DNA from: Thiocapsa marina 5811
GTDB taxonomy: Bacteria; Pseudomonadota; Gammaproteobacteria; Chromatiales; Chromatiaceae
Assembly (NCBI RefSeq): GCF_000223985.1
Contig: NZ_AFWV01000003.1
Coordinates: forward strand, 124,001 to 188,000
Direction: 5' to 3'
DNA length: 64,000 nt
Every line of letters starts with the position of its first letter. Position 1 is the stretch's first letter. The position numbers and the translations under genes are program-made. Shown one piece after another: positions 1 through 64,000 of this stretch. The notes under the pieces were generated by a model, which worked only from the letters and a program-made list of their open reading frames with translations, did no database searches and was not told the origin of the DNA.

Positions 1-27
1 GGGCGCAAGTCACCACGGGGGGCGGCC

Positions 28-483
28 GTGTTTCGGGGGGTCTTCATCGTCAATCTCGACGTCAAGGGGCGTCTTGCGGTTCCTGCAAAGTACCGCGAGC
101 GACTGCAGTCGTCGTGCAACTCCCAACTCGTCGTCACCGTCGATCGCGACCGCTGCCTCCTCCTGTATCCGGAGCCCGAGTGGGAGCTGATCGAGGCGAA
201 GCTCTCCGCCCTCCCTGCGTTCGACAACACGGCCCGTGCGATTCAGCGCCTCTACATCGGCAACGCACAGGAGGTCGAGATGGACGCCCAAGGTCGAATC
301 CTGCTCCCGCAGTATCTGCGTGATTTCGCCTCGCTGGAGAAGCGAGTCGCCTTCGTCGGTCAGGGCTCGAAGTTCGAGCTTTGGGATGAGCCTGCATGGA
401 ACGCGCGCAACGAAGCGGCGCTCGGCGATGCGGATATCGGGGAGTTGGCGACGGCGGCCGGGCTCGGTTCCTTGACGCTTTGA
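28..483 (+). CDS. mraZ: Transcriptional regulator MraZ
   Basis: MraZ is the DNA-binding regulator at the head of dcw clusters; in E. coli it represses its own cluster. The 151-residue product has the two expected AbrB-like halves, each with the D-x-x-G-R-x-x-x-P signature (DVKGRLAVP at residue 11 and DAQGRILLP at residue 86). I use the GTG at 28, which gives the usual family N-terminus MFRG. Only 27 bases upstream lie in the window, so the promoter and MraZ operator repeats cannot be seen. The stop overlaps the likely TTG start of rsmH. Confidence 0.95.
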
Positions 484-1424
484 GTATTCCTTTGACGGAA
501 CAACAACATCTGCCAGTGCTGCTGGAGGAGAGTGTGCACGCCTTGGTCGTGGATCCGAACGGCATCTATGTCGACGCTACCTTCGGGCGTGGCGGGCACA
601 GCCGTGCCGTTTTGGCGCGTCTCGGCGAGGCCGGGCGATTGATCGCGATCGATCGCGATCCCGAAGCGGCTTCGGTGGGGCGCGAGCTTGCACGTGCCGA
701 TCGGCGATTCACGATGGTGTCCGGTCGCTTCGGCTCGATTGCCGGTTTGCTCGAGCACATCGGGGTTCAGGGAAACCTCTGCGGCCTGCTGCTGGATTTC
801 GGCGTGTCCTCGCCACAGCTCGACACGGCGGAGCGCGGTTTCAGTTTTTCCGCCGAGGGCCCGTTGGACCTGAGAATGGATCCCACCCGCGGCGAATCGG
901 CGGCGCAATGGCTCGCCCATGCCACCGATGCCGAGATCGCTCAAGTCTTGTTCGACTTCGGCGAGGAGCGTTTCGCCAGACGCATCGCGCGCAACATCGT
1001 TGCGCAGCGCAGCGAGAGCCCCTTGACCACGACCACCCAGCTCGCTGCCTTGGTCGCGCGGTCGGTGCCGACGCGCGAGCCCGGCAAGCACCCCGCAACG
1101 CGGACCTTCCAGGCGCTGCGTATCCGGATCAACGACGAGCTCGACGAGATCCAGGATTGTCTGCGCCAATCCTGCGACCTCTTGGCGCATGCCGGACGCC
1201 TGGTCGTCATCAGCTTTCACTCCCTGGAGGACCGTATCGTCAAGCGTTTTATGCGCATGGAATCTCGCGGCCCCGTCCTGCCCAAAGGGCTTCCGGTCAC
1301 CGCCGACGAGTCACGCGGACGCTTGCGTATCCTGGGTAAACCGGTGCGTCCTTCGCCTGCCGAGGTCGCGTCCAACCCTCGTGCACGCAGCGCCATCATG
1401 CGCGTCGCGGAGCGCCTGACATGA
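480..1424 (+). CDS. rsmH: 16S rRNA (cytosine(1402)-N4)-methyltransferase RsmH
   Basis: RsmH (MraW) methylates N4 of C1402 in 16S rRNA using S-adenosylmethionine. The SAM-binding signature [10 protein letters not shown] lies near the N-terminus and the family signature [12 protein letters not shown] near the C-terminus. The reading frame is open further upstream inside mraZ, but homology begins at about [17 protein letters not shown] at 480 overlapping the mraZ stop (TTGA) gives 314 residues, the usual length; a TTG at 492 is an alternative. The gene ends in an ATGA overlap with ftsL. Confidence 0.93.
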
Positions 1425-1711
1425 GTGCCCGCCCGCTTTGGATTTCGCTCGGGCTGGTCTTGGCCGTCACCCTCTCGGCGATCGCCGTGGTCTACACCAA
1501 GTACCAGACCCGGCTCCATTTCAGTCACTTGCAGGAGCTGCGTGCCCAGCGAGACGCCGTCGACGTGGAGTGGAATCGGCTTCGTCTCGAGGAGGCCGCC
1601 CTCTCGACCCATGTCCGTGTCGAGCGTAAGGCCAGAGACCAGCTGGGCATGTTTAATCCCAGGTTCGAAGACGTTTTATTGATCGAGGGAGTCGGCCGTG
1701 TCTACCCGTAA
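1421..1711 (+). CDS. ftsL: Cell division protein FtsL
   Basis: FtsL is a small bitopic divisome protein that forms the FtsQLB complex and helps activate FtsWI. The 96-residue product has a short cytoplasmic start, one membrane segment (about residues 6-25) and a periplasmic coiled coil (about residues 30-75, with a [14 protein letters not shown]-type heptad pattern). Its start overlaps rsmH by four bases and its end overlaps ftsI by 14 bases, so translation is probably coupled. Confidence 0.92.
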
Positions 1712-3467
1712 TCGCCGTGTCCGACGTTCCGAGCCGAGACGTGCCAGACCGAAGCTCGCGCTGCGCCGCCGCCTGTTGGTCGGTGTCCTGTCGAGCGCCT
1801 TTGTCGTGCTCTCGGTCGCGGTTTTCTATCGTCAGGTCGTCGAGACCGACTATCTGCGCAGCGAAGGCGAGCGCCGTTATCTGCGTGTGGGCGAGATCGC
1901 GGCGCGTCGAGGCATGATCACCGACCGCAACGGCGAGCCGCTGGCGGTGAGCACCCCGGTGGAGACGGTCTGGGGCGAGCCGCGCAAGCTGGTCGAGCGA
2001 CGCGATGCGATCCCGGCGTTGGCCACCGCGCTCGGGCTCGAGCCGAAGGCGCTGCAGGAACGGCTCGACGCGACCTCCGAACGCGGGTTTCTCTATCTCA
2101 AGCGACGAGTCAGCTTCGAGGAGGCGCGCGCGGTGCGGCAGGTCATCGCCGATCACGATCTCGTCGGCGTGGACTTCGAGACCGAGTATCGCCGCTTTTA
2201 CCCGGGCGTCGAGGTCTTCGGGCACGTCCTCGGATTCACCGATATCGACGACAAGGGCCAAGAGGGTATCGAGCTCACCTACGACTCCTGGCTGAAATCC
2301 GAGCCGGGGCTGCGCCGCGTGATTCGCGACGGTCGACAGCAGATCGTGAAGGAGATCGAGCAGGTCCGTGCCCCGCGCCAAGGCCAGGACCTTGCGCTCA
2401 GTCTCGACCGACGCCTCCAGTTCCTCGCCTACCGCGAGCTCAAGGCCGCCGTTGCCGAGCACAAGGCGGTCGGGGGCACGCTGGTGGCCTTGGATGTCGA
2501 AACCGGCGAGATCCTCGCGATGGTCAACCAGCCGGGCTACAACCCGAATGCTCAACGCGGCGGCAGCAGCGAGCGTCGCCGCAATCGTGCCGTGACCGAC
2601 GTCATGGAGCCGGGCTCGACGATCAAGCCGTTCGTCGTCGCCGCCGCACTGGAGCGGGGCTTGATCACGCCGAAGACGACGATCGCGACGCGGGGCGGGT
2701 CATTGGCGGTCGGGCGCAACACGGTCAAGGACGTGCGCAACTACGGCAATCTCGATGTCACCGGCGTCATCACCAAATCGAGCAACGTCGGCGTCGTGAA
2801 GATCGCCCAGATGATGAGCTACGGCGATCTTTGGGGGCTCTACGATCAGCTCGGCTTCGGACACGCGACCGAGATCGGTGTGCCGGGCGAGAGCCGAGGC
2901 GTGCTGCGGCATCACTCGACCTGGCGGGTGTTCGAGCATGCGACTCAGGCCTTCGGCTACGGCTTGTCGGTGACGGCGTTGCAGTTGGCGCAAGCCTACG
3001 GGGTGCTCGCCGCCGACGGCGTCAAACGGCCGGTCACCTTGATGAAGCGGGATGGCGTCGCCCGTGTGGATGCGGGCGAGGACACGCGTGTCCTGAGCGC
3101 CGAAACGGCGCGCAAGGTCCGGGCGATGATGGAGACGGTGGTTTCCGAGCAAGGTACCGCGAAACGTGCCGCCATCACCGGATACCGGGTGGCCGGCAAG
3201 ACCGGAACGGCCAAGAAATCGGCAGGACGCGCCGGCTACGGCGGCGGGCGCTATCAGGCCGTGTTTGCCGGCTTCGCGCCTGCGGGCTCGCCGCGCCTGG
3301 TGATCGCGGTCATGATCGACGAGCCGAAGGGTAAGGCCTACTACGGCGGACTCGTGGCCGCGCCCGTTTTCCAAAAGGTGATGGAAGGTGCATTGCGGCT
3401 GTTCAACGTCCCGCCGGACGATCCGCAACCCTCGATGCTGCTGGCTCGACGCGAGGTCGAGCCATGA
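1698..3467 (+). CDS. ftsI: Peptidoglycan transpeptidase FtsI (PBP3)
   Basis: FtsI is the septum-specific class B penicillin-binding protein that cross-links peptidoglycan with FtsW. The 589-residue protein has an arginine-rich cytoplasmic tail, one membrane anchor (about residues 24-44), a class B dimerisation region and a transpeptidase domain. The catalytic S-x-x-K is in EPGSTIKPF (serine 307), S-x-N is in KSSNVGV and the K-T-G-T box is in AGKTGTAKK. The GTG start lies inside ftsL and the stop overlaps the next gene (ATGA). Confidence 0.96.
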   Translation: MSTRNRRVRRSEPRRARPKLALRRRLLVGVLSSAFVVLSVAVFYRQVVETDYLRSEGERRYLRVGEIAARRGMITDRNGEPLAVSTPVETVWGEPRKLVERRDAIPALATALGLEPKALQERLDATSERGFLYLKRRVSFEEARAVRQVIADHDLVGVDFETEYRRFYPGVEVFGHVLGFTDIDDKGQEGIELTYDSWLKSEPGLRRVIRDGRQQIVKEIEQVRAPRQGQDLALSLDRRLQFLAYRELKAAVAEHKAVGGTLVALDVETGEILAMVNQPGYNPNAQRGGSSERRRNRAVTDVMEPGSTIKPFVVAAALERGLITPKTTIATRGGSLAVGRNTVKDVRNYGNLDVTGVITKSSNVGVVKIAQMMSYGDLWGLYDQLGFGHATEIGVPGESRGVLRHHSTWRVFEHATQAFGYGLSVTALQLAQAYGVLAADGVKRPVTLMKRDGVARVDAGEDTRVLSAETARKVRAMMETVVSEQGTAKRAAITGYRVAGKTGTAKKSAGRAGYGGGRYQAVFAGFAPAGSPRLVIAVMIDEPKGKAYYGGLVAAPVFQKVMEGALRLFNVPPDDPQPSMLLARREVEP

Positions 3468-4705
3468 TGGTGGATCGTGTCGCGAGCACGCCGAACCTGT
3501 GTTCGGAGACCTTCGGCATCGCCGGGGCTCGGGGAAAGACCAGCATCGCCCACGTGCTTGCGCAGGTTTTGGCCGTGGAGATGCCGTGTGGCCTCGTCGC
3601 GACCGTCGGGTATGGGTTTCCCGGCGACCTCAAGACGACACGCGACTTGTTTGCTCGCGGCCTGCAGGCGGTGCTCGAGGGGCTGCGTCTACGCGGTGCC
3701 CGGGCCGTTGCGGTCGAGCTCTCCTTCGATGCGCTCGCGCACTCCGGAGCGCAGGACGTTCGCTTCACGCATGCGCTTTTCACCGGCATCGACGGGGGCG
3801 ACCCGAGCGAGACGGGCACGTCGTCGGATCGCGCCGAGGCGCTCCTGCGTCTCTTCGGGTCTCCGGATCTGAGGTGGGCCATCCTGAATCTGAGCGATCC
3901 TTTTTCGACAACGATCCTGAAGGCGCTGCCCGCGGGGGTCGCCGTGGCGGGTTTCGTGGCGGACCCGAGCGCGCCGCCCGGCGACGAGGTTCTTCGCGCA
4001 TGCGATATCCGACTTCAGGCCCGCGAGATCGTGCCGATGCCGAGAGGGTTGCGGTTGCGTGTGGCCTGCGAGACACGCGACGCCGTGACCGAGGCGGATC
4101 TCGTTGTCGGCCTGATCGGCGCCTTTAACGCGACCAACCTTGTGGCCGTCCTGGCCACGCAGCTTGCGCGCGGCGTCCCGCTCGAGCGGGCCGTGCGCGA
4201 GTCGAGCCGTATCCAGGGTGTGCCCGGCCGCATGGAATGCTTCGGCGGCGAGCAGACGCCGCTCGTCGTGGTCGACGAGGCCCGGACACCGGGCGCACTC
4301 GAGACGGCGCTCGTGAGTCTGCGCCGGCACGGTCCGCGACGCATCTTCACGGTCTTCGGATGTGCGGGCGAGCGCGATCCCGGGATGCGCCCCGTCATGG
4401 GGGCCATTGCCGAGCGCCAGAGCGATGTGTTGATCCTCGCCGACGACAACCCGCGCGGGGAGTGTGGCGATACGATCATCGCGAATATCCTCGCCGGCCT
4501 CGTCGACCCCAGCCCTGTGCGGGTGCGACGCCAGCGCGGTCTTGCGATCCGCACCGCGATCGCCCTGGCCGGGATCGGCGATGCCGTTCTCATCGCCGGT
4601 AAGGGTCACGAGACGATCCAAGAGATGGGTGAGCTCAAGGTGCGCTTCAGCGATCGCGCCCAAGTCGTCGAGGCATTGCGTGAATGGAAGGAGGGTCGTC
4701 ACTGA
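3464..4705 (+). CDS. Degenerate MurE-like Mur ligase homologue
   Basis: This gene occupies the murE position and is homologous to UDP-MurNAc-tripeptide synthetase, but it is short (413 residues against about 490) because the N-terminal UDP-binding domain is missing: the P-loop-like AGARGKTS is already at residues 20-27. Several residues normally needed for catalysis are changed. The S-S-H motif reads ELSFDAL (residues 85-91). The R-D-H-L-D-Y-H stretch reads GIDGGDPSETG (108-118), and no carbamylated lysine follows it. D-Y-A-H-T-P-D-A-L reads DEARTPGAL (271). The diaminopimelate motif DDNPR (327-331) and GKGHE (379-383) are intact. It overlaps ftsI and murF, so expression with the cluster is expected. 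It may be a pseudoenzyme or have a new role; a working murE would have to lie elsewhere. Confidence 0.8.
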   Translation: MMVDRVASTPNLCSETFGIAGARGKTSIAHVLAQVLAVEMPCGLVATVGYGFPGDLKTTRDLFARGLQAVLEGLRLRGARAVAVELSFDALAHSGAQDVRFTHALFTGIDGGDPSETGTSSDRAEALLRLFGSPDLRWAILNLSDPFSTTILKALPAGVAVAGFVADPSAPPGDEVLRACDIRLQAREIVPMPRGLRLRVACETRDAVTEADLVVGLIGAFNATNLVAVLATQLARGVPLERAVRESSRIQGVPGRMECFGGEQTPLVVVDEARTPGALETALVSLRRHGPRRIFTVFGCAGERDPGMRPVMGAIAERQSDVLILADDNPRGECGDTIIANILAGLVDPSPVRVRRQRGLAIRTAIALAGIGDAVLIAGKGHETIQEMGELKVRFSDRAQVVEALREWKEGRH

Positions 4706-6075
4706 TGTGGTCTCTCTCCGAAGCCGTCGCCCGCGCCGGTGGATCCCTCGAAGGCGAAGATTGCACCTTCGTCTCGGTCGGCACCGACAGCCGTGTCGAT
4801 TGCGCCGGCCAGCTCTTTGTCGCGCTGCGCGGCGAGCGTTTCGACGGGCATGACCACGTCGCCGCCGCCCGCGCCGCGGGTGCGGTCGCCGCGATGGTCG
4901 ATCACCCGCTCCCGGTGGATCTTCCGCAGTGGATCGTCGAGGACACCCGTGCCGGACTCGGTGCGCTCGCCGCGGCTTGGCGCGACGTCTTCCCGGGGCG
5001 GGTCGCCGCCATCACGGGGAGCAACGGCAAGACCACGGTCAAGGAGATGCTCGCCGCTATCCTCGAGCAGGCGGGCCGTGTTCGGGCGACCCGCGGCAAT
5101 CTGAACAACGATATCGGGATGCCCTTGACCCTCTTGAGCGCGCGGGACGAAGACTTTCTCGTCCTGGAAATGGGGGCCAACCACCATGGCGAGATCGGCT
5201 ACATGACCGACATCGCTCGCCCGGATGTTGCTCTGATCACCAATGCCGGCCGCGCTCACCTGGAAGGCTTCGGCAGCGTCGACGGCGTTGCCCATGCCAA
5301 AGGCGAGATCGCCCGCGGCCTGCCGGCCGACGGGGTCTTCGTCTTCGCCGGCGACTCGCCCTATGCGGGTCTTTGGAACGCCTTGGCCGCCGGTCGACGT
5401 ACCCTGACCTTCGGTCTGGAGGGGTCGGAGGGTTTCCCGGCCGATCTGCGGGCGGATCGGTCGGCGATCCGGGGCGAGTGGACCGAGACGGGTTTCAGCA
5501 CACATGTCGTCGCACACCACGAAGGCAGGGCGATCCCGATCGCGCTGCGTCTGGCCGGCGAGCACAACGCCCGAAACGCGTTGGCCGCTGCCGCGACGGC
5601 GTTGGCGCTCGGGATCGAGCCGGGTGCGATTCAGGCCGGTCTCGCGACGCTGATGCCGGTGAAGGGTCGTCTCTGTCCCCGTCGGTGTGGCGGGGTGGGC
5701 GTCATCGACGACACCTACAACGCCAACCCGGATTCGATCGCTGCAGCGATTCAGGTCTTGGCGGGCCTGTCGGGCCGGCGCTGGCTGATCCTGGGCGACC
5801 TCGCCGAGCTGGGTTCGGAGGCCGACGCGTTGCACCGCGAGGTCGGCGAGATCGCGCGCGAGGCCGGGATCGAGCGTCTTTTCAGTGTGGGCATCCTGAG
5901 CGAGTCGGCGACGTCCGCCTTCGGCGACTGCGCACGCCATTTTGCCGACCAAGGGGATCTCGTGCGCGCGCTGAGAAGCGAGCTGTCTGCCGGCGACCGT
6001 CTCCTGGTCAAGGGTTCGCGCTCCGCTCGGATGGAGCAGGTCGTCGAGGCGCTGTGCGCCGAAGGAGAGAGTTAG
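4705..6075 (+). CDS. murF: UDP-MurNAc-tripeptide--D-Ala-D-Ala ligase MurF
   Basis: MurF adds D-Ala-D-Ala to UDP-MurNAc-tripeptide in the cytoplasm, completing the pentapeptide. The 456-residue product has the full three-domain Mur ligase layout: an N-terminal substrate domain (TDSRVDCAGQLFVALRGERFDGH), the ATP loop TGSNGKTTVKEML, the EMGANHHGEI segment and a C-terminal domain beginning near DDTYNANPDS. The ATG at 4705 follows AAGGAGG by about ten bases and overlaps the previous stop by one base; an in-frame ATG at 4684 would add seven residues and is less likely. Unlike its upstream neighbour, all motifs are intact. Confidence 0.95.
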   Translation: MWSLSEAVARAGGSLEGEDCTFVSVGTDSRVDCAGQLFVALRGERFDGHDHVAAARAAGAVAAMVDHPLPVDLPQWIVEDTRAGLGALAAAWRDVFPGRVAAITGSNGKTTVKEMLAAILEQAGRVRATRGNLNNDIGMPLTLLSARDEDFLVLEMGANHHGEIGYMTDIARPDVALITNAGRAHLEGFGSVDGVAHAKGEIARGLPADGVFVFAGDSPYAGLWNALAAGRRTLTFGLEGSEGFPADLRADRSAIRGEWTETGFSTHVVAHHEGRAIPIALRLAGEHNARNALAAAATALALGIEPGAIQAGLATLMPVKGRLCPRRCGGVGVIDDTYNANPDSIAAAIQVLAGLSGRRWLILGDLAELGSEADALHREVGEIAREAGIERLFSVGILSESATSAFGDCARHFADQGDLVRALRSELSAGDRLLVKGSRSARMEQVVEALCAEGES

Positions 6076-7158
6076 GTGTTGCTTTACCTTGCCGAATGGT
6101 TGTCGCAATTTCAGACCGGATTCAATGTCTTCCGGTATCTGACCGTGCGCGCCATCATGGGCGTGCTCACGGCGCTCGCGATCGCTTTGCTTGTCGGCCG
6201 GCCGATGATCACCCGTCTGCGCGCCTACAAGGTCGGCCAGATGGTGCGCGACGACGGCCCGCAGAGTCATCTATCCAAGGCCGGTACGCCGACGATGGGC
6301 GGTGCCCTCATCCTCGTCGCGGTCGCGATCAGCACGCTCTTGTGGGCGGATCTGGACAACCGCTATGTCTGGATCGTGCTCCTGACCACGCTTGCGTTCG
6401 GCCTTGTCGGTCTGGTGGACGACTACAAGAAACTGGTGCTTCGCAATCCGCGCGGACTGGCGGCGCGCTGGAAGTATCTCTGGCAGACGGTCGCGGGCTT
6501 TTCCGCGGCGATCGCGCTCTATGTGACGGCAGGCTCGCCGGCGGAAACGGCGCTGCTGATTCCCTATCTGAAGGACGTCTCGATTCAACTCGGGCCTTGG
6601 TTCATTCTGCTGACCTATTTCGTGATCGTCGGGGCCAGCAACGCGGTCAACCTGACCGATGGACTGGACGGCCTCGCCGTCATGCCGACGGTCTTGGTTG
6701 CCGGTGCATTGGCGGTCTTCGTCTATGCCGCGAGCCATGGGCCGATCTCCGGCTATCTCCTGATCCCGCACATCCCGGAGGTCGGCGAGCTGGTCGTCTT
6801 CTGCGGCGCCCTGGTCGGCGCGGGTTTGGGGTTTCTCTGGTTCAACGCCTATCCGGCGCAGGTCTTTATGGGCGACGTCGGCGCTTTGGCCCTGGGGGCC
6901 GCGCTCGGTGTGGTTGCGGTGGCGGCGCGCCAGGAGTTGGTGCTTTTCGTGATGGGCGGCGTCTTCGTCGTCGAGACCATCTCGGTGATGATGCAGGTGA
7001 TGTCCTTCAAGCTGACCGGCAAACGCATCTTCCGAATGGCCCCGATCCATCATCACTTCGAGCTCAAAGGTTGGCCCGAGCCGCGCGTCATCGTCCGCTT
7101 CTGGATCGTGACGGTGGTCCTGGTGCTGGTCGGATTGGCGAGTCTGAAGATCCGGTAA
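6076..7158 (+). CDS. mraY: Phospho-MurNAc-pentapeptide transferase MraY
   Basis: MraY transfers phospho-MurNAc-pentapeptide to undecaprenyl phosphate, making lipid I at the inner face of the membrane. The 360-residue protein has about ten membrane segments and the family's catalytic signatures: [17 protein letters not shown] and [11 protein letters not shown]. The GTG start follows the murF stop directly and GAAGGAGAGAG provides the ribosome-binding site. A 113-base gap separates it from murD, the longest gap inside the mur section. Confidence 0.96.
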
Positions 7159-7271
7159 GCGCAGCGACAGCCTTGGGTTCGTGTAGGCTTTGATTCGACG
7201 GGGGGGGGAATGAAAGCAATCGAAACGGACAAACGCGGCACGGGTCCGCGTATGTCTTCCGAGCAGGTCCG

Positions 7272-8624
7272 ATGAGTCTGCTGTCCGCTACCGCGAAGAC
7301 CCTGGTGGTCGGTCTCGGCAAGACAGGGCTCTCCTGTGCCCGTTATTTGCGCTCGCAGGGCATCGCGACGGTCGTGGCCGACTCGCGCGAGAATCCGCCC
7401 GGCTTGCAGCAGTTGCGCGAGGCGCTGCCGGAGGTCGCGGTCTACGTCGGCGGCTTCGAGCCCGAAGTCTTTGAGACCGCCGCGCGACTGGTCGTCAGCC
7501 CCGGTGTTCCCGTCTCCGAGCCCCTGGTGCAGGCCGCGGCGGCGCGCGGGGTCGAGGTCATCGGCGACATCGAGCTCTTCGCACGTGCCGCGCAGGCGCC
7601 GATCTGCGCCATCACCGGATCGAACGGCAAAAGCACGGTCACGACCCTGGTCGGGCAAATGGCTGAGGCCGCCGGGCGGCGCGTGGCGGTCGGCGGAAAT
7701 TTGGGCGAGCCCGCATTGGAGCTGCTCGACGTCTCGATCGAGCGTTATGTCTTGGAGCTTTCGAGCTTCCAGCTGGAGTCCACCTTCAATCTACACGCCG
7801 ATGTGGCGGTCGTGCTGAATGTCTCGGCCGACCACATGGATCGGTATCCCGATCTGGACACCTATGCGCGGACCAAGGCACGCATCTACCGGGGGGCGCG
7901 GGTCGCCGTCGTGAATCGCGACGATCCGATCGTCGTCGCCATGCCGCGGGAGGCCGCGCTCGAGATCGGATTCACCCTCGGCGAGCCGACGGGCAGTGAC
8001 TTCGGCGTGCGTGTCCACGACGGGGTGCGTTGGATCTGCCGCGGGACGCAGCCGCTGATGTTGGCCTCCGAGGTCCGCATCGCGGGTCTGCACAATCTGG
8101 CGAACGCCCTTGCGGCCTTGGCGCTGGCGTGCGGATGCGGCCTTCCGATGGAACAGTCGTGTGCGGTTCTGCGGCGCTTCTCGGGCCTGCCCCACCGCAG
8201 CGAGCTCGTCGCCGAGCGCGACGGCGTGTGCTGGTACGACGATTCGAAGGGGACGAATCCGGGCGCGACCGTGGCCGCACTCGAAGGCTTGATGCCGCTC
8301 GGAAGCACCGGCCGTGTCGTCCTGATCGCGGGCGGGGAGGGCAAAGGTGCCGACTTCGCGCCGCTGCGCTCGGCGGTCCGGCGCTCGGCGCGCGCCGTCG
8401 TTCTGATCGGACGCGACGCCGGGATGATCGCGCGGGCGCTGGATGGCGAGGTTCCTCTGGTGGAGGCCGCGAGCATGCAGGATGCGGTCGTCCGGGCTGC
8501 GGAGATCGCCCGGCCCGGCGATACGGTTCTGCTCTCCCCGGCCTGCGCGAGTTTCGACATGTTCGACAGTTACGAGCATCGCGGCCGGGTCTTCGCCGAG
8601 GCGGTGCGGGGGCTCGGAACATGA
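7272..8624 (+). CDS. murD: UDP-MurNAc-L-Ala--D-Glu ligase MurD
   Basis: MurD adds D-glutamate to UDP-MurNAc-L-alanine. The 450-residue product has an N-terminal Rossmann-like domain (VVGLGKTGLSCARYL), the ATP loop TGSNGKSTVTTLVG, the central SADHMDRY motif and a C-terminal domain with DDSKGTNPGAT. The start is an ATG with the short leader MSLLSATAK. The 3' end overlaps the ftsW start (ATGA). Confidence 0.95.
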   Translation: MSLLSATAKTLVVGLGKTGLSCARYLRSQGIATVVADSRENPPGLQQLREALPEVAVYVGGFEPEVFETAARLVVSPGVPVSEPLVQAAAARGVEVIGDIELFARAAQAPICAITGSNGKSTVTTLVGQMAEAAGRRVAVGGNLGEPALELLDVSIERYVLELSSFQLESTFNLHADVAVVLNVSADHMDRYPDLDTYARTKARIYRGARVAVVNRDDPIVVAMPREAALEIGFTLGEPTGSDFGVRVHDGVRWICRGTQPLMLASEVRIAGLHNLANALAALALACGCGLPMEQSCAVLRRFSGLPHRSELVAERDGVCWYDDSKGTNPGATVAALEGLMPLGSTGRVVLIAGGEGKGADFAPLRSAVRRSARAVVLIGRDAGMIARALDGEVPLVEAASMQDAVVRAAEIARPGDTVLLSPACASFDMFDSYEHRGRVFAEAVRGLGT

Positions 8625-9835
8625 CGGTTGCCGCCCGCCAGGTGCGTGGAAATCCGGCGCGCAGCGCGCAACGCAGGCGTGCGCGCTCGGTCGCCGGGGT
8701 GGACTACCCTCTGCTGCTGTGTGCATTGGGGTTGGTGGCATTCGGCTTTGTGATGGTCGCCTCCTCATCGATGTCGATCGCGGTCAAGTGCTGCGACGAT
8801 CCCTTCTATTACGTCACGCGCCACGGCTTGGCGCTCGGGCTCGCGTTGACCGCGGCGGTCCTGGCCTACAGTGTGCGGGTCGAGTGGTGGGAGCGCGGCG
8901 GGGTTTGGCTTTTCCTGCTCGGTATCCTGTTGCTCGTCTTGGTGTTGGTGCCGGGTGTGGGTCGCGAGGTGAACGGCGCGACGCGCTGGATCCCGCTCGG
9001 ACCGCTCAATCTTCAGCCCTCCGAGCTGGTGAAGCTGTTCGCGATCGTCTACGTCTCCGGATACCTGGTGCGCCATGCCGACGACGTCGTCAACCGGATC
9101 TCGGGATTCATCCGGCCCATGATTTTGATCGGCATCGCCGGTGCGCTGATCCTGCAACAGCCGGACTTCGGAACGACGGCGGTCATGCTGGCGACCGTCA
9201 TGGGCCTGCTCTTTCTGGGCGGGGTCAGCCTCATGCCCTTCGTGGTCTTGTTCCTGGTCGTCGCCGTCGGACTCTTGGTTCTGGTCATCACCTCGCCCTA
9301 TCGATTGCAGCGTGTGACATCGTTTCTCGATCCCTTTCAGGACCCTTTCAATACCGGCTATCAGCTGAGTCAGGCCTTGATCGCGTTCGGTCGTGGTGAA
9401 TGGCTCGGCGTGGGGCTGGGCAACGGGATCCAGAAGCAGTTCTTTCTGCCCGAGGCGCATACGGACTTTATCGCCTCTGTCGTGGGCGAGGAGCTCGGTC
9501 TGGTCGGGATGCTGGTGCTGATCGCGGCCTTCGCCTTCCTGACCTGGCGGGCCTTCTCGATCGGCGCGCGCGCCGAGGCCGTCGGCGAACGTTTTTCCGG
9601 CTATGTGGCCCAGGGGATCGGCCTCGGTCTCGGTCTGCAGGCCTTCGTGAATATCGGCGTGAATGTCGGAATGCTGCCGACCAAGGGCTTGACGCTGCCC
9701 TTCATGAGCTACGGGAGCAACAGTCTGATCGCGGCCTGTATGGCGATCGCGATCCTGCTGCGGATCGATGTGGCGGTGCGTCGCGTCGAGGCCGAGAAGG
9801 GATCCACGCGGGGGCTGCCATGGGCAAGAGCGTAG
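8621..9835 (+). CDS. ftsW: Septal peptidoglycan glycosyltransferase FtsW
   Basis: FtsW is the SEDS-family glycosyltransferase that polymerises lipid II at the septum together with FtsI. The 404-residue protein has a basic cytoplasmic N-terminus (about 28 residues) followed by about ten membrane segments and the SEDS signatures NGATRWIPLGPLNLQPSEL, the large loop with EAHTDFIASVVGEELGLVG, and PFMSYGSNSLIA. The ATG at 8621 overlaps the murD stop, and 16 bases of the 3' end are shared with murG. Confidence 0.95.
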   Translation: MTVAARQVRGNPARSAQRRRARSVAGVDYPLLLCALGLVAFGFVMVASSSMSIAVKCCDDPFYYVTRHGLALGLALTAAVLAYSVRVEWWERGGVWLFLLGILLLVLVLVPGVGREVNGATRWIPLGPLNLQPSELVKLFAIVYVSGYLVRHADDVVNRISGFIRPMILIGIAGALILQQPDFGTTAVMLATVMGLLFLGGVSLMPFVVLFLVVAVGLLVLVITSPYRLQRVTSFLDPFQDPFNTGYQLSQALIAFGRGEWLGVGLGNGIQKQFFLPEAHTDFIASVVGEELGLVGMLVLIAAFAFLTWRAFSIGARAEAVGERFSGYVAQGIGLGLGLQAFVNIGVNVGMLPTKGLTLPFMSYGSNSLIAACMAIAILLRIDVAVRRVEAEKGSTRGLPWARA

Positions 9836-10914
9836 CCGTCATGGCCGGGGGCACCGGCGGGCATGTCTTTCCCGCACTTGCGGTCGCCGAGCGTCTGCGC
9901 GAGCAGGGCGTGGGTGTCTTCTGGATCGGCACGCGCCGCGGGATGGAGTCGCGTCTGGTGCCCGAGCACGGCTTGGAGATGGAGTGGATCCGCATCGAAG
10001 GTCTGCGCGGCAAGGGGATCGCTCAGATCCTCGGCGGCCCCTTCAAGATCGCGGTTGCGCTCTGGCAGGCCGCACGGATCCTGCGCCGGCGTCGTCCCTC
10101 GGTGGTGCTGGGGATGGGCGGATTCGCCTCCGGCCCCGGTGGTCTGGCCGCTAGGTTGTTGGGTCTTCCGCTGGTGATCCACGAGCAGAACTTCGTGCCC
10201 GGGATGACCAATCAGTGGTTGGCGCGGATCGCCGTGCGGGTGTTCGAGGCCTTTCCCGGGAGCTTCCCGGGTGCGCGTGGTGCGCAAGCCTGCGGCAATC
10301 CGGTGCGCCGCGCGATCGTCGATCTGCCGCCGCCGCGCGAGCGTCTGGCGCAGAGGCGCACGGAAGGAACGGCGGAGCCGGCTCGGCTGTTGATCCTGGG
10401 CGGCTCGCTCGGGGCTCAGGTCCTCAACGAGATGGTCCCCGCCGCGCTGGCCGGACTGCCGGCGGAGCTGCGTCCGAGCGTGCGCCATCAGGCCGGCGAG
10501 CGCACGCTCGACACGGCGCGCGCAGGCTATCGGGCGGTCGGCGTCGAGGCGGAGGTCGTCCCCTTCATCAAGGATATGGCCGAGGCCTACGGTTGGGCCG
10601 ATCTGGTCGTCTGCCGGGCCGGCGCGCTCACGGTCTCGGAGCTGGCCGCAGCCGGCGTCGCCTCGGTGTTGGTGCCTTATCCATTTGCGGTCGATGACCA
10701 TCAGGTGGGCAACGCACGTTATCTGGCCGATGTCGGCGCGGCGCGACTCGTTATTCAGCGCGATCTGACCGTTCCCGGTTTGACCGCGTTGCTCCATGAA
10801 TTGCTGGGCGATCGCGAGAGGCTGTCGGCGATGGCCGATGCGGCCCGCGAGCGCGCGCAGCCGGATGCCGCCGGACGAATCGCGGCTGCTTGCTTAGAGG
10901 TTGCCGGTCAATGA
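9820..10914 (+). CDS. murG: Lipid II synthase MurG
   Basis: MurG is the peripheral membrane GT-B glycosyltransferase that adds GlcNAc to lipid I. The 364-residue product opens with [23 protein letters not shown], containing the glycine-rich loop G-G-T-G-G-H, and has the C-terminal donor-site segment [15 protein letters not shown]. The start is the ATG at 9820, inside the end of ftsW. The end overlaps murC by four bases. Confidence 0.96.
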
Positions 10915-12341
10915 GCGCACATCTGCAACATACCGCCGCCCGGATGGGTCGGGTTCGCCGACTCCACTTCGTGGGGATCGGCGGCTCCGGGATGAGCGGC
11001 ATCGCCGAGCTGATGGCCAATCTGGGCTACGAGGTCGCGGGGTCGGATCTGCGCGAGAGTGATGCGACGCGTCGTCTCGAAGGGCTGGGCGTCGAGATCT
11101 TCGTCGGTCATCGGGCCGAGCAGGTCGCGGATGCGGATGCCGTCGTGGTGTCGAGCGCGATCGACGAGACCAATCCGGAGATCCAAGGGGCACGAGCCGG
11201 ACGGATCCCGATCGTGCGTCGTGCCGAGATGCTCGCCGAGCTGATGCGCTTCTACTACGGCGTCGCCGTGGCCGGCACGCACGGGAAAACCACGACCACC
11301 AGCCTGGTCGCGAGCATCCTCGCCGAGGGCGGGCTCGACCCGACCTTCGTGATCGGCGGTCGGCTCAACAGCGCGGGCGCCAATGCCAAGCTGGGGACGA
11401 CCAAGTATCTGGTTGCCGAGGCTGACGAGAGCGATGCCTCCTTCCTCTATCTGCAGCCCATGATCTCGATCGTCACCAATATCGATGCCGATCACATGCG
11501 CACCTACGGCAACGACTTCAATCGGCTGCGCAGCACCTTCATGGAGTTCCTGCATCATCTGCCTTTCTACGGGCTCGCGGTGCTCTGTATCGACGACGAC
11601 GAGATCCGCGCCCTGATCGAGACGGTGCCGCGTCCCGTGCGTACATACGGTACGCGTCCGGAGGCCGACGTGCGCGCGGTCGACATCCGGCAGGACGGGA
11701 TGCGCACCCGTTTTCGCGTCGAAGCGCGTGACCTCGAGTCCCCGTTGGAGATCGATCTGAACCTGCCCGGTCGGCACAACGTGCTGAACGCCTTGGCCGC
11801 CGTCAGTGTCGCGCTTGAGCTGGGTGTCGATGAGGAGGCGATCGCGCGCGCACTGTCCCGTTTCGAAGGGGTCGGACGTCGCTTCATGATCAGCGAGCTG
11901 ACCGACACATCCGGTCGCCGACTGCTTTTGGTCGACGACTACGGGCATCATCCGCGCGAGATCGCGGCCACCTTGGCGGCGGCACGCGCCGGATGGCCGG
12001 GGCGTCGATTGGTCTTGGTCTTCCAACCCCATCGGTATACGCGGACCCAGGAGCTGTTCGAGGACTTCGTGGCGGTCCTGTCCAGCACCGACGCGCTCGT
12101 CTTGTGCGAGGTCTATCCGGCCGGCGAGGCGCCGATCCCGGGTGCCGACGGGCGTGCCTTGAGCCGCGCGATTCGCACTCGCGGGGAGTTGGATCCGGTC
12201 TTTGCACAAGGGATCGACGAGGTGCCGGGTCTTTTGGACAACCTGGTGCTCGACGGCGACATGGTGCTGATGATGGGTGCCGGCGACATCGGCGGCCTGG
12301 CGGCGCGTCTGCCGAGCTTGATGGTCCGGTCGGGGTCATGA
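10911..12341 (+). CDS. murC: UDP-MurNAc--L-alanine ligase MurC
   Basis: MurC adds L-alanine to UDP-MurNAc, the first step of the peptide stem. The 476-residue protein has the N-terminal motif [15 protein letters not shown], the ATP loop [13 protein letters not shown], the EADESDASF segment, DADHM in the central domain and [10 protein letters not shown] in the C-terminal region. The ATG at 10911 overlaps the murG stop, and the stop overlaps the murB start. Confidence 0.96.
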
Positions 12342-13213
12342 TGGGCGAGCTGCGCGAGCGCGAACCGCTCTCACGCCACACCAGTTGGCGGGTCGGCGGG
12401 CCCGCGCGCCGCTTTTATCGACCGACGGATGCGGAGGATCTGGCCGCCTTCCTCGAGCGGCTCGACCCCGGGGAGCCGCTCTTGTGGCTCGGGCTCGGGA
12501 GCAATCTCTTGGTGGACGACGCCGGTTTTCCCGGCACCGTGATCCAGACCCAGGCCTGTCTGACGCGTCTGGAGCGACGGGGTGCGACCGGAATCTATGC
12601 CGAGTCCGGCGTCTCCTGTGCCAAGGTGGCCCGGTTCGCATCGCGGCACGATCTGGTCGGGTGCGAGTTCCTCGCCGGTATCCCCGGGACCATGGGGGGC
12701 GCGCTGGCCATGAATGCCGGCGCCTGGGGCGGCGAGACCTGGGCCCATGTGGTCTCGGTGCGGACCATCGATCGCGTCGGTCGGATTCGCGAGCGTGTGC
12801 CGGGGGATTTCTCCATCGGTTACCGCGAGGTCCTCGGACCGCCCGGCGAGTGGTTCCTGGACGTCGCGCTCGAGCTTGCCCCCGGCGACGGCAAGGCAGG
12901 GATGGCGCGGATCCGCGAGCTGCTCGATCGGCGTGCGCAGACTCAACCCGTGGGGCTTCCGAGCTGCGGATCGGTGTTCCGCAATCCTCCGGGCGATCAT
13001 GCCGCGCGCCTGATCGAGTCGGAGGGGCTCAAGGGTTATCGAATCGGCGGCGCTCAGGTGTCCGAGAAGCACGCCAATTTCATCATCAACACGGGCGACG
13101 CCAGTGCCGCGGACATCCGCGAGCTGATCGACCTGGTGCAGCGTCGGGTCGAGGACGCCACCGGCGTCAGACTGGTGCCCGAGGTCAAACACATCGCCGG
13201 AGAGCAACCATGA
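12338..13213 (+). CDS. murB: UDP-N-acetylenolpyruvoylglucosamine reductase MurB
   Basis: MurB is the FAD enzyme that reduces enolpyruvyl-UDP-GlcNAc to UDP-MurNAc with NADPH. The 291-residue product is short like type II MurB rather than the longer E. coli form. It has the FAD-binding region [10 protein letters not shown] and [20 protein letters not shown], and the catalytic-site segment [19 protein letters not shown] with the reactive serine. The ATG at 12338 overlaps murC; the next codon is also ATG. Overlap with ddl is four bases. Confidence 0.95.
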
Positions 13214-14145
13214 CACCAGAGAAAATCCAGGCGCGTGCTCGGTTCGGCAAGGTCGCGGTACTCCTCGGGGGGCGCGCCGCGGAGCGCGAGATCTCCCTCA
13301 AGAGCGGCAGTGCGGTGCTGGCTGCCCTGCTGCGTCAGGGCATCGATGCCCATGCGCTGGATCCGGACGAGCGGGTTCTCGAACATCTGCGAACGGGCGG
13401 CTTCGATCGCGCCTTCATCATCCTGCACGGGCGCGGCGGCGAAGACGGTCAGATCCAAGGCGCCCTGGAGACCATCGGGATGCCCTACACGGGCTCCGGG
13501 GTGCTGGGCTCGGCGCTCGGCATGGACAAGTATCGCTGCAAGCTGGCCTGGACCGGGTGTGGTCTGCCGACGGCGGCCTCGGTGTTGCTGCGCACGGACG
13601 CCGATCTGGCGGTCGCCGAGGCGCTCGGCTTTCCGCTCATGATCAAGCCGGTTCACGAGGGATCGAGCATCGGCATGGCGCGTGTCGAGGACATGGCTTC
13701 ACTCGCCGATGCCTGGCGCGCGGCCCGCGGTTACGATGCGCTGGTTCTCGCCGAGCGGTGGATTCATGGCGCCGAATACACCTGCGCCGTTCTCCGGGGC
13801 GAGGCGCTCCCGATGATCCGGCTCGAAACGCCGCACGCCTTTTACGACTTCGAGGCCAAGTATCGGGCGGACAGCACGCGCTATCACTGCCCCTGCGGTC
13901 TGCCCGAAGCGGAGGAGTCGCGCCTGCAGCGACTCGCGCTCGACGCCTTCGAGGCCACCGGGGCGAGCGGATGGGGACGGGTCGATCTGATGGTCGACGC
14001 GAGCGAGGAGCCATTCCTGTTGGAGATCAACACGGTGCCGGGTATGACCGATCACAGCCTGGTCCCGATGGCGGCGCGGGTGGCGGGGCTGGACTTCGAC
14101 ACCTTGGTTCTGGGGATCCTGGAGACGAGTCTCGACCGTGGCTGA
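13210..14145 (+). CDS. ddl: D-alanine--D-alanine ligase Ddl
   Basis: Ddl joins two D-alanines for use by MurF. The 311-residue ATP-grasp protein begins with the typical [19 protein letters not shown] and has [15 protein letters not shown] for ATP binding and [16 protein letters not shown] at the metal and substrate site. The ATG at 13210 overlaps murB, and the 3' end overlaps ftsQ by eight bases. Confidence 0.96.
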
Positions 14146-14932
14146 TCCGGCACGCATCACCCCCCCGGTCGAGGAGGTGCGTGTGCGCCGCTCCGGGACT
14201 TGGCTCGCGCTGGTCGGGTTCCTCTTGATCTCGGCAATGGCGAGCGGTGTGTGGCTGCTCGGTCATTGGGAGCCGCAGCTGTTTCCGGTGCGGATCATCG
14301 CCGTGGAGGGCGAGCTGCATCACCATTCGTCACGCTTGTTGCAGGAGACCATCAGCGAGCGGCTGAGCGGCGGCATCCTGACGGCGGATCTGCAGGATTT
14401 GAGACAGGCCGCGGAGGACCTGGCCTGGGTCGGTCGCGCCACCGTTCGGCGCGTCTGGCCGGATCGTTTGCAGGTCGAGGTCGAGGAGCACCGCCCGCTC
14501 GCGCGCTGGAATCGTGACGGTTTGGTGACCGCCGAGGGCATCGTCTTTCGGCCCGGCACGGGTACGGTCCCGGCGGGTCTGCCGCTGCTCGAAGGGGAGG
14601 ATCGACGTGCGCCCGAGGTCGTGAAGCGCTATGTGCAGTGGCGCGACGATCTCATGTTGATCGGCCATCTCATTCAGTCGCTCTCGGTTGATCCGCGGGG
14701 GGCATGGCGGGTCGAGCTGGTCATGGGCGTCGAGTTGTATCTCGGCACGGAGCACGTCGATCAACGGCTTGCGCGCTATATCGCCAGCGCGGCACAGTTG
14801 GAGGCGGCCGGCCAGCCGCTGGTGGTGGACCTGCGCTACAGCAACGGTTTCGCCGTGAAATGGGCAGCGAACGCCGAGCCTCAGGCTCGCGCGACAACGG
14901 ATCGCTCGAAGCGATCCGGCAAACGAGGATGA
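14138..14932 (+). CDS. ftsQ: Cell division protein FtsQ
   Basis: FtsQ is the bitopic divisome scaffold that binds FtsL and FtsB. The 264-residue product has a cytoplasmic tail, a membrane segment (about residues 22-44), a POTRA domain starting at [16 protein letters not shown], and a periplasmic beta domain ending near [15 protein letters not shown]. The start is a GTG inside ddl. Six bases separate it from ftsA. Confidence 0.93.
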
Positions 14933-14938
14933 GACCGG

Positions 14939-16174
14939 ATGTCGAGACGTAACGACAAGAATCTATTGGTGGGCCTGGATATCGGGACCTCGAAGGTGGC
15001 CGCCTTGGTCGGCGAGCTCAAGGACGACAACCAGATCGAGATCATCGGAATCGGCACACACCCTTCGCGGGGTCTGAAGAAGGGCGTGGTCGTCGACATC
15101 GAGTCGACTGTCCAGTCGATTCAGCGCGCGGTCGAAGAGGCCGAGCTGATGGCCGGCTGCGAGATCCACTCGGTCCACGCCGGGATCGCCGGCAGCCATG
15201 TGCGCAGTCTCAACTCGCACGGCATCACCGCGATCAAGGAGGTGGAGGTCACCCAAGCCGATGTCGATCGGGTCATCGATGCGGCGCGCGCCGTGGCGAT
15301 CCCGGCCGACCAGAAGATCCTGCACATCCTGCCGCAGGAATTCATCATCGACGACCAGGAGGGCATCCGCGAGCCGATCGGGATGTGCGGCGTGCGCCTC
15401 GAGGCCCGCGTGCACATGGTCACGGGTGCGGTGAGTGCCGCCCAGAACATCATCAAGTGCATTCGGCGCTGCGGGCTCGAGGTCGACGACCTGGTGCTCG
15501 CGCAGCTCAGCTCGAGCTATTCGGTGCTCGGCGACGACGAGAAGGAGCTCGGCGTCTGTGTCGTCGACATCGGCGGCGGCACGACGGATCTCGCCGTCTT
15601 CACCGACGGGGCGATTCGCCACACCGCGGTGATCCCCATCGCCGGCGATCAGGTGACGAACGACATTGCCGTCGCGTTGCGCACGCCGACACAGCATGCC
15701 GAGCTGATCAAGGTCAAGCATGCCTGTGCGCTGGCGCAGCTGGCGGCCAACAGCGAGTCCATCGAGGTGCCGAGCATCGGCGATCGCCCGCCGCGGCGTC
15801 TCTCGCGCCAAACCTTGGCCGAGGTCGTCGAGCCGCGTTACGAGGAGCTCCTGACCCTGCTCCACAACGAGCTGCGCCGCAGCGGTTTCGAGGATCTGGT
15901 CGCGGGCGGCGTGGTGTTGACCGGCGGCAGCTCGAAGATGGACGGTCTGATCGAGCTGGCCGAGGAGGTCTTCCACATGCCTGTACGGCTCGGAGTTCCG
16001 CAGTACGTGATCGGGATGGACGAGGTGGTGAACAATCCGATCTATTCGACCGGCGTCGGCCTGCTGATGTACGCGCGTCAGCATCGCTTCTCGCGGCGTC
16101 CCGAGATCGGGGATTCCGTCGGACTGCGGGGCGCTTGGTCGCGGATGCGCAGTTGGTTCCAGGGCAATTTTTAG
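14939..16174 (+). CDS. ftsA: Cell division protein FtsA
   Basis: FtsA is the actin-like ATPase that tethers FtsZ to the membrane. The 411-residue protein has the phosphate-binding motifs GLDIGTSKVAALVGE and VVDIGGGTTDLAVF, a 1C domain (IHSVHAGIAGSHVRSLNSHG) and the adenosine motif VLTGGSSKMDGL. The C-terminal amphipathic membrane helix is visible (RMRSWFQGNF). Unlike the upstream genes it does not overlap its successor: about 300 bases with a terminator-like hairpin separate it from ftsZ. Confidence 0.97.
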   Translation: MSRRNDKNLLVGLDIGTSKVAALVGELKDDNQIEIIGIGTHPSRGLKKGVVVDIESTVQSIQRAVEEAELMAGCEIHSVHAGIAGSHVRSLNSHGITAIKEVEVTQADVDRVIDAARAVAIPADQKILHILPQEFIIDDQEGIREPIGMCGVRLEARVHMVTGAVSAAQNIIKCIRRCGLEVDDLVLAQLSSSYSVLGDDEKELGVCVVDIGGGTTDLAVFTDGAIRHTAVIPIAGDQVTNDIAVALRTPTQHAELIKVKHACALAQLAANSESIEVPSIGDRPPRRLSRQTLAEVVEPRYEELLTLLHNELRRSGFEDLVAGGVVLTGGSSKMDGLIELAEEVFHMPVRLGVPQYVIGMDEVVNNPIYSTGVGLLMYARQHRFSRRPEIGDSVGLRGAWSRMRSWFQGNF

Positions 16175-16242
16175 CCGTATTGCCGCCGGTGCGACCGGTG
16201 GTCTGCGTACGGCGTGCGGTGTTTGATCCACCGCGTGTGTCT

Positions 16243-16276
16243 CCCGGCCGACCTCGTTTGGTCGGTCGGGTATTTT
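16243..16276 (+). terminator. Intrinsic terminator-like hairpin between ftsA and ftsZ
   Basis: An 11-base stem (CCCGGCCGACC with GGTCGGTCGGG, one G-U pair) with a six-base loop is followed by TATTTT. It lies 69 bases after ftsA and about 200 bases before ftsZ. Confidence 0.6.
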
Positions 16277-16404
16277 CGGCGGGGCTTTGACTCCGTTGAA
16301 AGCGGGAATGGAATGGGGTGTTTCGTCAAACCCCATTGGTCGGGGGGCCGCGGCCTGCGGTCCGAGGCTGCGACACATGTCGTGTCGTGGCGGTGTCGGG
16401 GGGG

Positions 16405-16426
16405 CGTGCGCGCCGAAGCGCGCACG
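16405..16426. promoter_or_regulatory. Hairpin in the presumed ftsZ leader
   Basis: CGTGCGCG pairs perfectly with CGCGCACG across a six-base loop (CCGAAG). It lies about 50 bases before the ftsZ start and has no T-tract, so an mRNA stability or folding role is more likely than termination. The role is inferred. Confidence 0.35.
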
Positions 16427-16476
16427 TACGAGGTTCATAGGTCGTGCAACAAACGAATTCGAGAGGAGACAACAGC

Positions 16477-17643
16477 ATGTTTGAGCTCATGGATACCCAC
16501 AGTCAGAACGCTGTCATCAAGGTTGTCGGGGTCGGCGGCGGCGGCGGAAACGCGGTGAACCACATGGTCGCCGCGACCATCGAAGGGGTGGACTTCATCT
16601 GCGCCAACACCGATGCGCAGGCGCTGAAGAGCTCGCAGGTGAAGACCATACTTCAGCTCGGTGCCGGGATCACCAAAGGCTTGGGCGCCGGCGCCGACCC
16701 CGAGGTCGGGCGGAACTCCGCGATGGAGGATCGCGATCGGATCCAAGAGGCCCTCGACGGCGCGGATATGGTCTTCATCACCGCCGGCATGGGCGGGGGC
16801 ACCGGCACGGGCGCGGCGCCGGTCGTGGCCCAGGTGGCAAAGGAGCTCGGCATCCTGACGGTCGCCGTCGTGACCAAACCGTTCCCGTTCGAAGGGACCA
16901 AACGTCGCCGCATCGCCGAGGAAGGCATTGCGGAGCTGGCCAAGCACGTCGACTCTTTGATTACGATCCCCAACGAAAAGCTCTTGGCGGTTCTCGGCAA
17001 GGACATGAGCCTGCTCGGGGCATTCAGCGCCGCCAACGACGTGCTGTTGCATGCGACCCAGGGCATCGCCGAGCTGATCACCCGTCCGGGCTTGATCAAC
17101 GTCGACTTCGCCGACGTCAAGACCGTGATGTCCGAGATGGGTGTTGCCATGATGGGAACGGGCGCTGCACGCGGCGAGCATCGTGCCCGCGAGGCCGCAG
17201 AGGCAGCCATCCGCAGCCCGCTCCTCGAGGACATCGACCTTGCGGGTGCGAAGGGCATCCTGGTCAATATTACCGCCGGACTGAGTCTGACGATCGGCGA
17301 GTTCGACGAGGTCGGCAACACGGTGCGTGATTTCGCAGACGACGATGCGACCGTTGTGGTCGGTACCGTCATCGATCCGGCGCTGGACGACGAGCTGCGG
17401 GTCACTGTCGTGGCGACCGGATTGGGCGAGCGCCGCGTTACGCTCAAGCGGCAAGGTGCCCAAGAGGCTGCTGCAATGCACCTGGTCAGCGGCGGCAACA
17501 ACGAGAGCGCGCCAAACTACAACGACCTGGGTCGCCCCGCCATTTACCGCCGCGGCGGTGCTGCGGCGGTGGCCGAGGCGGTCGTGGAGAGCGATCTCGA
17601 CTATCTCGATATCCCGGCTTTCCTGCGTCGGCAGGCGGATTGA
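16477..17643 (+). CDS. ftsZ: Cell division protein FtsZ
   Basis: FtsZ is the tubulin-like GTPase that forms the division ring. The 388-residue product has the tubulin signature [16 protein letters not shown], an N-terminal [16 protein letters not shown] loop and the conserved C-terminal peptide [14 protein letters not shown] that binds FtsA and ZapD. I chose the ATG at 16477, eight bases after GAGGAG, over an in-frame GTG 33 bases upstream. Confidence 0.98.
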
Positions 17644-17750
17644 TCAGGGGTTTCCCTGTATCGAATAGTTCTTCTAAAACAGTCGCCTTCAAAAAGGTTC
17701 GTTGTTGATCTTGATAAACGTCGGGGAAAACCCTAAGCTTGTCGGCAGGT

Positions 17751-17766
17751 GGCTCGCATGCGAGCC
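17751..17766. promoter_or_regulatory. Perfect 16-base palindrome upstream of lpxC
   Basis: GGCTCGCATGCGAGCC is its own reverse complement. It lies in the 251-base ftsZ-lpxC gap, about 130 bases before lpxC. It could be an operator or the core of a small hairpin; nothing else in the sequence identifies a binding protein. Confidence 0.3.
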
Positions 17767-17894
17767 GCAAAACAACATGACGAACGGAGAACGATCGTGG
17801 TCCCGGCATGGATTCGCCGGACCACGCTCGGTCGTCGAACAGCCGGCACCGGATGCCGACAGCCGCCACGGCTTGCGATGGGAGACCTCGACCG

Positions 17895-18806
17895 ATGCTC
17901 AAGCAGCGTACCTTGAAGAATGTGATCCGGGCGACCGGTGTCGGTCTGCATACCGGCGAGAAGATCCCTTTGACCTTGCGGCCGGCGGCTCCCGATACGG
18001 GCATCATCTTCCGCCGGGTCGACCTGGATACGCCTGTCGAGATCAAGGCGACTCCCTTCAATGTCGGCGATACTCGGCTGTCCACCACGCTGGTCAAGGG
18101 CGATGTCCGCGTCTCGACGGTCGAGCACATCCTGTCGGCCTTCGCCGGGCTGGGGATCGACAACGCCTACGTGGACGTCGGTGCCGCCGAGGTACCGATC
18201 ATGGACGGCAGCGCCGGGCCCTTCGTGTTCCTGGTTCAGTCGGCCGGGATGGAGGAGCAGCATCGCGCCAAGCGATTTATCCGAATCAAGCGACCGATCG
18301 AGGTGCGCGACGGAGACAAGTACGCTCGCTTTTCGCCGTACAACGGATTCAAGGTCGAATTCTCGATCGACTTCGACCATCCGGCATTCCATGCGCGCGC
18401 CAACCGGGCGATCGTGGATTTCTCCACGTCCTCGTTCGTGAAGGAGGTGAGCCGAGCGCGAACCTTCGGTTTCCTGCGCGAGATCGAGGCCCTGCGGGCC
18501 CAGAATCTGGCCCTGGGCGGCAGTCTGGACAACGCGGTTGTCGTGGACGAATACCGCGTCCTCAACGACGAAGGCCTGCGCTACGAAGACGAGTTCGTGA
18601 AGCACAAGATCCTGGATGCGATCGGCGACCTCTATCTTTTGGGTCACACCCTGATCGGATCCTTCCAGGCACACAAGTCCGGGCATGCGCTCAACAACAA
18701 CCTCTTGCGAGCACTGGTGGCCGATGTCGAGGCCTGGGAAGAGGTCGTGTTCGAGGATTCCGCCGAATCCCCCATCTGCTACGCGCACCCGGTGGCACTG
18801 GCTTAG
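17895..18806 (+). CDS. lpxC: UDP-3-O-acyl-N-acetylglucosamine deacetylase LpxC
   Basis: LpxC is the zinc deacetylase that commits UDP-acyl-GlcNAc to lipid A synthesis. The 303-residue product has the zinc and active-site segments [17 protein letters not shown] and [14 protein letters not shown], then [10 protein letters not shown] use the ATG giving [21 protein letters not shown]; the frame is open 29 codons further upstream without homology. Its stop overlaps the stop of the convergent dciA-like gene. Confidence 0.97.
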
Positions 18807-19360
18807 TCCGCCTTCGGCGCGAGTGTCTTTCCTGGGTCGACCGATCCCAGCTGCTCATCGCCTCTATCCCCGACCGCCGCCGAGGCGGCCGGGGCATGAT
18901 GGTTTGCGAAACGCCGAAAGACCTCGGCCAACAGCGGGTCCGGCATCCCGTCCGCCGCGGCGAACAAATGGGCGATTGCCCGGCTGGTCAGCCGGTTGCT
19001 CCCGCTAGGCGATGCCGCCGATTCCACCGGCGGGCCGTCTCGATGCCTCGCCGCCGAGCCGCCCTCCGCGGGGATCCGGACCCGAGTCGCGATCTTGACG
19101 ACGCCATAGCGCTCGAGCGATCGCGTCAGATCCTCGATCAGGAAGCGTGCGCGGGTGACCCAGGCCGGCGAATCCAGGACAAGCGTCAGGATCCCCTCGG
19201 CCAAGGTCGCGTCGCGGCAATGCGCGCGAAGCGGATCCGGCAGCCGATTCAGCACCAATCCCAGTAACGCCAGCTCGCGGTCTCTGCGCTCGAGATGTTT
19301 ACGGATCAGTGGGTTGGATTGAAGCAGTTCACGAACATGAGCCAATCTCGGCTGCAGCAT
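18803..19360 (-). CDS. DUF721/DciA-family protein
   Basis: The 185-residue product has an N-terminal DUF721 domain (about residues 1-100; [36 protein letters not shown], then [13 protein letters not shown]). This is the family of DciA, the replicative helicase loader of bacteria that lack DnaC. The C-terminal third is low in complexity and probably disordered. I chose the ATG giving [13 protein letters not shown]; the frame is open for 33 further codons. The gene is convergent with lpxC and the two stop codons overlap. The DciA role is inferred from family and genomic position between lpxC and secA. Confidence 0.8.
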
Positions 19361-19512
19361 CGAAGGTGATCCTCGACATACGAACGACTGACCGAGAGGC
19401 ATCCCGATGGGTGCTCTCGCCGAAAAACGAATCGACCTGGGCGACGATTGTGGCGACAATCACGCTTTGCGCCCAGTGCCCATCCCGTTAGAGAAGAAGC
19501 AGAGGGAAGACG

Positions 19513-20454
19513 ATGCACCACCTCGACCGACGAAAAACCGATCGCGGACAGGCCGTTATAACACTCTTGGCCGTTACTCTGTTCACCGTAGCCGGTGTAG
19601 GATTAGGATTCTGGATCGGGCATTACCAATATTTGACGACAGTTGTCGACAACAATGCTCAGGCAGCGCTTGTACCCCGCTCCTCGCCGGCACCCGCACT
19701 TCCCCCCCCCGCTTCCGATCCCGCCACCTCCGACGACGTCGATGCGATCGCCGCCCGCGTCGGCGAAATGCAAGCCGAGCTCTTTAGGCTCAACGCGCTC
19801 GGCGAACGACTTGTTCAGATGTCCGGACTGAACCCCGAAGAATTCGATTTCGAGAATCCCCCTCCGCGAGGCGGTGCCGAGGACGGCCCGGCACGAGACT
19901 TTACGATCCGCGAGATCGCCAGCGAGCTCGGCAGCATGGTCAGCCTGGTGCAGGATCGCAAGCGCAAGCTCGAGGTCATCGAAGACGTCATCATGGACAA
20001 GGATCTCACTGCGCAGGCGATGCCCTCGGGTTGGCCGGTCCGAGCCGGTTATGTCACCTCGAGATTCGGTTTCCGGGTGCATCCCATCAAGAAGAAGCGC
20101 CTCTTTCACGAGGGCGTCGACTTCGCAAGTCCTCGCGGCACCGCAATCGTAGCGGTCGCCGACGGTGTCGTGACCTTCAGCGGCCGCAAGGGCGGATACG
20201 GGCGCACGGTCGACATCCGGCATGTCAACGGGCTGGTCACGCGTTATGCCCACAACCAGGACAACCTGGTCAAAGAAGGTCAGATGGTCCGGCAAGGACA
20301 GAAAATCGCGACGGTCGGATCCTCCGGGACTGCAACCGGCCCGCATGTCCATTTCGAGGTTCTCAAGGACGGCAAGGCGGTCGATCCCTTCCGTTACATC
20401 GACCGTCAGCCGAGGCCTGTACTGGCCGGCGCGTCCGAGGATCAACCCGGTTAA
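19513..20454 (+). CDS. M23-family (LytM-type) peptidoglycan endopeptidase
   Basis: The 313-residue protein has one N-terminal membrane anchor (about residues 14-36), a proline-rich linker, a predicted coiled coil (about residues 75-100 and 130-165) and a C-terminal M23 domain. Both zinc motifs are intact: FHEGVDF (H-x-x-x-D) and HVHFEV (H-x-H). It is therefore expected to cut peptidoglycan cross-links in the periplasm rather than act as a degenerate activator such as EnvC. It lies just before secA, where enterobacteria have secM. Its TAA stop lies in the terminal repeat of a dispersed element. Confidence 0.92.
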   Translation: MHHLDRRKTDRGQAVITLLAVTLFTVAGVGLGFWIGHYQYLTTVVDNNAQAALVPRSSPAPALPPPASDPATSDDVDAIAARVGEMQAELFRLNALGERLVQMSGLNPEEFDFENPPPRGGAEDGPARDFTIREIASELGSMVSLVQDRKRKLEVIEDVIMDKDLTAQAMPSGWPVRAGYVTSRFGFRVHPIKKKRLFHEGVDFASPRGTAIVAVADGVVTFSGRKGGYGRTVDIRHVNGLVTRYAHNQDNLVKEGQMVRQGQKIATVGSSGTATGPHVHFEVLKDGKAVDPFRYIDRQPRPVLAGASEDQPG

Positions 20455-20538
20455 ACCGCGCTTAGCGCGGTATGCGATGTTTTTTGGAAGGGATCGGCCC
20501 TGGCGGACTTGACGGCCGCTGGAGCCGGCGGGGTTTAA
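20451..20538 (-). repeat. Dispersed palindromic element, type B (copy 1)
   Basis: The element is bounded by TTAAACCGCGC on the left and a decayed GGCGGGGTTTAA on the right. Its interior matches the reverse complement of the copies at 32839 and 58226, including the ATCGCATACCGCGC block and the GTCGTCAAGTCTGCC block (with substitutions). A small CCGCGC/GCGCGG hairpin lies beside the M23 gene stop, which the element supplies. Together with the next copy it forms a composite unit. Confidence 0.8.
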
Positions 20539-20557
20539 GAGAATAAAAAATATGATA

Positions 20558-20643
20558 TTAAATCGCGTCCCGGCTAAGGGCCGTGGATTCAGCAAATGCC
20601 GAGCCCACTCGAAAATTTAGCATCTCGCTCTGAATGCGGTTTA
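20558..20643 (+). repeat. Dispersed palindromic element, type A (copy 2)
   Basis: The element starts TTAAATCGCGTCCC and ends GAATGCGGTTTA. The interior (CTAAGGGCCGTGGAT, then CACTCGAAAAT) matches the copy at 25859 closely. A 19-base AT-rich linker separates it from the type B copy to its left, so the pair is the reverse complement of the units at 32733 and 58128. Confidence 0.8.
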
Positions 20644-20761
20644 GGGGCTCGGGGACATGCTGAATCGGTCGGGGTGCTTGGATCTGCCTGCGGTTTGTGC
20701 AGGCAATAGCCGCAGATCCCGACCCCGGGCGCGCTTCCGATGCGGCCTGCGGTTGTCGTGG

Positions 20762-20786
20762 AATTCCGGTATCATGCCGGAATTTT
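20762..20786 (+). promoter_or_regulatory. Hairpin just upstream of secA
   Basis: AATTCCGG and CCGGAATT form a perfect 8-base stem with a seven-base loop followed by TT, ending 24 bases before the secA start. It could attenuate transcription or mask translation initiation; the role is inferred. Confidence 0.4.
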
Positions 20787-20810
20787 CCCGACAGGTCTCA
20801 AACGTATCCG

Positions 20811-23657
<2,847 letters not shown>

Positions 23658-23665
23658 GCGACGCC

Positions 23666-24907
23666 ATGACGTCGACGGACGCGCATACCTCGGATCCGGT
23701 CCCGTCGGACGACTCCTGGCTCCCGGTCGAGGGCGTGCGCCTGGCCGCGGGGGCCGCCGGCATTCGCTATCAGGGGCGTGACGATCTCCTCGTCCTGGAG
23801 CTCGTCGGCGGCAGTCGATGCGCGGCCGTTTTCACACGCAACGCCTTCTGTGCCGCGCCCGTGCGGCTCGCGAAGACCCATTTGGGCCGAACTGCGCCGC
23901 GTTACCTGCTGATCAATGCGGGCAATGCCAACGCGGGCACAGGTCGGCGCGGTCTGGCGGATGCCGAGTCGAGCTGTGCGGCGCTCGCCGCAATCGGCGA
24001 GTGTTCCGCGCAGGAGGTTCTACCCTTTTCCACGGGCGTCATCGGCGAGCACCTGCCTGTGGATCGTATCGCGGCGGCACTGCCCGAGCTGCTCGGGCGC
24101 TTGGATGCAGCGGCCTGGCCGGCCGCCGCGCGGGCCATCATGACCACGGACCGGGTGCCCAAGCTGGTCTCGCGTCGCTTCGAGATCGACGGGCACACCG
24201 CCTCGATCACCGGGATCGCCAAGGGCGCCGGGATGATCTGTCCGAACATGGCGACCATGCTCGCCTTCATCGCGACGGATGCGGCTGTTGCACCGGATGT
24301 GCTCCAGGCGTGTCTGGGCTCCGCGGTCGCCCGGTCATTCAATGCCATCACGGTCGACGGCGATACCTCGACCAACGATGCCTGCGTGCTGGTCGCAACC
24401 GGTGTCTGCGGGAATGCGGAAATCCGCAACGGCGCATCGCCGCAATTGGATGTGCTCCAGACCGCCGTCGATGCGGTCTGCCTCGAGCTGGCGACCGCGA
24501 TCGTTCGGGATGCCGAGGGCGCAACCAAGCTGGTGACCGTCGAGGTCGAGGGTGCGGCCGACGTCGAGGAGGCTCGCGCCGTGGCCTACACCATCGCCCA
24601 TTCCCCCTTGGTGAAGACGGCGCTCTTTGCGTCCGATCCCAACTGGGGCCGCATCTTGGCCGCGGTCGGGCGTGCGGGTCTTCGGGATCTCGATATCGAT
24701 CGGATTCGAATCCACCTCGGCGAGGTCTTGATCGTCGATGCCGGGGGGCGTGCACCGGACTATACGGAGGAGGCCGGCGCCGCCGTCATGGCCGAGCCCG
24801 AGATCCTGATCCGCGTCTCGCTTGGCCGGGGTCCGGGCCAAGCGCAGATCTTGACCTGCGATCTGTCCTACGATTACGTTCGGATCAACGCCGAATACCG
24901 CAGTTGA
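23666..24907 (+). CDS. argJ: Bifunctional glutamate N-acetyltransferase/ornithine acetyltransferase ArgJ
   Basis: ArgJ moves the acetyl group from N-acetylornithine to glutamate in the cyclic arginine pathway and can also use acetyl-CoA. The 413-residue precursor has the self-cleavage site in [18 protein letters not shown] (between alanine and threonine of ATM), the [11 protein letters not shown] oxyanion region and the usual C-terminus [11 protein letters not shown]. An ATG at 23636, inside secA, would add ten residues; I prefer the ATG at 23666. The argJ next to secA arrangement is common in gammaproteobacteria. Confidence 0.95.
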
Positions 24908-25854
24908 GCAGCGACCTGGTTCATGTGATGGTCGGCGCGATCTCCGACTCGGCGGGACGTGTGCTGGTCACGAAACGCCCGGATCATGTCCATCAGGGCG
25001 GGCTGTGGGAGTTTCCGGGCGGTAAGCTCGAGCCCGGCGAGTCGCCCGAGCAGGGTCTGGCGCGCGAGCTGGCCGAGGAGCTCGGCATCGAGGTCCGCGA
25101 CAGCCGTCCGCTGATCCGTATCCGGCACCATTACGGCGATCGGCATGTCCTGCTCGATGTCAGGCGTGTCGAGTCGTACGCGGGCATCCCGGCCGGTTTG
25201 GAAGGGCAGCCTCTCGCCTGGCAATCCCCCGAGACCCTGGATCCCGGCTGCTTTCCTGCTGCCGATCGTCCCATCATCACCGCCCTGCGCCTGCCGGCTT
25301 GCATCTTGATCACGGGTTCCGACCCGCTTGAGCCGGAGGTCTTTCTGGCGCGGATCGCGCAAGCCGTCGCGGGGGGAATCAAGCTTGTTCAACTGCGTGC
25401 ACATGGACTGAATCAAGGGGCCTACGGGGATTTGGCGCGGCGCGCCTTCGTGCTGTGCGCGCAAGGCGGTGCACGTCTTCTTCTAAATCGCGATCCGGAC
25501 GAGACGCTCGGCATCCCGCGTCACGGTCTGCACCTCGGCGGGCAGGCTCTCGCCCGACTGACCGAGCGTCCGGGTCGGCCCGACGACCTGGTCGGAGCCT
25601 CCTGTCACGCGGCCGATGATCTTCTGCGCGCGGCGCGTCTCGGGCTCGACTACGCGCTGCTCTCGCCGGTCCAGCCGACTGCATCCCACCCCGAGGCCGA
25701 GCCGCTCGGCTGGCAGCGCTTTGCCGAGTTGACGGATGCGGCGACGCTTCCGGTTTATGCGCTGGGCGGCGTGACCGGAGCGGATCTGGATGTCGCCCGC
25801 GAGCATGGCGCACAGGGCGTGGCGGGGATTCGAGGCTTTTGGTCGATCGATTGA
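24904..25854 (+). CDS. Nudix hydrolase (MutT-type) fused to a ThiE-like domain
   Basis: The 316-residue protein has an N-terminal Nudix domain (about residues 1-130) with a complete Nudix box, [24 protein letters not shown], as in MutT, which removes 8-oxo-dGTP. The C-terminal half (about residues 135-316) resembles thiamine phosphate synthase, with [24 protein letters not shown] and [11 protein letters not shown]. Several ThiE substrate residues are altered, for example QLRDK to QLRAH. The same fusion is known in many gammaproteobacteria. A TTG at 24904 overlaps the argJ stop (TTGA); an ATG at 24928 is possible but would cut into the first strand of the fold. Confidence 0.88.
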
Positions 25855-25858
25855 TCGG

Positions 25859-25944
25859 TTAAACCGCGTCCCCGCTAAGGGCCGTGGATGCACCAAATGT
25901 CGATCTCACTCGAAAATGCGCATCTTGCACCGGACGCGGTTTAA
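25859..25944 (+). repeat. Dispersed palindromic element, type A (copy 3)
   Basis: This is the clearest copy: TTAAACCGCGTCC at the left and GGACGCGGTTTAA at the right form a near-perfect terminal inverted repeat, with CTAAGGGCCGTGGATGCACC inside. The right end contains the TAA stop of the minus-strand yacG; the left end lies four bases after the Nudix gene stop. Confidence 0.88.
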
Positions 25945-26141
25945 TGTGCCCCCGGCGAATGCTCGCTGATGGGCGAATCATCGTCGAGATCGTCTTCGGT
26001 GCCCGGTATCCGGCGATTCTCGTCCAGCCACTCGCCTAGATCGACCAAACGGCAGCGCTCGCTGCAGAAGGGGCGCCACGGCGATTGCGGACCCCAAACA
26101 ACAGACTTGCCGCAACGCGGGCAGGAGACGGTCGTGGCCAT
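25941..26141 (-). CDS. yacG: DNA gyrase inhibitor YacG
   Basis: YacG is a small zinc protein that binds GyrB and inhibits gyrase in E. coli. The 66-residue product has the four-cysteine zinc site (CPRCGKSVVW and CSERCRLVDLGEWL) and an acidic C-terminal tail. It is bracketed by repeat elements: its stop lies in the copy at 25859-25944 and its ATG is two bases from the copy at 26144-26229. No clear ribosome-binding site precedes the ATG. Confidence 0.93.
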   Translation of the reverse strand: MATTVSCPRCGKSVVWGPQSPWRPFCSERCRLVDLGEWLDENRRIPGTEDDLDDDSPISEHSPGAH

Positions 26142-26143
26142 GG

Positions 26144-26229
26144 CTAAACCGCGTCCCGAGCGAAAATCGATGCTGTGTCGGCGAGCGCAGCGCGGTGCAT
26201 GCCGATGAATCCGTGCCGGACGCGGTTCA
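26144..26229. repeat. Dispersed palindromic element, divergent type A (copy 4)
   Basis: CTAAACCGCGTCCC at the left and GGACGCGGTTCAG at the right match the family ends and the length is the usual 86 bases. The interior (GAGCGAAAATCGATGC and CGCAGCGCGG) is diverged from the other copies. It directly abuts the yacG start codon. Confidence 0.75.
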
Positions 26230-26249
26230 GGAATGCATCCGAATCATCT

Positions 26250-26333
26250 GAACCACGTCCACGGATGAGGCGTTTGGCGGGTGCCCGGGCAGCGAGCGAG
26301 TCGGAACAGTGCATGGTGTAAAGGACGTGCTTC
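26250..26333. repeat. Decayed dispersed element at the zapD 3' end (copy 5)
   Basis: GAACCACGTCC and GGACGTGCTTC form an 11-base inverted repeat with one mismatch, 84 bases from end to end, matching the family's length and terminal pattern. The right end contains part of the zapD stop codon. The interior does not obviously match the other copies. Confidence 0.55.
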
Positions 26334-27099
26334 AAAAGACGCAGCAGGTGAGGTTGAAGGGGATGTTTTCCGGGATCTGAGACGGCCGTCCTTGAGGCCC
26401 GGTCTTCATGAAACGGATACTGAAGCGGCTCTTGTGTCCGCTGATCTCGGGATAGAGTGCGCCGGTCCCGTTGATGCCGACCCGCACCATCTGCGCGGGT
26501 GCCTGCACGTCGAGCGCCTCTTGGAAGAAACCGCCCTCTGCGAGCACCTGGCGCGGCGATGCGCTGGTTCGGGCCAGCGAGAGGACGAGACGGATCGCCC
26601 GCTCCGCCGGTCGCAGATCCTGGAGCCAATGGTCGAGCCGTGCCTGCCTGATCTCCGGTACCTGGATGAGCCAATGATGAAACTGCGGTAGATCGAAGCT
26701 GCAGGCCCCGCCCGGAATGCTGCTGCGCTGGGCGACGCTCTTGAGAAGATCGTCCTCGCGGGCGATCTGCCCGATGGGTCCGGACAGGCGATGGACGCCG
26801 CCGACGGCATCCGCAAGGTCGCCGAGGACCTGCTCCAAAGCCCGCGGATCCACCCCCGGCTGATCCCCGAAACGCTTGAGCGTGGCCATGTTGCGATCGA
26901 GCTCTTTGAGCAGCTCGGTCTTGACGTCCGCGCGCGCGGTCACAGAGGCGATGTCGAGCAAGGTCTCGACGGCCACTCGGGTTGCCCAAGCATCGTACTG
27001 AGGCGCGAAATAGTTGAGTCGCTCGAACAGATGCTCGATCCGCAGGAAGGTGCGGACGCGCTCGTTCAGCGGATGCTCGAAGGTCATCAAAGTCGACAC
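26332..27099 (-). CDS. zapD: Cell division protein ZapD
   Basis: ZapD (YacF) bundles FtsZ filaments and binds the FtsZ C-terminal peptide. The 255-residue protein starts with the family segment FEHPLNERVRTFLRIEHLF and carries SRIPGG-type loops (SSIPGGACSFDLPQFHHWL) and the C-terminal RFMKTGPQGRPSQIPENIPFNLTCC. The start is a GTG at 27099 or an ATG four codons later. In relatives zapD often sits with coaE and pilD; here neither is present, and the 215 bases upstream hold nothing recognisable. Confidence 0.93.
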   Translation of the reverse strand: MSTLMTFEHPLNERVRTFLRIEHLFERLNYFAPQYDAWATRVAVETLLDIASVTARADVKTELLKELDRNMATLKRFGDQPGVDPRALEQVLGDLADAVGGVHRLSGPIGQIAREDDLLKSVAQRSSIPGGACSFDLPQFHHWLIQVPEIRQARLDHWLQDLRPAERAIRLVLSLARTSASPRQVLAEGGFFQEALDVQAPAQMVRVGINGTGALYPEISGHKSRFSIRFMKTGPQGRPSQIPENIPFNLTCCVF

Positions 27100-27314
27100 A
27101 AAGGCGCCTCGGGGGTCGGCGCGACCCGGATCCGATCATCTCGGCCCGGTCGGCGCGGCAGTCGTTCGAACGTCGCGCATCCATCGATCCGATGCGCGAT
27201 ACCATAGACGGAATTCTCCCGATTTTGCGCGGGGTTGTCACGGGCTCTCGCCAACAGAAGGTCGTTTACGTTGCATATGTTCCCTCCGCGCGCGATCGAG
27301 CGACGCGCTCGATG

Positions 27315-29285
27315 TCAACCCAGACGCAGGGTCTGTTTGTAGAAGCGCGGGATGGCGTCCGGATCGGCGGTCATGAGGATGTTCTCGAGCACCCAGTCCG
27401 GCAGTCGGCCCTGGGCGGCCATGCGGGTGAGCTGGGTCTTGAGACCCTCCCAGTAGAAGCCCTCCCCGGAGCCGTCGAAGAAGACGATAGGTCCGGACTC
27501 GATCACGCCGAGCTTCATGTCGGTCAGGGTCAGACCGATCTCTTCGAGTGTTCCGACCCCGCCCGAGAGGAAGATATGGAAGCTCGCGATTTCGAACCAG
27601 CGCTGGCGCGACTGGCGGCTGCGTGCCTGGAAGGTCTGGTAATAGTCCGCGCTTTGATTGGGCTTCTGGTCCAGGGTCTCGATGTAGCTCGAGCCGACCA
27701 GCAGTCCGAGGCGGTGGGCGGCCTCGGTCACTTGCAGCATGGCGCCCGGGCCGCCGCCGGTGAGGATGCTGATGTCGCTTCCGAACAGGCCCTTCAGGTT
27801 GGCCAGCAGGCGCGAGATCTTCAGCGCGGAGGCCTCGTCGAGCGGCTTGATGGAGCCGTAGATGGCGAAGACCAGGCTGGTGCGGAAGCGGTCGACCTGC
27901 TCGGGCGAGGTGAAGTAACCGCGCAGCCCGCGGAAGACGTGCCGCACGACGTGAGCGCGCGCATCGTTGCACCAGAAGACCTCGATGCCGAGGCCCTCGT
28001 AGTCGGCCAGTCGGCCGTGGTCGCGGGCGGAGAGGAAGTGACCATGCTCGAAGGAGGCGCGACGGAAAACGATGCGGCCGATGCGCCGACGCAGCGCCGC
28101 GGCGCAGATCTCGGTGTGCTCGATGAGATTCGGGAAATAGCCGAGCAGCAGGGTCGCGTGTGCGCCGTCGGAGAGATTCTCCAGGATACCGGTGCCGTAT
28201 TCGGTGCGGGTGTCGAGCTTGAGCCCCTCGGCGACCAGACCGGCCGCCAAGTCGGTCCCGCCGCGCGGGTCGCGCGGTTCCTCGGGTCGGGTCCAAATCC
28301 GGTCGGGTCGCGCACCGTTCAGCAGGGTCTCGGGATGCTGCGTGACGGCCATCATGCGGTGCGAGTAGCAATCCTCGAGCGGTCCGGCCTCGAGCCGATC
28401 GAAGATCTCGGCGAGCTGCGGATAGTCATTGCCGGGCCGCGCCTCGGGGGCCGGGGCGCTCGCGCGGCCGTGCCAGTAACGACGGCTCGGCGTGAGCGGG
28501 ATCGCCTCGTGAACCGATGCGGCGACGCTCGGGTTGACGATCAACCGCTCGGATCGGTTGATGAACTCCAGGTAGACATTGGTGCCGCGCGTGGAGACCG
28601 GGTCGAGGACCGTCGCCTGCAGATGGAAGCCGAGCGCGTCGTCCAGGTTGCGCAGCACGACGTAGTGGCGGTGCAGGAACATGGAGCAGGCCGTCACCAG
28701 GCCGTCGCTCGGCGGCAGCGCGATGTGATCGACGGCCTCGCGGATTTGCAGGCGATTGAGCAGGTCCTTGCCGTCGGCATGGGTGGCGATCGCGGTGACC
28801 TGATCGAGTGTCAAGGGCTGAAGAAACCGAAAGAGCTGTCGCTGCGGCCGCAGGATGAGATAGCCGTTGCTGTCGACCGAGAAGCCGGCCGGGACCTGGA
28901 TCTCGTTGGTTTGGATAAGTGCATGGATGGCGGCGGAGTCGAGACGGCGGTCCTGCGGGCAAAACACCAGTCGCCCGACACGCAGGCCGGGGACCACGAT
29001 GTGCTGCAGATGCTCGGTGATGCCGAACGAGCGGATCGCCGAGACGACTTGGAGCTCGAGTGTGCAGTGATCAGGCTCGAAGCGCGGCTCGTCGAGCGGG
29101 CAGATGTTGACCCCGATGCGCGCGAGCCGGCTGCGGGCGGCAAACACGAGGTCGGACTCGCGGCCCTTCACGAGCGCGCGAAACCGCTGCGAGATCGCAA
29201 AGCGCGCCTCGACACGAAAGCCTTCCTCGTCGGCGCCGGTAAGGGCCGTGATCCAACCGTCGCCGGTCTCGGGGGTCGCGTACAT
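27315..29285 (-). CDS. Large LOG-family (Rossmann) protein with unassigned N-terminal region
   Basis: The C-terminal third of this 656-residue protein is a LOG/lysine-decarboxylase-like Rossmann domain with GGGPGAM at residues 510-516 and SGGVGTLEE at 574-582, the latter a variant of the P-G-G-x-G-T-x-x-E motif with serine for proline. LOG enzymes cleave nucleoside monophosphates, and the E. coli relative PpnN is about 450 residues with a different layout. The first 380 residues match no domain I recognise, though [16 protein letters not shown] and [14 protein letters not shown] look well structured. I start at the ATG at 29285, preceded by AGGAACAAGG; the frame is open 46 codons further. It is divergent from yebC. 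Confidence 0.8.
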
Positions 29286-29535
29286 GTCCTTGTTCCTGAT
29301 GTCGCCGGTGAGTCGCCGCGGAGGGTGCGGCGTGTGGGCGCGGGTCCGCCGGGCGGCTAAAGCCCGCATCCGCGCGCCGGGTTCCCCCGCAGTTTCCCGG
29401 CCGATGCTAGAATGCGCGGCCAAACAACATGCAGCGCGACTCCCTCGGTGTCAACAGGCCCGGATCGGGTTCCCCGGGCCGGGCTCAGAAGCCGGGACGC
29501 GCGCTCGGTCGATCTCGAGTGAAGAGAGGTTAGCG

Positions 29536-30285
29536 ATGGCGGGTCACAGCAAATGGGCCAACATCAAGCACCGCAAGGCGGCGCAGGACAAACAGCGCGG
29601 TAAGGTCTGGACCAAGCTCATCCGCGAGGTGACCGTCGCGAGCCGCGAGGGCGGCGGCGACCCGGGTGCGAATCCGCGATTGCGCTTGGCGATGGACAAG
29701 GCGTTCGGTGCCAATATGCCGCGGGATACGGTCGAGCGTGCCATCAAGCGCGGAGCCGGCGGGATGGAGGGCGAGAACTACGAAGAGATCCGCTACGAGG
29801 GCTACGGGCCCGGCGGCGTCGCCATCATGGTCGATTGCATGACCGACAACCGCAACCGCACCGCGGCCGAGGTTCGTCATGCCTTCAGCAAGCACGGCGG
29901 CAACCTGGGCACCGACGGCTCGGTCGGCTATCTCTTCACCAAGCAGGGCATCATCAGCTTCCAGCCCGGGACCGACGAGGATGCGGTGATGGAGGCGGCG
30001 CTCGAGGCCGGAGCGGAGGATGTCCTCGCCAACGATGACGGCTCGCTCGACGTGGTCACCACGCCCGAGGCGTTCGCCTCGGTCAAGGACGCGCTGACCC
30101 AAGCGGGGTTCGATACCGAGGTGGCGGAGATCTCCTACAACGCCGCGACCCTCGCCGAGCTGGACCGCGAGACGGCCGAAAAGCTGCTGCGACTGGTCGA
30201 TGTCCTCGACGAGCTGGACGACGTCCAAGAGGTCTACCACAACGCCGAAATCGCCGACGAGATCCTGGCCGAGCTCGATGCCTGA
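29536..30285 (+). CDS. yebC: YebC/PmpR-family regulatory protein
   Basis: The 249-residue product starts with the invariant [23 protein letters not shown] and has the three-domain YebC layout ([46 protein letters not shown]). Members act as DNA-binding regulators or translation factors. It usually precedes ruvC, as here, and overlaps it by eight bases. The start follows a GAGAGG ribosome-binding site. Confidence 0.96.
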
Positions 30286-30856
30286 AGACCGGCAGCGTCC
30301 GCCCGTCGGCCGCACCCCGAACGCATCCCCGGAGAAGCTTCGGCACCGCATCTTGGGGATCGATCCGGGCTCGCGCACGACCGGGTACGGTGTCATCGAT
30401 ACCGACGGTCAGCGCAGCCGTTGGATCGCCAGCGGCACCTTGCGGGTCGGCGAATATCCCTGGCCGGATCGTCTCGGTCGCATCTTCGACGGTGTTGCCG
30501 CCGTCGTGGCCGAGCACGCGCCCCACGAGATGGCGGTCGAGCAGCTCATCTTCGCGCGCGATCCGACCGCCGCGCTCAAGATCGGTCAAGCACGCGCCGC
30601 GGCACTCTGCGCAGGCCTGAAATCCGGCGTCACGGTACACGAATACAGTCCCAAGACGGTCAAGCTGGCAGTCGTCGGTACGGGCGGAGCCGAGAAGTCC
30701 CAGGTCCAACATATGATCCGGGTGCTGCTCGCGCTGGCCGAGATGCCCTGCGAGGACGAGGCCGACGCCTTGGCGATCGCGCTCTGTCATGCGCACTCGA
30801 TGGGGATCCCGGCGCGCGGACGGGCCGCCGCCTCCTGGCGGGATTGGCGCCCGTGA
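30278..30856 (+). CDS. ruvC: Holliday junction resolvase RuvC
   Basis: RuvC cuts Holliday junctions during recombination. The 192-residue product has the catalytic acidic residues in [26 protein letters not shown] and [12 protein letters not shown]. It carries about 20 extra N-terminal residues ([20 protein letters not shown]), which depends on using the ATG at 30278 that overlaps yebC. The stop overlaps the GTG start of ruvA. Confidence 0.95.
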
Positions 30857-31461
30857 TCGGCCGTCTGCAGGGCCGCATCCTCGCCAAACATCCCCCTCAG
30901 CTGCTGCTGGATGTGGGCGGGGTCGGCTACGAGATCGAGGCCCCCATGTCGACCTTCTACGACCTGCCCGCCGTCGGCGAGACGGTGACCCTGGTCACCC
31001 ATCTGGCGGTGCGCGAGGACGCCTGGTCGCTCTACGGCTTCGGCCGCGAGCAGGAGCGCGCGCTCTTTCGTCGTCTGCTCAAGGTCACCGGTGTCGGCGC
31101 CAAGATGGCCTTGGCGATCCTCTCCTCGATGGACGCCGCGCGCTTCGCGCAATGTATCGAGCACGAAGACCTCGATGCGTTGGTGCGGGTTCCGGGGATC
31201 GGCCGGAAGACGGCCCAGCGACTGGTGATGGAGTTGCGCGACAGCCTGGATGTCATTCCGGGCAGCGCACCCCATCTCACGGAAACGCGCTCGGGGAGTG
31301 CCGACCCGCGCGAGCAAGCGCTCGCCGATGCGGTGAGCGCGCTGGTGGCACTGGGCTATCGCCCCGTCGATGCGACGCGGATGACTCGTGCAGCCGACGA
31401 CGGCAACGGCGGGGCCGAGGAGATCATCCGCAGCGCTCTGCGGTCCGCGAGCCAGAAATAA
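30853..31461 (+). CDS. ruvA: Holliday junction branch-migration protein RuvA
   Basis: RuvA binds four-way junctions and loads the RuvB motor. The 202-residue product has the N-terminal barrel ([27 protein letters not shown]), two helix-hairpin-helix motifs (LLKVTGVGAKMALAIL and VRVPGIGRKTAQRL) and the small C-terminal RuvB-binding domain. The GTG start overlaps ruvC. ruvB, its usual neighbour, does not follow; the glycolate oxidase genes do. Confidence 0.96.
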   Translation: MIGRLQGRILAKHPPQLLLDVGGVGYEIEAPMSTFYDLPAVGETVTLVTHLAVREDAWSLYGFGREQERALFRRLLKVTGVGAKMALAILSSMDAARFAQCIEHEDLDALVRVPGIGRKTAQRLVMELRDSLDVIPGSAPHLTETRSGSADPREQALADAVSALVALGYRPVDATRMTRAADDGNGGAEEIIRSALRSASQK

Positions 31462-31560
31462 TTTCGGTACTGAAGCACCAAATCGTTGTCGTAATCGCCA
31501 ACGACAACGACAAGCCTCGCAAAGGGATTCTCTCGTCGAGCTCCCTGTAATGACGGTGCG

Positions 31561-31591
31561 GGTTGGGCACGCTGCGCTTTGCCCAACCTAC
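31561..31591. repeat. REP-like palindrome downstream of ruvA
   Basis: GGTTGGGCA and TGCCCAACC flank a ten-base centre (CGCTGCGCTT) and are followed by TAC. Palindromes built on GTTGGGC...GCCCAAC are common intergenic repeats in proteobacteria. It lies 99 bases after ruvA and could limit transcription between ruvA and glcE. It differs from the TAAACCGCG element family. Confidence 0.55.
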
Positions 31592-31638
31592 CTGTTCATG
31601 TTGATTTTGAATCGTTCCTAAACGACAAGGGGAGACCG

Positions 31639-32736
31639 TTGAGCAACGACCAGACCGCCGAGCTGCAAGAGCGGGTCCGCCACGCGGCCGAGGCCTCATC
31701 GCCCCTTCGCTTGGAGGGCAGCGGCACCAAGTCGACCCTCGGGCGTGCGGTCGACGGCGAGGTCTTGTCGCTGTCCGGGCATACCGGGATCCTCAACTAT
31801 CAGCCCAAGGAGTTGGTCGTCACCGCGCGCTGCGGCACGCCGTTGAGCGCGATCGAGTCCGCGCTCGCCGAGCAGGGGCAGATGCTCCCGTTCGAGCCGC
31901 CGCATTTCGCCGATGCCTCGGGCGGGATCGACGCGGGCTCCGGCGCGACCCTAGGCGGAACCATTGCCTGCGGTCTCTCCGGTCCCGCGAGGCCCTACGC
32001 GGGCTCGGCACGAGACCTGGTGCTCGGCACACGCGTGCTGACCGGGCGCGGCGAGGTCCTGCGTTTCGGCGGCGAGGTGATGAAGAACGTCGCGGGCTAC
32101 GACATCTCGCGGCTGATGACCGGGGCCTTCGGGACACTCGGTGTCCTGCTCGACATCAGCGTGAAGGTGCTCCCCATCCCGACGACCGGCCGGACACTGG
32201 TGCAGACCTGCTCGCCGGCGGAGGCGCTCGGACGCATGACGGGTTGGGCTGCGCAGCCGCTTCCGATCAGCGCGACCTGCTACGACGGCGAGCAGCTTTG
32301 GGTTCGTTTGTCCGGCAACCACGGCGGTGTTTCGGCCGCCGCCGAGCGCATCGGGGGCGAGGCGGTCGACGATGCCGAGGCACTGGTCTTCTGGCGCGAT
32401 CGGATCCGCGAGCAGGGCCATCCCTTCTTTTCCGGTGATGCGCCCTTGTGGCGCTTGTCGGTCCCGCCGACCGTCGCGCCCCTGGCGTTGCCGGGCGCGC
32501 AGCTGATCGAGTGGAGCGGGGCGCAACGCTGGCTGCGCAGCGATGCCGAGACCGAGGTCATCCGTGCGGCGGTCAGCTCCGTCGGCGGGCATGCCACGCT
32601 CTTTCGCGGAGGGGATCGCCACTCGGAGGTCTTCCACCCGATCCCGGCCGGACTCATGACACTACATCGCGAGATGAAACGGGCCTTCGATCCGAACGGC
32701 ATCCTGAACCCCGGTCGCCTCTACGCGACCCTCTAA
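31639..32736 (+). CDS. glcE: Glycolate oxidase FAD-binding subunit GlcE
   Basis: GlcE is a subunit of the membrane-associated glycolate dehydrogenase GlcDEF, which oxidises glycolate to glyoxylate. The 365-residue product has an FAD_binding_4 domain (GSGATLGGTIACGLSGPARPYAGSARDLVLG, then KNVAGYDISRLMTGAFGTLGVL) and ends DPNGILNPGRLY. I start at a TTG at 31639 because AAGGGGAGA lies at the right distance; the frame is open 20 codons upstream. GlcD is absent. Its TAA stop is the first three bases of a dispersed element. Confidence 0.92.
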   Translation: MSNDQTAELQERVRHAAEASSPLRLEGSGTKSTLGRAVDGEVLSLSGHTGILNYQPKELVVTARCGTPLSAIESALAEQGQMLPFEPPHFADASGGIDAGSGATLGGTIACGLSGPARPYAGSARDLVLGTRVLTGRGEVLRFGGEVMKNVAGYDISRLMTGAFGTLGVLLDISVKVLPIPTTGRTLVQTCSPAEALGRMTGWAAQPLPISATCYDGEQLWVRLSGNHGGVSAAAERIGGEAVDDAEALVFWRDRIREQGHPFFSGDAPLWRLSVPPTVAPLALPGAQLIEWSGAQRWLRSDAETEVIRAAVSSVGGHATLFRGGDRHSEVFHPIPAGLMTLHREMKRAFDPNGILNPGRLYATL

Positions 32737-32818
32737 ACCGCGTCCAGAGCGACATGCGTCATTTTCATTTTGTGTTTGGCTTCGGAGATGGCCTCGATCT
32801 CGGTGAGACGCGGTTTAG
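32733..32818 (-). repeat. Dispersed palindromic element, diverged type A (copy 6)
   Basis: CTAAACCGCGTCCAGAGCGA at the left and GAGACGCGGTTTAG at the right are family ends. The first 45 bases resemble the copy at 58128 (CCGCGTCCA, AGCGA, ATGC, TTTTC); the rest has diverged. It supplies the glcE stop and forms the left half of a composite unit. Confidence 0.72.
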
Positions 32819-32838
32819 AATTTAATTTTTTGAATACG

Positions 32839-32924
32839 TTAAACCGCGCCCGCTCCAACGGTCGTCAAGTCTGCCGGGGCCGATCCCATCCACAAACATC
32901 GCATACCGCGCTGGGCGCGGTTTA
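32839..32924 (+). repeat. Dispersed palindromic element, type B (copy 7)
   Basis: TTAAACCGCGCC at the left and GGGCGCGGTTTA at the right bound an interior nearly identical to the copy at 58226: CTCCAACGGTCGTCAAGTCT, CCCATCCA, AACATCGCATACCGCGC. A 20-base AT-rich linker separates it from copy 6. Its right end runs into the AGGAG ribosome-binding site of glcF. Confidence 0.88.
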
Positions 32925-32934
32925 GGAGCGAGGC

Positions 32935-34143
32935 ATGCAGACCGAGATCCTGCCCGAGTTTCTGAGCACGCAGGCGGGTCGCGAGGCCGATGCCATCCTT
33001 CGCTCCTGCGTCCACTGTGGCTTCTGCACCGCGACCTGTCCGACCTATCAGCTTCTCGGCGACGAGCTCGACGGTCCGCGCGGGCGGATCTACCAGATCA
33101 AGCTGGTCATGGAGGGTCAAGCGCCGACCCGCATCACTCAGCAGCATCTCGATCGCTGTCTGACCTGTCGCTCCTGCGAGACGACCTGCCCGTCCGGCGT
33201 GCGGTACGCGCGCCTGCTCGACATCGGGCGGCACCTGGTCGAGGAGCGCGTCGAGCGGCCGGTCTTCGAGCGGCTGCTGCGCTGGGCGCTCGTCAAAACC
33301 GTACCCTATCCGTCGCGCTTCGGCCCCTTGATACGGGTTGGGCACTGGGTGAAACCGCTGCTGCCGGCCAAGCTCAAGGCGAAGCTGCCGACACCGCGCC
33401 CGGCCGGTGCTTGGCCGAAGCCTGCCGGGCGTCGTCGGATGCTGGTGCTCGGCGGCTGCGTCCAGTCGGTCGCCACACCCAAGACCAATGCCGCGGCGGC
33501 GCGCGTGCTGGCGCGGCTCGGGATCGATCTGATCGAGTCGCCCGCTGCCGGCTGTTGCGGTGCCGCCGCCTATCATCTGAACGCGCTCGAGGACGGGCTC
33601 GATGCGATGCGCCGCAATATCGACGCTTGGTGGCCCGAGATCGAGGCGGGCTGCGAGGCGATCCTGGTGACCGCGAGCGGATGCGGTGCCATGGTGAAGG
33701 ACTATGGCCATGCGCTGGCCGGGGATCCCGCCTATGCCGAGCGGGCGGCGCGTGTGGCGGCCTTGGCGCGGGATCCGATCGAGGTCGTCGCGAGCCTGGA
33801 TCTCGCGCCGATCGGCTCGCCGGGTGAAGGTCGCAAGGTTGCCTTTCACGCCCCCTGCACCCTGCAGCACGGCCAGCAGCTCAAGCAGGTCGTGGAGCCG
33901 GTCCTGTCGCGACTCGGGTTTGCGATGACGCCCGTGCCGGACGGCCATCTGTGCTGCGGTTCCGCCGGGACCTATTCGATCACGCAGCCCGAGCTCTCTG
34001 CACGTCTGCTCGTGAACAAGGTCGATGCGCTGGAGTCCGGCCGGCCCGAGCTGATCGCGACGGCCAACATCGGCTGCCAGCTCCAGATCGGCGGCGGCAC
34101 CGAGATCCCCGTCGTCCATTGGCTCGAGCTGCTCGACGGCTGA
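32935..34143 (+). CDS. glcF: Glycolate oxidase iron-sulfur subunit GlcF
   Basis: GlcF is the iron-sulfur subunit that passes electrons from glycolate oxidation towards the quinone pool. The 402-residue product has two 4Fe-4S motifs (CVHCGFCTATCP and CLTCRSCETTCP) and two CCG domains (GCCGAAAYH and CCGSAGTYS). The ATG at 32935 follows AGGAGCGAGGC. The 198-base gap to glcE is filled by a composite repeat, so the two genes may be uncoupled. Confidence 0.95.
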   Translation: MQTEILPEFLSTQAGREADAILRSCVHCGFCTATCPTYQLLGDELDGPRGRIYQIKLVMEGQAPTRITQQHLDRCLTCRSCETTCPSGVRYARLLDIGRHLVEERVERPVFERLLRWALVKTVPYPSRFGPLIRVGHWVKPLLPAKLKAKLPTPRPAGAWPKPAGRRRMLVLGGCVQSVATPKTNAAAARVLARLGIDLIESPAAGCCGAAAYHLNALEDGLDAMRRNIDAWWPEIEAGCEAILVTASGCGAMVKDYGHALAGDPAYAERAARVAALARDPIEVVASLDLAPIGSPGEGRKVAFHAPCTLQHGQQLKQVVEPVLSRLGFAMTPVPDGHLCCGSAGTYSITQPELSARLLVNKVDALESGRPELIATANIGCQLQIGGGTEIPVVHWLELLDG

Positions 34144-34222
34144 GCCGCGCTCGGAGCACTCGGTGTAGGTTTGCGCTCAACCCGTCCTTGGCGCTCGACA
34201 TGCCCTCGGCGGGCGCGGCTCA
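34141..34222. repeat. Possible further dispersed element after glcF (copy 10)
   Basis: TGAGCCGCGC and GCGCGGCTCA form a perfect 10-base inverted repeat, 82 bases from end to end, close to the family length. The ends differ from the family consensus at two positions and the interior does not match. The left end contains the glcF stop codon, as in the other copies, but chance remains possible. Confidence 0.4.
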
Positions 34223-34249
34223 GGTGGAACAAGCAACGAGGATCACAGC

Positions 34250-35131
34250 ATGACCGAAACTGTCGGTTTCATCGGACTCGGGATCATGGGTCGGCCGATG
34301 GCCTTGAATCTCGTCAAGGCCGGCTACGACCTCGTCGTCCATGCACGGCGCCCCGAATCAATGGCGCCGCTGGCCGAGGCGGGTGCCCGGACGGCTGCGA
34401 GTCCGGCGGCGGTCGCCCGAGACGCAGCGATCGTCTTCACGATGGTCTCGGATACGTCGGATGTCGAAGAGGTGATCCTGGGCCCCGAGGGGGTCATCCA
34501 GGGTGTCCGACCCGATGCGGTCGTCGTGGACATGAGTACGATTTCGCCCTCGTCCACGCGGATGATGGCCGAGCGACTCCGGGCCGCCGGCGCCGCGATG
34601 CTCGACGCCCCGGTCTCGGGCGGGGAGGCCGGAGCGAAGGCGGGTACCCTGTCCATCATGGTCGGGGGCGAGCCGGCCGACTTTGCCCGGGTGCGGCCGC
34701 TGTTCGAGGCGATGGGCGGAAATGTCGTGCACGTCGGCCCGAGCGGTGCCGGTCAGGTCTGCAAGTCATGCAACCAGATCGTCGTCGGCGCGACCATCGC
34801 CGGCGTCTCGGAGGCGGTCTTGTTGGCGCAGGCGAGCGGTGTAGATCCGCGGAAGGTGCGCGAAGCCCTGCTCGGCGGCTTTGCGGGCAGCCGAATCTTG
34901 GAGGTGCATGGCCTGCGGATGATCGAGGGTGACTACACCCCGGGCTTCAAGTCCCGCTTGCACCGCAAGGACATGCGGATCGTGCTCGAGTCCGCGCAGG
35001 AGTTGGGCATCTCCCTGACCGCGGCGGCGATGGTTTCGGAATGGCTGGATCTGCTGGTCGAGCACGGGCTAGGGGAGGAGGATTCCGCGGCCATCTTCGA
35101 GGTGATCCGGGGTGCGGTCGGCGAGACGTAA
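34250..35131 (+). CDS. garR: 2-hydroxy-3-oxopropionate (tartronate semialdehyde) reductase
   Basis: This beta-hydroxyacid dehydrogenase reduces tartronate semialdehyde to D-glycerate. The 293-residue product has the NAD(P) motif GFIGLGIMGRPMALNLVKAG, the substrate loop DAPVSGGEAGAKAGTLSIMVGG and the catalytic-lysine region GAGQVCKSCNQIVVG. Adjacent glcE and glcF support a glycolate-glyoxylate-glycerate salvage route, although glyoxylate carboligase is not in the window. GAGGA precedes the ATG. 3-hydroxyisobutyrate dehydrogenase is the main alternative. Confidence 0.85.
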   Translation: MTETVGFIGLGIMGRPMALNLVKAGYDLVVHARRPESMAPLAEAGARTAASPAAVARDAAIVFTMVSDTSDVEEVILGPEGVIQGVRPDAVVVDMSTISPSSTRMMAERLRAAGAAMLDAPVSGGEAGAKAGTLSIMVGGEPADFARVRPLFEAMGGNVVHVGPSGAGQVCKSCNQIVVGATIAGVSEAVLLAQASGVDPRKVREALLGGFAGSRILEVHGLRMIEGDYTPGFKSRLHRKDMRIVLESAQELGISLTAAAMVSEWLDLLVEHGLGEEDSAAIFEVIRGAVGET

Positions 35132-35176
35132 ATCTCGTCGGGCATCGGCGCAAGGACCCCGCCCGATGTTGTGGAG

Positions 35177-37639
35177 TCACATGTCGGAAAGGACGCCGTC
35201 GAACACCATCGGCGTGCCCGGTTGCTCCAACTTGACCGGCTTGCTGAAATGGTAGCCTTGGGCGTCGTCGACCCCGAGTCCCTTCAAGATCGCCAGGATC
35301 TCGGCGTTCTCGACGAATTCGGCGATGACACGCTTGCCCATGCCGTGGGCCATGTCCGTGATCGCTTTGACGAAGATCCGATCTTCCGGGTTTTTGGCGA
35401 TATCGCGCACGAAAGCCCCGTCGATCTTGACCTCGTCGACCGGAAGCTTGCGCAAGTAGGCGTAAGAGGCATAGCCGCTGCCGAAATCGTCCAGCGCGAA
35501 ACGACACCCGAGTTCCTGCATGCCGCGCATCAGGCGCGTCGCATTCAGCAGGCTGTTGATCGCGGCGGTCTCGGTGACCTCGAAGGAGATCCGCTCGGGC
35601 GCGATGCGGTGTCTCTCCAGGAGGTGTCGCAGATCCGTCAGCAGTAAGGGATCGTCCATGGCGCTGGCGGAGAGATTGATCGCGAGTCTTAGGTCGGTTC
35701 GCAGCTCCATGGCGGCAAGCGCATTGTCGATGACCCACCGATCGATCGCCTGGATCTGCCCGGTGCGCTCCGCGACCGGGATGAACCGATCCGGATAGAC
35801 CATCCCGCCACGTGCGTCGCGCATCCTGAGCAAGACCTCCATGTGCCGTATTCGTCCGGTGGCGATCTCGATGATGGGTTGCACGTGCAGCTCGAATCGG
35901 TTCTGGGTCAACGCCTGATTGATCTGCTCGCGCCAGAGCACGCGGGCATCGAGCTGCTCCTTGCCCTGGTCATCCTCGGAGAAGAGATACCAGCGCCCGC
36001 GGCCCTTCTCTTTGGCCTGATACATGGCCAGATCCGCGCTCGCCATGAGTTGGCCGATGTCGCTGCCCTGGGTCGGAAACATGACGATGCCGATACTCGC
36101 CGTGACCCTGTGCCGGCGGCCATGCTCCTGTAGGCTGATCGAGCAGACGGCCTCTTGGACCGACTCGGCGCTGGCAAGGGCGTCATCCTCGGTCGCCTCG
36201 GGCAAGACCAGGGCGAACTCGTCGCCGCCCAGGCGTGCGAGCAGATCGCTCGTCTGGGTGACGAGTCTCAATTGCTCAGAGACGCGCTGAAGCAAGGTAT
36301 CGCCGACCCGGTGGCCGCTCAGATCGTTGACGTCCTTGAACTGATCGAGGTCCAGGAACAGCAGCGCTCCCTGATGACCGAAACGGATGGTTTGATCCAG
36401 GATGCGCTCGAAATCGTCGTTGAAGCGTCGGCGATTGTAGAGCTGCGTCAAGGGGTCGTGATCGGCGAGCCAAACCAGGCGGGCCTCGGCCTGCTCGCGG
36501 TCGTACTGGAGCAGCTCCATGCGGTCGGTCAGACTCCTGACCGTTTCGGTCATGAGATCGATCTCGTCGCGCGGCATGAGCGACTTGGAGCGTCCCGGGA
36601 GCTGACGGCGCAGATCCGTATAGCGGTTTTCGGCCAGTAAGGGAATTACCGTCGCCAGATCCCTGAGTCGGTACAAGGGGCCTTTGATGATCAGCAGGAG
36701 CAATGAGCCAGAGAGGATCAGGCCGAGGATCCCAAGCAGGATGCTGCCGGTCGTGGCCGTTCGGATCGCCTCGCGTTGGGTCGTCACGTCGTTGATCACC
36801 AAGGCGTCGATGCCGGAGGCAAGTGCCGGGATGCGAAAGATCTCGTACCAACCCGACCCATGCGGGATCAGCAGCGGCGCATGCACCATGTCGGCGCTTG
36901 TGAGCGTCGGTGCGGCGGCGCGCAGAACGGGCACGGTGTCGTCCGGGTAGGTGACGGCGGGAAACTGCAGGTAGTCCGGGCTGAGCGGATCCAGCACCGC
37001 GGCGGCTCGGGCATCATCACGCCAGGTGATGGCGACCTCGGCCCCGGTCAGCGCGTTGAAGGTCAACAATGCATCGGCGAGCGAGCGACCGAGGACCAGG
37101 TTGCCGGCGAAGGAACCCTCCCAGAGCAGCGGGGTTGCTTTGTACTGCCGGCATTCAGGGCTGCAGAGGAGTGCCGCGATCGCCTGCTCGGGCGTCTTGC
37201 GAAGCTCCGCACGCAGTGCGTCGGGAATATCCGGAGCACCCTCCGGCCAGACAATGGCCGTGGTGCCGTCGGGCCGAACCCACTGGACGGATCGAATGTC
37301 CCACTCCAGATCGAGCATGGCCCCGTTGTCGAGCAATGCCGCCTCGATCGCGGCGTTCGGACCCGCCATCGCGGATTCGTTGCCGCCGAGCAGAGGAACC
37401 AGGCTGGCGAGCTTCGACATCTCTTGGGTGTCTTCTTCGACGAGGGCGCGCAACTGCCGAGCTTGCTGATCGCGAACGGCGCTTTGTTGGAGTTCGAACT
37501 GACTGGTCAGCTGAAAGTTCGAGATCAACGCGAGCGACGCATTCACCAGCACGAGCGCCAGGGTCATGGCGATGAGAGCCTTCCAGCGTAGGCTCAAATC
37601 GACCGATGGTGTCGTCTTGACGGCGGCGACCTCTTCCAT
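35177..37639 (-). CDS. Membrane-bound GGDEF/EAL cyclic di-GMP protein
   Basis: The protein has an N-terminal membrane segment, a periplasmic sensor region of about 270 residues, a second membrane segment (ILLGILGLILSGSLLLLII), a HAMP-like linker, a GGDEF domain (LARLGGDEFAL, intact) and an EAL domain. The EAL motif reads EVL, with DDFGSGYASYAYLRKLPVDEVKIDG intact. The inhibitory R-x-x-D site before GGDEF reads QTSD, so product inhibition is probably lost. It may make or degrade cyclic di-GMP. I use the ATG at 37639 giving MEEVAAVKTT; the frame is open 15 codons earlier and overlaps the porin gene. It ends a three-gene cassette. Confidence 0.9.
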   Translation of the reverse strand: MEEVAAVKTTPSVDLSLRWKALIAMTLALVLVNASLALISNFQLTSQFELQQSAVRDQQARQLRALVEEDTQEMSKLASLVPLLGGNESAMAGPNAAIEAALLDNGAMLDLEWDIRSVQWVRPDGTTAIVWPEGAPDIPDALRAELRKTPEQAIAALLCSPECRQYKATPLLWEGSFAGNLVLGRSLADALLTFNALTGAEVAITWRDDARAAAVLDPLSPDYLQFPAVTYPDDTVPVLRAAAPTLTSADMVHAPLLIPHGSGWYEIFRIPALASGIDALVINDVTTQREAIRTATTGSILLGILGLILSGSLLLLIIKGPLYRLRDLATVIPLLAENRYTDLRRQLPGRSKSLMPRDEIDLMTETVRSLTDRMELLQYDREQAEARLVWLADHDPLTQLYNRRRFNDDFERILDQTIRFGHQGALLFLDLDQFKDVNDLSGHRVGDTLLQRVSEQLRLVTQTSDLLARLGGDEFALVLPEATEDDALASAESVQEAVCSISLQEHGRRHRVTASIGIVMFPTQGSDIGQLMASADLAMYQAKEKGRGRWYLFSEDDQGKEQLDARVLWREQINQALTQNRFELHVQPIIEIATGRIRHMEVLLRMRDARGGMVYPDRFIPVAERTGQIQAIDRWVIDNALAAMELRTDLRLAINLSASAMDDPLLLTDLRHLLERHRIAPERISFEVTETAAINSLLNATRLMRGMQELGCRFALDDFGSGYASYAYLRKLPVDEVKIDGAFVRDIAKNPEDRIFVKAITDMAHGMGKRVIAEFVENAEILAILKGLGVDDAQGYHFSKPVKLEQPGTPMVFDGVLSDM

Positions 37640-37649
37640 CCCCGGGGCC

Positions 37650-38843
37650 TTAAAAACGCACCGAAACGGAAGCAGCGAAAACATCCCACTCGCGAACTAG
37701 ATCGCCCGGATCCGGGTTTTCGCGGATCGACAAGGCATAGGTTCCGTCGTGCCGCTGAAATTCGAGACGAAACATGATGTTCGGGTTGATGTCCCAGCGC
37801 AGACCGAGCGTCAGGATTTTGGAGAAGAAATCGAATCGCGGGGTGGTTCCGCCGGTGAGATCCGAGAAATCCCGCCCGTCGCGATCCTTGCGGTTTGCGA
37901 AGCCTTCCTCGTAACGGGACATGATCTCGAGATTCGGTCGAAGCCGGTAAGCACCTTGAAGATAATATCCTTCCACGACCTGGTCTTTGAAGGGCCAATA
38001 GGGGCCGAAATCGTTCCAGCGAGTGGGCGCACGGGAATACTCGGCCGAAATCGTCCAATCCGCGGCGTTGTATTGAAACGAAGCGACCCAGTCGAAGACA
38101 TCGATGGTACCCGAGCTTAAGGGGGATTCCGGGCCTGCATTGAAATCCATTTCCGTCAGGATGGCGCTCAGACCGAGCTTGAGGCTGTCTGACGGGGTCG
38201 AGAACCAGAGGCTTCCGATCCCCCAGTTGATGCCCTCGGCCCGGAGGTCGCCGTCGAGGTCGTCGCCGAGATAGGTCCATTCCACGTTGTTGTCGATCAC
38301 CGACTGCCCGACGCCCAGGTTCAGAGAGAGATTACCCTGCTCCAGGTAACGGTCACCGTAGAACATGATGCCGTCGAACGACAGCAAGGCGTTGCGAATC
38401 TTGTCGTAGTAGATGGCTTGCGGGAGAAAGATGCTCGGGCGTGTAAAGGGAACGTCGCGCGTCTCGTTGTAGAGTCCGAACGGATTCTTGATGCGTCCCA
38501 GACGCACCCCTAGGCGCTTCTCGGCATCGGAGAGGGGCGAAAAATCCACGAGACCATAGTCCAGCGACGGGGTGCCGTCGTACATCTCCCCGGCGCGTCG
38601 TACCAAAAGCTGGCCCGAAAACAGCAGGTTCGGCGTTTTTTGGTAGGAGGCATTCAGTCCGATTTCGGTGAAATCGAACGACGTCTCGGGGCTATTACCA
38701 AAATAGTAGTTGTCGGTCGACTTGACGACGGCCTGGCTGGCGAAGCCGTGGACCTGCAGTTTCCCCTCGACAAACTCCAGGGCCGGAGCCGCGCTCGGGG
38801 TCATCCATGCCAGCATGACCGCGATAGAGAGCCGGGTACGCAT
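37650..38843 (-). CDS. Outer-membrane porin-like protein
   Basis: The 397-residue precursor has a signal peptide (MRTRLSIAVMLAWMTPSAAPA) followed by alternating beta-strand sequence with aromatic girdles and a terminal phenylalanine (ASVSVRF), as expected of a beta-barrel inserted by BAM. GGAGGT lies nine bases before the ATG at 38843. Substrate is unknown; the neighbouring PstS-like gene suggests phosphate or another oxyanion, but this is inference. The downstream GGDEF/EAL gene starts within 12 bases. Confidence 0.83.
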   Translation of the reverse strand: MRTRLSIAVMLAWMTPSAAPALEFVEGKLQVHGFASQAVVKSTDNYYFGNSPETSFDFTEIGLNASYQKTPNLLFSGQLLVRRAGEMYDGTPSLDYGLVDFSPLSDAEKRLGVRLGRIKNPFGLYNETRDVPFTRPSIFLPQAIYYDKIRNALLSFDGIMFYGDRYLEQGNLSLNLGVGQSVIDNNVEWTYLGDDLDGDLRAEGINWGIGSLWFSTPSDSLKLGLSAILTEMDFNAGPESPLSSGTIDVFDWVASFQYNAADWTISAEYSRAPTRWNDFGPYWPFKDQVVEGYYLQGAYRLRPNLEIMSRYEEGFANRKDRDGRDFSDLTGGTTPRFDFFSKILTLGLRWDINPNIMFRLEFQRHDGTYALSIRENPDPGDLVREWDVFAASVSVRF

Positions 38844-38844
38844 C

Positions 38845-39282
38845 TCAACGCACCTCCAACAGGCGGATGTTTGAATGATCGATCGGCCCGTCTGCATAGC
38901 CGATCGCTCCGGGCGTTTTTGCGACGCGCTCAAGCATCTCCTGTTCGCTCGAGACCGTTGTCGGTGCTTGCCCTGTCCCGGAGAAGATCTGTCGGTCCCA
39001 AACGCGGCGAAGTTGGTAGGGGTAGAGTCCGAGAACCTCGTTGGAGAAGCGAATATGGAGTGGGTTGTTGTCGGGGAGCACGAAAACCTTGACCAAGGTT
39101 CCGTTGGGCCAGTTCTTGAGGCGCATCGTGAAGTAGAGACGAGCCTCGTTGCGCGTCAAGCTCTCGACTCCCGCGTCCCGATTGGCGATCAACTCCTGCG
39201 GGCTGACATACGGCGTCGCGCAGCACAAGGCCGCAGCGACCAAGCCCTTGAGAATGTTGCGCACGGACCGTCGGGAGATCAA
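38845..39282 (-). CDS. Small PstS-like substrate-binding protein
   Basis: The 145-residue product has a signal peptide (RRSVRNILKGLVAAALCCATPYVSPQ) and a single-lobe remnant of a phosphate-binding-type periplasmic domain (FVLPDNNPLHIRFSNEVLGLYPYQLRRVWDRQIFSGTGQAP; VAKTPGAIGYADG). It is far shorter than PstS (about 320 residues). It probably senses or delivers a ligand to the co-transcribed GGDEF/EAL protein. The start is uncertain: a TTG at 39282, or a GTG at 39264. It is one base from the porin gene. Confidence 0.75.
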   Translation of the reverse strand: MISRRSVRNILKGLVAAALCCATPYVSPQELIANRDAGVESLTRNEARLYFTMRLKNWPNGTLVKVFVLPDNNPLHIRFSNEVLGLYPYQLRRVWDRQIFSGTGQAPTTVSSEQEMLERVAKTPGAIGYADGPIDHSNIRLLEVR

Positions 39283-39871
39283 GGCGTGTTCCAGAAGTCC
39301 TGAATCGACTCATCCATCACGGGTACGCTCGAAGATCGAGGCCCCATGCCGAGGTCCTTAGGGCGCAGGCCTAGAGTGTCGAAAGCCATCCTGACCCGCG
39401 TGCTCACGGGGCGGCCTCCGGCTCGATCAGCACCGTCGCCTTGCCGATCCTGCCCCGTTGACCGGGGTGCCGGCGTGGATTGTCTTGTCTGGGCGTCTGC
39501 GAGTCGCAACTCTCGTCATGATCTGCGCCATGATCGAGCGCGGTAGCGGGAGTCGCGACCGGGCTTGGGGAGATGAAGCGATGGCCCAAGTCTAAGCGGT
39601 GCAGGGGCGTAGACACAAGGGCTACGTCCGTGTCCAAAGCGCTTCATGTCGCGTCGCTGCCGCGGACGGCTCAATCTGTGGTTCGCTAGATTTTGGGATT
39701 ACGCGACATGTTGTTGATGTGATAGCGTTCCGGGAACGGCGAGGCTAAGCGCCGGCGGCGCGGAAGCGCGCCTCGGCGAAAGCGTCGCGCGGCTCCACCT
39801 AAGCGCAATCTCGCGTCCCGCTTTTTTGCTCGGGGCTTGGGGTTGTCTATTTGGATAACGTCGTCGGGGGC
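39283..39871. other. 589-base region without a convincing gene
   Basis: This divergent region lies between the PstS-like cassette and the acyltransferase. A minus-strand frame of 76 codons (39279-39509) ends in a TTGA overlap with the PstS-like start. Its last 40 residues (AFDTLGLRPKDLGMGPRSSS...) could be a short peptide, but I see no homology or ribosome-binding site. A strong hairpin (GGCGCG-GAAG-CGCGCC) lies at 39757-39772. I found no clear sigma-54 site upstream of the acyltransferase. Confidence 0.5.
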
Positions 39872-40705
39872 ATGAGCTTGAATACGTCGGAGTCAACCTG
39901 TCTTCCGGAGGCTGGTCATGGCCAGGACTCCTACTTTCGGTTTGCCTGCGTCGGGAATGCGACCGATCTGGATACCGTCTATCGAATCCGCTACCAAGTT
40001 TACTGCATGGAGCGTCGTTTCTTGGATGAGAATGACTACCCGGACGAAGCAGAGCGAGATAAGTTCGACGCGCATTCGCTACACATGCTTGCGACCCATC
40101 GTGCGGGCCATCCCGCAGGAACCGTGCGGCTCGTCATGTCTTCGCCGCTCGGTTTTCCACTGATGGATCACTGTGTCTTCTCCGGCGATTACGCCTACTT
40201 GAACGACCCGTCACATCCTGCACTGGCAAGCTTTGCCGAGGTCTCGCGTATGGCGGTTTCGAAGAGCTATCGCCGTCGCGAGGGCGATTCCATCTTTGGC
40301 GGGCCGCCTCGAATCGACTCCGGTCGGCGGGAAGGTGCCGAGATCTTGCCTTTCGTCCCTCCGCGGGATACCCCTGAGATACTGATCGGATTATGCCGGT
40401 TGATGTACCAGGAGAGCCGGCGTCGAGGAATTACCCATTGGATGATGGCTATGGAGCGGCCTCTGTATCTTATGATTAGACGATTGGGTTTTCGATTCAT
40501 CCCCGCCGGCCCGGAGGTCGACTACTGCGGTCCCGTGCGACCCTATGTGACCAGCGTCCAGGCGTTCGAGACTGCACTGCACGCGACCTTCCCGGCAACC
40601 TTGCGGTACCTCGCCAGCGGTCTGGAGCCCGAGCTCCTGCCCGATTGCATCGAATGTGCTGTCGCTGATGGTTCGCACGTGCATGAGCATGCCCGGCGGG
40701 CCTGA
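39872..40705 (+). CDS. PEP-CTERM/exosortase system-associated acyltransferase
   Basis: This 277-residue GNAT-like protein matches the acyltransferase family found with exosortase/PEP-CTERM loci and related to N-acyl amino acid synthases. It shows YRIRYQVYCMERRFLDENDYPDEAERDKFDAHS, GTVRLVMSSPLGFPLMDHC, FAEVSRMAVSKSYRRREGD and LMYQESRRRGITHWMMAMERPL. It probably moves a fatty acyl group from acyl carrier protein to an amine. I use the ATG at 39872; a TTG seven codons earlier is possible. No exosortase or PEP-CTERM protein is in the window, so it is an orphan here. Confidence 0.85.
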   Translation: MSLNTSESTCLPEAGHGQDSYFRFACVGNATDLDTVYRIRYQVYCMERRFLDENDYPDEAERDKFDAHSLHMLATHRAGHPAGTVRLVMSSPLGFPLMDHCVFSGDYAYLNDPSHPALASFAEVSRMAVSKSYRRREGDSIFGGPPRIDSGRREGAEILPFVPPRDTPEILIGLCRLMYQESRRRGITHWMMAMERPLYLMIRRLGFRFIPAGPEVDYCGPVRPYVTSVQAFETALHATFPATLRYLASGLEPELLPDCIECAVADGSHVHEHARRA

Positions 40706-40724
40706 TTGGATTCACGGATTCGGT

Positions 40725-40764
40725 TGAGCCCCCGGCCTTTTCGGGATTCGGCTCAGTGTTTTCT
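40725..40764. terminator. Bidirectional terminator-like hairpin
   Basis: TGAGCC and GGCTCA form the base of a stem, continued by CCCG/CGGG across a bulge, with a T-rich tail (GTGTTTTCTC) on the plus strand. It lies between two convergent genes and includes the stop codon of the minus-strand ligase-like gene. Confidence 0.5.
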
Positions 40765-42189
40765 CGGGGCGTCGAGATAGTTGAATTTTCTCTCGTAATC
40801 AAGGGCTTGGCCAAACGGAAACTCGGCGTGTGACCAGGTCTTGATTCGGTCGCGACCACCGGAGATCGGTTTGGGGAGGCATGCTTCGACCGCGCTCGCG
40901 AATTCCGGCCCTCCGTTCCCCGCGCCCCCGCCCATCTGCAAATGGAGGCAGCAACCCGTGTCATCATGCTCGATTCGAAAGGCGCCGCTCAGGCGGTCCG
41001 CGATGTCGTGCCTCAAGTAAAGCGCATCCTTGATGTCGAGCAGGGGGCGTCCATCGGGTAGCCGATCGCTGTGGCGACCGGCAACGGCAATCATGGGTAG
41101 TTTCGGGATCGTCATGCGTTGGCCGTGGATGTTGCTCACGACGTGTGCGACGGTCGCGGTGTCGACCAGTCGTGCCCGGTCCCCGGTCTGATAGCGGATG
41201 AGCGGAAGCATCGATGCCGGGTCCAGGGTGGAGATCGTCAATGCACCGAAGCCGCTCGGGTCGGGCTCGATCACCTCGACAAAGATCCTCAGCGGGTCAT
41301 AGACGAAGAGCAGGGGCGGGACGCGGCCCTGCCAATCGCCGATGGCCGGACGCAGCGTCTCCGGTTGTCGATCGGCAAGCTGCCGCAGACGAACGGTCTC
41401 GGGTGTTTCGAAGAACAGGTTCAGGCCGAGTTCCCCGACGCCCATGGAGGAGATCGCCAATCCAGCCTTCCATCCGTCCGGATCTTGTCCCAGCCCGCGT
41501 ACGACATAGTCCCGAAAGGCCTCGCCGAACGTTTCTTCGCCGAAGACGACGTGCACCTTGAAACGCCCCCAGTCCAGACTGCGGTCGCGGCCTTGATCCA
41601 GGATACGTTTGCAGAACAGCGGGTCGGTGACCAGGATGGTCTGGTCGTAGCGGTCGGAAAACTGCTCGACCAGTGCACACACCATGTCCTCGCGCACGCT
41701 GGTTTCGGCGACGGTGACGGTCGAGCAGGTAAAGCGAACCCCCATCGGGAGTGCGTTGATCAGGAGGGTGCGGTAGCGATCCGTACCGAAGACATATTCC
41801 ATTGCCAACTCGATCGCCTTCGCCGCGCGTTTGTTTTGCCGATGCGTGGAGAGACCGAATGCGAATCGTCCGCCCTGTCCGGAGCTTGTCAGCACGCCCG
41901 CCAATGGACCGAGCCTTCCGCCGACGCACAACTGCTCGATCGGGGTCTCTCCGAAGACGTCCTGCTTCTCGAGGATCGGACACAGTGCCTGGAAATCGGC
42001 AGTCGTACGGATCGTCTCGGCAAGGATACCGCGTCTCTCCAGGAGGGCCGCGTAGGCCGGCACATCGCGCGCGACGCGCTGAAACCGCTCGACGAGGCGT
42101 CGATTGCCGGCCTGTACGAGCGCCGAGGCGTCGACCTGGTCCATCGCCTTGAGCTGCCATCGCCGAACGAGCTTGTCCAGTGCTCTCAT
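40753..42189 (-). CDS. PaaK/CapK-like adenylate-forming enzyme
   Basis: The 478-residue product resembles phenylacetate-CoA ligase-type adenylate-forming proteins. It has a phosphate-loop-like LTSSGQGGRFAFGLS near residue 100, VVFGEETFGEAFRDYV, and the IRYQTGDRARLVD motif with the conserved aspartate. It may activate an acid as an acyl-adenylate or acyl-CoA. Its convergent neighbour is an exosortase-type acyltransferase, and CapK-like proteins occur in exopolysaccharide loci, but a shared pathway is only inferred. It starts three bases after the upstream lipoprotein gene. Confidence 0.75.
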   Translation of the reverse strand: MRALDKLVRRWQLKAMDQVDASALVQAGNRRLVERFQRVARDVPAYAALLERRGILAETIRTTADFQALCPILEKQDVFGETPIEQLCVGGRLGPLAGVLTSSGQGGRFAFGLSTHRQNKRAAKAIELAMEYVFGTDRYRTLLINALPMGVRFTCSTVTVAETSVREDMVCALVEQFSDRYDQTILVTDPLFCKRILDQGRDRSLDWGRFKVHVVFGEETFGEAFRDYVVRGLGQDPDGWKAGLAISSMGVGELGLNLFFETPETVRLRQLADRQPETLRPAIGDWQGRVPPLLFVYDPLRIFVEVIEPDPSGFGALTISTLDPASMLPLIRYQTGDRARLVDTATVAHVVSNIHGQRMTIPKLPMIAVAGRHSDRLPDGRPLLDIKDALYLRHDIADRLSGAFRIEHDDTGCCLHLQMGGGAGNGGPEFASAVEACLPKPISGGRDRIKTWSHAEFPFGQALDYERKFNYLDAPRKH

Positions 42190-42192
42190 TGC

Positions 42193-42573
42193 CTACTCGT
42201 AGATGGTCGTGGCGACGCCGTTCATGACGGCCACCCTCGCGACACCGGCCGCGCCGAGCGGACACATGTAATTGACGATGGCGACCGTGCGCGTGTTGCT
42301 GAGCGCTTCTTCCGACATCAGCATGACGGAGCCGTCGCTCCGCGAGTTCCCGGCAACGCAGCCGCATCGAGCCAGGTCATCCGTCGTCATGCCGGGGGCG
42401 AAGGTACAGGCATCGCCGCGCGAGCTCGACGCCGTGGATTGACAGCCCGTCGCTGCAAGCACGCAAACCAGTACGCCGACGCCGACTGGACTCTGCCCAT
42501 GTCCCCCGGCACCCGGTATCCGGCATGCCCGACGGCGTCGGGGAGCCGGGACGGCGGCGACGCTGTCGGGCAT
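42193..42573 (-). CDS. Small putative lipoprotein
   Basis: The 126-residue product has an unusually long basic leader (PRRRRACRIPGAGGHGQSP), a hydrophobic stretch and a lipobox LAATGC with cysteine 44 as the lipidation site. The mature part has five further cysteines and no recognised domain. The leader contains no better start codon, and GGAAC precedes the ATG. Its gene lies three bases before the ligase-like gene, so the two are probably co-transcribed. Confidence 0.6.
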   Translation of the reverse strand: MPDSVAAVPAPRRRRACRIPGAGGHGQSPVGVGVLVCVLAATGCQSTASSSRGDACTFAPGMTTDDLARCGCVAGNSRSDGSVMLMSEEALSNTRTVAIVNYMCPLGAAGVARVAVMNGVATTIYE

Positions 42574-42585
42574 GTCGATGTTCCG

Positions 42586-42771
42586 TCACTCGGATTCGAC
42601 GTGGGTCACGGAGGAGCGCAATGCCCCGAGGATGAGCCGGCGCGCGGCCTGCTCGTCGAGGTCGGGGATGTCCCAGGCCATGATGCGGCAATACTTGCGC
42701 ACCAGATGGCGGACGTCGTCTTCGAGCTCTTTCGCGTAACGTCCCATCTCGACTTCTTCGATCGTTGCCAT
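42586..42771 (-). CDS. Small acidic protein of unknown function (61 residues)
   Basis: The product MATIEEVEMGRYAKELEDDV... is charged, helical and ends HVESE. The ATG at 42771 follows GGAG at a good distance, and the gene ends 12 bases before the lipoprotein start, which suggests a shared transcript. The frame is open 76 codons upstream, but that part has the composition of a shadow of the next gene. I recognise no family. Confidence 0.5.
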   Translation of the reverse strand: MATIEEVEMGRYAKELEDDVRHLVRKYCRIMAWDIPDLDEQAARRLILGALRSSVTHVESE

Positions 42772-42907
42772 ATCGATCTCCAATCGTTTTCGGGAGGATG
42801 TTGAATCGATTCGAATGCAAGCAAGGGCGAGCAGCTCCAAGTCGAAGCAACCGCCTGTTCGGGCAACGCTCGCGCAGGCTGTGCCGCTGCGCGACCATGC
42901 CGGAGCC

Positions 42908-43483
42908 TCAGCGAACCTCGACCTTGCCTTTGACCGATCGGATGAAGGTCGCGACCACGCCGTCGCCCACGGCCAGCTCTTCGAGGAGTGCCGGGTCATT
43001 CACCGTAAAGTCGACCGTCTCCTGCGCGCCCTGGACGCTGACCTTGCGGTTGGCCTTGTCGACCGCCGCGATCCGGCCGTAGAGGGTCATGGTGTCGGTC
43101 ATGGTGCCGGCCGGCTTCCTCCCGCGCTCGCGGTCGACGACCGTTTCTTGAGTCGTCCCGACGGCGGCCTCGTCGGGTCCCTTGACGAGATCGACGAGGA
43201 CGGCCTCGGTCTCGGTGATGGTGAGCTTGTTGCCGATCTTGATCTCGTCGAGGCGCCCGACCTGTTCAGGGACATTGATGACCTGGAACCTGCCGTCCGG
43301 CGTCTTGATCGTCAGCATGCGTCGCTCGACGTTGACGATCTCGACGATCCCGGTGATCTCCGAGGTCACCTCGGCGCCCGTCACCGGGATGACCGTCACG
43401 TCCGCCATCGCGGTCGAGGAAACGGCGGCGATCCCGCCTGCAAGTGCGAAGGCCAAGCGCATGGCCCGTGGTTTTCCATTCAT
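42908..43483 (-). CDS. Secreted protein of unknown function
   Basis: The 191-residue precursor has a signal peptide (MNGKPRAMRLAFALAGGIAAVSSTAMA) and a mature part with repeating beta-strand patterns (EITGIVEIVNVERRMLTIKTPDGRFQVINVP and MTLYGRIAAVDKANRKVSVQGAQETVDFTV). This resembles two OB- or barrel-like modules. It is probably periplasmic. The start at 43483 follows AGGGGA; the frame is open 100 codons further without support. It is divergent from the Do-family protease gene. Confidence 0.72.
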   Translation of the reverse strand: MNGKPRAMRLAFALAGGIAAVSSTAMADVTVIPVTGAEVTSEITGIVEIVNVERRMLTIKTPDGRFQVINVPEQVGRLDEIKIGNKLTITETEAVLVDLVKGPDEAAVGTTQETVVDRERGRKPAGTMTDTMTLYGRIAAVDKANRKVSVQGAQETVDFTVNDPALLEELAVGDGVVATFIRSVKGKVEVR

Positions 43484-43828
43484 GGTGTGTTCCCCTGTTG
43501 TGCGGATGGATCGACTCGGATCATCCTTTCGGAGCCGATGTTCCGTCTGCTTATACTCGTGAATGGTGCTTGCGCGATGGTGAGGTTTCTCCAACTCCCG
43601 TCGCGGAGCGAACAGCGTCGACGCACTGCTGCCGGAGCGCGAACGGTACCCCGTCGGCGCCGCTCCTGCAAGCGACCCCGCGGACGGCTCCTTGGATGAA
43701 TAAGAATTAAGGTTTCGGACATCCTCGGGCAATGGCTGCGCCCGAATACTCTCGATCCTGTTCAGCAACGTCCCGGTGCGCATCCGTCTCGATGGCGATA
43801 CCGCCCGGATATTGGTCAGGAGAATACC
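43484..43828. other. 345-base divergent intergenic region
   Basis: No gene is apparent. The region should hold the promoters of the secreted-protein gene (minus) and of the protease gene (plus). An AT-rich patch lies at about 43695-43715 (GATGAATAAGAATTAAGG), and AGGAG precedes the protease GTG. I could not identify a sigma-E promoter. Confidence 0.45.
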
Positions 43829-45367
43829 GTGTCACAACGCCGAATCACGACCCCGACTCGATCGAACGCCATGGCCCCGTGGCTGCCCTTGCGGCATCCG
43901 GGGCTCGTCAGCGCGACCCTCGCGCTTGCCCTCGCATCCGGCGCCCTGTACTGGAGCGGGCGCACTGCGGTGGCGTCGGATCAACCCATGCCGGCGGATG
44001 CGAGCGCCGCATCGGTGGCGTTTCCAGGCTTCGCGGACGTGGCCGAGCGCGTCACCCCCGCAGTGGTCAACGTCTCGGTCAAGGCCGAGCGCGCGCAGCC
44101 TATGGGTTTACGCGGCCACCCGGCGCTTCCGCCGGATGCCGACGTGCCCGAGTCCTTCCGCCGTTTCTTCGAACAGCGGGGACGGGCGATGCCCCGCGAG
44201 GTCACGGGGCAGGGGTCGGGCTTCGTCGTCGATAGCGACGGCTATGTCGTCACGAATCACCACGTGATCGAAGGTGCCGGGGAGGTGACGGTCGTCCTGA
44301 ACGACGGAACCAGCCATGTGGCACGCGTGATCGGTCGCGACATCAAGACCGATCTCGCCCTGCTCAAGATCGATGTCGATCATCCGTTGGTTGCCGTCGA
44401 GCTCGGTGATTCGAGCAAGGCGCGCGTGGGTGATTGGGTCCTCGCGGTGGGGAATCCATTCGGCCTCGGCGGATCGGTGAATGCCGGCATCATCTCCGCA
44501 CGCGGACGCGACATCAACTCCGGTCCCTACGACGACTATCTGCAGATCGATGCACCGATCAATCGAGGCAACTCCGGAGGGCCTCTCTTCGATATCGAGG
44601 GTCGGGTGATCGGCGTGAATACGGCCATCTTCTCGCCGAGCGGCGGCAATGTCGGGATCGGTTTCGCCATCCCGGCCGAGACGGTCGAGCGTGTGGTAGC
44701 CGACCTTCGCGAGAACGGGCGCGTGGAGCGCGGCTGGCTCGGCGTGCAGATCCAGCCGGTGACGGAGGAGTTAGCGGCCGGGCTCGGCCTCGAGGACGCG
44801 ACCGGGGTCTTGATTGCGGATCTCATTGCCGGCAGCCCCGCGGCCGCGTCCGATCTGCGGACCGGTGATGTCATCCTCAGTGCGTCCGGTCAGCAGCTCA
44901 CGAGCGCGAAGGATCTGGCGAAGCTGGTCGCCGCGACCAAGGCCGGGACGCCGATGACCCTGCACATCATGCGCGACGGCACGGCACGGGATCTGACGTT
45001 GACGATCGGTTCGATGCCCGAGGAGGATCGGGTCGCCGCGACCCCGAGTGACGATGCCGATGCGTCGGAGCGCCCCCGTTTGGGTCTCTATCTGTCGCCG
45101 CTCACCCCTGAGCTCCGTGCCGAGCGCGGTCTCGATGCGGATGCCGTCGGCGTGTTCGTGGCGCAGGTCGAGGCCGATAGCCCGGCCGATCGCGCGGGGG
45201 TGGAGGCGGGCAGTCTCATCTCGATGGTCGGTACGGAATCGGTCGACACCCCTGACCAGGTCGTTGCAGCGGTCCGCGAAGCGATCGAAGAGAAGCGCGA
45301 TAGCTTGATCCTGCGTGTCGAGAAGGATGGCCGGCCTCTCTTCATCGCCGTCCCCTTCGCAACCTGA
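43829..45367 (+). CDS. degP: Do-family periplasmic serine protease (DegP/MucD type)
   Basis: The 512-residue precursor has an N-terminal membrane or signal segment (about residues 25-48), a trypsin-like domain and two PDZ domains (about residues 300-390 and 410-505). The catalytic triad is visible in TNHHVIEGA (histidine), KTDLALLKID (aspartate) and NRGNSGGPLFD (serine). It degrades or refolds damaged envelope proteins. The GTG start follows AGGAGAATACC; the unusually long N-terminal leader makes a later start possible. A hairpin lies 40 bases after the stop. Confidence 0.92.
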   Translation: MSQRRITTPTRSNAMAPWLPLRHPGLVSATLALALASGALYWSGRTAVASDQPMPADASAASVAFPGFADVAERVTPAVVNVSVKAERAQPMGLRGHPALPPDADVPESFRRFFEQRGRAMPREVTGQGSGFVVDSDGYVVTNHHVIEGAGEVTVVLNDGTSHVARVIGRDIKTDLALLKIDVDHPLVAVELGDSSKARVGDWVLAVGNPFGLGGSVNAGIISARGRDINSGPYDDYLQIDAPINRGNSGGPLFDIEGRVIGVNTAIFSPSGGNVGIGFAIPAETVERVVADLRENGRVERGWLGVQIQPVTEELAAGLGLEDATGVLIADLIAGSPAAASDLRTGDVILSASGQQLTSAKDLAKLVAATKAGTPMTLHIMRDGTARDLTLTIGSMPEEDRVAATPSDDADASERPRLGLYLSPLTPELRAERGLDADAVGVFVAQVEADSPADRAGVEAGSLISMVGTESVDTPDQVVAAVREAIEEKRDSLILRVEKDGRPLFIAVPFAT

Positions 45368-45406
45368 TCGGCGGCGCGTCCCGAGCGCGTCAAGCGCCAG
45401 CCGGCC

Positions 45407-45444
45407 TCGATCGCGACCTTGCATCATCGTAAGGTCGCGATCGA
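45407..45444. promoter_or_regulatory. Perfect 14-base inverted repeat downstream of degP
   Basis: TCGATCGCGACCTT pairs perfectly with AAGGTCGCGATCGA across a ten-base loop. No T-tract follows, so it may be a factor-assisted terminator, an mRNA 3' stabiliser or an operator for the downstream two-component genes. Confidence 0.5.
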
Positions 45445-45500
45445 ACGACCGAGCGACACACGGCTTGATTGAGCCGATTCCGCGCTATCCTAATCTCTGC

Positions 45501-45570
45501 TGGCGGCTGGCGGCTGGCGGCTGGCGGCTGGCGGCTGGCGGCTGGCGGCTGGCGGCTGGCGGCTGGCGGC
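45501..45570 (+). repeat. Tandem array of ten TGGCGGC heptamers
   Basis: Exactly ten perfect copies of the seven-base unit TGGCGGC lie 55 bases before the response-regulator start. A frame starting with TTG at 45469 runs through the array into the regulator gene in phase. A unit of seven changes the reading frame and the spacing whenever a copy is gained or lost. Confidence 0.95.
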
Positions 45571-45624
45571 TGGTCGCCGAGCACCGGACCCCGACCACAT
45601 CACCCACTCCTGTGCGAGCGACCC

Positions 45625-46299
45625 ATGCGAGTCCTCCTGATCGAAGACGATCGCCAAACCGCCGACTATCTTCTGAAGGGCCTCGCCGAAACAGGCGCGG
45701 TCACCGACCATGTCGCCGACGGCCGCGCCGGTTTGCTGCAGGCCGCCGGCGGCGAGTACGACGCCCTGATCGTCGACCGTATGTTGCCCGGACTCGACGG
45801 CGTGGGCATCGTGCGGACACTGCGCGCCTCCGGCAACCGCACGCCCGTGCTCTTTCTCAGCGCCTTGGGCGAGGTCGACGACAGAGTGGAAGGTCTGCGC
45901 GCGGGCGGCGACGATTATCTTGTCAAACCCTTCGCCTTCTCCGAGCTGCACGCCCGTCTCGAGGCGCTGCTGCGTCGCGGCAAGTCCGATACACCGGAGA
46001 CGTGCCTGCGGGTCGCCGATCTCGAGATGGATCTGCTCAAGCGCGAGGTGACCCGCGCCGGGCGCGAGATCCGGCTTCAGCCGCGCGAGTTTCGGCTGCT
46101 CGAGTATCTGGTGCGGCACGCCGGCCAGGTCGTCACGCGCACCATGCTGCTCGAGCAGGTCTGGGACTATCACTTCGACCCCCAAACGAACGTCATCGAC
46201 GTCCACATCAGCCGCCTACGCGGCAAGATCGACAAGGACTTCGATCCGCCCCTGTTGCAGACGATGCGCGGTGTCGGCTACATGATTCGCGGCGCATGA
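45625..46299 (+). CDS. OmpR-family response regulator
   Basis: The 224-residue protein has a receiver domain with the phospho-acceptor aspartate in LIVDRMLPGLDG, the lysine in DDYLVKPFAF, and a winged-helix output domain (REFRLLEYLVRHAGQVVTRTMLLEQVWDYHFDPQTNVIDVHISRLRGKID). I use the ATG at 45625 giving MRVLLIEDD. It overlaps the kinase gene by four bases. QseB/TctD-type regulators are the nearest relatives; the stimulus is unknown. Confidence 0.94.
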   Translation: MRVLLIEDDRQTADYLLKGLAETGAVTDHVADGRAGLLQAAGGEYDALIVDRMLPGLDGVGIVRTLRASGNRTPVLFLSALGEVDDRVEGLRAGGDDYLVKPFAFSELHARLEALLRRGKSDTPETCLRVADLEMDLLKREVTRAGREIRLQPREFRLLEYLVRHAGQVVTRTMLLEQVWDYHFDPQTNVIDVHISRLRGKIDKDFDPPLLQTMRGVGYMIRGA

Positions 46300-47720
46300 G
46301 CGAGGCCTGGCATCCGCCGTCGGCCCTGCGTGTGCGCGCCGCCAATACTCTGCGCAGCTCGACCTTCCGCCTGGCCGTTCTCTACATGCTGCTGCTCGGC
46401 GTGTCGGTCGGCATCCTCATGGCCTTCCTCTACTGGTCGACCGCCGGCTACATGGATCGCCAGACCGCAGCGACCATCGAGGCGGAAATCCGCGGGTTGG
46501 CCGAGCAGTATCGGCGCCGCGGGCTTCCCGGTCTGTCCTCGGTGATCAGCGAGCGCGTTGCGCGCGATCCGGTCGGCTCGAACGTCTATCTCTTGGTCGA
46601 CGACAACCTCGAGCGGCTTGCCGGCAACCTCGATCGCTGGCCCAACGAGTTTCCCGACTCGGAGGGCTGGATCCGTTTCCGCTTGCGCGAGCGTGGACCC
46701 GACCGCGCCGAAGAGCATGCGGCGCGCGGACAGGTCTTTCTGCTGCGCGGTGGTCTACGGCTCTTGGTCGGGCGAGACGTGCGTGATCTCGAGGCCACGC
46801 GTGCCCTGATCTTGGATGCACTCGCTTGGGGGCTGGCGATCACCGCGGCTTTGGCCTTGCTGGGCGGATGGCTCATGAGTGCCGGTGTGATGCGGCGCCT
46901 GGAGACCATCAACCAAACCGCCGGCGAGATCATGGCCGGGGACCTCTCCCGGCGCATCCCGCTCGACGGCAGCGGGGACGACTTCGACGAGCTGGCCGCG
47001 AATCTCAACCGGATGCTGGAGCGTATCGAGCAGTTGATGGTGGGCGTGCGTCAGGTCTCGGACAATATCGCCCATGATCTGCGCACGCCTCTGACCCGGG
47101 TGAGGACCAAGCTCGAGCTGCTCTGCACCGAGCTCGACGGCTGCGAGAGCGCCCGCTCGCTCGCCGCCGAGACGATCGCCGATGCCGAGGAGATGCTCGC
47201 CACCTTCAACGCCTTGTTGCGGATCGCTCGAATCGAGTCCGGCGCCCGACGGGCCGCCTTCGCCTGCGTGGATCTCCGGCCCTTGACGGAGGATCTGGCC
47301 GAGCTCTACGAGCCACTCGCGGCCGAGAAGGGCCAGAGCCTAACGCTTCGGGTCGAGGGGCCGGCCCGGGTGATGGGTGACCGCGACCTTCTCTTTCAGG
47401 CCCTGGCCAATCTGGTGGACAACGCCATCAAATACACGTCGCCGGGCGGAGCCATCGCGCTGGCCGTAGCCTCGCAGGAGGATGGCGTGATGGTGACGAT
47501 TCGCGATTCCGGACCCGGTATCCCCCCGCACGCGCGCGAGCGGGTCCTCGATCGTTTCGTTCGGCTCGACGACAGTCGATCGACGCCGGGCAGCGGACTC
47601 GGATTGAGCCTCGTGAAGGCCGTGCTCGATCTGCATCAGGCATCGATCGCGCTCGGCGGCGAGGCGGACGGGCTTCTCGTGACGGTCCGCTTCCGCGACG
47701 CGCGTCAGCCCGCCGCGTAG
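46296..47720 (+). CDS. Sensor histidine kinase
   Basis: The 474-residue protein has two membrane segments (about residues 26-48 and 168-190) around a periplasmic loop of about 120 residues. A HAMP domain, an H-box DNIAHDLRTPLTRVRTKLE and an ATPase domain with NLVDNAIKYTSPGG, RDSGPGIPPHARERV and GSGLGLSLVKAV follow. It is the partner of the upstream regulator (ATGA overlap). The input signal cannot be read from the sequence. Confidence 0.94.
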   Translation: MSEAWHPPSALRVRAANTLRSSTFRLAVLYMLLLGVSVGILMAFLYWSTAGYMDRQTAATIEAEIRGLAEQYRRRGLPGLSSVISERVARDPVGSNVYLLVDDNLERLAGNLDRWPNEFPDSEGWIRFRLRERGPDRAEEHAARGQVFLLRGGLRLLVGRDVRDLEATRALILDALAWGLAITAALALLGGWLMSAGVMRRLETINQTAGEIMAGDLSRRIPLDGSGDDFDELAANLNRMLERIEQLMVGVRQVSDNIAHDLRTPLTRVRTKLELLCTELDGCESARSLAAETIADAEEMLATFNALLRIARIESGARRAAFACVDLRPLTEDLAELYEPLAAEKGQSLTLRVEGPARVMGDRDLLFQALANLVDNAIKYTSPGGAIALAVASQEDGVMVTIRDSGPGIPPHARERVLDRFVRLDDSRSTPGSGLGLSLVKAVLDLHQASIALGGEADGLLVTVRFRDARQPAA

Positions 47721-47747
47721 CCCGGAATCGCTGCTCTCCGATCCCCG

Positions 47748-48950
47748 CTAATAGAGTCGCACCTCCGCCATCGACTCAGCCCACTGCGCTTCGTCCGTGC
47801 GCAGGCGCTGCTCGAGGTCGCCCGGGCGGGCCTCCGAATCGTCGACCCAGTCGCGCAGGAAGCTACCGCCCGTGAGCAGGTCGATGGCGAGCCGTTCGGT
47901 CTCGTATTCGTAGGGAAAATCACGCCAGATCGGATAGTCCGGGTATTCCGATCGAATCGCCTTCAACAGAAGCGCAACCAGTCGGTACGGCTTAAAGCGG
48001 TCGTGACGGTAGCCGTCATAGTCCGTGTGGAGCTGCAGGCCCGAGCAGAGCCGGCCGGCATGCTTGTGGAACGTCGGCTCGAACCAGCAGGGGCGGATCA
48101 AAGCGCCCTCCGTCCAATCCGCGCATTCGGCGCGCATGCGTGCGAGCACACGCTCGAAGTTCACATCCGGCGCACCGACCACCTCCAGCGATACCGTCGT
48201 GCCGCGACCCTCGGAGAGTGTTGTTCCTTCCAACAAGACGGTGCCGGGGAAGCACCGTGCCATGTTGAGACTCGCCGCGTTGGGGCTCGGATTGATCCAG
48301 GGGCGCTCCATGATCGGCCAGCCGAATCCCGGGCCGACCTCGGGGCGATAGCCGTCCATCGGGATCACCTCGAGATCGATCGCGTGACCCCGGTACGCGA
48401 CAAACCAGCGCGCCAGCTCCCCGAGGGTCAGTCCGTGGCGCATGATGAGCGGACCCGCGCCGACGAAGCTCTCCCAGCCGGGCTCGAGGATGCTGCCTTC
48501 GATCGGGCGACCGGCGGGGTTGGGTCGATCCAGCACCCGGATCGCCTTCTCCGCAGCGGCGCAGGCGTCGATCAGATAGGCCAGCGTCGTGACGTAGGTA
48601 TAGATACGAGTGCCGATGTCTTGTAGATCCACCAGCAGGACATCGAAGCGATCGAGCATCGCGTCCGTCGGATAGCGCACCTTACCGTAAAGGCTGAAGA
48701 CCGGGATCCCGTGACGCGGGTCCAGCGCGTCTTCGGTCTCGATCATGTTGTCCTGCTTGTCGCCGCGCATCCCGTGCTGAGGGCCGAAGGCCGCCGTGAC
48801 GCTCAGCGCGCCCTGCGAGATCAGCGCATCCAGGCTGTGTTGTCCTGTCGAGGTCAAAGATGCCGGGTGGCCGAGCAACGCCACTCGGCGACCTCGGAGC
48901 GGTCCATGGAGGGCGGGGTCTTCCAATAGTCGATCGATGCCGAGTCTCAC
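47748..48950 (-). CDS. namZ: NamZ-type exo-beta-N-acetylmuramidase (DUF1343)
   Basis: The 400-residue product belongs to the DUF1343 family, whose characterised member NamZ removes terminal MurNAc from peptidoglycan fragments. It shows [66 protein letters not shown] and [20 protein letters not shown] see no signal peptide at the chosen start, so it may act in the cytoplasm in muropeptide recycling. It is divergent from queA. Confidence 0.9.
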
Positions 48951-49102
48951 GATATCCAGGCGGGTGTCATTGGGATCCAGCCGTGAAGGATAACCGAAGA
49001 CGATCGGGCTTCGGGTGCTATGATGCCCGCCCGTTCGCCGACCGCCCGCTTCGAGACCTTCGTCGAAGACCGTTTGAAATCCGTTTTTTGTTTATTCGCG
49101 TC

Positions 49103-50158
49103 ATGCGCCTTCGTGATTTTCACTACGACCTGCCCTCCGATTTGATCGCCCAGCGTCCGCTGCCCGATCGCGGCGCCTCGCGCTTGCTTGCGCTCGACCC
49201 CGCAGGCGACGGGCGTCGCGACCTCTGTTTTCGCGATTTGCCGAGCTTGCTCAGGCCGGGCGACCTATTGGTCTTCAACAACACGCGGGTGATGCGGGCC
49301 CGGCTGTTCGGATGCAAGGACACCGGGGGGCGAGTCGAGATCCTGATCGAGCGTGTCCTGGAGGCGGGCGAGGCTTTGGCCCAAATCCGGGCGAGCAAGT
49401 CCCTTAAGCCGGGGCGCTGGATCGATCTCGACGGGGGGAGTCGGCTTGTCGTGCGGCAGCGCGAAGGTGATCTGTATCGGCTTGGGCTGATCGAAGGCAG
49501 CTTTCCCGAGCTCATGTCGAAGCAGGGTCATATCCCCTTGCCGCCCTATATTCAGCGTCCGGACGACGCCTCCGACGATGCGCGCTATCAAACCGTTTAC
49601 GCGCGTCACAGCGGGGCCGTCGCCGCTCCGACGGCCGGTCTGCACTTCGACGAGGCCATGTTGGTCCATCTGCGGGAAATGGGCGTCGGGTTCGCGGAGG
49701 TGACGCTGCATGTCGGCGCAGGGACGTTCCAGCCCGTTCGGGTCGATGACCTCGACCGACATGAAATGCACGCGGAATGGATCGACGTGAATGACGACGT
49801 CTGCCGTCGAGTCCATTCGGCGCGCGCGGCGGGCGGACGCATCGTAGCGGTCGGCACGACGAGCGTTCGAAGCCTCGAGAGTGCCGCAGCCGAAGGCGAG
49901 CTGGTCCCTTTTCGAGGCGATAGTCGTCTTTTTATTCGGCCCGGCTATCGGTTTCGGGTGGTGGACGCGTTGATCACCAACTTCCACTTGCCCGAATCGA
50001 CACTGCTCATGCTGGTTTCAGCCTTCGCGGGGCATCGCCCCGTGATGGATGCCTACCGCCATGCCGTGGATGCTCGGTATCGGTTCTTCAGCTACGGCGA
50101 TGCAATGTTTCTGAGTCGCAATGAGGATGGCTCGCCGGACGACTCATCGAGCCGATGA
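49103..50158 (+). CDS. queA: tRNA preQ1(34) S-adenosylmethionine ribosyltransferase-isomerase QueA
   Basis: QueA transfers and isomerises the ribosyl group of S-adenosylmethionine onto preQ1 in tRNA, the step before queuosine. The 351-residue product has the usual start [23 protein letters not shown], then [25 protein letters not shown] and [11 protein letters not shown]. The leader is T-rich and lacks a clear ribosome-binding site. The usual followers tgt, yajC and secDF are absent; an H-NS gene comes next. Confidence 0.96.
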
Positions 50159-50317
50159 GCTTCGTGTTCCGGCGAATCGGGATCGACAGCGAATTGTTCA
50201 ATCAGCGTGTGCGAGCGCGTCGAGCGTTGGCGTCAAATCGTGCGCACTGATCCTTCATTTAAGTTGTCGGATGGATCAAACCCGGCACCTCATCCGATCG
50301 CGATTTACTGTTTCTAC

Positions 50318-50345
50318 TTGACATCCATTGCAAATCGCATAAATT
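50318..50345 (+). promoter_or_regulatory. Sigma-70-type promoter for the H-NS-family gene
   Basis: A perfect -35 box TTGACA (50318-50323) is followed after 16 bases by TAAATT (50340-50345) in an AT-rich patch unlike the surrounding GC-rich DNA. Transcription would begin at about 50352. The AT-rich, bendable stretch is also the kind of site H-NS proteins bind, so self-regulation is plausible. Confidence 0.65.
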
Positions 50346-50353
50346 ATAGAGAT

Positions 50354-50381
50354 CGAGCCGCAAGACGGCTCGTTTTGATTT
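50354..50381 (+). promoter_or_regulatory. Terminator-like hairpin at the start of the H-NS-family mRNA
   Basis: CGAGCCG and CGGCTCG form a perfect 7-base stem with a CAAGA loop, followed by TTTTGATTTTT. It lies between the promoter and the GTG start. It could stop read-through from queA, or form a protective 5' stem-loop on the H-NS-family transcript, whose predicted start is within a few bases. Confidence 0.55.
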
Positions 50382-50420
50382 TTAGGGCATCACATTTCAC
50401 CCGTCTTGGAGGTATATCAC

Positions 50421-50828
50421 GTGGAGTACGCTAACCTTAGCGTCGACGAAATTCAGCAGCAGCTTGCCGAAATCGAAAGCAGCAAGGCTGAGCTGAAGCG
50501 CGCGCTGGAAGTGCGCCGTCAAGAAGCGAAATCGGAAGTCGCTCAACAGATCAAGGGCTTGATCGCCCAATACGGCTACGAATTGGAAGAAATCCTGCCT
50601 CTGGTGGAATCCAAGCGTCGACGTGTGGGCGGATCGGCCAGGCGCTCCGTCGCCGGGGGGCGGCAGTATACGCGATACATCGATCCGGAGAATACCGACA
50701 ACGTCTACGTGCGTGGTGTCCTTCCCGGCTGGATGAAGCAGAAGATGGCCGAGCAGGGTTACGACCCTTCGTCCAAGGTGGATCGCGAAGCCTTCAAAAC
50801 GAACTATCTCCAGGCGGTCGACGCCTGA
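50421..50828 (+). CDS. H-NS-family nucleoid protein
   Basis: The 135-residue product has an N-terminal coiled-coil oligomerisation region (about residues 1-60; EIQQQLAEIESSKAELKRALEVRRQEA) and a C-terminal DNA-binding domain (YTRYIDPENTDNVYVRGVLPGWMKQKMAEQGYDP). These proteins silence AT-rich and horizontally acquired DNA. I chose the GTG at 50421, seven bases after GGAGGT; a TTG five codons upstream overlaps that site. Confidence 0.92.
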   Translation: MEYANLSVDEIQQQLAEIESSKAELKRALEVRRQEAKSEVAQQIKGLIAQYGYELEEILPLVESKRRRVGGSARRSVAGGRQYTRYIDPENTDNVYVRGVLPGWMKQKMAEQGYDPSSKVDREAFKTNYLQAVDA

Positions 50829-51206
50829 GCCGCGATTGATCCGGCGATTGGCCGGGTACCATCTCGGCATCCATTTCGGTATCGAGCGGTCATAGGTCGG
50901 CCGCAAGAGCCGTTTGCAGCGTTGGATGTCGAGATGGAATGTCGGGGCGATTGCAGATCCGGAAACCCGGACATTTCAGCGGACTCCTTAAGGTCCAGAT
51001 GCGAAAAAGCGCTCGGAGCAAAGAGGTCGTCGACGGCGCTGGCTTTCATTGAGCGCATCGCGTAGACTGCGATTCTCGCATCATCCGGTCGATGCGTCGT
51101 CTCGCGGCTGACCCCACCTTTTTCCAAGGCTTCATCCTCGAACGCCTCTTTTCTGCCTAGGCCGGTCCCGTCTTCGCACGGTTTTAGGCCGGTTTCAGGA
51201 GTTTTC
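50829..51206. other. 378-base leader region of rhlE
   Basis: No gene is apparent. The last part has pyrimidine-rich stretches and CAGGAG just before the rhlE ATG. Long untranslated leaders are usual for DEAD-box helicase genes and can be cold-regulated, but no specific element was identified. Confidence 0.45.
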
Positions 51207-52496
51207 ATGTCATTCGATTCACTCGGCCTTCAGGCCGACTTGCTGCGTGCCGTGGCAACGCAGCGTTATGCCCGCCCGACCCCCATTCAACTGCAGGCAA
51301 TACCCGAGATTTTGGCCGGTCATGACCTGCTTGCCGGCGCTCAAACCGGGACGGGCAAGACCGCGGCCTTCGTGCTGCCGCTCTTGCAGCGTCTCTCCGA
51401 GAAGGGTCATCCGCAACGTCATCCGCGTGCACTGATCTTGACGCCGACGCGCGAGCTGGCGGCTCAGGTCGGCGAGCGCGTGCACGCCTACGGCCTGCAC
51501 CTGCCTTTACGCTCGGCGATCGTCTTCGGCGGGGTCGGCATGCAGCCGCAGGTCAACCAGCTGCAGCGCGGTGTCGATGTTTTGATCGCGACCCCGGGGC
51601 GCCTGCTCGATCATGCCGGCCGACGCACCGTCGATCTGTCGCGCGTCGAGATCCTCGTCCTGGACGAGGCCGATCGTATGTTGGACATGGGTTTTATCCA
51701 CGACATCCGGCGCATCATTCAGCTGCTTCCCGAGCGGCGCCAGAACCTCCTGTTCTCCGCAACCTACTCCGACGACATCCGCAGGCTGGCGGACGGGCTT
51801 CTGAAGCGCCCGAAGCTGATCGAGGTTGCGCGGCGCAATACGGCCGCCGAGACGGTCGTTCAGGCGGCGCATCCGGTGGACAAGGCCCGCAAGCGCGATC
51901 TGCTCGCCCACCTCTTCCGTCGCGAAGGTTGGCATCAGGTCTTGGTCTTTACGCGTACCAAGGCGGGTGCCAATCGGCTGGTGGAGCATCTCGGGCGAGA
52001 AGGTATCACGGCCGCCGCCATCCACGGCAACAAGAGTCAATCGGCCCGAACGCGCGCCTTGGACGATTTCAAACGCGGCAGCGTCCGCGCATTGGTGGCG
52101 ACCGATATCGCCGCGCGGGGATTGGATATCGTCGATCTGCCCCAAGTGGTGAACTTCGAGCTGCCGAATGTCGCCGAGGACTATGTCCATCGTATCGGGC
52201 GCACCGGTCGAGCGGGCGCCGGCGGTAAGGCGCTGTCTCTTGTCAGCCATGACGAACGGGGTTTGCTGCAGGGAATTCAGCGCCTCCTGCGTCGAGAGAT
52301 TGCGTTGGATCCCGTAGTCGGTTTCGAACCGTCATTGGTCCCTCCGGAATCCGAGCCCGATCGAAGCCTCGGCGGTCGCCGCGACTCGCGCGGACCGAGC
52401 CGACCGGCGCGCAAGCCGGCCGCCGCCGCTGCTTCGCCGGCGGGGAAGCGTCCCTGGCGTGGCGGCGACAGGCGCGGGCGCGGCGCGACGCCATAG
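51207..52496 (+). CDS. rhlE: DEAD-box RNA helicase RhlE
   Basis: The 429-residue product has a Q motif ([11 protein letters not shown]), Walker [18 protein letters not shown], the DEAD box [16 protein letters not shown], and motif [13 protein letters not shown] basic tail rich in R, G, P and A (about residues 380-429) follows and probably binds RNA. It is expected to unwind RNA in ribosome assembly or decay. The ATG at 51207 follows CAGGAG. An RRM protein gene follows. Confidence 0.94.
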
Positions 52497-52550
52497 TTTC
52501 CGATGACCATTGCGCGGCGGGGCTTGCGTATCCGGTCCCGCCATTGCTTC

Positions 52551-52569
52551 GTCTCCAACGGTTGGAGAC
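52551..52569. promoter_or_regulatory. Perfect 8-base hairpin between rhlE and the RRM gene
   Basis: GTCTCCAA and TTGGAGAC pair across the triloop CGG. No T-tract follows. It lies 54 bases after rhlE and 82 bases before the RRM gene; an mRNA-processing or thermosensing role is possible but not shown. Confidence 0.35.
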
Positions 52570-52651
52570 AAAGACTGTCGAATCAGTTGCGTATTGATTT
52601 TTCGACCGTTCTCTCTTTCTCTTCAATGCGCTCTCACGGAACTCTTGAATA

Positions 52652-52924
52652 ATGAATATTTACGTTGGCAACCTGGCCTACGGCGTGACCCAAGACGAGC
52701 TGAAGACCGCATTCTCCGCTTACGGCGAGATTTCGAGCGTGAACTTGATCACCGACAAGTTCACCGGTGAGTCCAAAGGCTTCGGCTTCGTCGAGATGCC
52801 GAACAACTCCGAGGCCGATGCCGCCATCAAGGGGCTGAACGAGACGCCGCTGAAGGGCCGTAACTTGAAGGTCAACCAAGCCAAGCCGCGCGGCGAGCGC
52901 CCCTCGCGCGGGCCCCGCTGGTAG
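52652..52924 (+). CDS. Single-RRM RNA-binding protein
   Basis: The 90-residue protein is one RNA recognition motif with RNP2 NIYVGNLAYG and RNP1 KGFGFVEM, plus a short basic tail (RGERPSRGPRW). Such proteins are common next to DEAD-box helicases in proteobacteria and cyanobacteria and are often cold-induced. The leader upstream is T-rich and lacks a strong ribosome-binding site. Confidence 0.94.
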   Translation: MNIYVGNLAYGVTQDELKTAFSAYGEISSVNLITDKFTGESKGFGFVEMPNNSEADAAIKGLNETPLKGRNLKVNQAKPRGERPSRGPRW

Positions 52925-53029
52925 GCGTACTTCGGCTTCGGGGCGTTGCCCCGAGGTCGTGTTCGAGCGCGGCCTCGAGCACCTCGATAGAATTGACCAC
53001 TCTCCTTCACTGCTCCCCGCGTACCCCCG

Positions 53030-54865
53030 ATGTCGCCCCACCTGGTCTATCGCGTTCGTCCCGCAGCACCGCAAGCACATCTGTTTCACGTCGAGATCGA
53101 AATCCCGGGCTCGGGCGCCGACCTCGTCGAGCTGTCTCTGCCCGCGTGGATTCCGGGCAGCTATATGATCAGGGACTTCGCGAGGAATATCCTGAAGCTC
53201 GTCGCCGAATCAACCGACGCGATGCCGCTCAAGTGCCGAAAGCGCGACAAACAGACCTGGGTCTGCCGGACGGGGGGCAGTGCGATCAGGGTGCGTTATC
53301 AGGTCTATGCGTGGGATCTCTCTGTTCGCGGGGCGCACCTCGATACGACGCACGCCTACTTCAACGGGGCAGCTCTCCTGATGCGGGTTCACGGCATGGA
53401 TGGCCGACCCTGTTCGGTCGATCTAATTCCGCCCGATGGAGACGTCGATGCTGAATGGGCGGTCGCGACCAGCCTCGCGCCGGAGCAGATCGACGGGCGT
53501 GGTTTCGGATCTTATCGTGCCGAGAATTACGACGACCTGATCGATCATCCCGTCGAGATGGGGTGTTTCGAGCAGGTCGGTTTCGATCTCGCGGGTGTGC
53601 CGCATCGTCTGGCGATTACGGGCCGCCAGTATGCCGACAAGCCCCGACTCGAGAGCGATCTCTTGCGCATTTGCGGCGAGCACGCGGCCCTGTTCGGCGA
53701 ATTGCCGATCGACCGCTACCTCTTTCTCGTGACGGCCGTGGGCGAGGGCTACGGCGGATTGGAGCATCGGTTCTCGACAAGCTTGCTCTGTTCACGCAAC
53801 GATTTGCCTCATCCGACCGACGCGAAGCGCACCGATGCATACGTCCGCTTCTTGGGGCTTTGCAGCCACGAATACTTCCATCTCTGGCATGTGAAGCGCA
53901 TTCGGCCATCTGCGCTGATGGATGGCAGGCTGGATCGGGAGCTGCACACGCGAACGCTGTGGGCCTTCGAAGGCATCACATCCTACTACGACGAGCTCGC
54001 CTTGGTGCGCAGCGGTTGTATCGATCCCCGGGCCTATCTCGGCCTGCTTGCCGCGACGATGACCCGCCTGGTACGAACCCCGGGACGCAGAGTGCAGACC
54101 TTGGCCGAGTCGAGCTTCGATGCCTGGACCAAGTTCTACAAACAAGACGAAAATGCACCCAATGCGATCGTGAGTTATTACGTCAAGGGCGCCCTGGTCG
54201 CCCTAGCGTTGGACTTGACCATTCGCGCGGGGACGCAGTGCAGGACCGCGCTCGATGACGTCATGCGAGCACTCTGGAGCCGCTATGGCTGCACCGGGGT
54301 TGGCGTTCCGGAGCGCGGGATCGAGGCCATCGCGTCCGAGGTGTCGGGGCTCGATCTCGACGCCTTCTTTGCGACCGCGCTGGACGGGACCACGGAGCTC
54401 GATCTCGAGCCCCTCTTGAGCACGGTCGGGGTCGGTATGCGGCTGCGTCCCTCGGATGGCCCGAAGGACCAGGGCGGGTGTCCGGAGTCTTTCGATCATC
54501 GAGAGGCGCGTCCGACGCTCGATCTGCGCCTGCGTCCGGGTGCCTCCGAGGCGATCGTCCAGAACGTGATCCGCGACGGGCCGGGCGAGCGCGCGGGCAT
54601 CGCACCCGGAGATGTCGTGGTCGCGGTCGACGGCCTGCGTGCCACCGCGGAGAATTTGGAGTCCTTGGTCGCGCGCGCTGTGGCCCCGGTGAGGGTCCAC
54701 CTGTTTCGGCGCGACGAGTTGATCGAGGTGCTCGCCGTTCCCGCGCCGGCCCGTCCCGACACCTGTGACTTGATGCTCTTGGATGCGGTGCCGCCGCAGG
54801 TGCTCGAGGCGCGCACGCGTTGGCTCGCCAGCGTCGCCGGCGATCGCCGGGATTGCGCTCCGTGA
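53030..54865 (+). CDS. M61-family metallopeptidase with PDZ domain
   Basis: The 611-residue product has the M61 N-terminal beta region (WIPGSYMIRDFARNI), the zinc motif HEYFHLWHVKRIRP (H-E-x-x-H) with the downstream glutamate in WAFEGITSYYDEL, and a C-terminal PDZ domain (about residues 505-585). Family members are aminopeptidases that prefer glycine or alanine. No signal peptide is visible, so it is probably cytoplasmic. No clear ribosome-binding site precedes the ATG. The stop overlaps the birA start. Confidence 0.9.
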   Translation: MSPHLVYRVRPAAPQAHLFHVEIEIPGSGADLVELSLPAWIPGSYMIRDFARNILKLVAESTDAMPLKCRKRDKQTWVCRTGGSAIRVRYQVYAWDLSVRGAHLDTTHAYFNGAALLMRVHGMDGRPCSVDLIPPDGDVDAEWAVATSLAPEQIDGRGFGSYRAENYDDLIDHPVEMGCFEQVGFDLAGVPHRLAITGRQYADKPRLESDLLRICGEHAALFGELPIDRYLFLVTAVGEGYGGLEHRFSTSLLCSRNDLPHPTDAKRTDAYVRFLGLCSHEYFHLWHVKRIRPSALMDGRLDRELHTRTLWAFEGITSYYDELALVRSGCIDPRAYLGLLAATMTRLVRTPGRRVQTLAESSFDAWTKFYKQDENAPNAIVSYYVKGALVALALDLTIRAGTQCRTALDDVMRALWSRYGCTGVGVPERGIEAIASEVSGLDLDAFFATALDGTTELDLEPLLSTVGVGMRLRPSDGPKDQGGCPESFDHREARPTLDLRLRPGASEAIVQNVIRDGPGERAGIAPGDVVVAVDGLRATAENLESLVARAVAPVRVHLFRRDELIEVLAVPAPARPDTCDLMLLDAVPPQVLEARTRWLASVAGDRRDCAP

Positions 54866-55713
54866 TTCCCGGCTCAGGGGGTCATGGCTCGGGCGCGCCC
54901 CCCGATCCTCTGGACGCGGAACGAATCCTGGCGGCACTGTCCCCCGGTGCTCGCAAAGCAATCGCGCGTCTGGAGATCCACACCGAGATCGACTCGACCA
55001 ACCGCGCCCTGATGCGCGATGCGGCGACGGGCGCGCCCTGCGGAACGCTGTATCTCGCCGAGAGCCAAAGCGCCGGACGGGGGCGTCTCGGGCGCCTCTG
55101 GGTATCGCCTTTCGGGGCCAATCTCTATCTCTCCATGCTCTGGCGATACAGCGCGCCGCCGGCGACGCTGGGCGGCTTCAGCTTGGTTGCGGGGGCCGTC
55201 GTTGCGGACGTGCTGCGCCGGATCGGTGCAGAGGGTCTCGCGCTGAAATGGCCGAACGATCTGCTCTGGGATCGGCGCAAGCTCGGCGGGATGCTCGTCG
55301 AGGTCGCCGGCGGGCTCCGAGGCCCCTCGGCCTTGGTGGCGGGGATCGGAATCAATGTGCGGATGACGCCCGATCACGGACGGGCCATCGACCAGCCTTG
55401 GGTCGATCTTGCGCAAGTGCTCGGAGAATCGGGGGTGGATCGCAACACCTTGGCGGCACTGGTCGTCGAAGCCCTGATCGATGCCTTCGAGCGCTTCGGT
55501 CGGGAGGGTCTGCCCCCGTTTCTTGCGCTCTGGAACGCATTCGATCTCTTTCGCGGCGAGCAGGTGCGCCTCCTGCTTGCGGACCATGAGATCCGGGGCC
55601 GGGTGCTCGGGATCGCGTCGGACGGCTCCTTGCGGCTCGAGACCGCCGACGGCGAGCGATGTTTCCATGCAGGAGAAGTCAGTTTGAGACACGAGGTCGA
55701 AGACGCGCAATGA
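54862..55713 (+). CDS. birA: Biotin--[acetyl-CoA-carboxylase] ligase
   Basis: The 283-residue enzyme activates biotin and attaches it to the carboxylase carrier protein. It shows EIDSTNRALM, the biotin loop SAGRGRLGRLWVSPFGANLYLSM, LKWPNDLLWDRRKLGGMLVE and the C-terminal SH3-like domain. The N-terminal helix-turn-helix of E. coli BirA is absent, so it is not expected to repress bio genes itself. The GTG start overlaps the M61 gene; the stop overlaps coaX. Confidence 0.93.
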   Translation: MIPGSGGHGSGAPPDPLDAERILAALSPGARKAIARLEIHTEIDSTNRALMRDAATGAPCGTLYLAESQSAGRGRLGRLWVSPFGANLYLSMLWRYSAPPATLGGFSLVAGAVVADVLRRIGAEGLALKWPNDLLWDRRKLGGMLVEVAGGLRGPSALVAGIGINVRMTPDHGRAIDQPWVDLAQVLGESGVDRNTLAALVVEALIDAFERFGREGLPPFLALWNAFDLFRGEQVRLLLADHEIRGRVLGIASDGSLRLETADGERCFHAGEVSLRHEVEDAQ

Positions 55714-56462
55714 TGCTGCTGCTTGATATCGGAAATACCAACCTGCGCTGGGCACTCTCCGACGGCGGCCCTCCCGGCGAGGTTCGGGTCGTGCGCCACG
55801 GCGGGGCAGTGCCGATCGACCTTCTGGCCGACTGGGAGCTGCTGGATGCGCCCGAGCGTGTGGTTGCGAGCAACGTCGGCGGTGCATCGGTCGCCGCGGC
55901 GATCGGTCGTGCGACCCGGGCTTATTGGGGGCTGGACCTCGACCTCGTGCAGACCCGAGCCCGCTTCGGTGCGCTGAGCATCGCGTATCCCGAGCCGGGG
56001 CGTTTCGGTGTCGACCGCTGGCTCGCCTTGGTTGCCGCCCATCGCCTGGTTCCCGAAGCGGTGCTGGTCGTGGATGCCGGAACCGCGGCCACCTTCGATC
56101 TCCTGCTTGCCGACGGACGTCATCTCGGCGGCTTGATTCTCCCCGGGGTCGAGATGATGCGTGCGAGCCTTTTGGCCGGAACCCTGATCCCGCGGATCGC
56201 CTCCGAGCCGACCGACGAGCCTTGGGCGGCCGATACGGGACCGGCCGTCGCGGCCGGCAGCCTTCAGGCAATCGGGGCCCTGGCGACGCGGCTCTACGAT
56301 CGGCTCGAGCGGGAGACGCAGACACCCCCCGCATTGATCCTGACCGGCGGCGACGCCGAACGCCTGATCCCGGCGATGGATCGGCCGGCTCGGGTCGTAC
56401 CCGATCTGGTCTTGCGCGGACTCTTCGAGGTCGTCTCGGGCGAAGCCTCGGACATCGGTTGA
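55710..56462 (+). CDS. coaX: Type III pantothenate kinase CoaX
   Basis: CoaX phosphorylates pantothenate in the first step of coenzyme A synthesis. The 250-residue ASKHA-fold product has LLLDIGNTNLRWAL, GVDRWLALVAAH, VVDAGTAATFDLL and GGLILPGVEMMRASLL. The ATG at 55710 overlaps the birA stop and the next codon is also ATG. The birA-coaX pairing is common in proteobacteria. Confidence 0.94.
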   Translation: MMLLLDIGNTNLRWALSDGGPPGEVRVVRHGGAVPIDLLADWELLDAPERVVASNVGGASVAAAIGRATRAYWGLDLDLVQTRARFGALSIAYPEPGRFGVDRWLALVAAHRLVPEAVLVVDAGTAATFDLLLADGRHLGGLILPGVEMMRASLLAGTLIPRIASEPTDEPWAADTGPAVAAGSLQAIGALATRLYDRLERETQTPPALILTGGDAERLIPAMDRPARVVPDLVLRGLFEVVSGEASDIG

Positions 56463-56540
56463 GTGTCCGCTTTTTCGGGCGGCCCCGATCGAGCGCTTAG
56501 GCGTGCGGGCTGTACGGACGGTCGAAGGCAGGTCGGTATT

Positions 56541-56617
56541 TGGCGCCCTCGACAGGATTTGAACCTGTGACCTACCGCTTAGGAGGCGATCGCTCTATCC
56601 AACTGAGCTACGAGGGC
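56541..56617 (-). tRNA. tRNA-Arg (anticodon CCU)
   Basis: Read on the minus strand, the gene begins GCCCTCG and ends CGAGGGC-G-CCA, with the CCA encoded. The D-arm is GCTCAGTTGGATAGAGC. The anticodon arm is ATCGC-CTCCTAA-GCGGT, giving anticodon CCU for AGG codons. The T-arm is ACAGG-TTCAAAT-CCTGT. It is 77 bases long and convergent with coaX. Confidence 0.95.
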
Positions 56618-56762
56618 GTGCTGTGGTATGTCGGGGACTTTAGTGTACCCCGGGGAATAACCGCAGGCACCGGTCAAGATCCCGATTCAGGCCGATATCG
56701 GTTGAAGTCCATCCGCAAAGCGGTGATTATTGAAGCGTCATCAAGTCGATACGTCCATCTCC

Positions 56763-58130
56763 ATGACCAATCTGGCCCAGCCCGACGTCACCATCTTCCT
56801 CGATCACGCCGGCGTGATTCGGCGGGCGGCGCTGTCGCCTGCGTTCCGCGGCGAGGCGCTGGATGCCTGGGTCGGGCGTCCTTGGGCCGAGACGGTCGAC
56901 TCTTTCGGAAGCGAGAGCCTGCGGAGCCTCGTCGACGACGCGCGGGACTCGGGTGTCTCGGCCTTCAGGCAGGTCAACCAGATCTTTCCATCCGGATTGC
57001 GTCTTCCGATCGAGTATACCGCGGTGCGTTTGGGAGGCGATGCCGGGCTGGTTGCTATCGGCCGCAGTCTCCAGGCCGTGACCGAGCTGCAGACGCGCCT
57101 TGTGGAGGCGCAGCAGACGATGGAGCGCGACTATTGGAAGCTGCGCGAGGTCGAGACCCGGTATCGGCTCTTGTTCGGATCCTCGAGCGATGCGGTGATT
57201 CTGTTGCGAGTCACGGGGCTGGCGATCCAGGACATCAACCCGGCCGCGTCGCGCGCCCTCGGCGGCTCCACCGTAGCGCGTCGGCCTCTGGTCGGCAAAG
57301 ACTTTTCCGGCGAGTTGGTCGATGGCGAGCGTGACCTCTTTCACGCGATGCTCCGACGACTCGACGAGCAAGGCAGCGCCCCGGGGATACTGCTGCACCT
57401 CGGCGTGGAGCGAGCGGCTTGGATGGTGCGAGCGTCGCGGCTCGCGTCCGAGGCCGGTTCACTGTACCTTCTTCAATTGACCGCCACCGAGGCCGCATCG
57501 ACGTCTCGGCAGTCTGCCGAAGGCGAGTTCGCCGACGTCCTGATCGAGCGCTTGCCCGACGGATTCGTCGTGACCGATCGAGACGGCTTGATCCACTGGG
57601 TCAACCCGGCCTTCCTCGACCTCGTTCAAATGCCGACCGCGGGCGGGGTGCTGCAACAAAGCCTGGGGCTTTGGCTCGATCGACCGGGCGCGGATATGAG
57701 CGTGTTGTTGACGACGATCGCCCGACTGGGCGTCGTTCGTCCGTTCTCGACCAGGCTCCGCGGCGAGCTCGGCGGCGAGACGGAGGTGGAGATCTCGGCG
57801 GCCGGCGATTTGGACACCGAGCCGTCGTCGATCGGAATCTTGTTCCGGGATGTCGGCAGGCGCCTGCCGCGACACGACAACGACCAGCGTCTCGGCGGAC
57901 GCTTGAACGCCCTGAGCGGTCGGATCGGCAAAGGTCCCTTGCGTGCGCTGGTGGACGAGGCGATCAGCGTGATGGAGCAGCACTATATCGAGGAGGCGTT
58001 GGAACTCACGCGCGGTAATCGTACCGCAACCGCCGACCTGCTCGGGTTGAGTCGTCAGAGTCTCTACGTCAAGCTCAAGCGGTACGGTATGGATCAGGAC
58101 ACGGTTACGGATCCGGGAAGTCGAACCTAG
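56763..58130 (+). CDS. ppsR: PpsR/CrtJ-family photosynthesis regulator, cysteine-free
   Basis: PpsR proteins bind TGT-N12-ACA sites and control bacteriochlorophyll, carotenoid and light-harvesting genes. The 455-residue product has an N-terminal PAS-like region, a coiled-coil Q-linker (ELQTRLVEAQQTMERDYWKL), two further PAS domains and a Fis-type helix-turn-helix (ALELTRGNRTATADLLGLSRQSLYVKLKRYGM). It contains no cysteine; the helix-turn-helix cysteine of CrtJ/PpsR is tyrosine here (EQHYIEEAL). I prefer the ATG at 56763 over a TTG at 56730. The bacteriophytochrome gene follows, after a composite repeat that supplies its TAG stop. Confidence 0.9.
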   Translation: MTNLAQPDVTIFLDHAGVIRRAALSPAFRGEALDAWVGRPWAETVDSFGSESLRSLVDDARDSGVSAFRQVNQIFPSGLRLPIEYTAVRLGGDAGLVAIGRSLQAVTELQTRLVEAQQTMERDYWKLREVETRYRLLFGSSSDAVILLRVTGLAIQDINPAASRALGGSTVARRPLVGKDFSGELVDGERDLFHAMLRRLDEQGSAPGILLHLGVERAAWMVRASRLASEAGSLYLLQLTATEAASTSRQSAEGEFADVLIERLPDGFVVTDRDGLIHWVNPAFLDLVQMPTAGGVLQQSLGLWLDRPGADMSVLLTTIARLGVVRPFSTRLRGELGGETEVEISAAGDLDTEPSSIGILFRDVGRRLPRHDNDQRLGGRLNALSGRIGKGPLRALVDEAISVMEQHYIEEALELTRGNRTATADLLGLSRQSLYVKLKRYGMDQDTVTDPGSRT

Positions 58131-58212
58131 ACCGCGTCCACAGCGAAATGCTCGTTTTCGAGTGAGTTCGACGTTTGGTGCATCCACAACCCTTAGCGGG
58201 GATGCGGTTTAA
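58128..58212 (-). repeat. Dispersed palindromic element, type A (copy 8)
   Basis: TAGACCGCGTCC at the left and GGATGCGGTTTAA at the right bound the reverse complement of the type A interior (CACTCGAAAA... read here as TTTTCGAGTG, and GGTGCATCCAC). The first three bases are the stop codon of the cysteine-free ppsR. Confidence 0.83.
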
Positions 58213-58225
58213 GATCGTATAATTT

Positions 58226-58315
58226 TCAAACCGCGCCGACTCCAACGGTCGTCAAGTCTGCCGGGGCCGCCGACCCCATCCAAGAACATCGCATACCGCG
58301 CTGGGCGCGGTTTAA
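58226..58315 (+). repeat. Dispersed palindromic element, type B (copy 9)
   Basis: TCAAACCGCGCC at the left and GGGCGCGGTTTAA at the right bound an interior nearly identical to the copy at 32839, with a three-base insertion. A 13-base AT-rich linker separates it from copy 8. It ends 19 bases before the bphP start. Confidence 0.88.
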
Positions 58316-58334
58316 GCATCGGAGCGCAGCCCAA

Positions 58335-60530
58335 TTGACCCTCGATCTTTCCTCCTCGCCGGCGTTCGGGCAAGCCGATCTTTCCAATTGCGAGCGCGAG
58401 CAGATTCAGCTCGCGGCATCCATCCAACCGCACGGCGCCATGATCGTTCTGTCGGAGCCGGATCTCATCGTGATCCAGGCCAGCGAAAATGCGCGCTCCC
58501 TGTTGCGGCTCGACCGGGATCCGATCGGGGCCCGTCTCGACGAGCTGGTACCGATCCTGGCAGCGAGGGTTCGTCCGAGACTCAAAGATGATCTGGCGCA
58601 GGTCCCGCTGGTGTTGCGAACGCCGGTGGGGGCGAACTCGGCGCGGGATTTCGATGCCATCGTGCATCGTCCACCGGCGGGTGGATTGGTCGTCGAGCTC
58701 GAGCCGTGGGGGGCCGCGGTCGACCTATCGGCTCGGATCAATGCCGCGCTGCAGACGATCATCGCATCGGCTTCGTTGCGGTCCTTGTGCGATGAGGCCG
58801 CGAGCATCTTCAAGTCGATTGTCGGCTACGATCGGGTCATGGTCTATCGGTTCGATGACGAGGGCCACGGCGAGATCTTTTCCGAGCAGCGCGAGCCCGA
58901 GCTCGAGGCCTACCTCGGAAACCGTTATCCGGATTCCGATATCCCTCAAATCGCGCGTCGGCTCTACGAGCGCAACCGGATACGCCTCTTGGTCGATGTC
59001 GACTACGAACCGGTACGCATCCATCCCCGGACCTCGCCCGTCACGGGGGAGGATCTGGACATGTCGCTGTGCAGCCTGCGCAGCATGTCGCCGATCCACA
59101 TCCAATATTTGAAGAACATGGGCGTCGGGGCGACTCTGGTCGCTTCGCTCTTGGTCGGAGGCAGGCTGTGGGGGCTGATCGCGTGTCATCATTGCGGGCC
59201 GCGCTTCGTGCAGTACGAGATTCGCGCCGTCTGCGAGCTGCTGGCCGAGGCCGTAGCGACACGCATCGCTGCCTTGGAGAGCTTTGTCCAGGCTCAAGCG
59301 GAGTTGTCGGTTCGACGCCTCGAGCAGCGGATGGTGGAGGCGATCTCGCGCGAGGGTGACTGGACATCCGCCCTCTTCGACGACCCCCGAACCTTGCTTC
59401 AGACCGTCGATGCAGCGGGAGCGGCCTTGATCTGCGACGGCAGAATTCTGACCGCCGGAGAGGTTCCCGGAACCCGTGACCTGCGCGAGATCGGTGCCTG
59501 GCTCGATACGCAGCCGCGGCGCGCAGTGATGGCGACCGCCTCGCTGCGGCGCGACGAGCAGCGCCTCGCGGATCTGACCCCGGTGGCGAGCGGCATCCTC
59601 GCGGCGCCCGTGTCGAGCTGCACGGGCGAATACCTCATCTGGTGTCGTCCCGAGCGGGTACGGACAGTGACTTGGGGTGGCAATCCCTTCAAGCCAGTCT
59701 TCAGCGGAGACGATCCCTCGCAGCTTTCGCCGCGGCGTTCTTTCGCCCAATGGCATCAGGTCGTGGAGGGCACGTCCGACCCCTGGACCACCGCAAATCT
59801 GGCGACGGCCAGATTGATCGGCGAATCCGTGGCGGATGTCATCCAGCAGTTTCGCTCGGTCCGTGTGCTGATCGCCCAAGCGCAGCTCGCCCAGGTTCGC
59901 TCGCAGGTCGGAGCCTCCGAGCAGCCGATCCTCATCGCCGATGCGGACGGCGTTTTTTTGCTGACGACGCAGTCCTTCGAGCGACTCCTGCATCCGGACC
60001 AATCCCGTCCGCGATGCCTGGATGATCTACTGGACTTGTTCTCGGAGGCGACGCAGGCGGAGGCACGCCGCCGTCTTGATGAGTTGGTGACGCATCGTCG
60101 GGCTTGGCGCGGAGAAGTGGAGTTGAACGCCGGGGACATCGGCCTTCGTCCGTTTCTGGTACGCGCCGATCCAGTCTTTTCTTCGCCGGAGCTGGTCTTG
60201 GGCTTTGTCCTCTTGCTGACCGACCTGAGCGAGCGCAAACGGGCCGAGGATGCCCGGCATCGGGTTCAGGCCGGTCTGCTCGAGCAGCAGAAGGTCATGC
60301 GCCAGCAGTTGCAATGGAGTGCCAACCCCATGTACCGCGAGCTACTCTCGGCCATTGTCGCTAATGCGCAGCTTGCCGCGCTCGAGGTGACTGACAGCGT
60401 CGATTTGGGCCGGGTGCCCGCATTGGTGGACGCCGTTCAGTCATCGGTCCAGCGGACCACCCAGCTCCTCGAGCACCTCGCCTGGTATTCGGCGCAGTAC
60501 ACAAATTGCGATCCGCCTGCCGGTAACTGA
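58335..60530 (+). CDS. bphP: Bacteriophytochrome with PAS and HisKA-like output
   Basis: This 731-residue red/far-red photoreceptor has PAS-GAF-PHY order. The biliverdin-binding cysteine 19 is in NCEREQIQLAASIQPHGAM, the chromophore aspartate is in YPDSDIP (residues 198-204), histidines are in CHHCG (284-288) and the PHY tongue has PRRSF (466-470). A PAS domain (about 530-640) and a helical segment of about 80 residues follow. There is no H-box histidine and no ATPase domain, so it is not a histidine kinase. This resembles Rhodopseudomonas BphP1, which binds and inactivates a PpsR. The TTG start follows GGAG; the frame is convergent with the small membrane-protein gene. Confidence 0.92.
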   Translation: MTLDLSSSPAFGQADLSNCEREQIQLAASIQPHGAMIVLSEPDLIVIQASENARSLLRLDRDPIGARLDELVPILAARVRPRLKDDLAQVPLVLRTPVGANSARDFDAIVHRPPAGGLVVELEPWGAAVDLSARINAALQTIIASASLRSLCDEAASIFKSIVGYDRVMVYRFDDEGHGEIFSEQREPELEAYLGNRYPDSDIPQIARRLYERNRIRLLVDVDYEPVRIHPRTSPVTGEDLDMSLCSLRSMSPIHIQYLKNMGVGATLVASLLVGGRLWGLIACHHCGPRFVQYEIRAVCELLAEAVATRIAALESFVQAQAELSVRRLEQRMVEAISREGDWTSALFDDPRTLLQTVDAAGAALICDGRILTAGEVPGTRDLREIGAWLDTQPRRAVMATASLRRDEQRLADLTPVASGILAAPVSSCTGEYLIWCRPERVRTVTWGGNPFKPVFSGDDPSQLSPRRSFAQWHQVVEGTSDPWTTANLATARLIGESVADVIQQFRSVRVLIAQAQLAQVRSQVGASEQPILIADADGVFLLTTQSFERLLHPDQSRPRCLDDLLDLFSEATQAEARRRLDELVTHRRAWRGEVELNAGDIGLRPFLVRADPVFSSPELVLGFVLLLTDLSERKRAEDARHRVQAGLLEQQKVMRQQLQWSANPMYRELLSAIVANAQLAALEVTDSVDLGRVPALVDAVQSSVQRTTQLLEHLAWYSAQYTNCDPPAGN

Positions 60531-60544
60531 CTGACGCGGATGGG

Positions 60545-60811
60545 TCAAGGTCGCCAGCGCAGGGCTAGATCGGCGAGATGTGCGATCAGGGCCAAGGCCA
60601 GCCAGAGTCCGATCCAGACCCACTCGGCGCCGGTCAGGGCAAAACGTACCGCAACCAGCAGGAACGCGCCCGCGAGCAGTAGTCCGACCAGATCGCGCGG
60701 AGCGATACCTTTCCCCGTCACGCGGTGCATGACAGTCAGTGCGATCGCCTCCACCACGACCAAGCCGAGGATCAGATCGATCAAGCGCCCGTTTGCGAAG
60801 AGCTCGGCCAC
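60545..60811 (-). CDS. Small membrane protein downstream of bchP
   Basis: The 88-residue product has three predicted membrane segments (LILGLVVVEAIALTVM, LVGLLLAGAFLLVAVRFAL and WVWIGLWLALALIAHLADLAL) and no known domain that I can assign. It lies 39 bases after bchP on the same strand, so it is probably co-transcribed and may be linked to pigment or membrane assembly. This role is inferred from position only. Confidence 0.72.
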   Translation of the reverse strand: MAELFANGRLIDLILGLVVVEAIALTVMHRVTGKGIAPRDLVGLLLAGAFLLVAVRFALTGAEWVWIGLWLALALIAHLADLALRWRP

Positions 60812-60850
60812 GATGTTGCCTCCCGGAGTGCTCGCGGCGCTCGCGTCCCG

Positions 60851-62056
60851 TCAGCGTGCCGAGACGAAGCCCAAGAGGTGCGCCATGTCCTTGAAGAAGA
60901 CCCGCAGATGGGCCGCCGGCTTGGCGCGGACCAAGCGCTTGTTCATGTAGGCATCCCAGGTCAGGGATTGCACGTCCGGGTCTTTGCACATGCTCACGAA
61001 ACGCTCGCGCCGCTTGTCGCTGGAGTACCAAAAGTACTGCATCATCCCCAGCACCCAGAAGACCTTGCCGTGGGCCTTCATGAAGTGTGCCCGTGCGCTC
61101 TTGAGTGCGCGTGCATCGCCGGTGGCGAGAAAGGTGTCGACCGCGTCCCCGGCCAGCCGTCCGCCGACCAAGGCGTAATAGATGCCCTCGCCCGAGGCGG
61201 GAGCCACCACCCCGGCCGCATCGCCGGCCAGCACCAGGTCGCGTCCGTTGTCCCAGCGCTTGAGGGGTTTTAACGGGATGGGAGCGCCCTCGCGACGCAG
61301 GGTCTCGGCATGCTCCAGCCCGGCGCGGCGACGCAGCTCGGTGGTCGCGCTCTTGAGCGAGAAGCCCTCGACCGCGGTGCCCACGCCGACGCTGGTCGTG
61401 TCCCCGTGCGGGAAGACCCAGCCGTAGAAGTCCGGCGAGATGTCGCCTTGGTAATAGACATCGCAGCGCGTGCCGTCGAAATCGGCCGGACCGCCGTTGT
61501 CCGGGGTGCGCACGATCTCGTGATAGGCGGCGACGTACTTGATCTTGTCGGCGCCCGGGACGCACTGCTTGCCGACTGCGGAGTGTGCCCCGTCGGCGCC
61601 GATCACGGCGCGGGCGCGGACCCGCTCGGATTCGTTGCCGCTGCGCCCGGCGCCCGGTCGATAGCGGATGAGCGCCGTACCGTCGGTATCGCGCTCGACC
61701 GCCTCGAAGGTGCCGGTGCGTCTCTCGGCCCCGGCCTGCGCGGCACGTTCGCGCAGCCACTCGTCGAAATGCTCGCGATCCACCATGCCGACATAGCCGC
61801 CGTTGATGGGCATGTCCACCCGCTGATCGGACGGTGAGACCATGCGCGCCGAGTTGACCTGGTTCGCCAGCATGGATTCGGGAATCTCGAACTCACGCAT
61901 CGCTTGCGGCGGAATGGCGCCGCCGCACGGCTTGATGCGCCCGCCGCGGTCGAGCAGCAGGACACGACGGCCGCGCTTGGCCAGATCGGTCGCAGCGGTT
62001 GCACCGGCGGGCCCGCCGCCGACGATTACAACGTCGAATGTTTCAAGGTTTGTCAT
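60851..62056 (-). CDS. bchP: Geranylgeranyl reductase BchP
   Basis: BchP reduces the geranylgeranyl tail of bacteriochlorophyll to phytyl using NADPH. The 401-residue flavoprotein has the FAD motif DVVIVGGGPAGATAATDLAKRGRRVLLLDRGG, the GADGAHSAV motif and VLAGDAAGVVAPASGEGIYYAL. It ends with LVRAKPAAHLRVFFKDMAHLLGFVSAR. It is downstream of bchG on the same strand with a 109-base gap. Confidence 0.95.
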   Translation of the reverse strand: MTNLETFDVVIVGGGPAGATAATDLAKRGRRVLLLDRGGRIKPCGGAIPPQAMREFEIPESMLANQVNSARMVSPSDQRVDMPINGGYVGMVDREHFDEWLRERAAQAGAERRTGTFEAVERDTDGTALIRYRPGAGRSGNESERVRARAVIGADGAHSAVGKQCVPGADKIKYVAAYHEIVRTPDNGGPADFDGTRCDVYYQGDISPDFYGWVFPHGDTTSVGVGTAVEGFSLKSATTELRRRAGLEHAETLRREGAPIPLKPLKRWDNGRDLVLAGDAAGVVAPASGEGIYYALVGGRLAGDAVDTFLATGDARALKSARAHFMKAHGKVFWVLGMMQYFWYSSDKRRERFVSMCKDPDVQSLTWDAYMNKRLVRAKPAAHLRVFFKDMAHLLGFVSAR

Positions 62057-62165
62057 CGATTGCTGGCCCTGATGTTGGGGAAAACCGCGATATTCGGAAG
62101 ACCGCCGCAGGTGTCGCGTCGACGCGATGAAGCGTCTTGCCGGTTTATGCGCGGTCGGGTTTGGA

Positions 62166-63083
62166 TCAAGCGAGCAACCCGCGTAGAGCGAAAGCGCTGA
62201 TCATCATGCCGGTGACGTAGACACTGACGCCGAGACCACTGAACCAGGTCGCCCGCTCGCGCGGACTCTGGAGGAAACGAACCATGAGCAGCAGCTGGAT
62301 CAGCAGGACCACGCCGACGGCGATCCCGTGCGCCGGCTTGTCCCAGGCGAACAAGAGTGCGATCACGACCGCCTGAGGCACCGCCATCACGATGCTGGCC
62401 AGGCGCGCGGCCCCGTCGACACCGAGTTGAACGGGCAGCGAGCGCACGTTCATCTGCTTGTCGCCCTCGATTGCCTTGAAGTCGTTGAGCGTCATGATGC
62501 CGTGTGCGCCGATGCTGTAGAGCACGGCGAGTGCGAGGATCCGCCAGTCCGGCATGGCACCGCCGAGCATGACGGCGGCCCCGGTCACCCAGGCCAATCC
62601 CTCGTAAGAGAACCCGACGGCGAGGTTGCCCCACCAGCCGTTGCCCTTGAGTCGGAGCGGCGGTGCGCTGTAGGCCCACGCCAGAGTCATGCCGATCAGC
62701 GATGCCCCGAAGACCCACGGCCCGAGCGCCCAAGCCAGAAGCAGCGAGACCGTGGTCCAGATGAGCGCGAGATAAAGGCCCCAGCGCCCGGGGATCCGCC
62801 CCGAAGGGATCGGGCGGTTCGGCTCGTTGATGGCGTCCACATGACGGTCGTACCAGTCGTTGACGACCTGACTCGTTCCGCACATCAGGGGGCCGGCCAG
62901 CAGCACCCCGGCGAGCAGGAGCCACCACTGCTGCAGGACGGGCGCGCCGGAGGACACGACCCCGCACGCGAAGGCCCACATCGGCGGGAACCAGGTGATG
63001 GGGTGCGACACTTCCAGGATCGCGGGCATGGACGGATAGGCGGACGCTGCCACGGGTAACGCGCTTCGATTCATGCCGCTCAC
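62166..63083 (-). CDS. bchG: Bacteriochlorophyll synthase BchG
   Basis: BchG is the UbiA-family prenyltransferase that esterifies bacteriochlorophyllide with geranylgeranyl or phytyl diphosphate. The 305-residue membrane protein has the metal-binding motif NDWYDRHVDAINEPNRPIPSGRI, a second acidic motif LNDFKAIEGDKQMNVRSLPV and about eight membrane segments. The GTG at 63083 overlaps the ppsR stop (GTGA); an ATG three codons later is an alternative. It follows ppsR in one transcript. Confidence 0.95.
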   Translation of the reverse strand: MSGMNRSALPVAASAYPSMPAILEVSHPITWFPPMWAFACGVVSSGAPVLQQWWLLLAGVLLAGPLMCGTSQVVNDWYDRHVDAINEPNRPIPSGRIPGRWGLYLALIWTTVSLLLAWALGPWVFGASLIGMTLAWAYSAPPLRLKGNGWWGNLAVGFSYEGLAWVTGAAVMLGGAMPDWRILALAVLYSIGAHGIMTLNDFKAIEGDKQMNVRSLPVQLGVDGAARLASIVMAVPQAVVIALLFAWDKPAHGIAVGVVLLIQLLLMVRFLQSPRERATWFSGLGVSVYVTGMMISAFALRGLLA

Positions 63084-64000
63084 TTGTCGGATGGCGCCGA
63101 GGGCTCGGCTGCTTGGTCGGAAATGCCGTAGCGATCGATTTTGACGTATAGACTTTGGCGGCTCAAGCCCAGCAGCTCGGCGGCCGAGGCGCGGTTGTCG
63201 CCGGTCAGCTTCAGTGCCGCCTCGATGCAGAGCCGCTCGATGGTGTCGGTCGACTCGCGCACCAGCTCTTTAAGCGGGACCCGCCCGACCCGTTCGGTGA
63301 GCTGATCGAGCCAGCGGGGCTGCTCCGGACTCGTCGGTTGCTCGGCATGCAGCCGGCGACCGACATCTCGGATGAAGAATCCGAAATAGGGTCGCTCCCC
63401 GTTGCGCACCGCCGCGGCCGAGATCTCGATATCGGTCGTGGAGCCATACTCGCCGCGCAAGGTGGTCGCGAAGAGGCGGACCGTGTCGTGTTGGCGCAGG
63501 TTGGCCATCAGCACGTTCAGGTCGACCCCCGGGCGTCCGAGCCAACGGTCGAGCGATTCGCCTCGCGCCTGTTGCTCCGCGGCGATCTCGGTCAAGGCCA
63601 GGAAGGTGTTGTTGGCGCTCAAGACCCGTCCGTCCGCATCGGTGATGACGATACAGTCCGGTGCGTTTTCGAGGACGCGAAGATAGCGCGCCCGGTTTTC
63701 CGGCAGGGTGAAGGTGGCGCTCTCGACGATGATCGGCGACAGCCGCACGAGGAGGAAAGAGAGGTTTTCCTGGCGCAGCAGGGAGGCCGAGACCAAGAAC
63801 TCCTGCATGCCGTCGGCGAGCTTGGCCCGCACGTCGTCAGCCCGCCCGGCGGCGCGGACGCCGGCCAGAAGGCCGTTGATCGACTGTGTGCCTTCGGTGT
63901 CGAACCCTTCCGGGAAGGGCCGTCCGATCACGCGGGTGGGCGATTCGCCGAGGAGCTGTCCGGCGGCCGGATTCGCCTCGACGACCCGTTGGGTCGGCGC
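63080..64000 (-). CDS. ppsR: PpsR/CrtJ-family regulator, partial (N-terminus beyond window)
   Basis: The frame is open to the window edge and codes for at least 306 residues; an apparent GTG at 63931 is internal, because the sequence before it (QRVVEANPAAGQLLGESPTRVIGRPF) continues a PAS domain. A second PAS domain (CIVITDADGRVLSANNTFL) and a Fis-type helix-turn-helix (IEAALKLTGDNRASAAELLGLSRQSLYVKIDRYGI) follow. Cysteines are present at NAPDCIVIT and in the helix-turn-helix at ERLCIEAAL, matching the redox-active cysteine position of CrtJ. It overlaps bchG by four bases. Confidence 0.92.
   Translation of the reverse strand, partial: APTQRVVEANPAAGQLLGESPTRVIGRPFPEGFDTEGTQSINGLLAGVRAAGRADDVRAKLADGMQEFLVSASLLRQENLSFLLVRLSPIIVESATFTLPENRARYLRVLENAPDCIVITDADGRVLSANNTFLALTEIAAEQQARGESLDRWLGRPGVDLNVLMANLRQHDTVRLFATTLRGEYGSTTDIEISAAAVRNGERPYFGFFIRDVGRRLHAEQPTSPEQPRWLDQLTERVGRVPLKELVRESTDTIERLCIEAALKLTGDNRASAAELLGLSRQSLYVKIDRYGISDQAAEPSAPSDK

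Follow-up and report, generated by a model that had tools for sequence, protein, structure and literature searches.

Among short mobile repeats of bacteria, RUP of Streptococcus pneumoniae is described as a 107-bp AT-rich unit with IS630-Spn1 as its partner, trans-mobilisation having been proposed from its ends (PMC2229807, PMC3049150). In the portions of these accounts drawn on here, RUP resembles the elements of the present study in being a short intergenic repeat of about 100 copies with IS630-family-like terminal inverted repeats (TIRs) and a TA target, and in being found inserted in IS elements as well. It differs from the present ~193-bp two-module composites, which have four conserved tips, GC-rich modules, a YTAR target and half of their copies in stop codons. 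The two are compared by mechanism alone and not by sequence, and membership of RUP is not claimed. The Correia/NEMIS elements of Neisseria are likewise intergenic MITEs with TIRs, a terminal TA, filled and empty sites, and long stem-loops if transcribed; compared by description, they are 107 or 155 bp long with a single pair of ends, and the sections of that account used here establish no IS630 partner for them (PMC2229807). BOX of S. pneumoniae is, as here, a mobile repeat built of modules that can also be met singly, yet its modules are boxA-boxB-boxC, ISSpn2 is its proposed partner, and the four-tip design does not figure in the part of the description consulted (PMC3049150). IS630 of Shigella sonnei inserts at TA and prefers CTAG (Tenzen and Ohtsubo 1991, as cited in PMC2170065); it is an autonomous IS, whereas the present elements would be non-coding derivatives of a Chromatiaceae relative. 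REPINs, as generally outlined, share two inverted hairpin modules, a spacer and many copies, but they depend on RAYT, a Y1 transposase, where here DDE-type IS ends and a TA duplication are seen. A name for the present family was not found in the titles or abstract openings of the literature searched.

The window, meaning the whole stretch of DNA analysed, comprises 64,000 nucleotides of the Thiocapsa marina 5811 genome (G000; other genomes compared carry other G numbers). Its repeats very probably belong to a family of non-autonomous IS630/Tc1-mariner-type MITEs, the unit being a ~193-bp composite with the TIRs of a ~1.28-kb Chromatiaceae IS630-family IS. The first-pass annotation had listed nine copies of an approximately 85-base element with two interior types, A and B. 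All nine are present in the window, but profiles made for the modules and the composite from 23 genome copies did not bear out a unit of that size. The mobile unit is the ~193-bp composite, in which hairpin module A, an AT-rich linker and hairpin module B follow one another in fixed order; the two types are thus real, but as two modules of one composite. Eight of the nine listed copies are halves of four composites, three good (20451 with 20558, 194 bp; 32733 with 32839, 193 bp; 58128 with 58226, 189 bp) and one decayed, and the ninth is a solo half. One copy had been called decayed; decay is indeed present, but orthologues indicate that 26144 and 26250 form a single decayed composite. The features are as follows.

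20451..20644, minus strand: composite, probable MITE, 194 bp (module A 20558-20644, linker 20539-20557, module B 20451-20538; profile E 3e-51)
20452..20454, plus strand: TAA supplied by the element tip, terminating the M23 peptidase gene (19513-20454); G002 and G007 have an in-frame TAG instead
25859..25944, minus strand: solo A module, 86 bp (A profile E 1.6e-22)
26144..26335, plus strand: decayed composite of some 192 bp (profile match weak, E 0.0034; also supported by orthologues)
26332..26334, minus strand: TGA within the decayed tip, terminating zapD (26332-27099, minus); in the same frame TAG in G006 and G009, TAA in G005
32733..32925, plus strand: composite, probable MITE, 193 bp (module A 32733-32818, linker 32819-32838, module B 32839-32925; profile E 6e-55)
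32734..32736, plus strand: TAA supplied by the element tip, terminating the FAD-oxidase gene (31579-32736); TAG in empty alleles
58127..58315, plus strand: composite, probable MITE, 189 bp (module A 58127-58212, linker 58213-58225, module B 58226-58315; profile E 4e-54)
58128..58130, plus strand: TAG (changed TAA) supplied by the element tip, terminating the PAS/HTH_8 gene (56730-58130)

A weaker candidate proposed at 34141 was not sustained: the A profile matches only 19 positions (E 0.081, calculated for a stretch of 400 bases), and four congeners read (G002, G007, G008, G010) have a comparable hairpin at the corresponding position.

The genome search for further copies that had been suggested returned 102 composite/module loci in 1.2 Mb (21%) of G000, and copies are polymorphic for presence or absence among congeners. 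Neither of the outcomes named beforehand as refuting the first-pass annotation, a lack of further copies or fixed syntenic ones in all relatives, was therefore obtained. Full-length elements are typically 189-196 bp, lack a transposase gene and are dispersed in many copies. Near-matches to TAAACCGCG (at most 1 mismatch) numbered 23 against a shuffle mean of 10.3, and 0 of 100 shuffles reached 23. The copies had been described as intergenic with no transposase nearby, and both statements hold: 101 of the 102 copies reach no more than 25 bp into a called gene, and no transposase was recognised among the window proteins scanned. B-module matches occur in 9 of 11 genomes of the genus and in 4 of 35 other genomes of the family. 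The A-linker-B layout is also present in other genera, which keep the linker and the module order, and all four tips of the composite are conserved across genera. The inner tips are as conserved as the outer ones, for no apparent reason. Plasmid records gave no match to the element, viral contigs gave 0 matches to one exact pattern, a PDB sequence search gave no match, and Rfam at gathering scores found only tRNA in the window.

Filled and empty alleles, compared among congeners, show that the element inserts at YTAR, in many cases CTAG, and that the TA is duplicated. The alleles are clean at both ends for sites S1, S4, S5, S7 and S8, in the form Y-TA[AACCGCG..CGCGGTT]TA-R, so that the empty sites to be looked for in relatives do exist. 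Support is partial at S3, where one flanking base is changed, at S6, which agrees at the right end only, and at S9, where the left tip is decayed; S2 and S10 have no clean empty allele. Of 49 copies with both ends intact, 46 are flanked as YTA..TAR, while YTAR makes up ~20% of non-coding NTAN. Within the window, the 20451..20644 site is also filled in G001 and G010 and reads CCTAACC in G002 and G007. The 32733..32925 site, between the FAD-oxidase gene and an Fe-S (CCG-domain) gene (glcE/glcF-like), is filled in G010 and G003, an insert-free CTAG in G001, G002, G005, G006, G007, G008 and G009, and empty with TTAC in G004. The decayed composite lies between zapD and a gene that starts 2 bp past the element; its orthologues measure 191-192 bp in G002, G003, G004, G008 and G010 and are shortened in G007 and G001, and the site is empty (CTAG/CTAA) in G005, G006 and G009. 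An integron attC was also considered and set aside, since the copies are scattered and duplicate TA.

The ends of a ~1.28-kb IS630-family IS of Chromatiaceae match the outer 32 bp of the composite at 24-28 of 32 positions, a fit equalled by 0-2 of 20,000 shuffles, and the composite consensus matches the IS ends directly. Copies with these ends comprise L109 (in G006) and four more from Chromatiaceae with both ends read (L130, L131, L133, L154), with YTA..TAR in all five, and the transposase of the matching IS is of the NF033545 IS630 family (DDE_3 + HTH_33). The IS transposase of Halochromatium glycolicum is encoded in a single frame. In G001 one decayed copy of this IS has a composite inserted in its right end. 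The IS630 types of the genus gave 54 DDE_3 matches across 13 of 15 genomes; 30 were scanned with the tip motif and profiles, 27 for any TA-flanked inverted repeat, and many of the 24 left out repeat types already covered. Of the 30 scanned, L109 alone proved to be an IS flanked on both sides by the ends of the composite. L111, a MITE next to a decayed IS, was rejected as a partner, its IS falling in a group with other ends. A close partner transposase is absent from G000 (best 28% identity), and an intact one was not found in the 11 other genomes with B-module matches searched, single-contig G001 and G004 included, a relic being present in G001 only. Searches run without a known positive gave no match to the L109 transposase in 369 genomes class-wide at E 1e-25, and none to the Halochromatium transposase in 26 further family genomes at E 1e-20. 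Only two of the genomes tested have IS and composites together, a Thiocystis MAG with 36 element matches and Allochromatium palmeri with 4, and on their account the idea that IS and MITE exclude one another was dropped.

The first-pass annotation had offered a MITE or a REPIN-like element, with a RAYT or an IS of the same ends as the thing to seek. Paired inverted hairpin modules with a spacer and a high copy number do look REPIN-like, and G000 has 8 Y1_Tnp matches. However, none of the 8 Y1 loci is bracketed by element ends (up to 1.5 kb covered on each side; at L035 one copy lies on one side only, ~1.3 kb off), and Y1_Tnp is present in 14 of 14 relatives, including G006 and G009, which lack a B-module match, so its presence does not track the repeat. 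Because of the TA duplication at YTAR, the match to IS630 ends and the composite inside a decayed IS, the copies are assigned to IS630/Tc1-mariner-type MITEs rather than REPINs, and movement by a RAYT, a single-strand transposase, is extremely improbable. The MITE half of the proposal and the search for an IS were thereby borne out, and the RAYT was not.

Modules A and B might instead be two separate, independently mobile MITEs, the composite being a frequent joint passenger. Each module has two tips, and the inner ones are conserved like the outer; solos exist, such as S8 in G001 against CTAG in G008, and at C60:324410 a short insert is common to G007, G010 and G000. However, the 32-bp IS match is confined to the outer ends, inner tips not rising above shuffles past the first bases, and the linker and order are kept in other genera. 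Congeners, moreover, carry composites where G000 has a solo at 3 of 12 sites, plus S2 and S10, the composite-to-solo pattern being unclear at 9 of the 12. In place of the solo at 25859..25944, G002 has a 194-bp copy, G007 132 bp and G010 a short B-like copy. Independent mobility of the modules is accordingly an unlikely reading. On the composite reading, several solo A or B modules are what is left after one module of a composite has gone, plausibly through a deletion spanning the ~108 bp from one directly repeated tip to the next, and the outer 32 bp are the TIRs, on which the DDE transposase of the IS would act in trans.

Forty-eight of the 102 copies, nearly half, are located in a gene's stop codon, the TA of which is split and then restored as TAA; since the element starts with A directly after TA, a TAG or TAA stop that receives an insertion becomes TAA whichever way the element faces. 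YTAR occupancy is 29% at stop-codon sites against 6% at other intergenic sites. Selection after random YTAR insertion, with only harmless or useful insertions surviving, has about an even chance of accounting for the excess and is compatible with the MITE reading. In its favour, the TAA given back by the tip makes an insertion in a stop codon silent, elements are under-represented in divergent regions (4 of 99, compared with 126 of 918 gene pairs), and a hairpin behind the stop may protect the mRNA, as is said of REPs. However, the excess persists in convergent regions, where promoters are not hit although terminators could still suffer: elements there are 20 in stops and 11 elsewhere, against 39 and 132 free YTAR sites (p 9e-6). 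A more doubtful proposal is a four-tipped MITE that homes to translation stops, in which the inner tips would be functional, either by giving the transposase further contacts or as required hairpins, with insertion steered by the transposase itself or by the state of DNA and mRNA where translation ends.

A fixed, non-mobile structural or regulatory RNA at the mRNA 3' end would also lie directly behind stop codons and keep its tips across genera, and the predicted folds of two modules are stable (z about -3.2 and -3.6, though only -1.6 for a third module, of A2 type). As sole explanation it is scarcely credible, given the empty alleles with TA duplication and the IS ends; covariation is limited to one or two cells, consensus folding adds little beyond the terminal stem, and orientation is unbiased, with 16 of 28 codirectional composites in the same and 12 in the opposite direction. 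Single copies may have been co-opted. Under the IS630-type MITE reading, insertions at stops would be tolerated, and the transcripts would carry hairpins just after the stop codon.

From 102 copies in 1.2 Mb, the whole-genome load extrapolates to ~475, a heavy bacterial MITE load linked to an identifiable IS630 partner. By what means elements this short are recognised or retained is a concrete question raised by the four conserved tips. For annotation, many genes in the genus have element-encoded 3' ends. Landing in a stop codon and giving the stop back is a simple route to a harmless mobile element; if homing to stops were true, the tip-encoded TAA would make an insertion silent from either side, a built-in harmlessness permitting hundreds of copies per genome.

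All copies of about 85 bases listed in the first-pass annotation were found in the window, and alignment of 23 genome loci revealed them to be modules of a composite of about 193 bp rather than separate elements. When the T. marina genome (5.59 Mb in 62 contigs; window at C60:124001-188000) was searched with the copy at 32839, as had been proposed, further copies were obtained, with 41 matches reported and 320 first-look candidates. Within the flanks of 30 of these genomic loci, most B-type copies followed an A-type copy, from which an AT-rich, conserved linker separated them, and the 23 loci aligned from among them gave one unit with fixed order and orientation.

Parts of the composite (23-locus alignment)
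Module A, about 86 bp, ends TAAACCGCGTCC...GGACGCGGTTTAA
AT-rich linker, about 23 bp
Module B, about 86 bp, ends TTAAACCGCGCC...GGCGCGGTTTAA

Across the genome, module A occurs with two or more interior types, among them a GAGTGAGCTCGACG type and a CATTTTCATTTTGTGT type; because both are also present in G042, a family member outside the genus, their split predates the genus. The window was scanned with profiles made from the same alignment.

Profile matches in the window
20451-20644, composite
25859-25944, solo A module
from 26144, decayed composite, extent of about 192 bp set by orthologues
32733-32925, composite
58127-58315, composite

The weaker candidate at 34141 was not recognisable as a family member by profile. 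This stretch (34141-34226) is a GC-rich hairpin with ends TGAGCCGCG..CGCGGCTCA located 3' of an Fe-S gene, and is retained at the same position in four congeners. A tRNA gene is found on the minus strand at 56544-56617.

Syntenic stretches were compared in ten congeners, with marker-stretch identity of 88-89% in seven and 76-77% in three, and both filled and empty alleles, the latter suggested earlier as a check, were present. Site S1 (window 32733) is filled in T. marina, G010 and G003 as C-TA[AACCGCG...CGCGGTT]TA-G, while the empty allele is CTAG in seven congeners (G001, G002, G005, G006, G007, G008 and G009) and TTAC in G004. Both ends agree at S4 (CTAA), S5 (CTAG, CTAA), S7 (TTAG) and S8 (CTAG). 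Agreement was also seen at S3, apart from a single altered flanking base (the empty allele has GTAG), and at S9, with a decayed left tip; at S6 only the right end agrees, the left TA being lost. S2 is not clean and S10 is without a clean empty allele. In 1.2 Mb of the T. marina genome, 49 copies have two intact ends and 46 of these are flanked by YTA..TAR, against a background in which YTAR makes up about 20% of non-coding NTAN. From these alleles and flanks, insertion duplicates TA at a YTAR target, and the composite family moved after the split of the congeners. Nearest-neighbour identity among 35 T. marina composites is 72-91%, so the family is old and without a burst in this genome. In G001, a 385-bp double insert, about two composites in length, occupies a single TTAG site (L055:9583-9967).

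For twelve solo sites, joined flanks were queried in six congeners and coordinates were read by hand. At three (C60:292194, C62:357493 and C60:252405), one or more congeners, five in the case of C60:292194, carry about 186-191 bp of inserted sequence, and one or more others span the site without an insert of that size. A comparable mix of insert lengths occurs at S2 and S10, and the remaining nine sites were mixed, incomplete or uninformative. The observed solos may have come from deletion between direct tips (A-left/B-left or A-right/B-right). One of the nine, C60:324410, has a short insert common to G007 and G010, so a solo may also have been mobile, or inherited, in that form. At C62:211352-211519, a composite is directly followed by a second B module, with a TTTAAA junction in common.

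The T. marina census covered bases 1-400000 of contigs C60, C61 and C62, the three largest and thus a non-random sample, and gave 102 merged loci (E < 1e-3), including 40 full composites; extrapolation gives about 475 copies per genome. A simple purpose-written caller placed 921 genes in this 1.2 Mb (81% coding), and 101 of the 102 copies overlap called genes by 25 bp or less. Among 99 elements with two neighbours, 33 lie in (++), 31 in (--), 31 in convergent and four in divergent contexts, compared with 319, 346, 127 and 126 adjacent gene pairs, respectively. The B-module consensus matched 13 of 74 genomes searched. Within the genus, 9 of 11 were positive, T. marina counted, G005 through just two partial matches; the negatives were G006 and G009. 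Elsewhere in the family, 4 of 35 were positive (G025, G028, G040 and G042), and the 28 genomes at greater distance gave no match. G008 is listed at 10.4 Mb, about twice the size of most congeners, yet its first contig is 5.07 Mb.

In 48 of the 102 copies the element-terminal triplet is the stop codon of the neighbouring gene (TAA 44, TGA three, TAG one). The far end could be located in 28 of these and not in 20; TA was kept in 23 and CA was found in five. All 23 far-end TAs continue in the gene frame as TAA or TAG and none as a Tyr codon; therefore those insertions hit real stop codons, not coding sequence. At the window sites S1, S4 and S9 an older TAG or TAA stop is seen in congeners. Stop-codon YTAR sites in the 1.2 Mb are occupied in 48 of 168 cases versus 51 of 872 for other intergenic sites, a soft ratio given approximate gene calls and the inclusion of uncalled genes. 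The excess persists in convergent regions (elements 20 stop/11 other, free sites 39/132; Fisher p 9e-6) and is weaker in (--) regions (p 0.014).

When 15 genomes were searched for DDE_3, 54 matches were obtained, spread over 13 of them. Of 30 loci read for an insertion sequence with the composite's ends, as first proposed, one had them: L109 in G006, an element of 1,277 bp with C-TA[AACC...]TA-G. In G006 itself, the composite consensus found three short matches, of which the best is 57 bp long. The L109 transposase, an IS630-family protein (NCBIfam; Pfam DDE_3 and HTH_33), matched 49 loci in named genomes, and ends were sought in 22. Both ends were readable in five Chromatiaceae copies, all with composite-type ends and YTA..TAR flanks: 1,274-1,277 bp in G006, Allochromatium humboldtianum, Imhoffiella purpurea and Halochromatium glycolicum, and 1,031 bp in Thiodictyon. 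Compared with the IS ends over 32 positions, the outer ends of the composite agree at 24-28 and its inner tips at 17-18. Of 20,000 interior shuffles, 0-2 did as well as the outer ends, and 1,284 and 3,199 as well as the inner tips.

The draft T. marina genome gave no close copy of the putative partner transposase (best 28% identity), nor did the other B-module-positive genomes in this search (G001 and G004 being single contigs), except for a relic in G001, where a composite sits at CTAG within the right end of a decayed copy of this IS (L184). IS copies or fragments coexist with composites in a Thiocystis MAG (36 element matches) and Allochromatium palmeri (four). By coordinate arithmetic, the IS ends are themselves among the element matches of A. 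humboldtianum and Halochromatium; Imhoffiella, Rhabdochromatium marinum and Thiorhodospira had no match to the composite consensus.

A CCCCTTTTTTG run occurs in four of the five IS copies read (L109, L130, L131 and L154), near a transposase frame change in G006 and Imhoffiella, which looks like programmed frameshifting; the Halochromatium transposase is a single 382-aa frame without the run. Other IS630-family groups of the genus (L105, L118, L122, L124 and L106-like) have unrelated ends, GTGCTGCAG... and TACCTCATATAGG..., and the GTGCTGCAG-ended group also has CTA..TAG flanks.

Across 75 full composites, conservation is 0.94-0.99 at the four AACCGCG tips and 0.79 over the remainder. Fifteen composites obtained from 20 fetched places in three other genera show tip values of 0.95-1.0, compared with 0.74 and 0.81 for the bodies of the modules. 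No stem covariation was seen beyond one or two cells; since the IS end fixes the outer tip, this result does not decide between sequence and stem.

Titles and abstract openings of the literature searched gave no name for the family. It is an IS630-type MITE built as a composite of two hairpins and strongly associated with stop codons, and is comparable to RUP with IS630-Spn1 (PMC2229807, PMC3049150).
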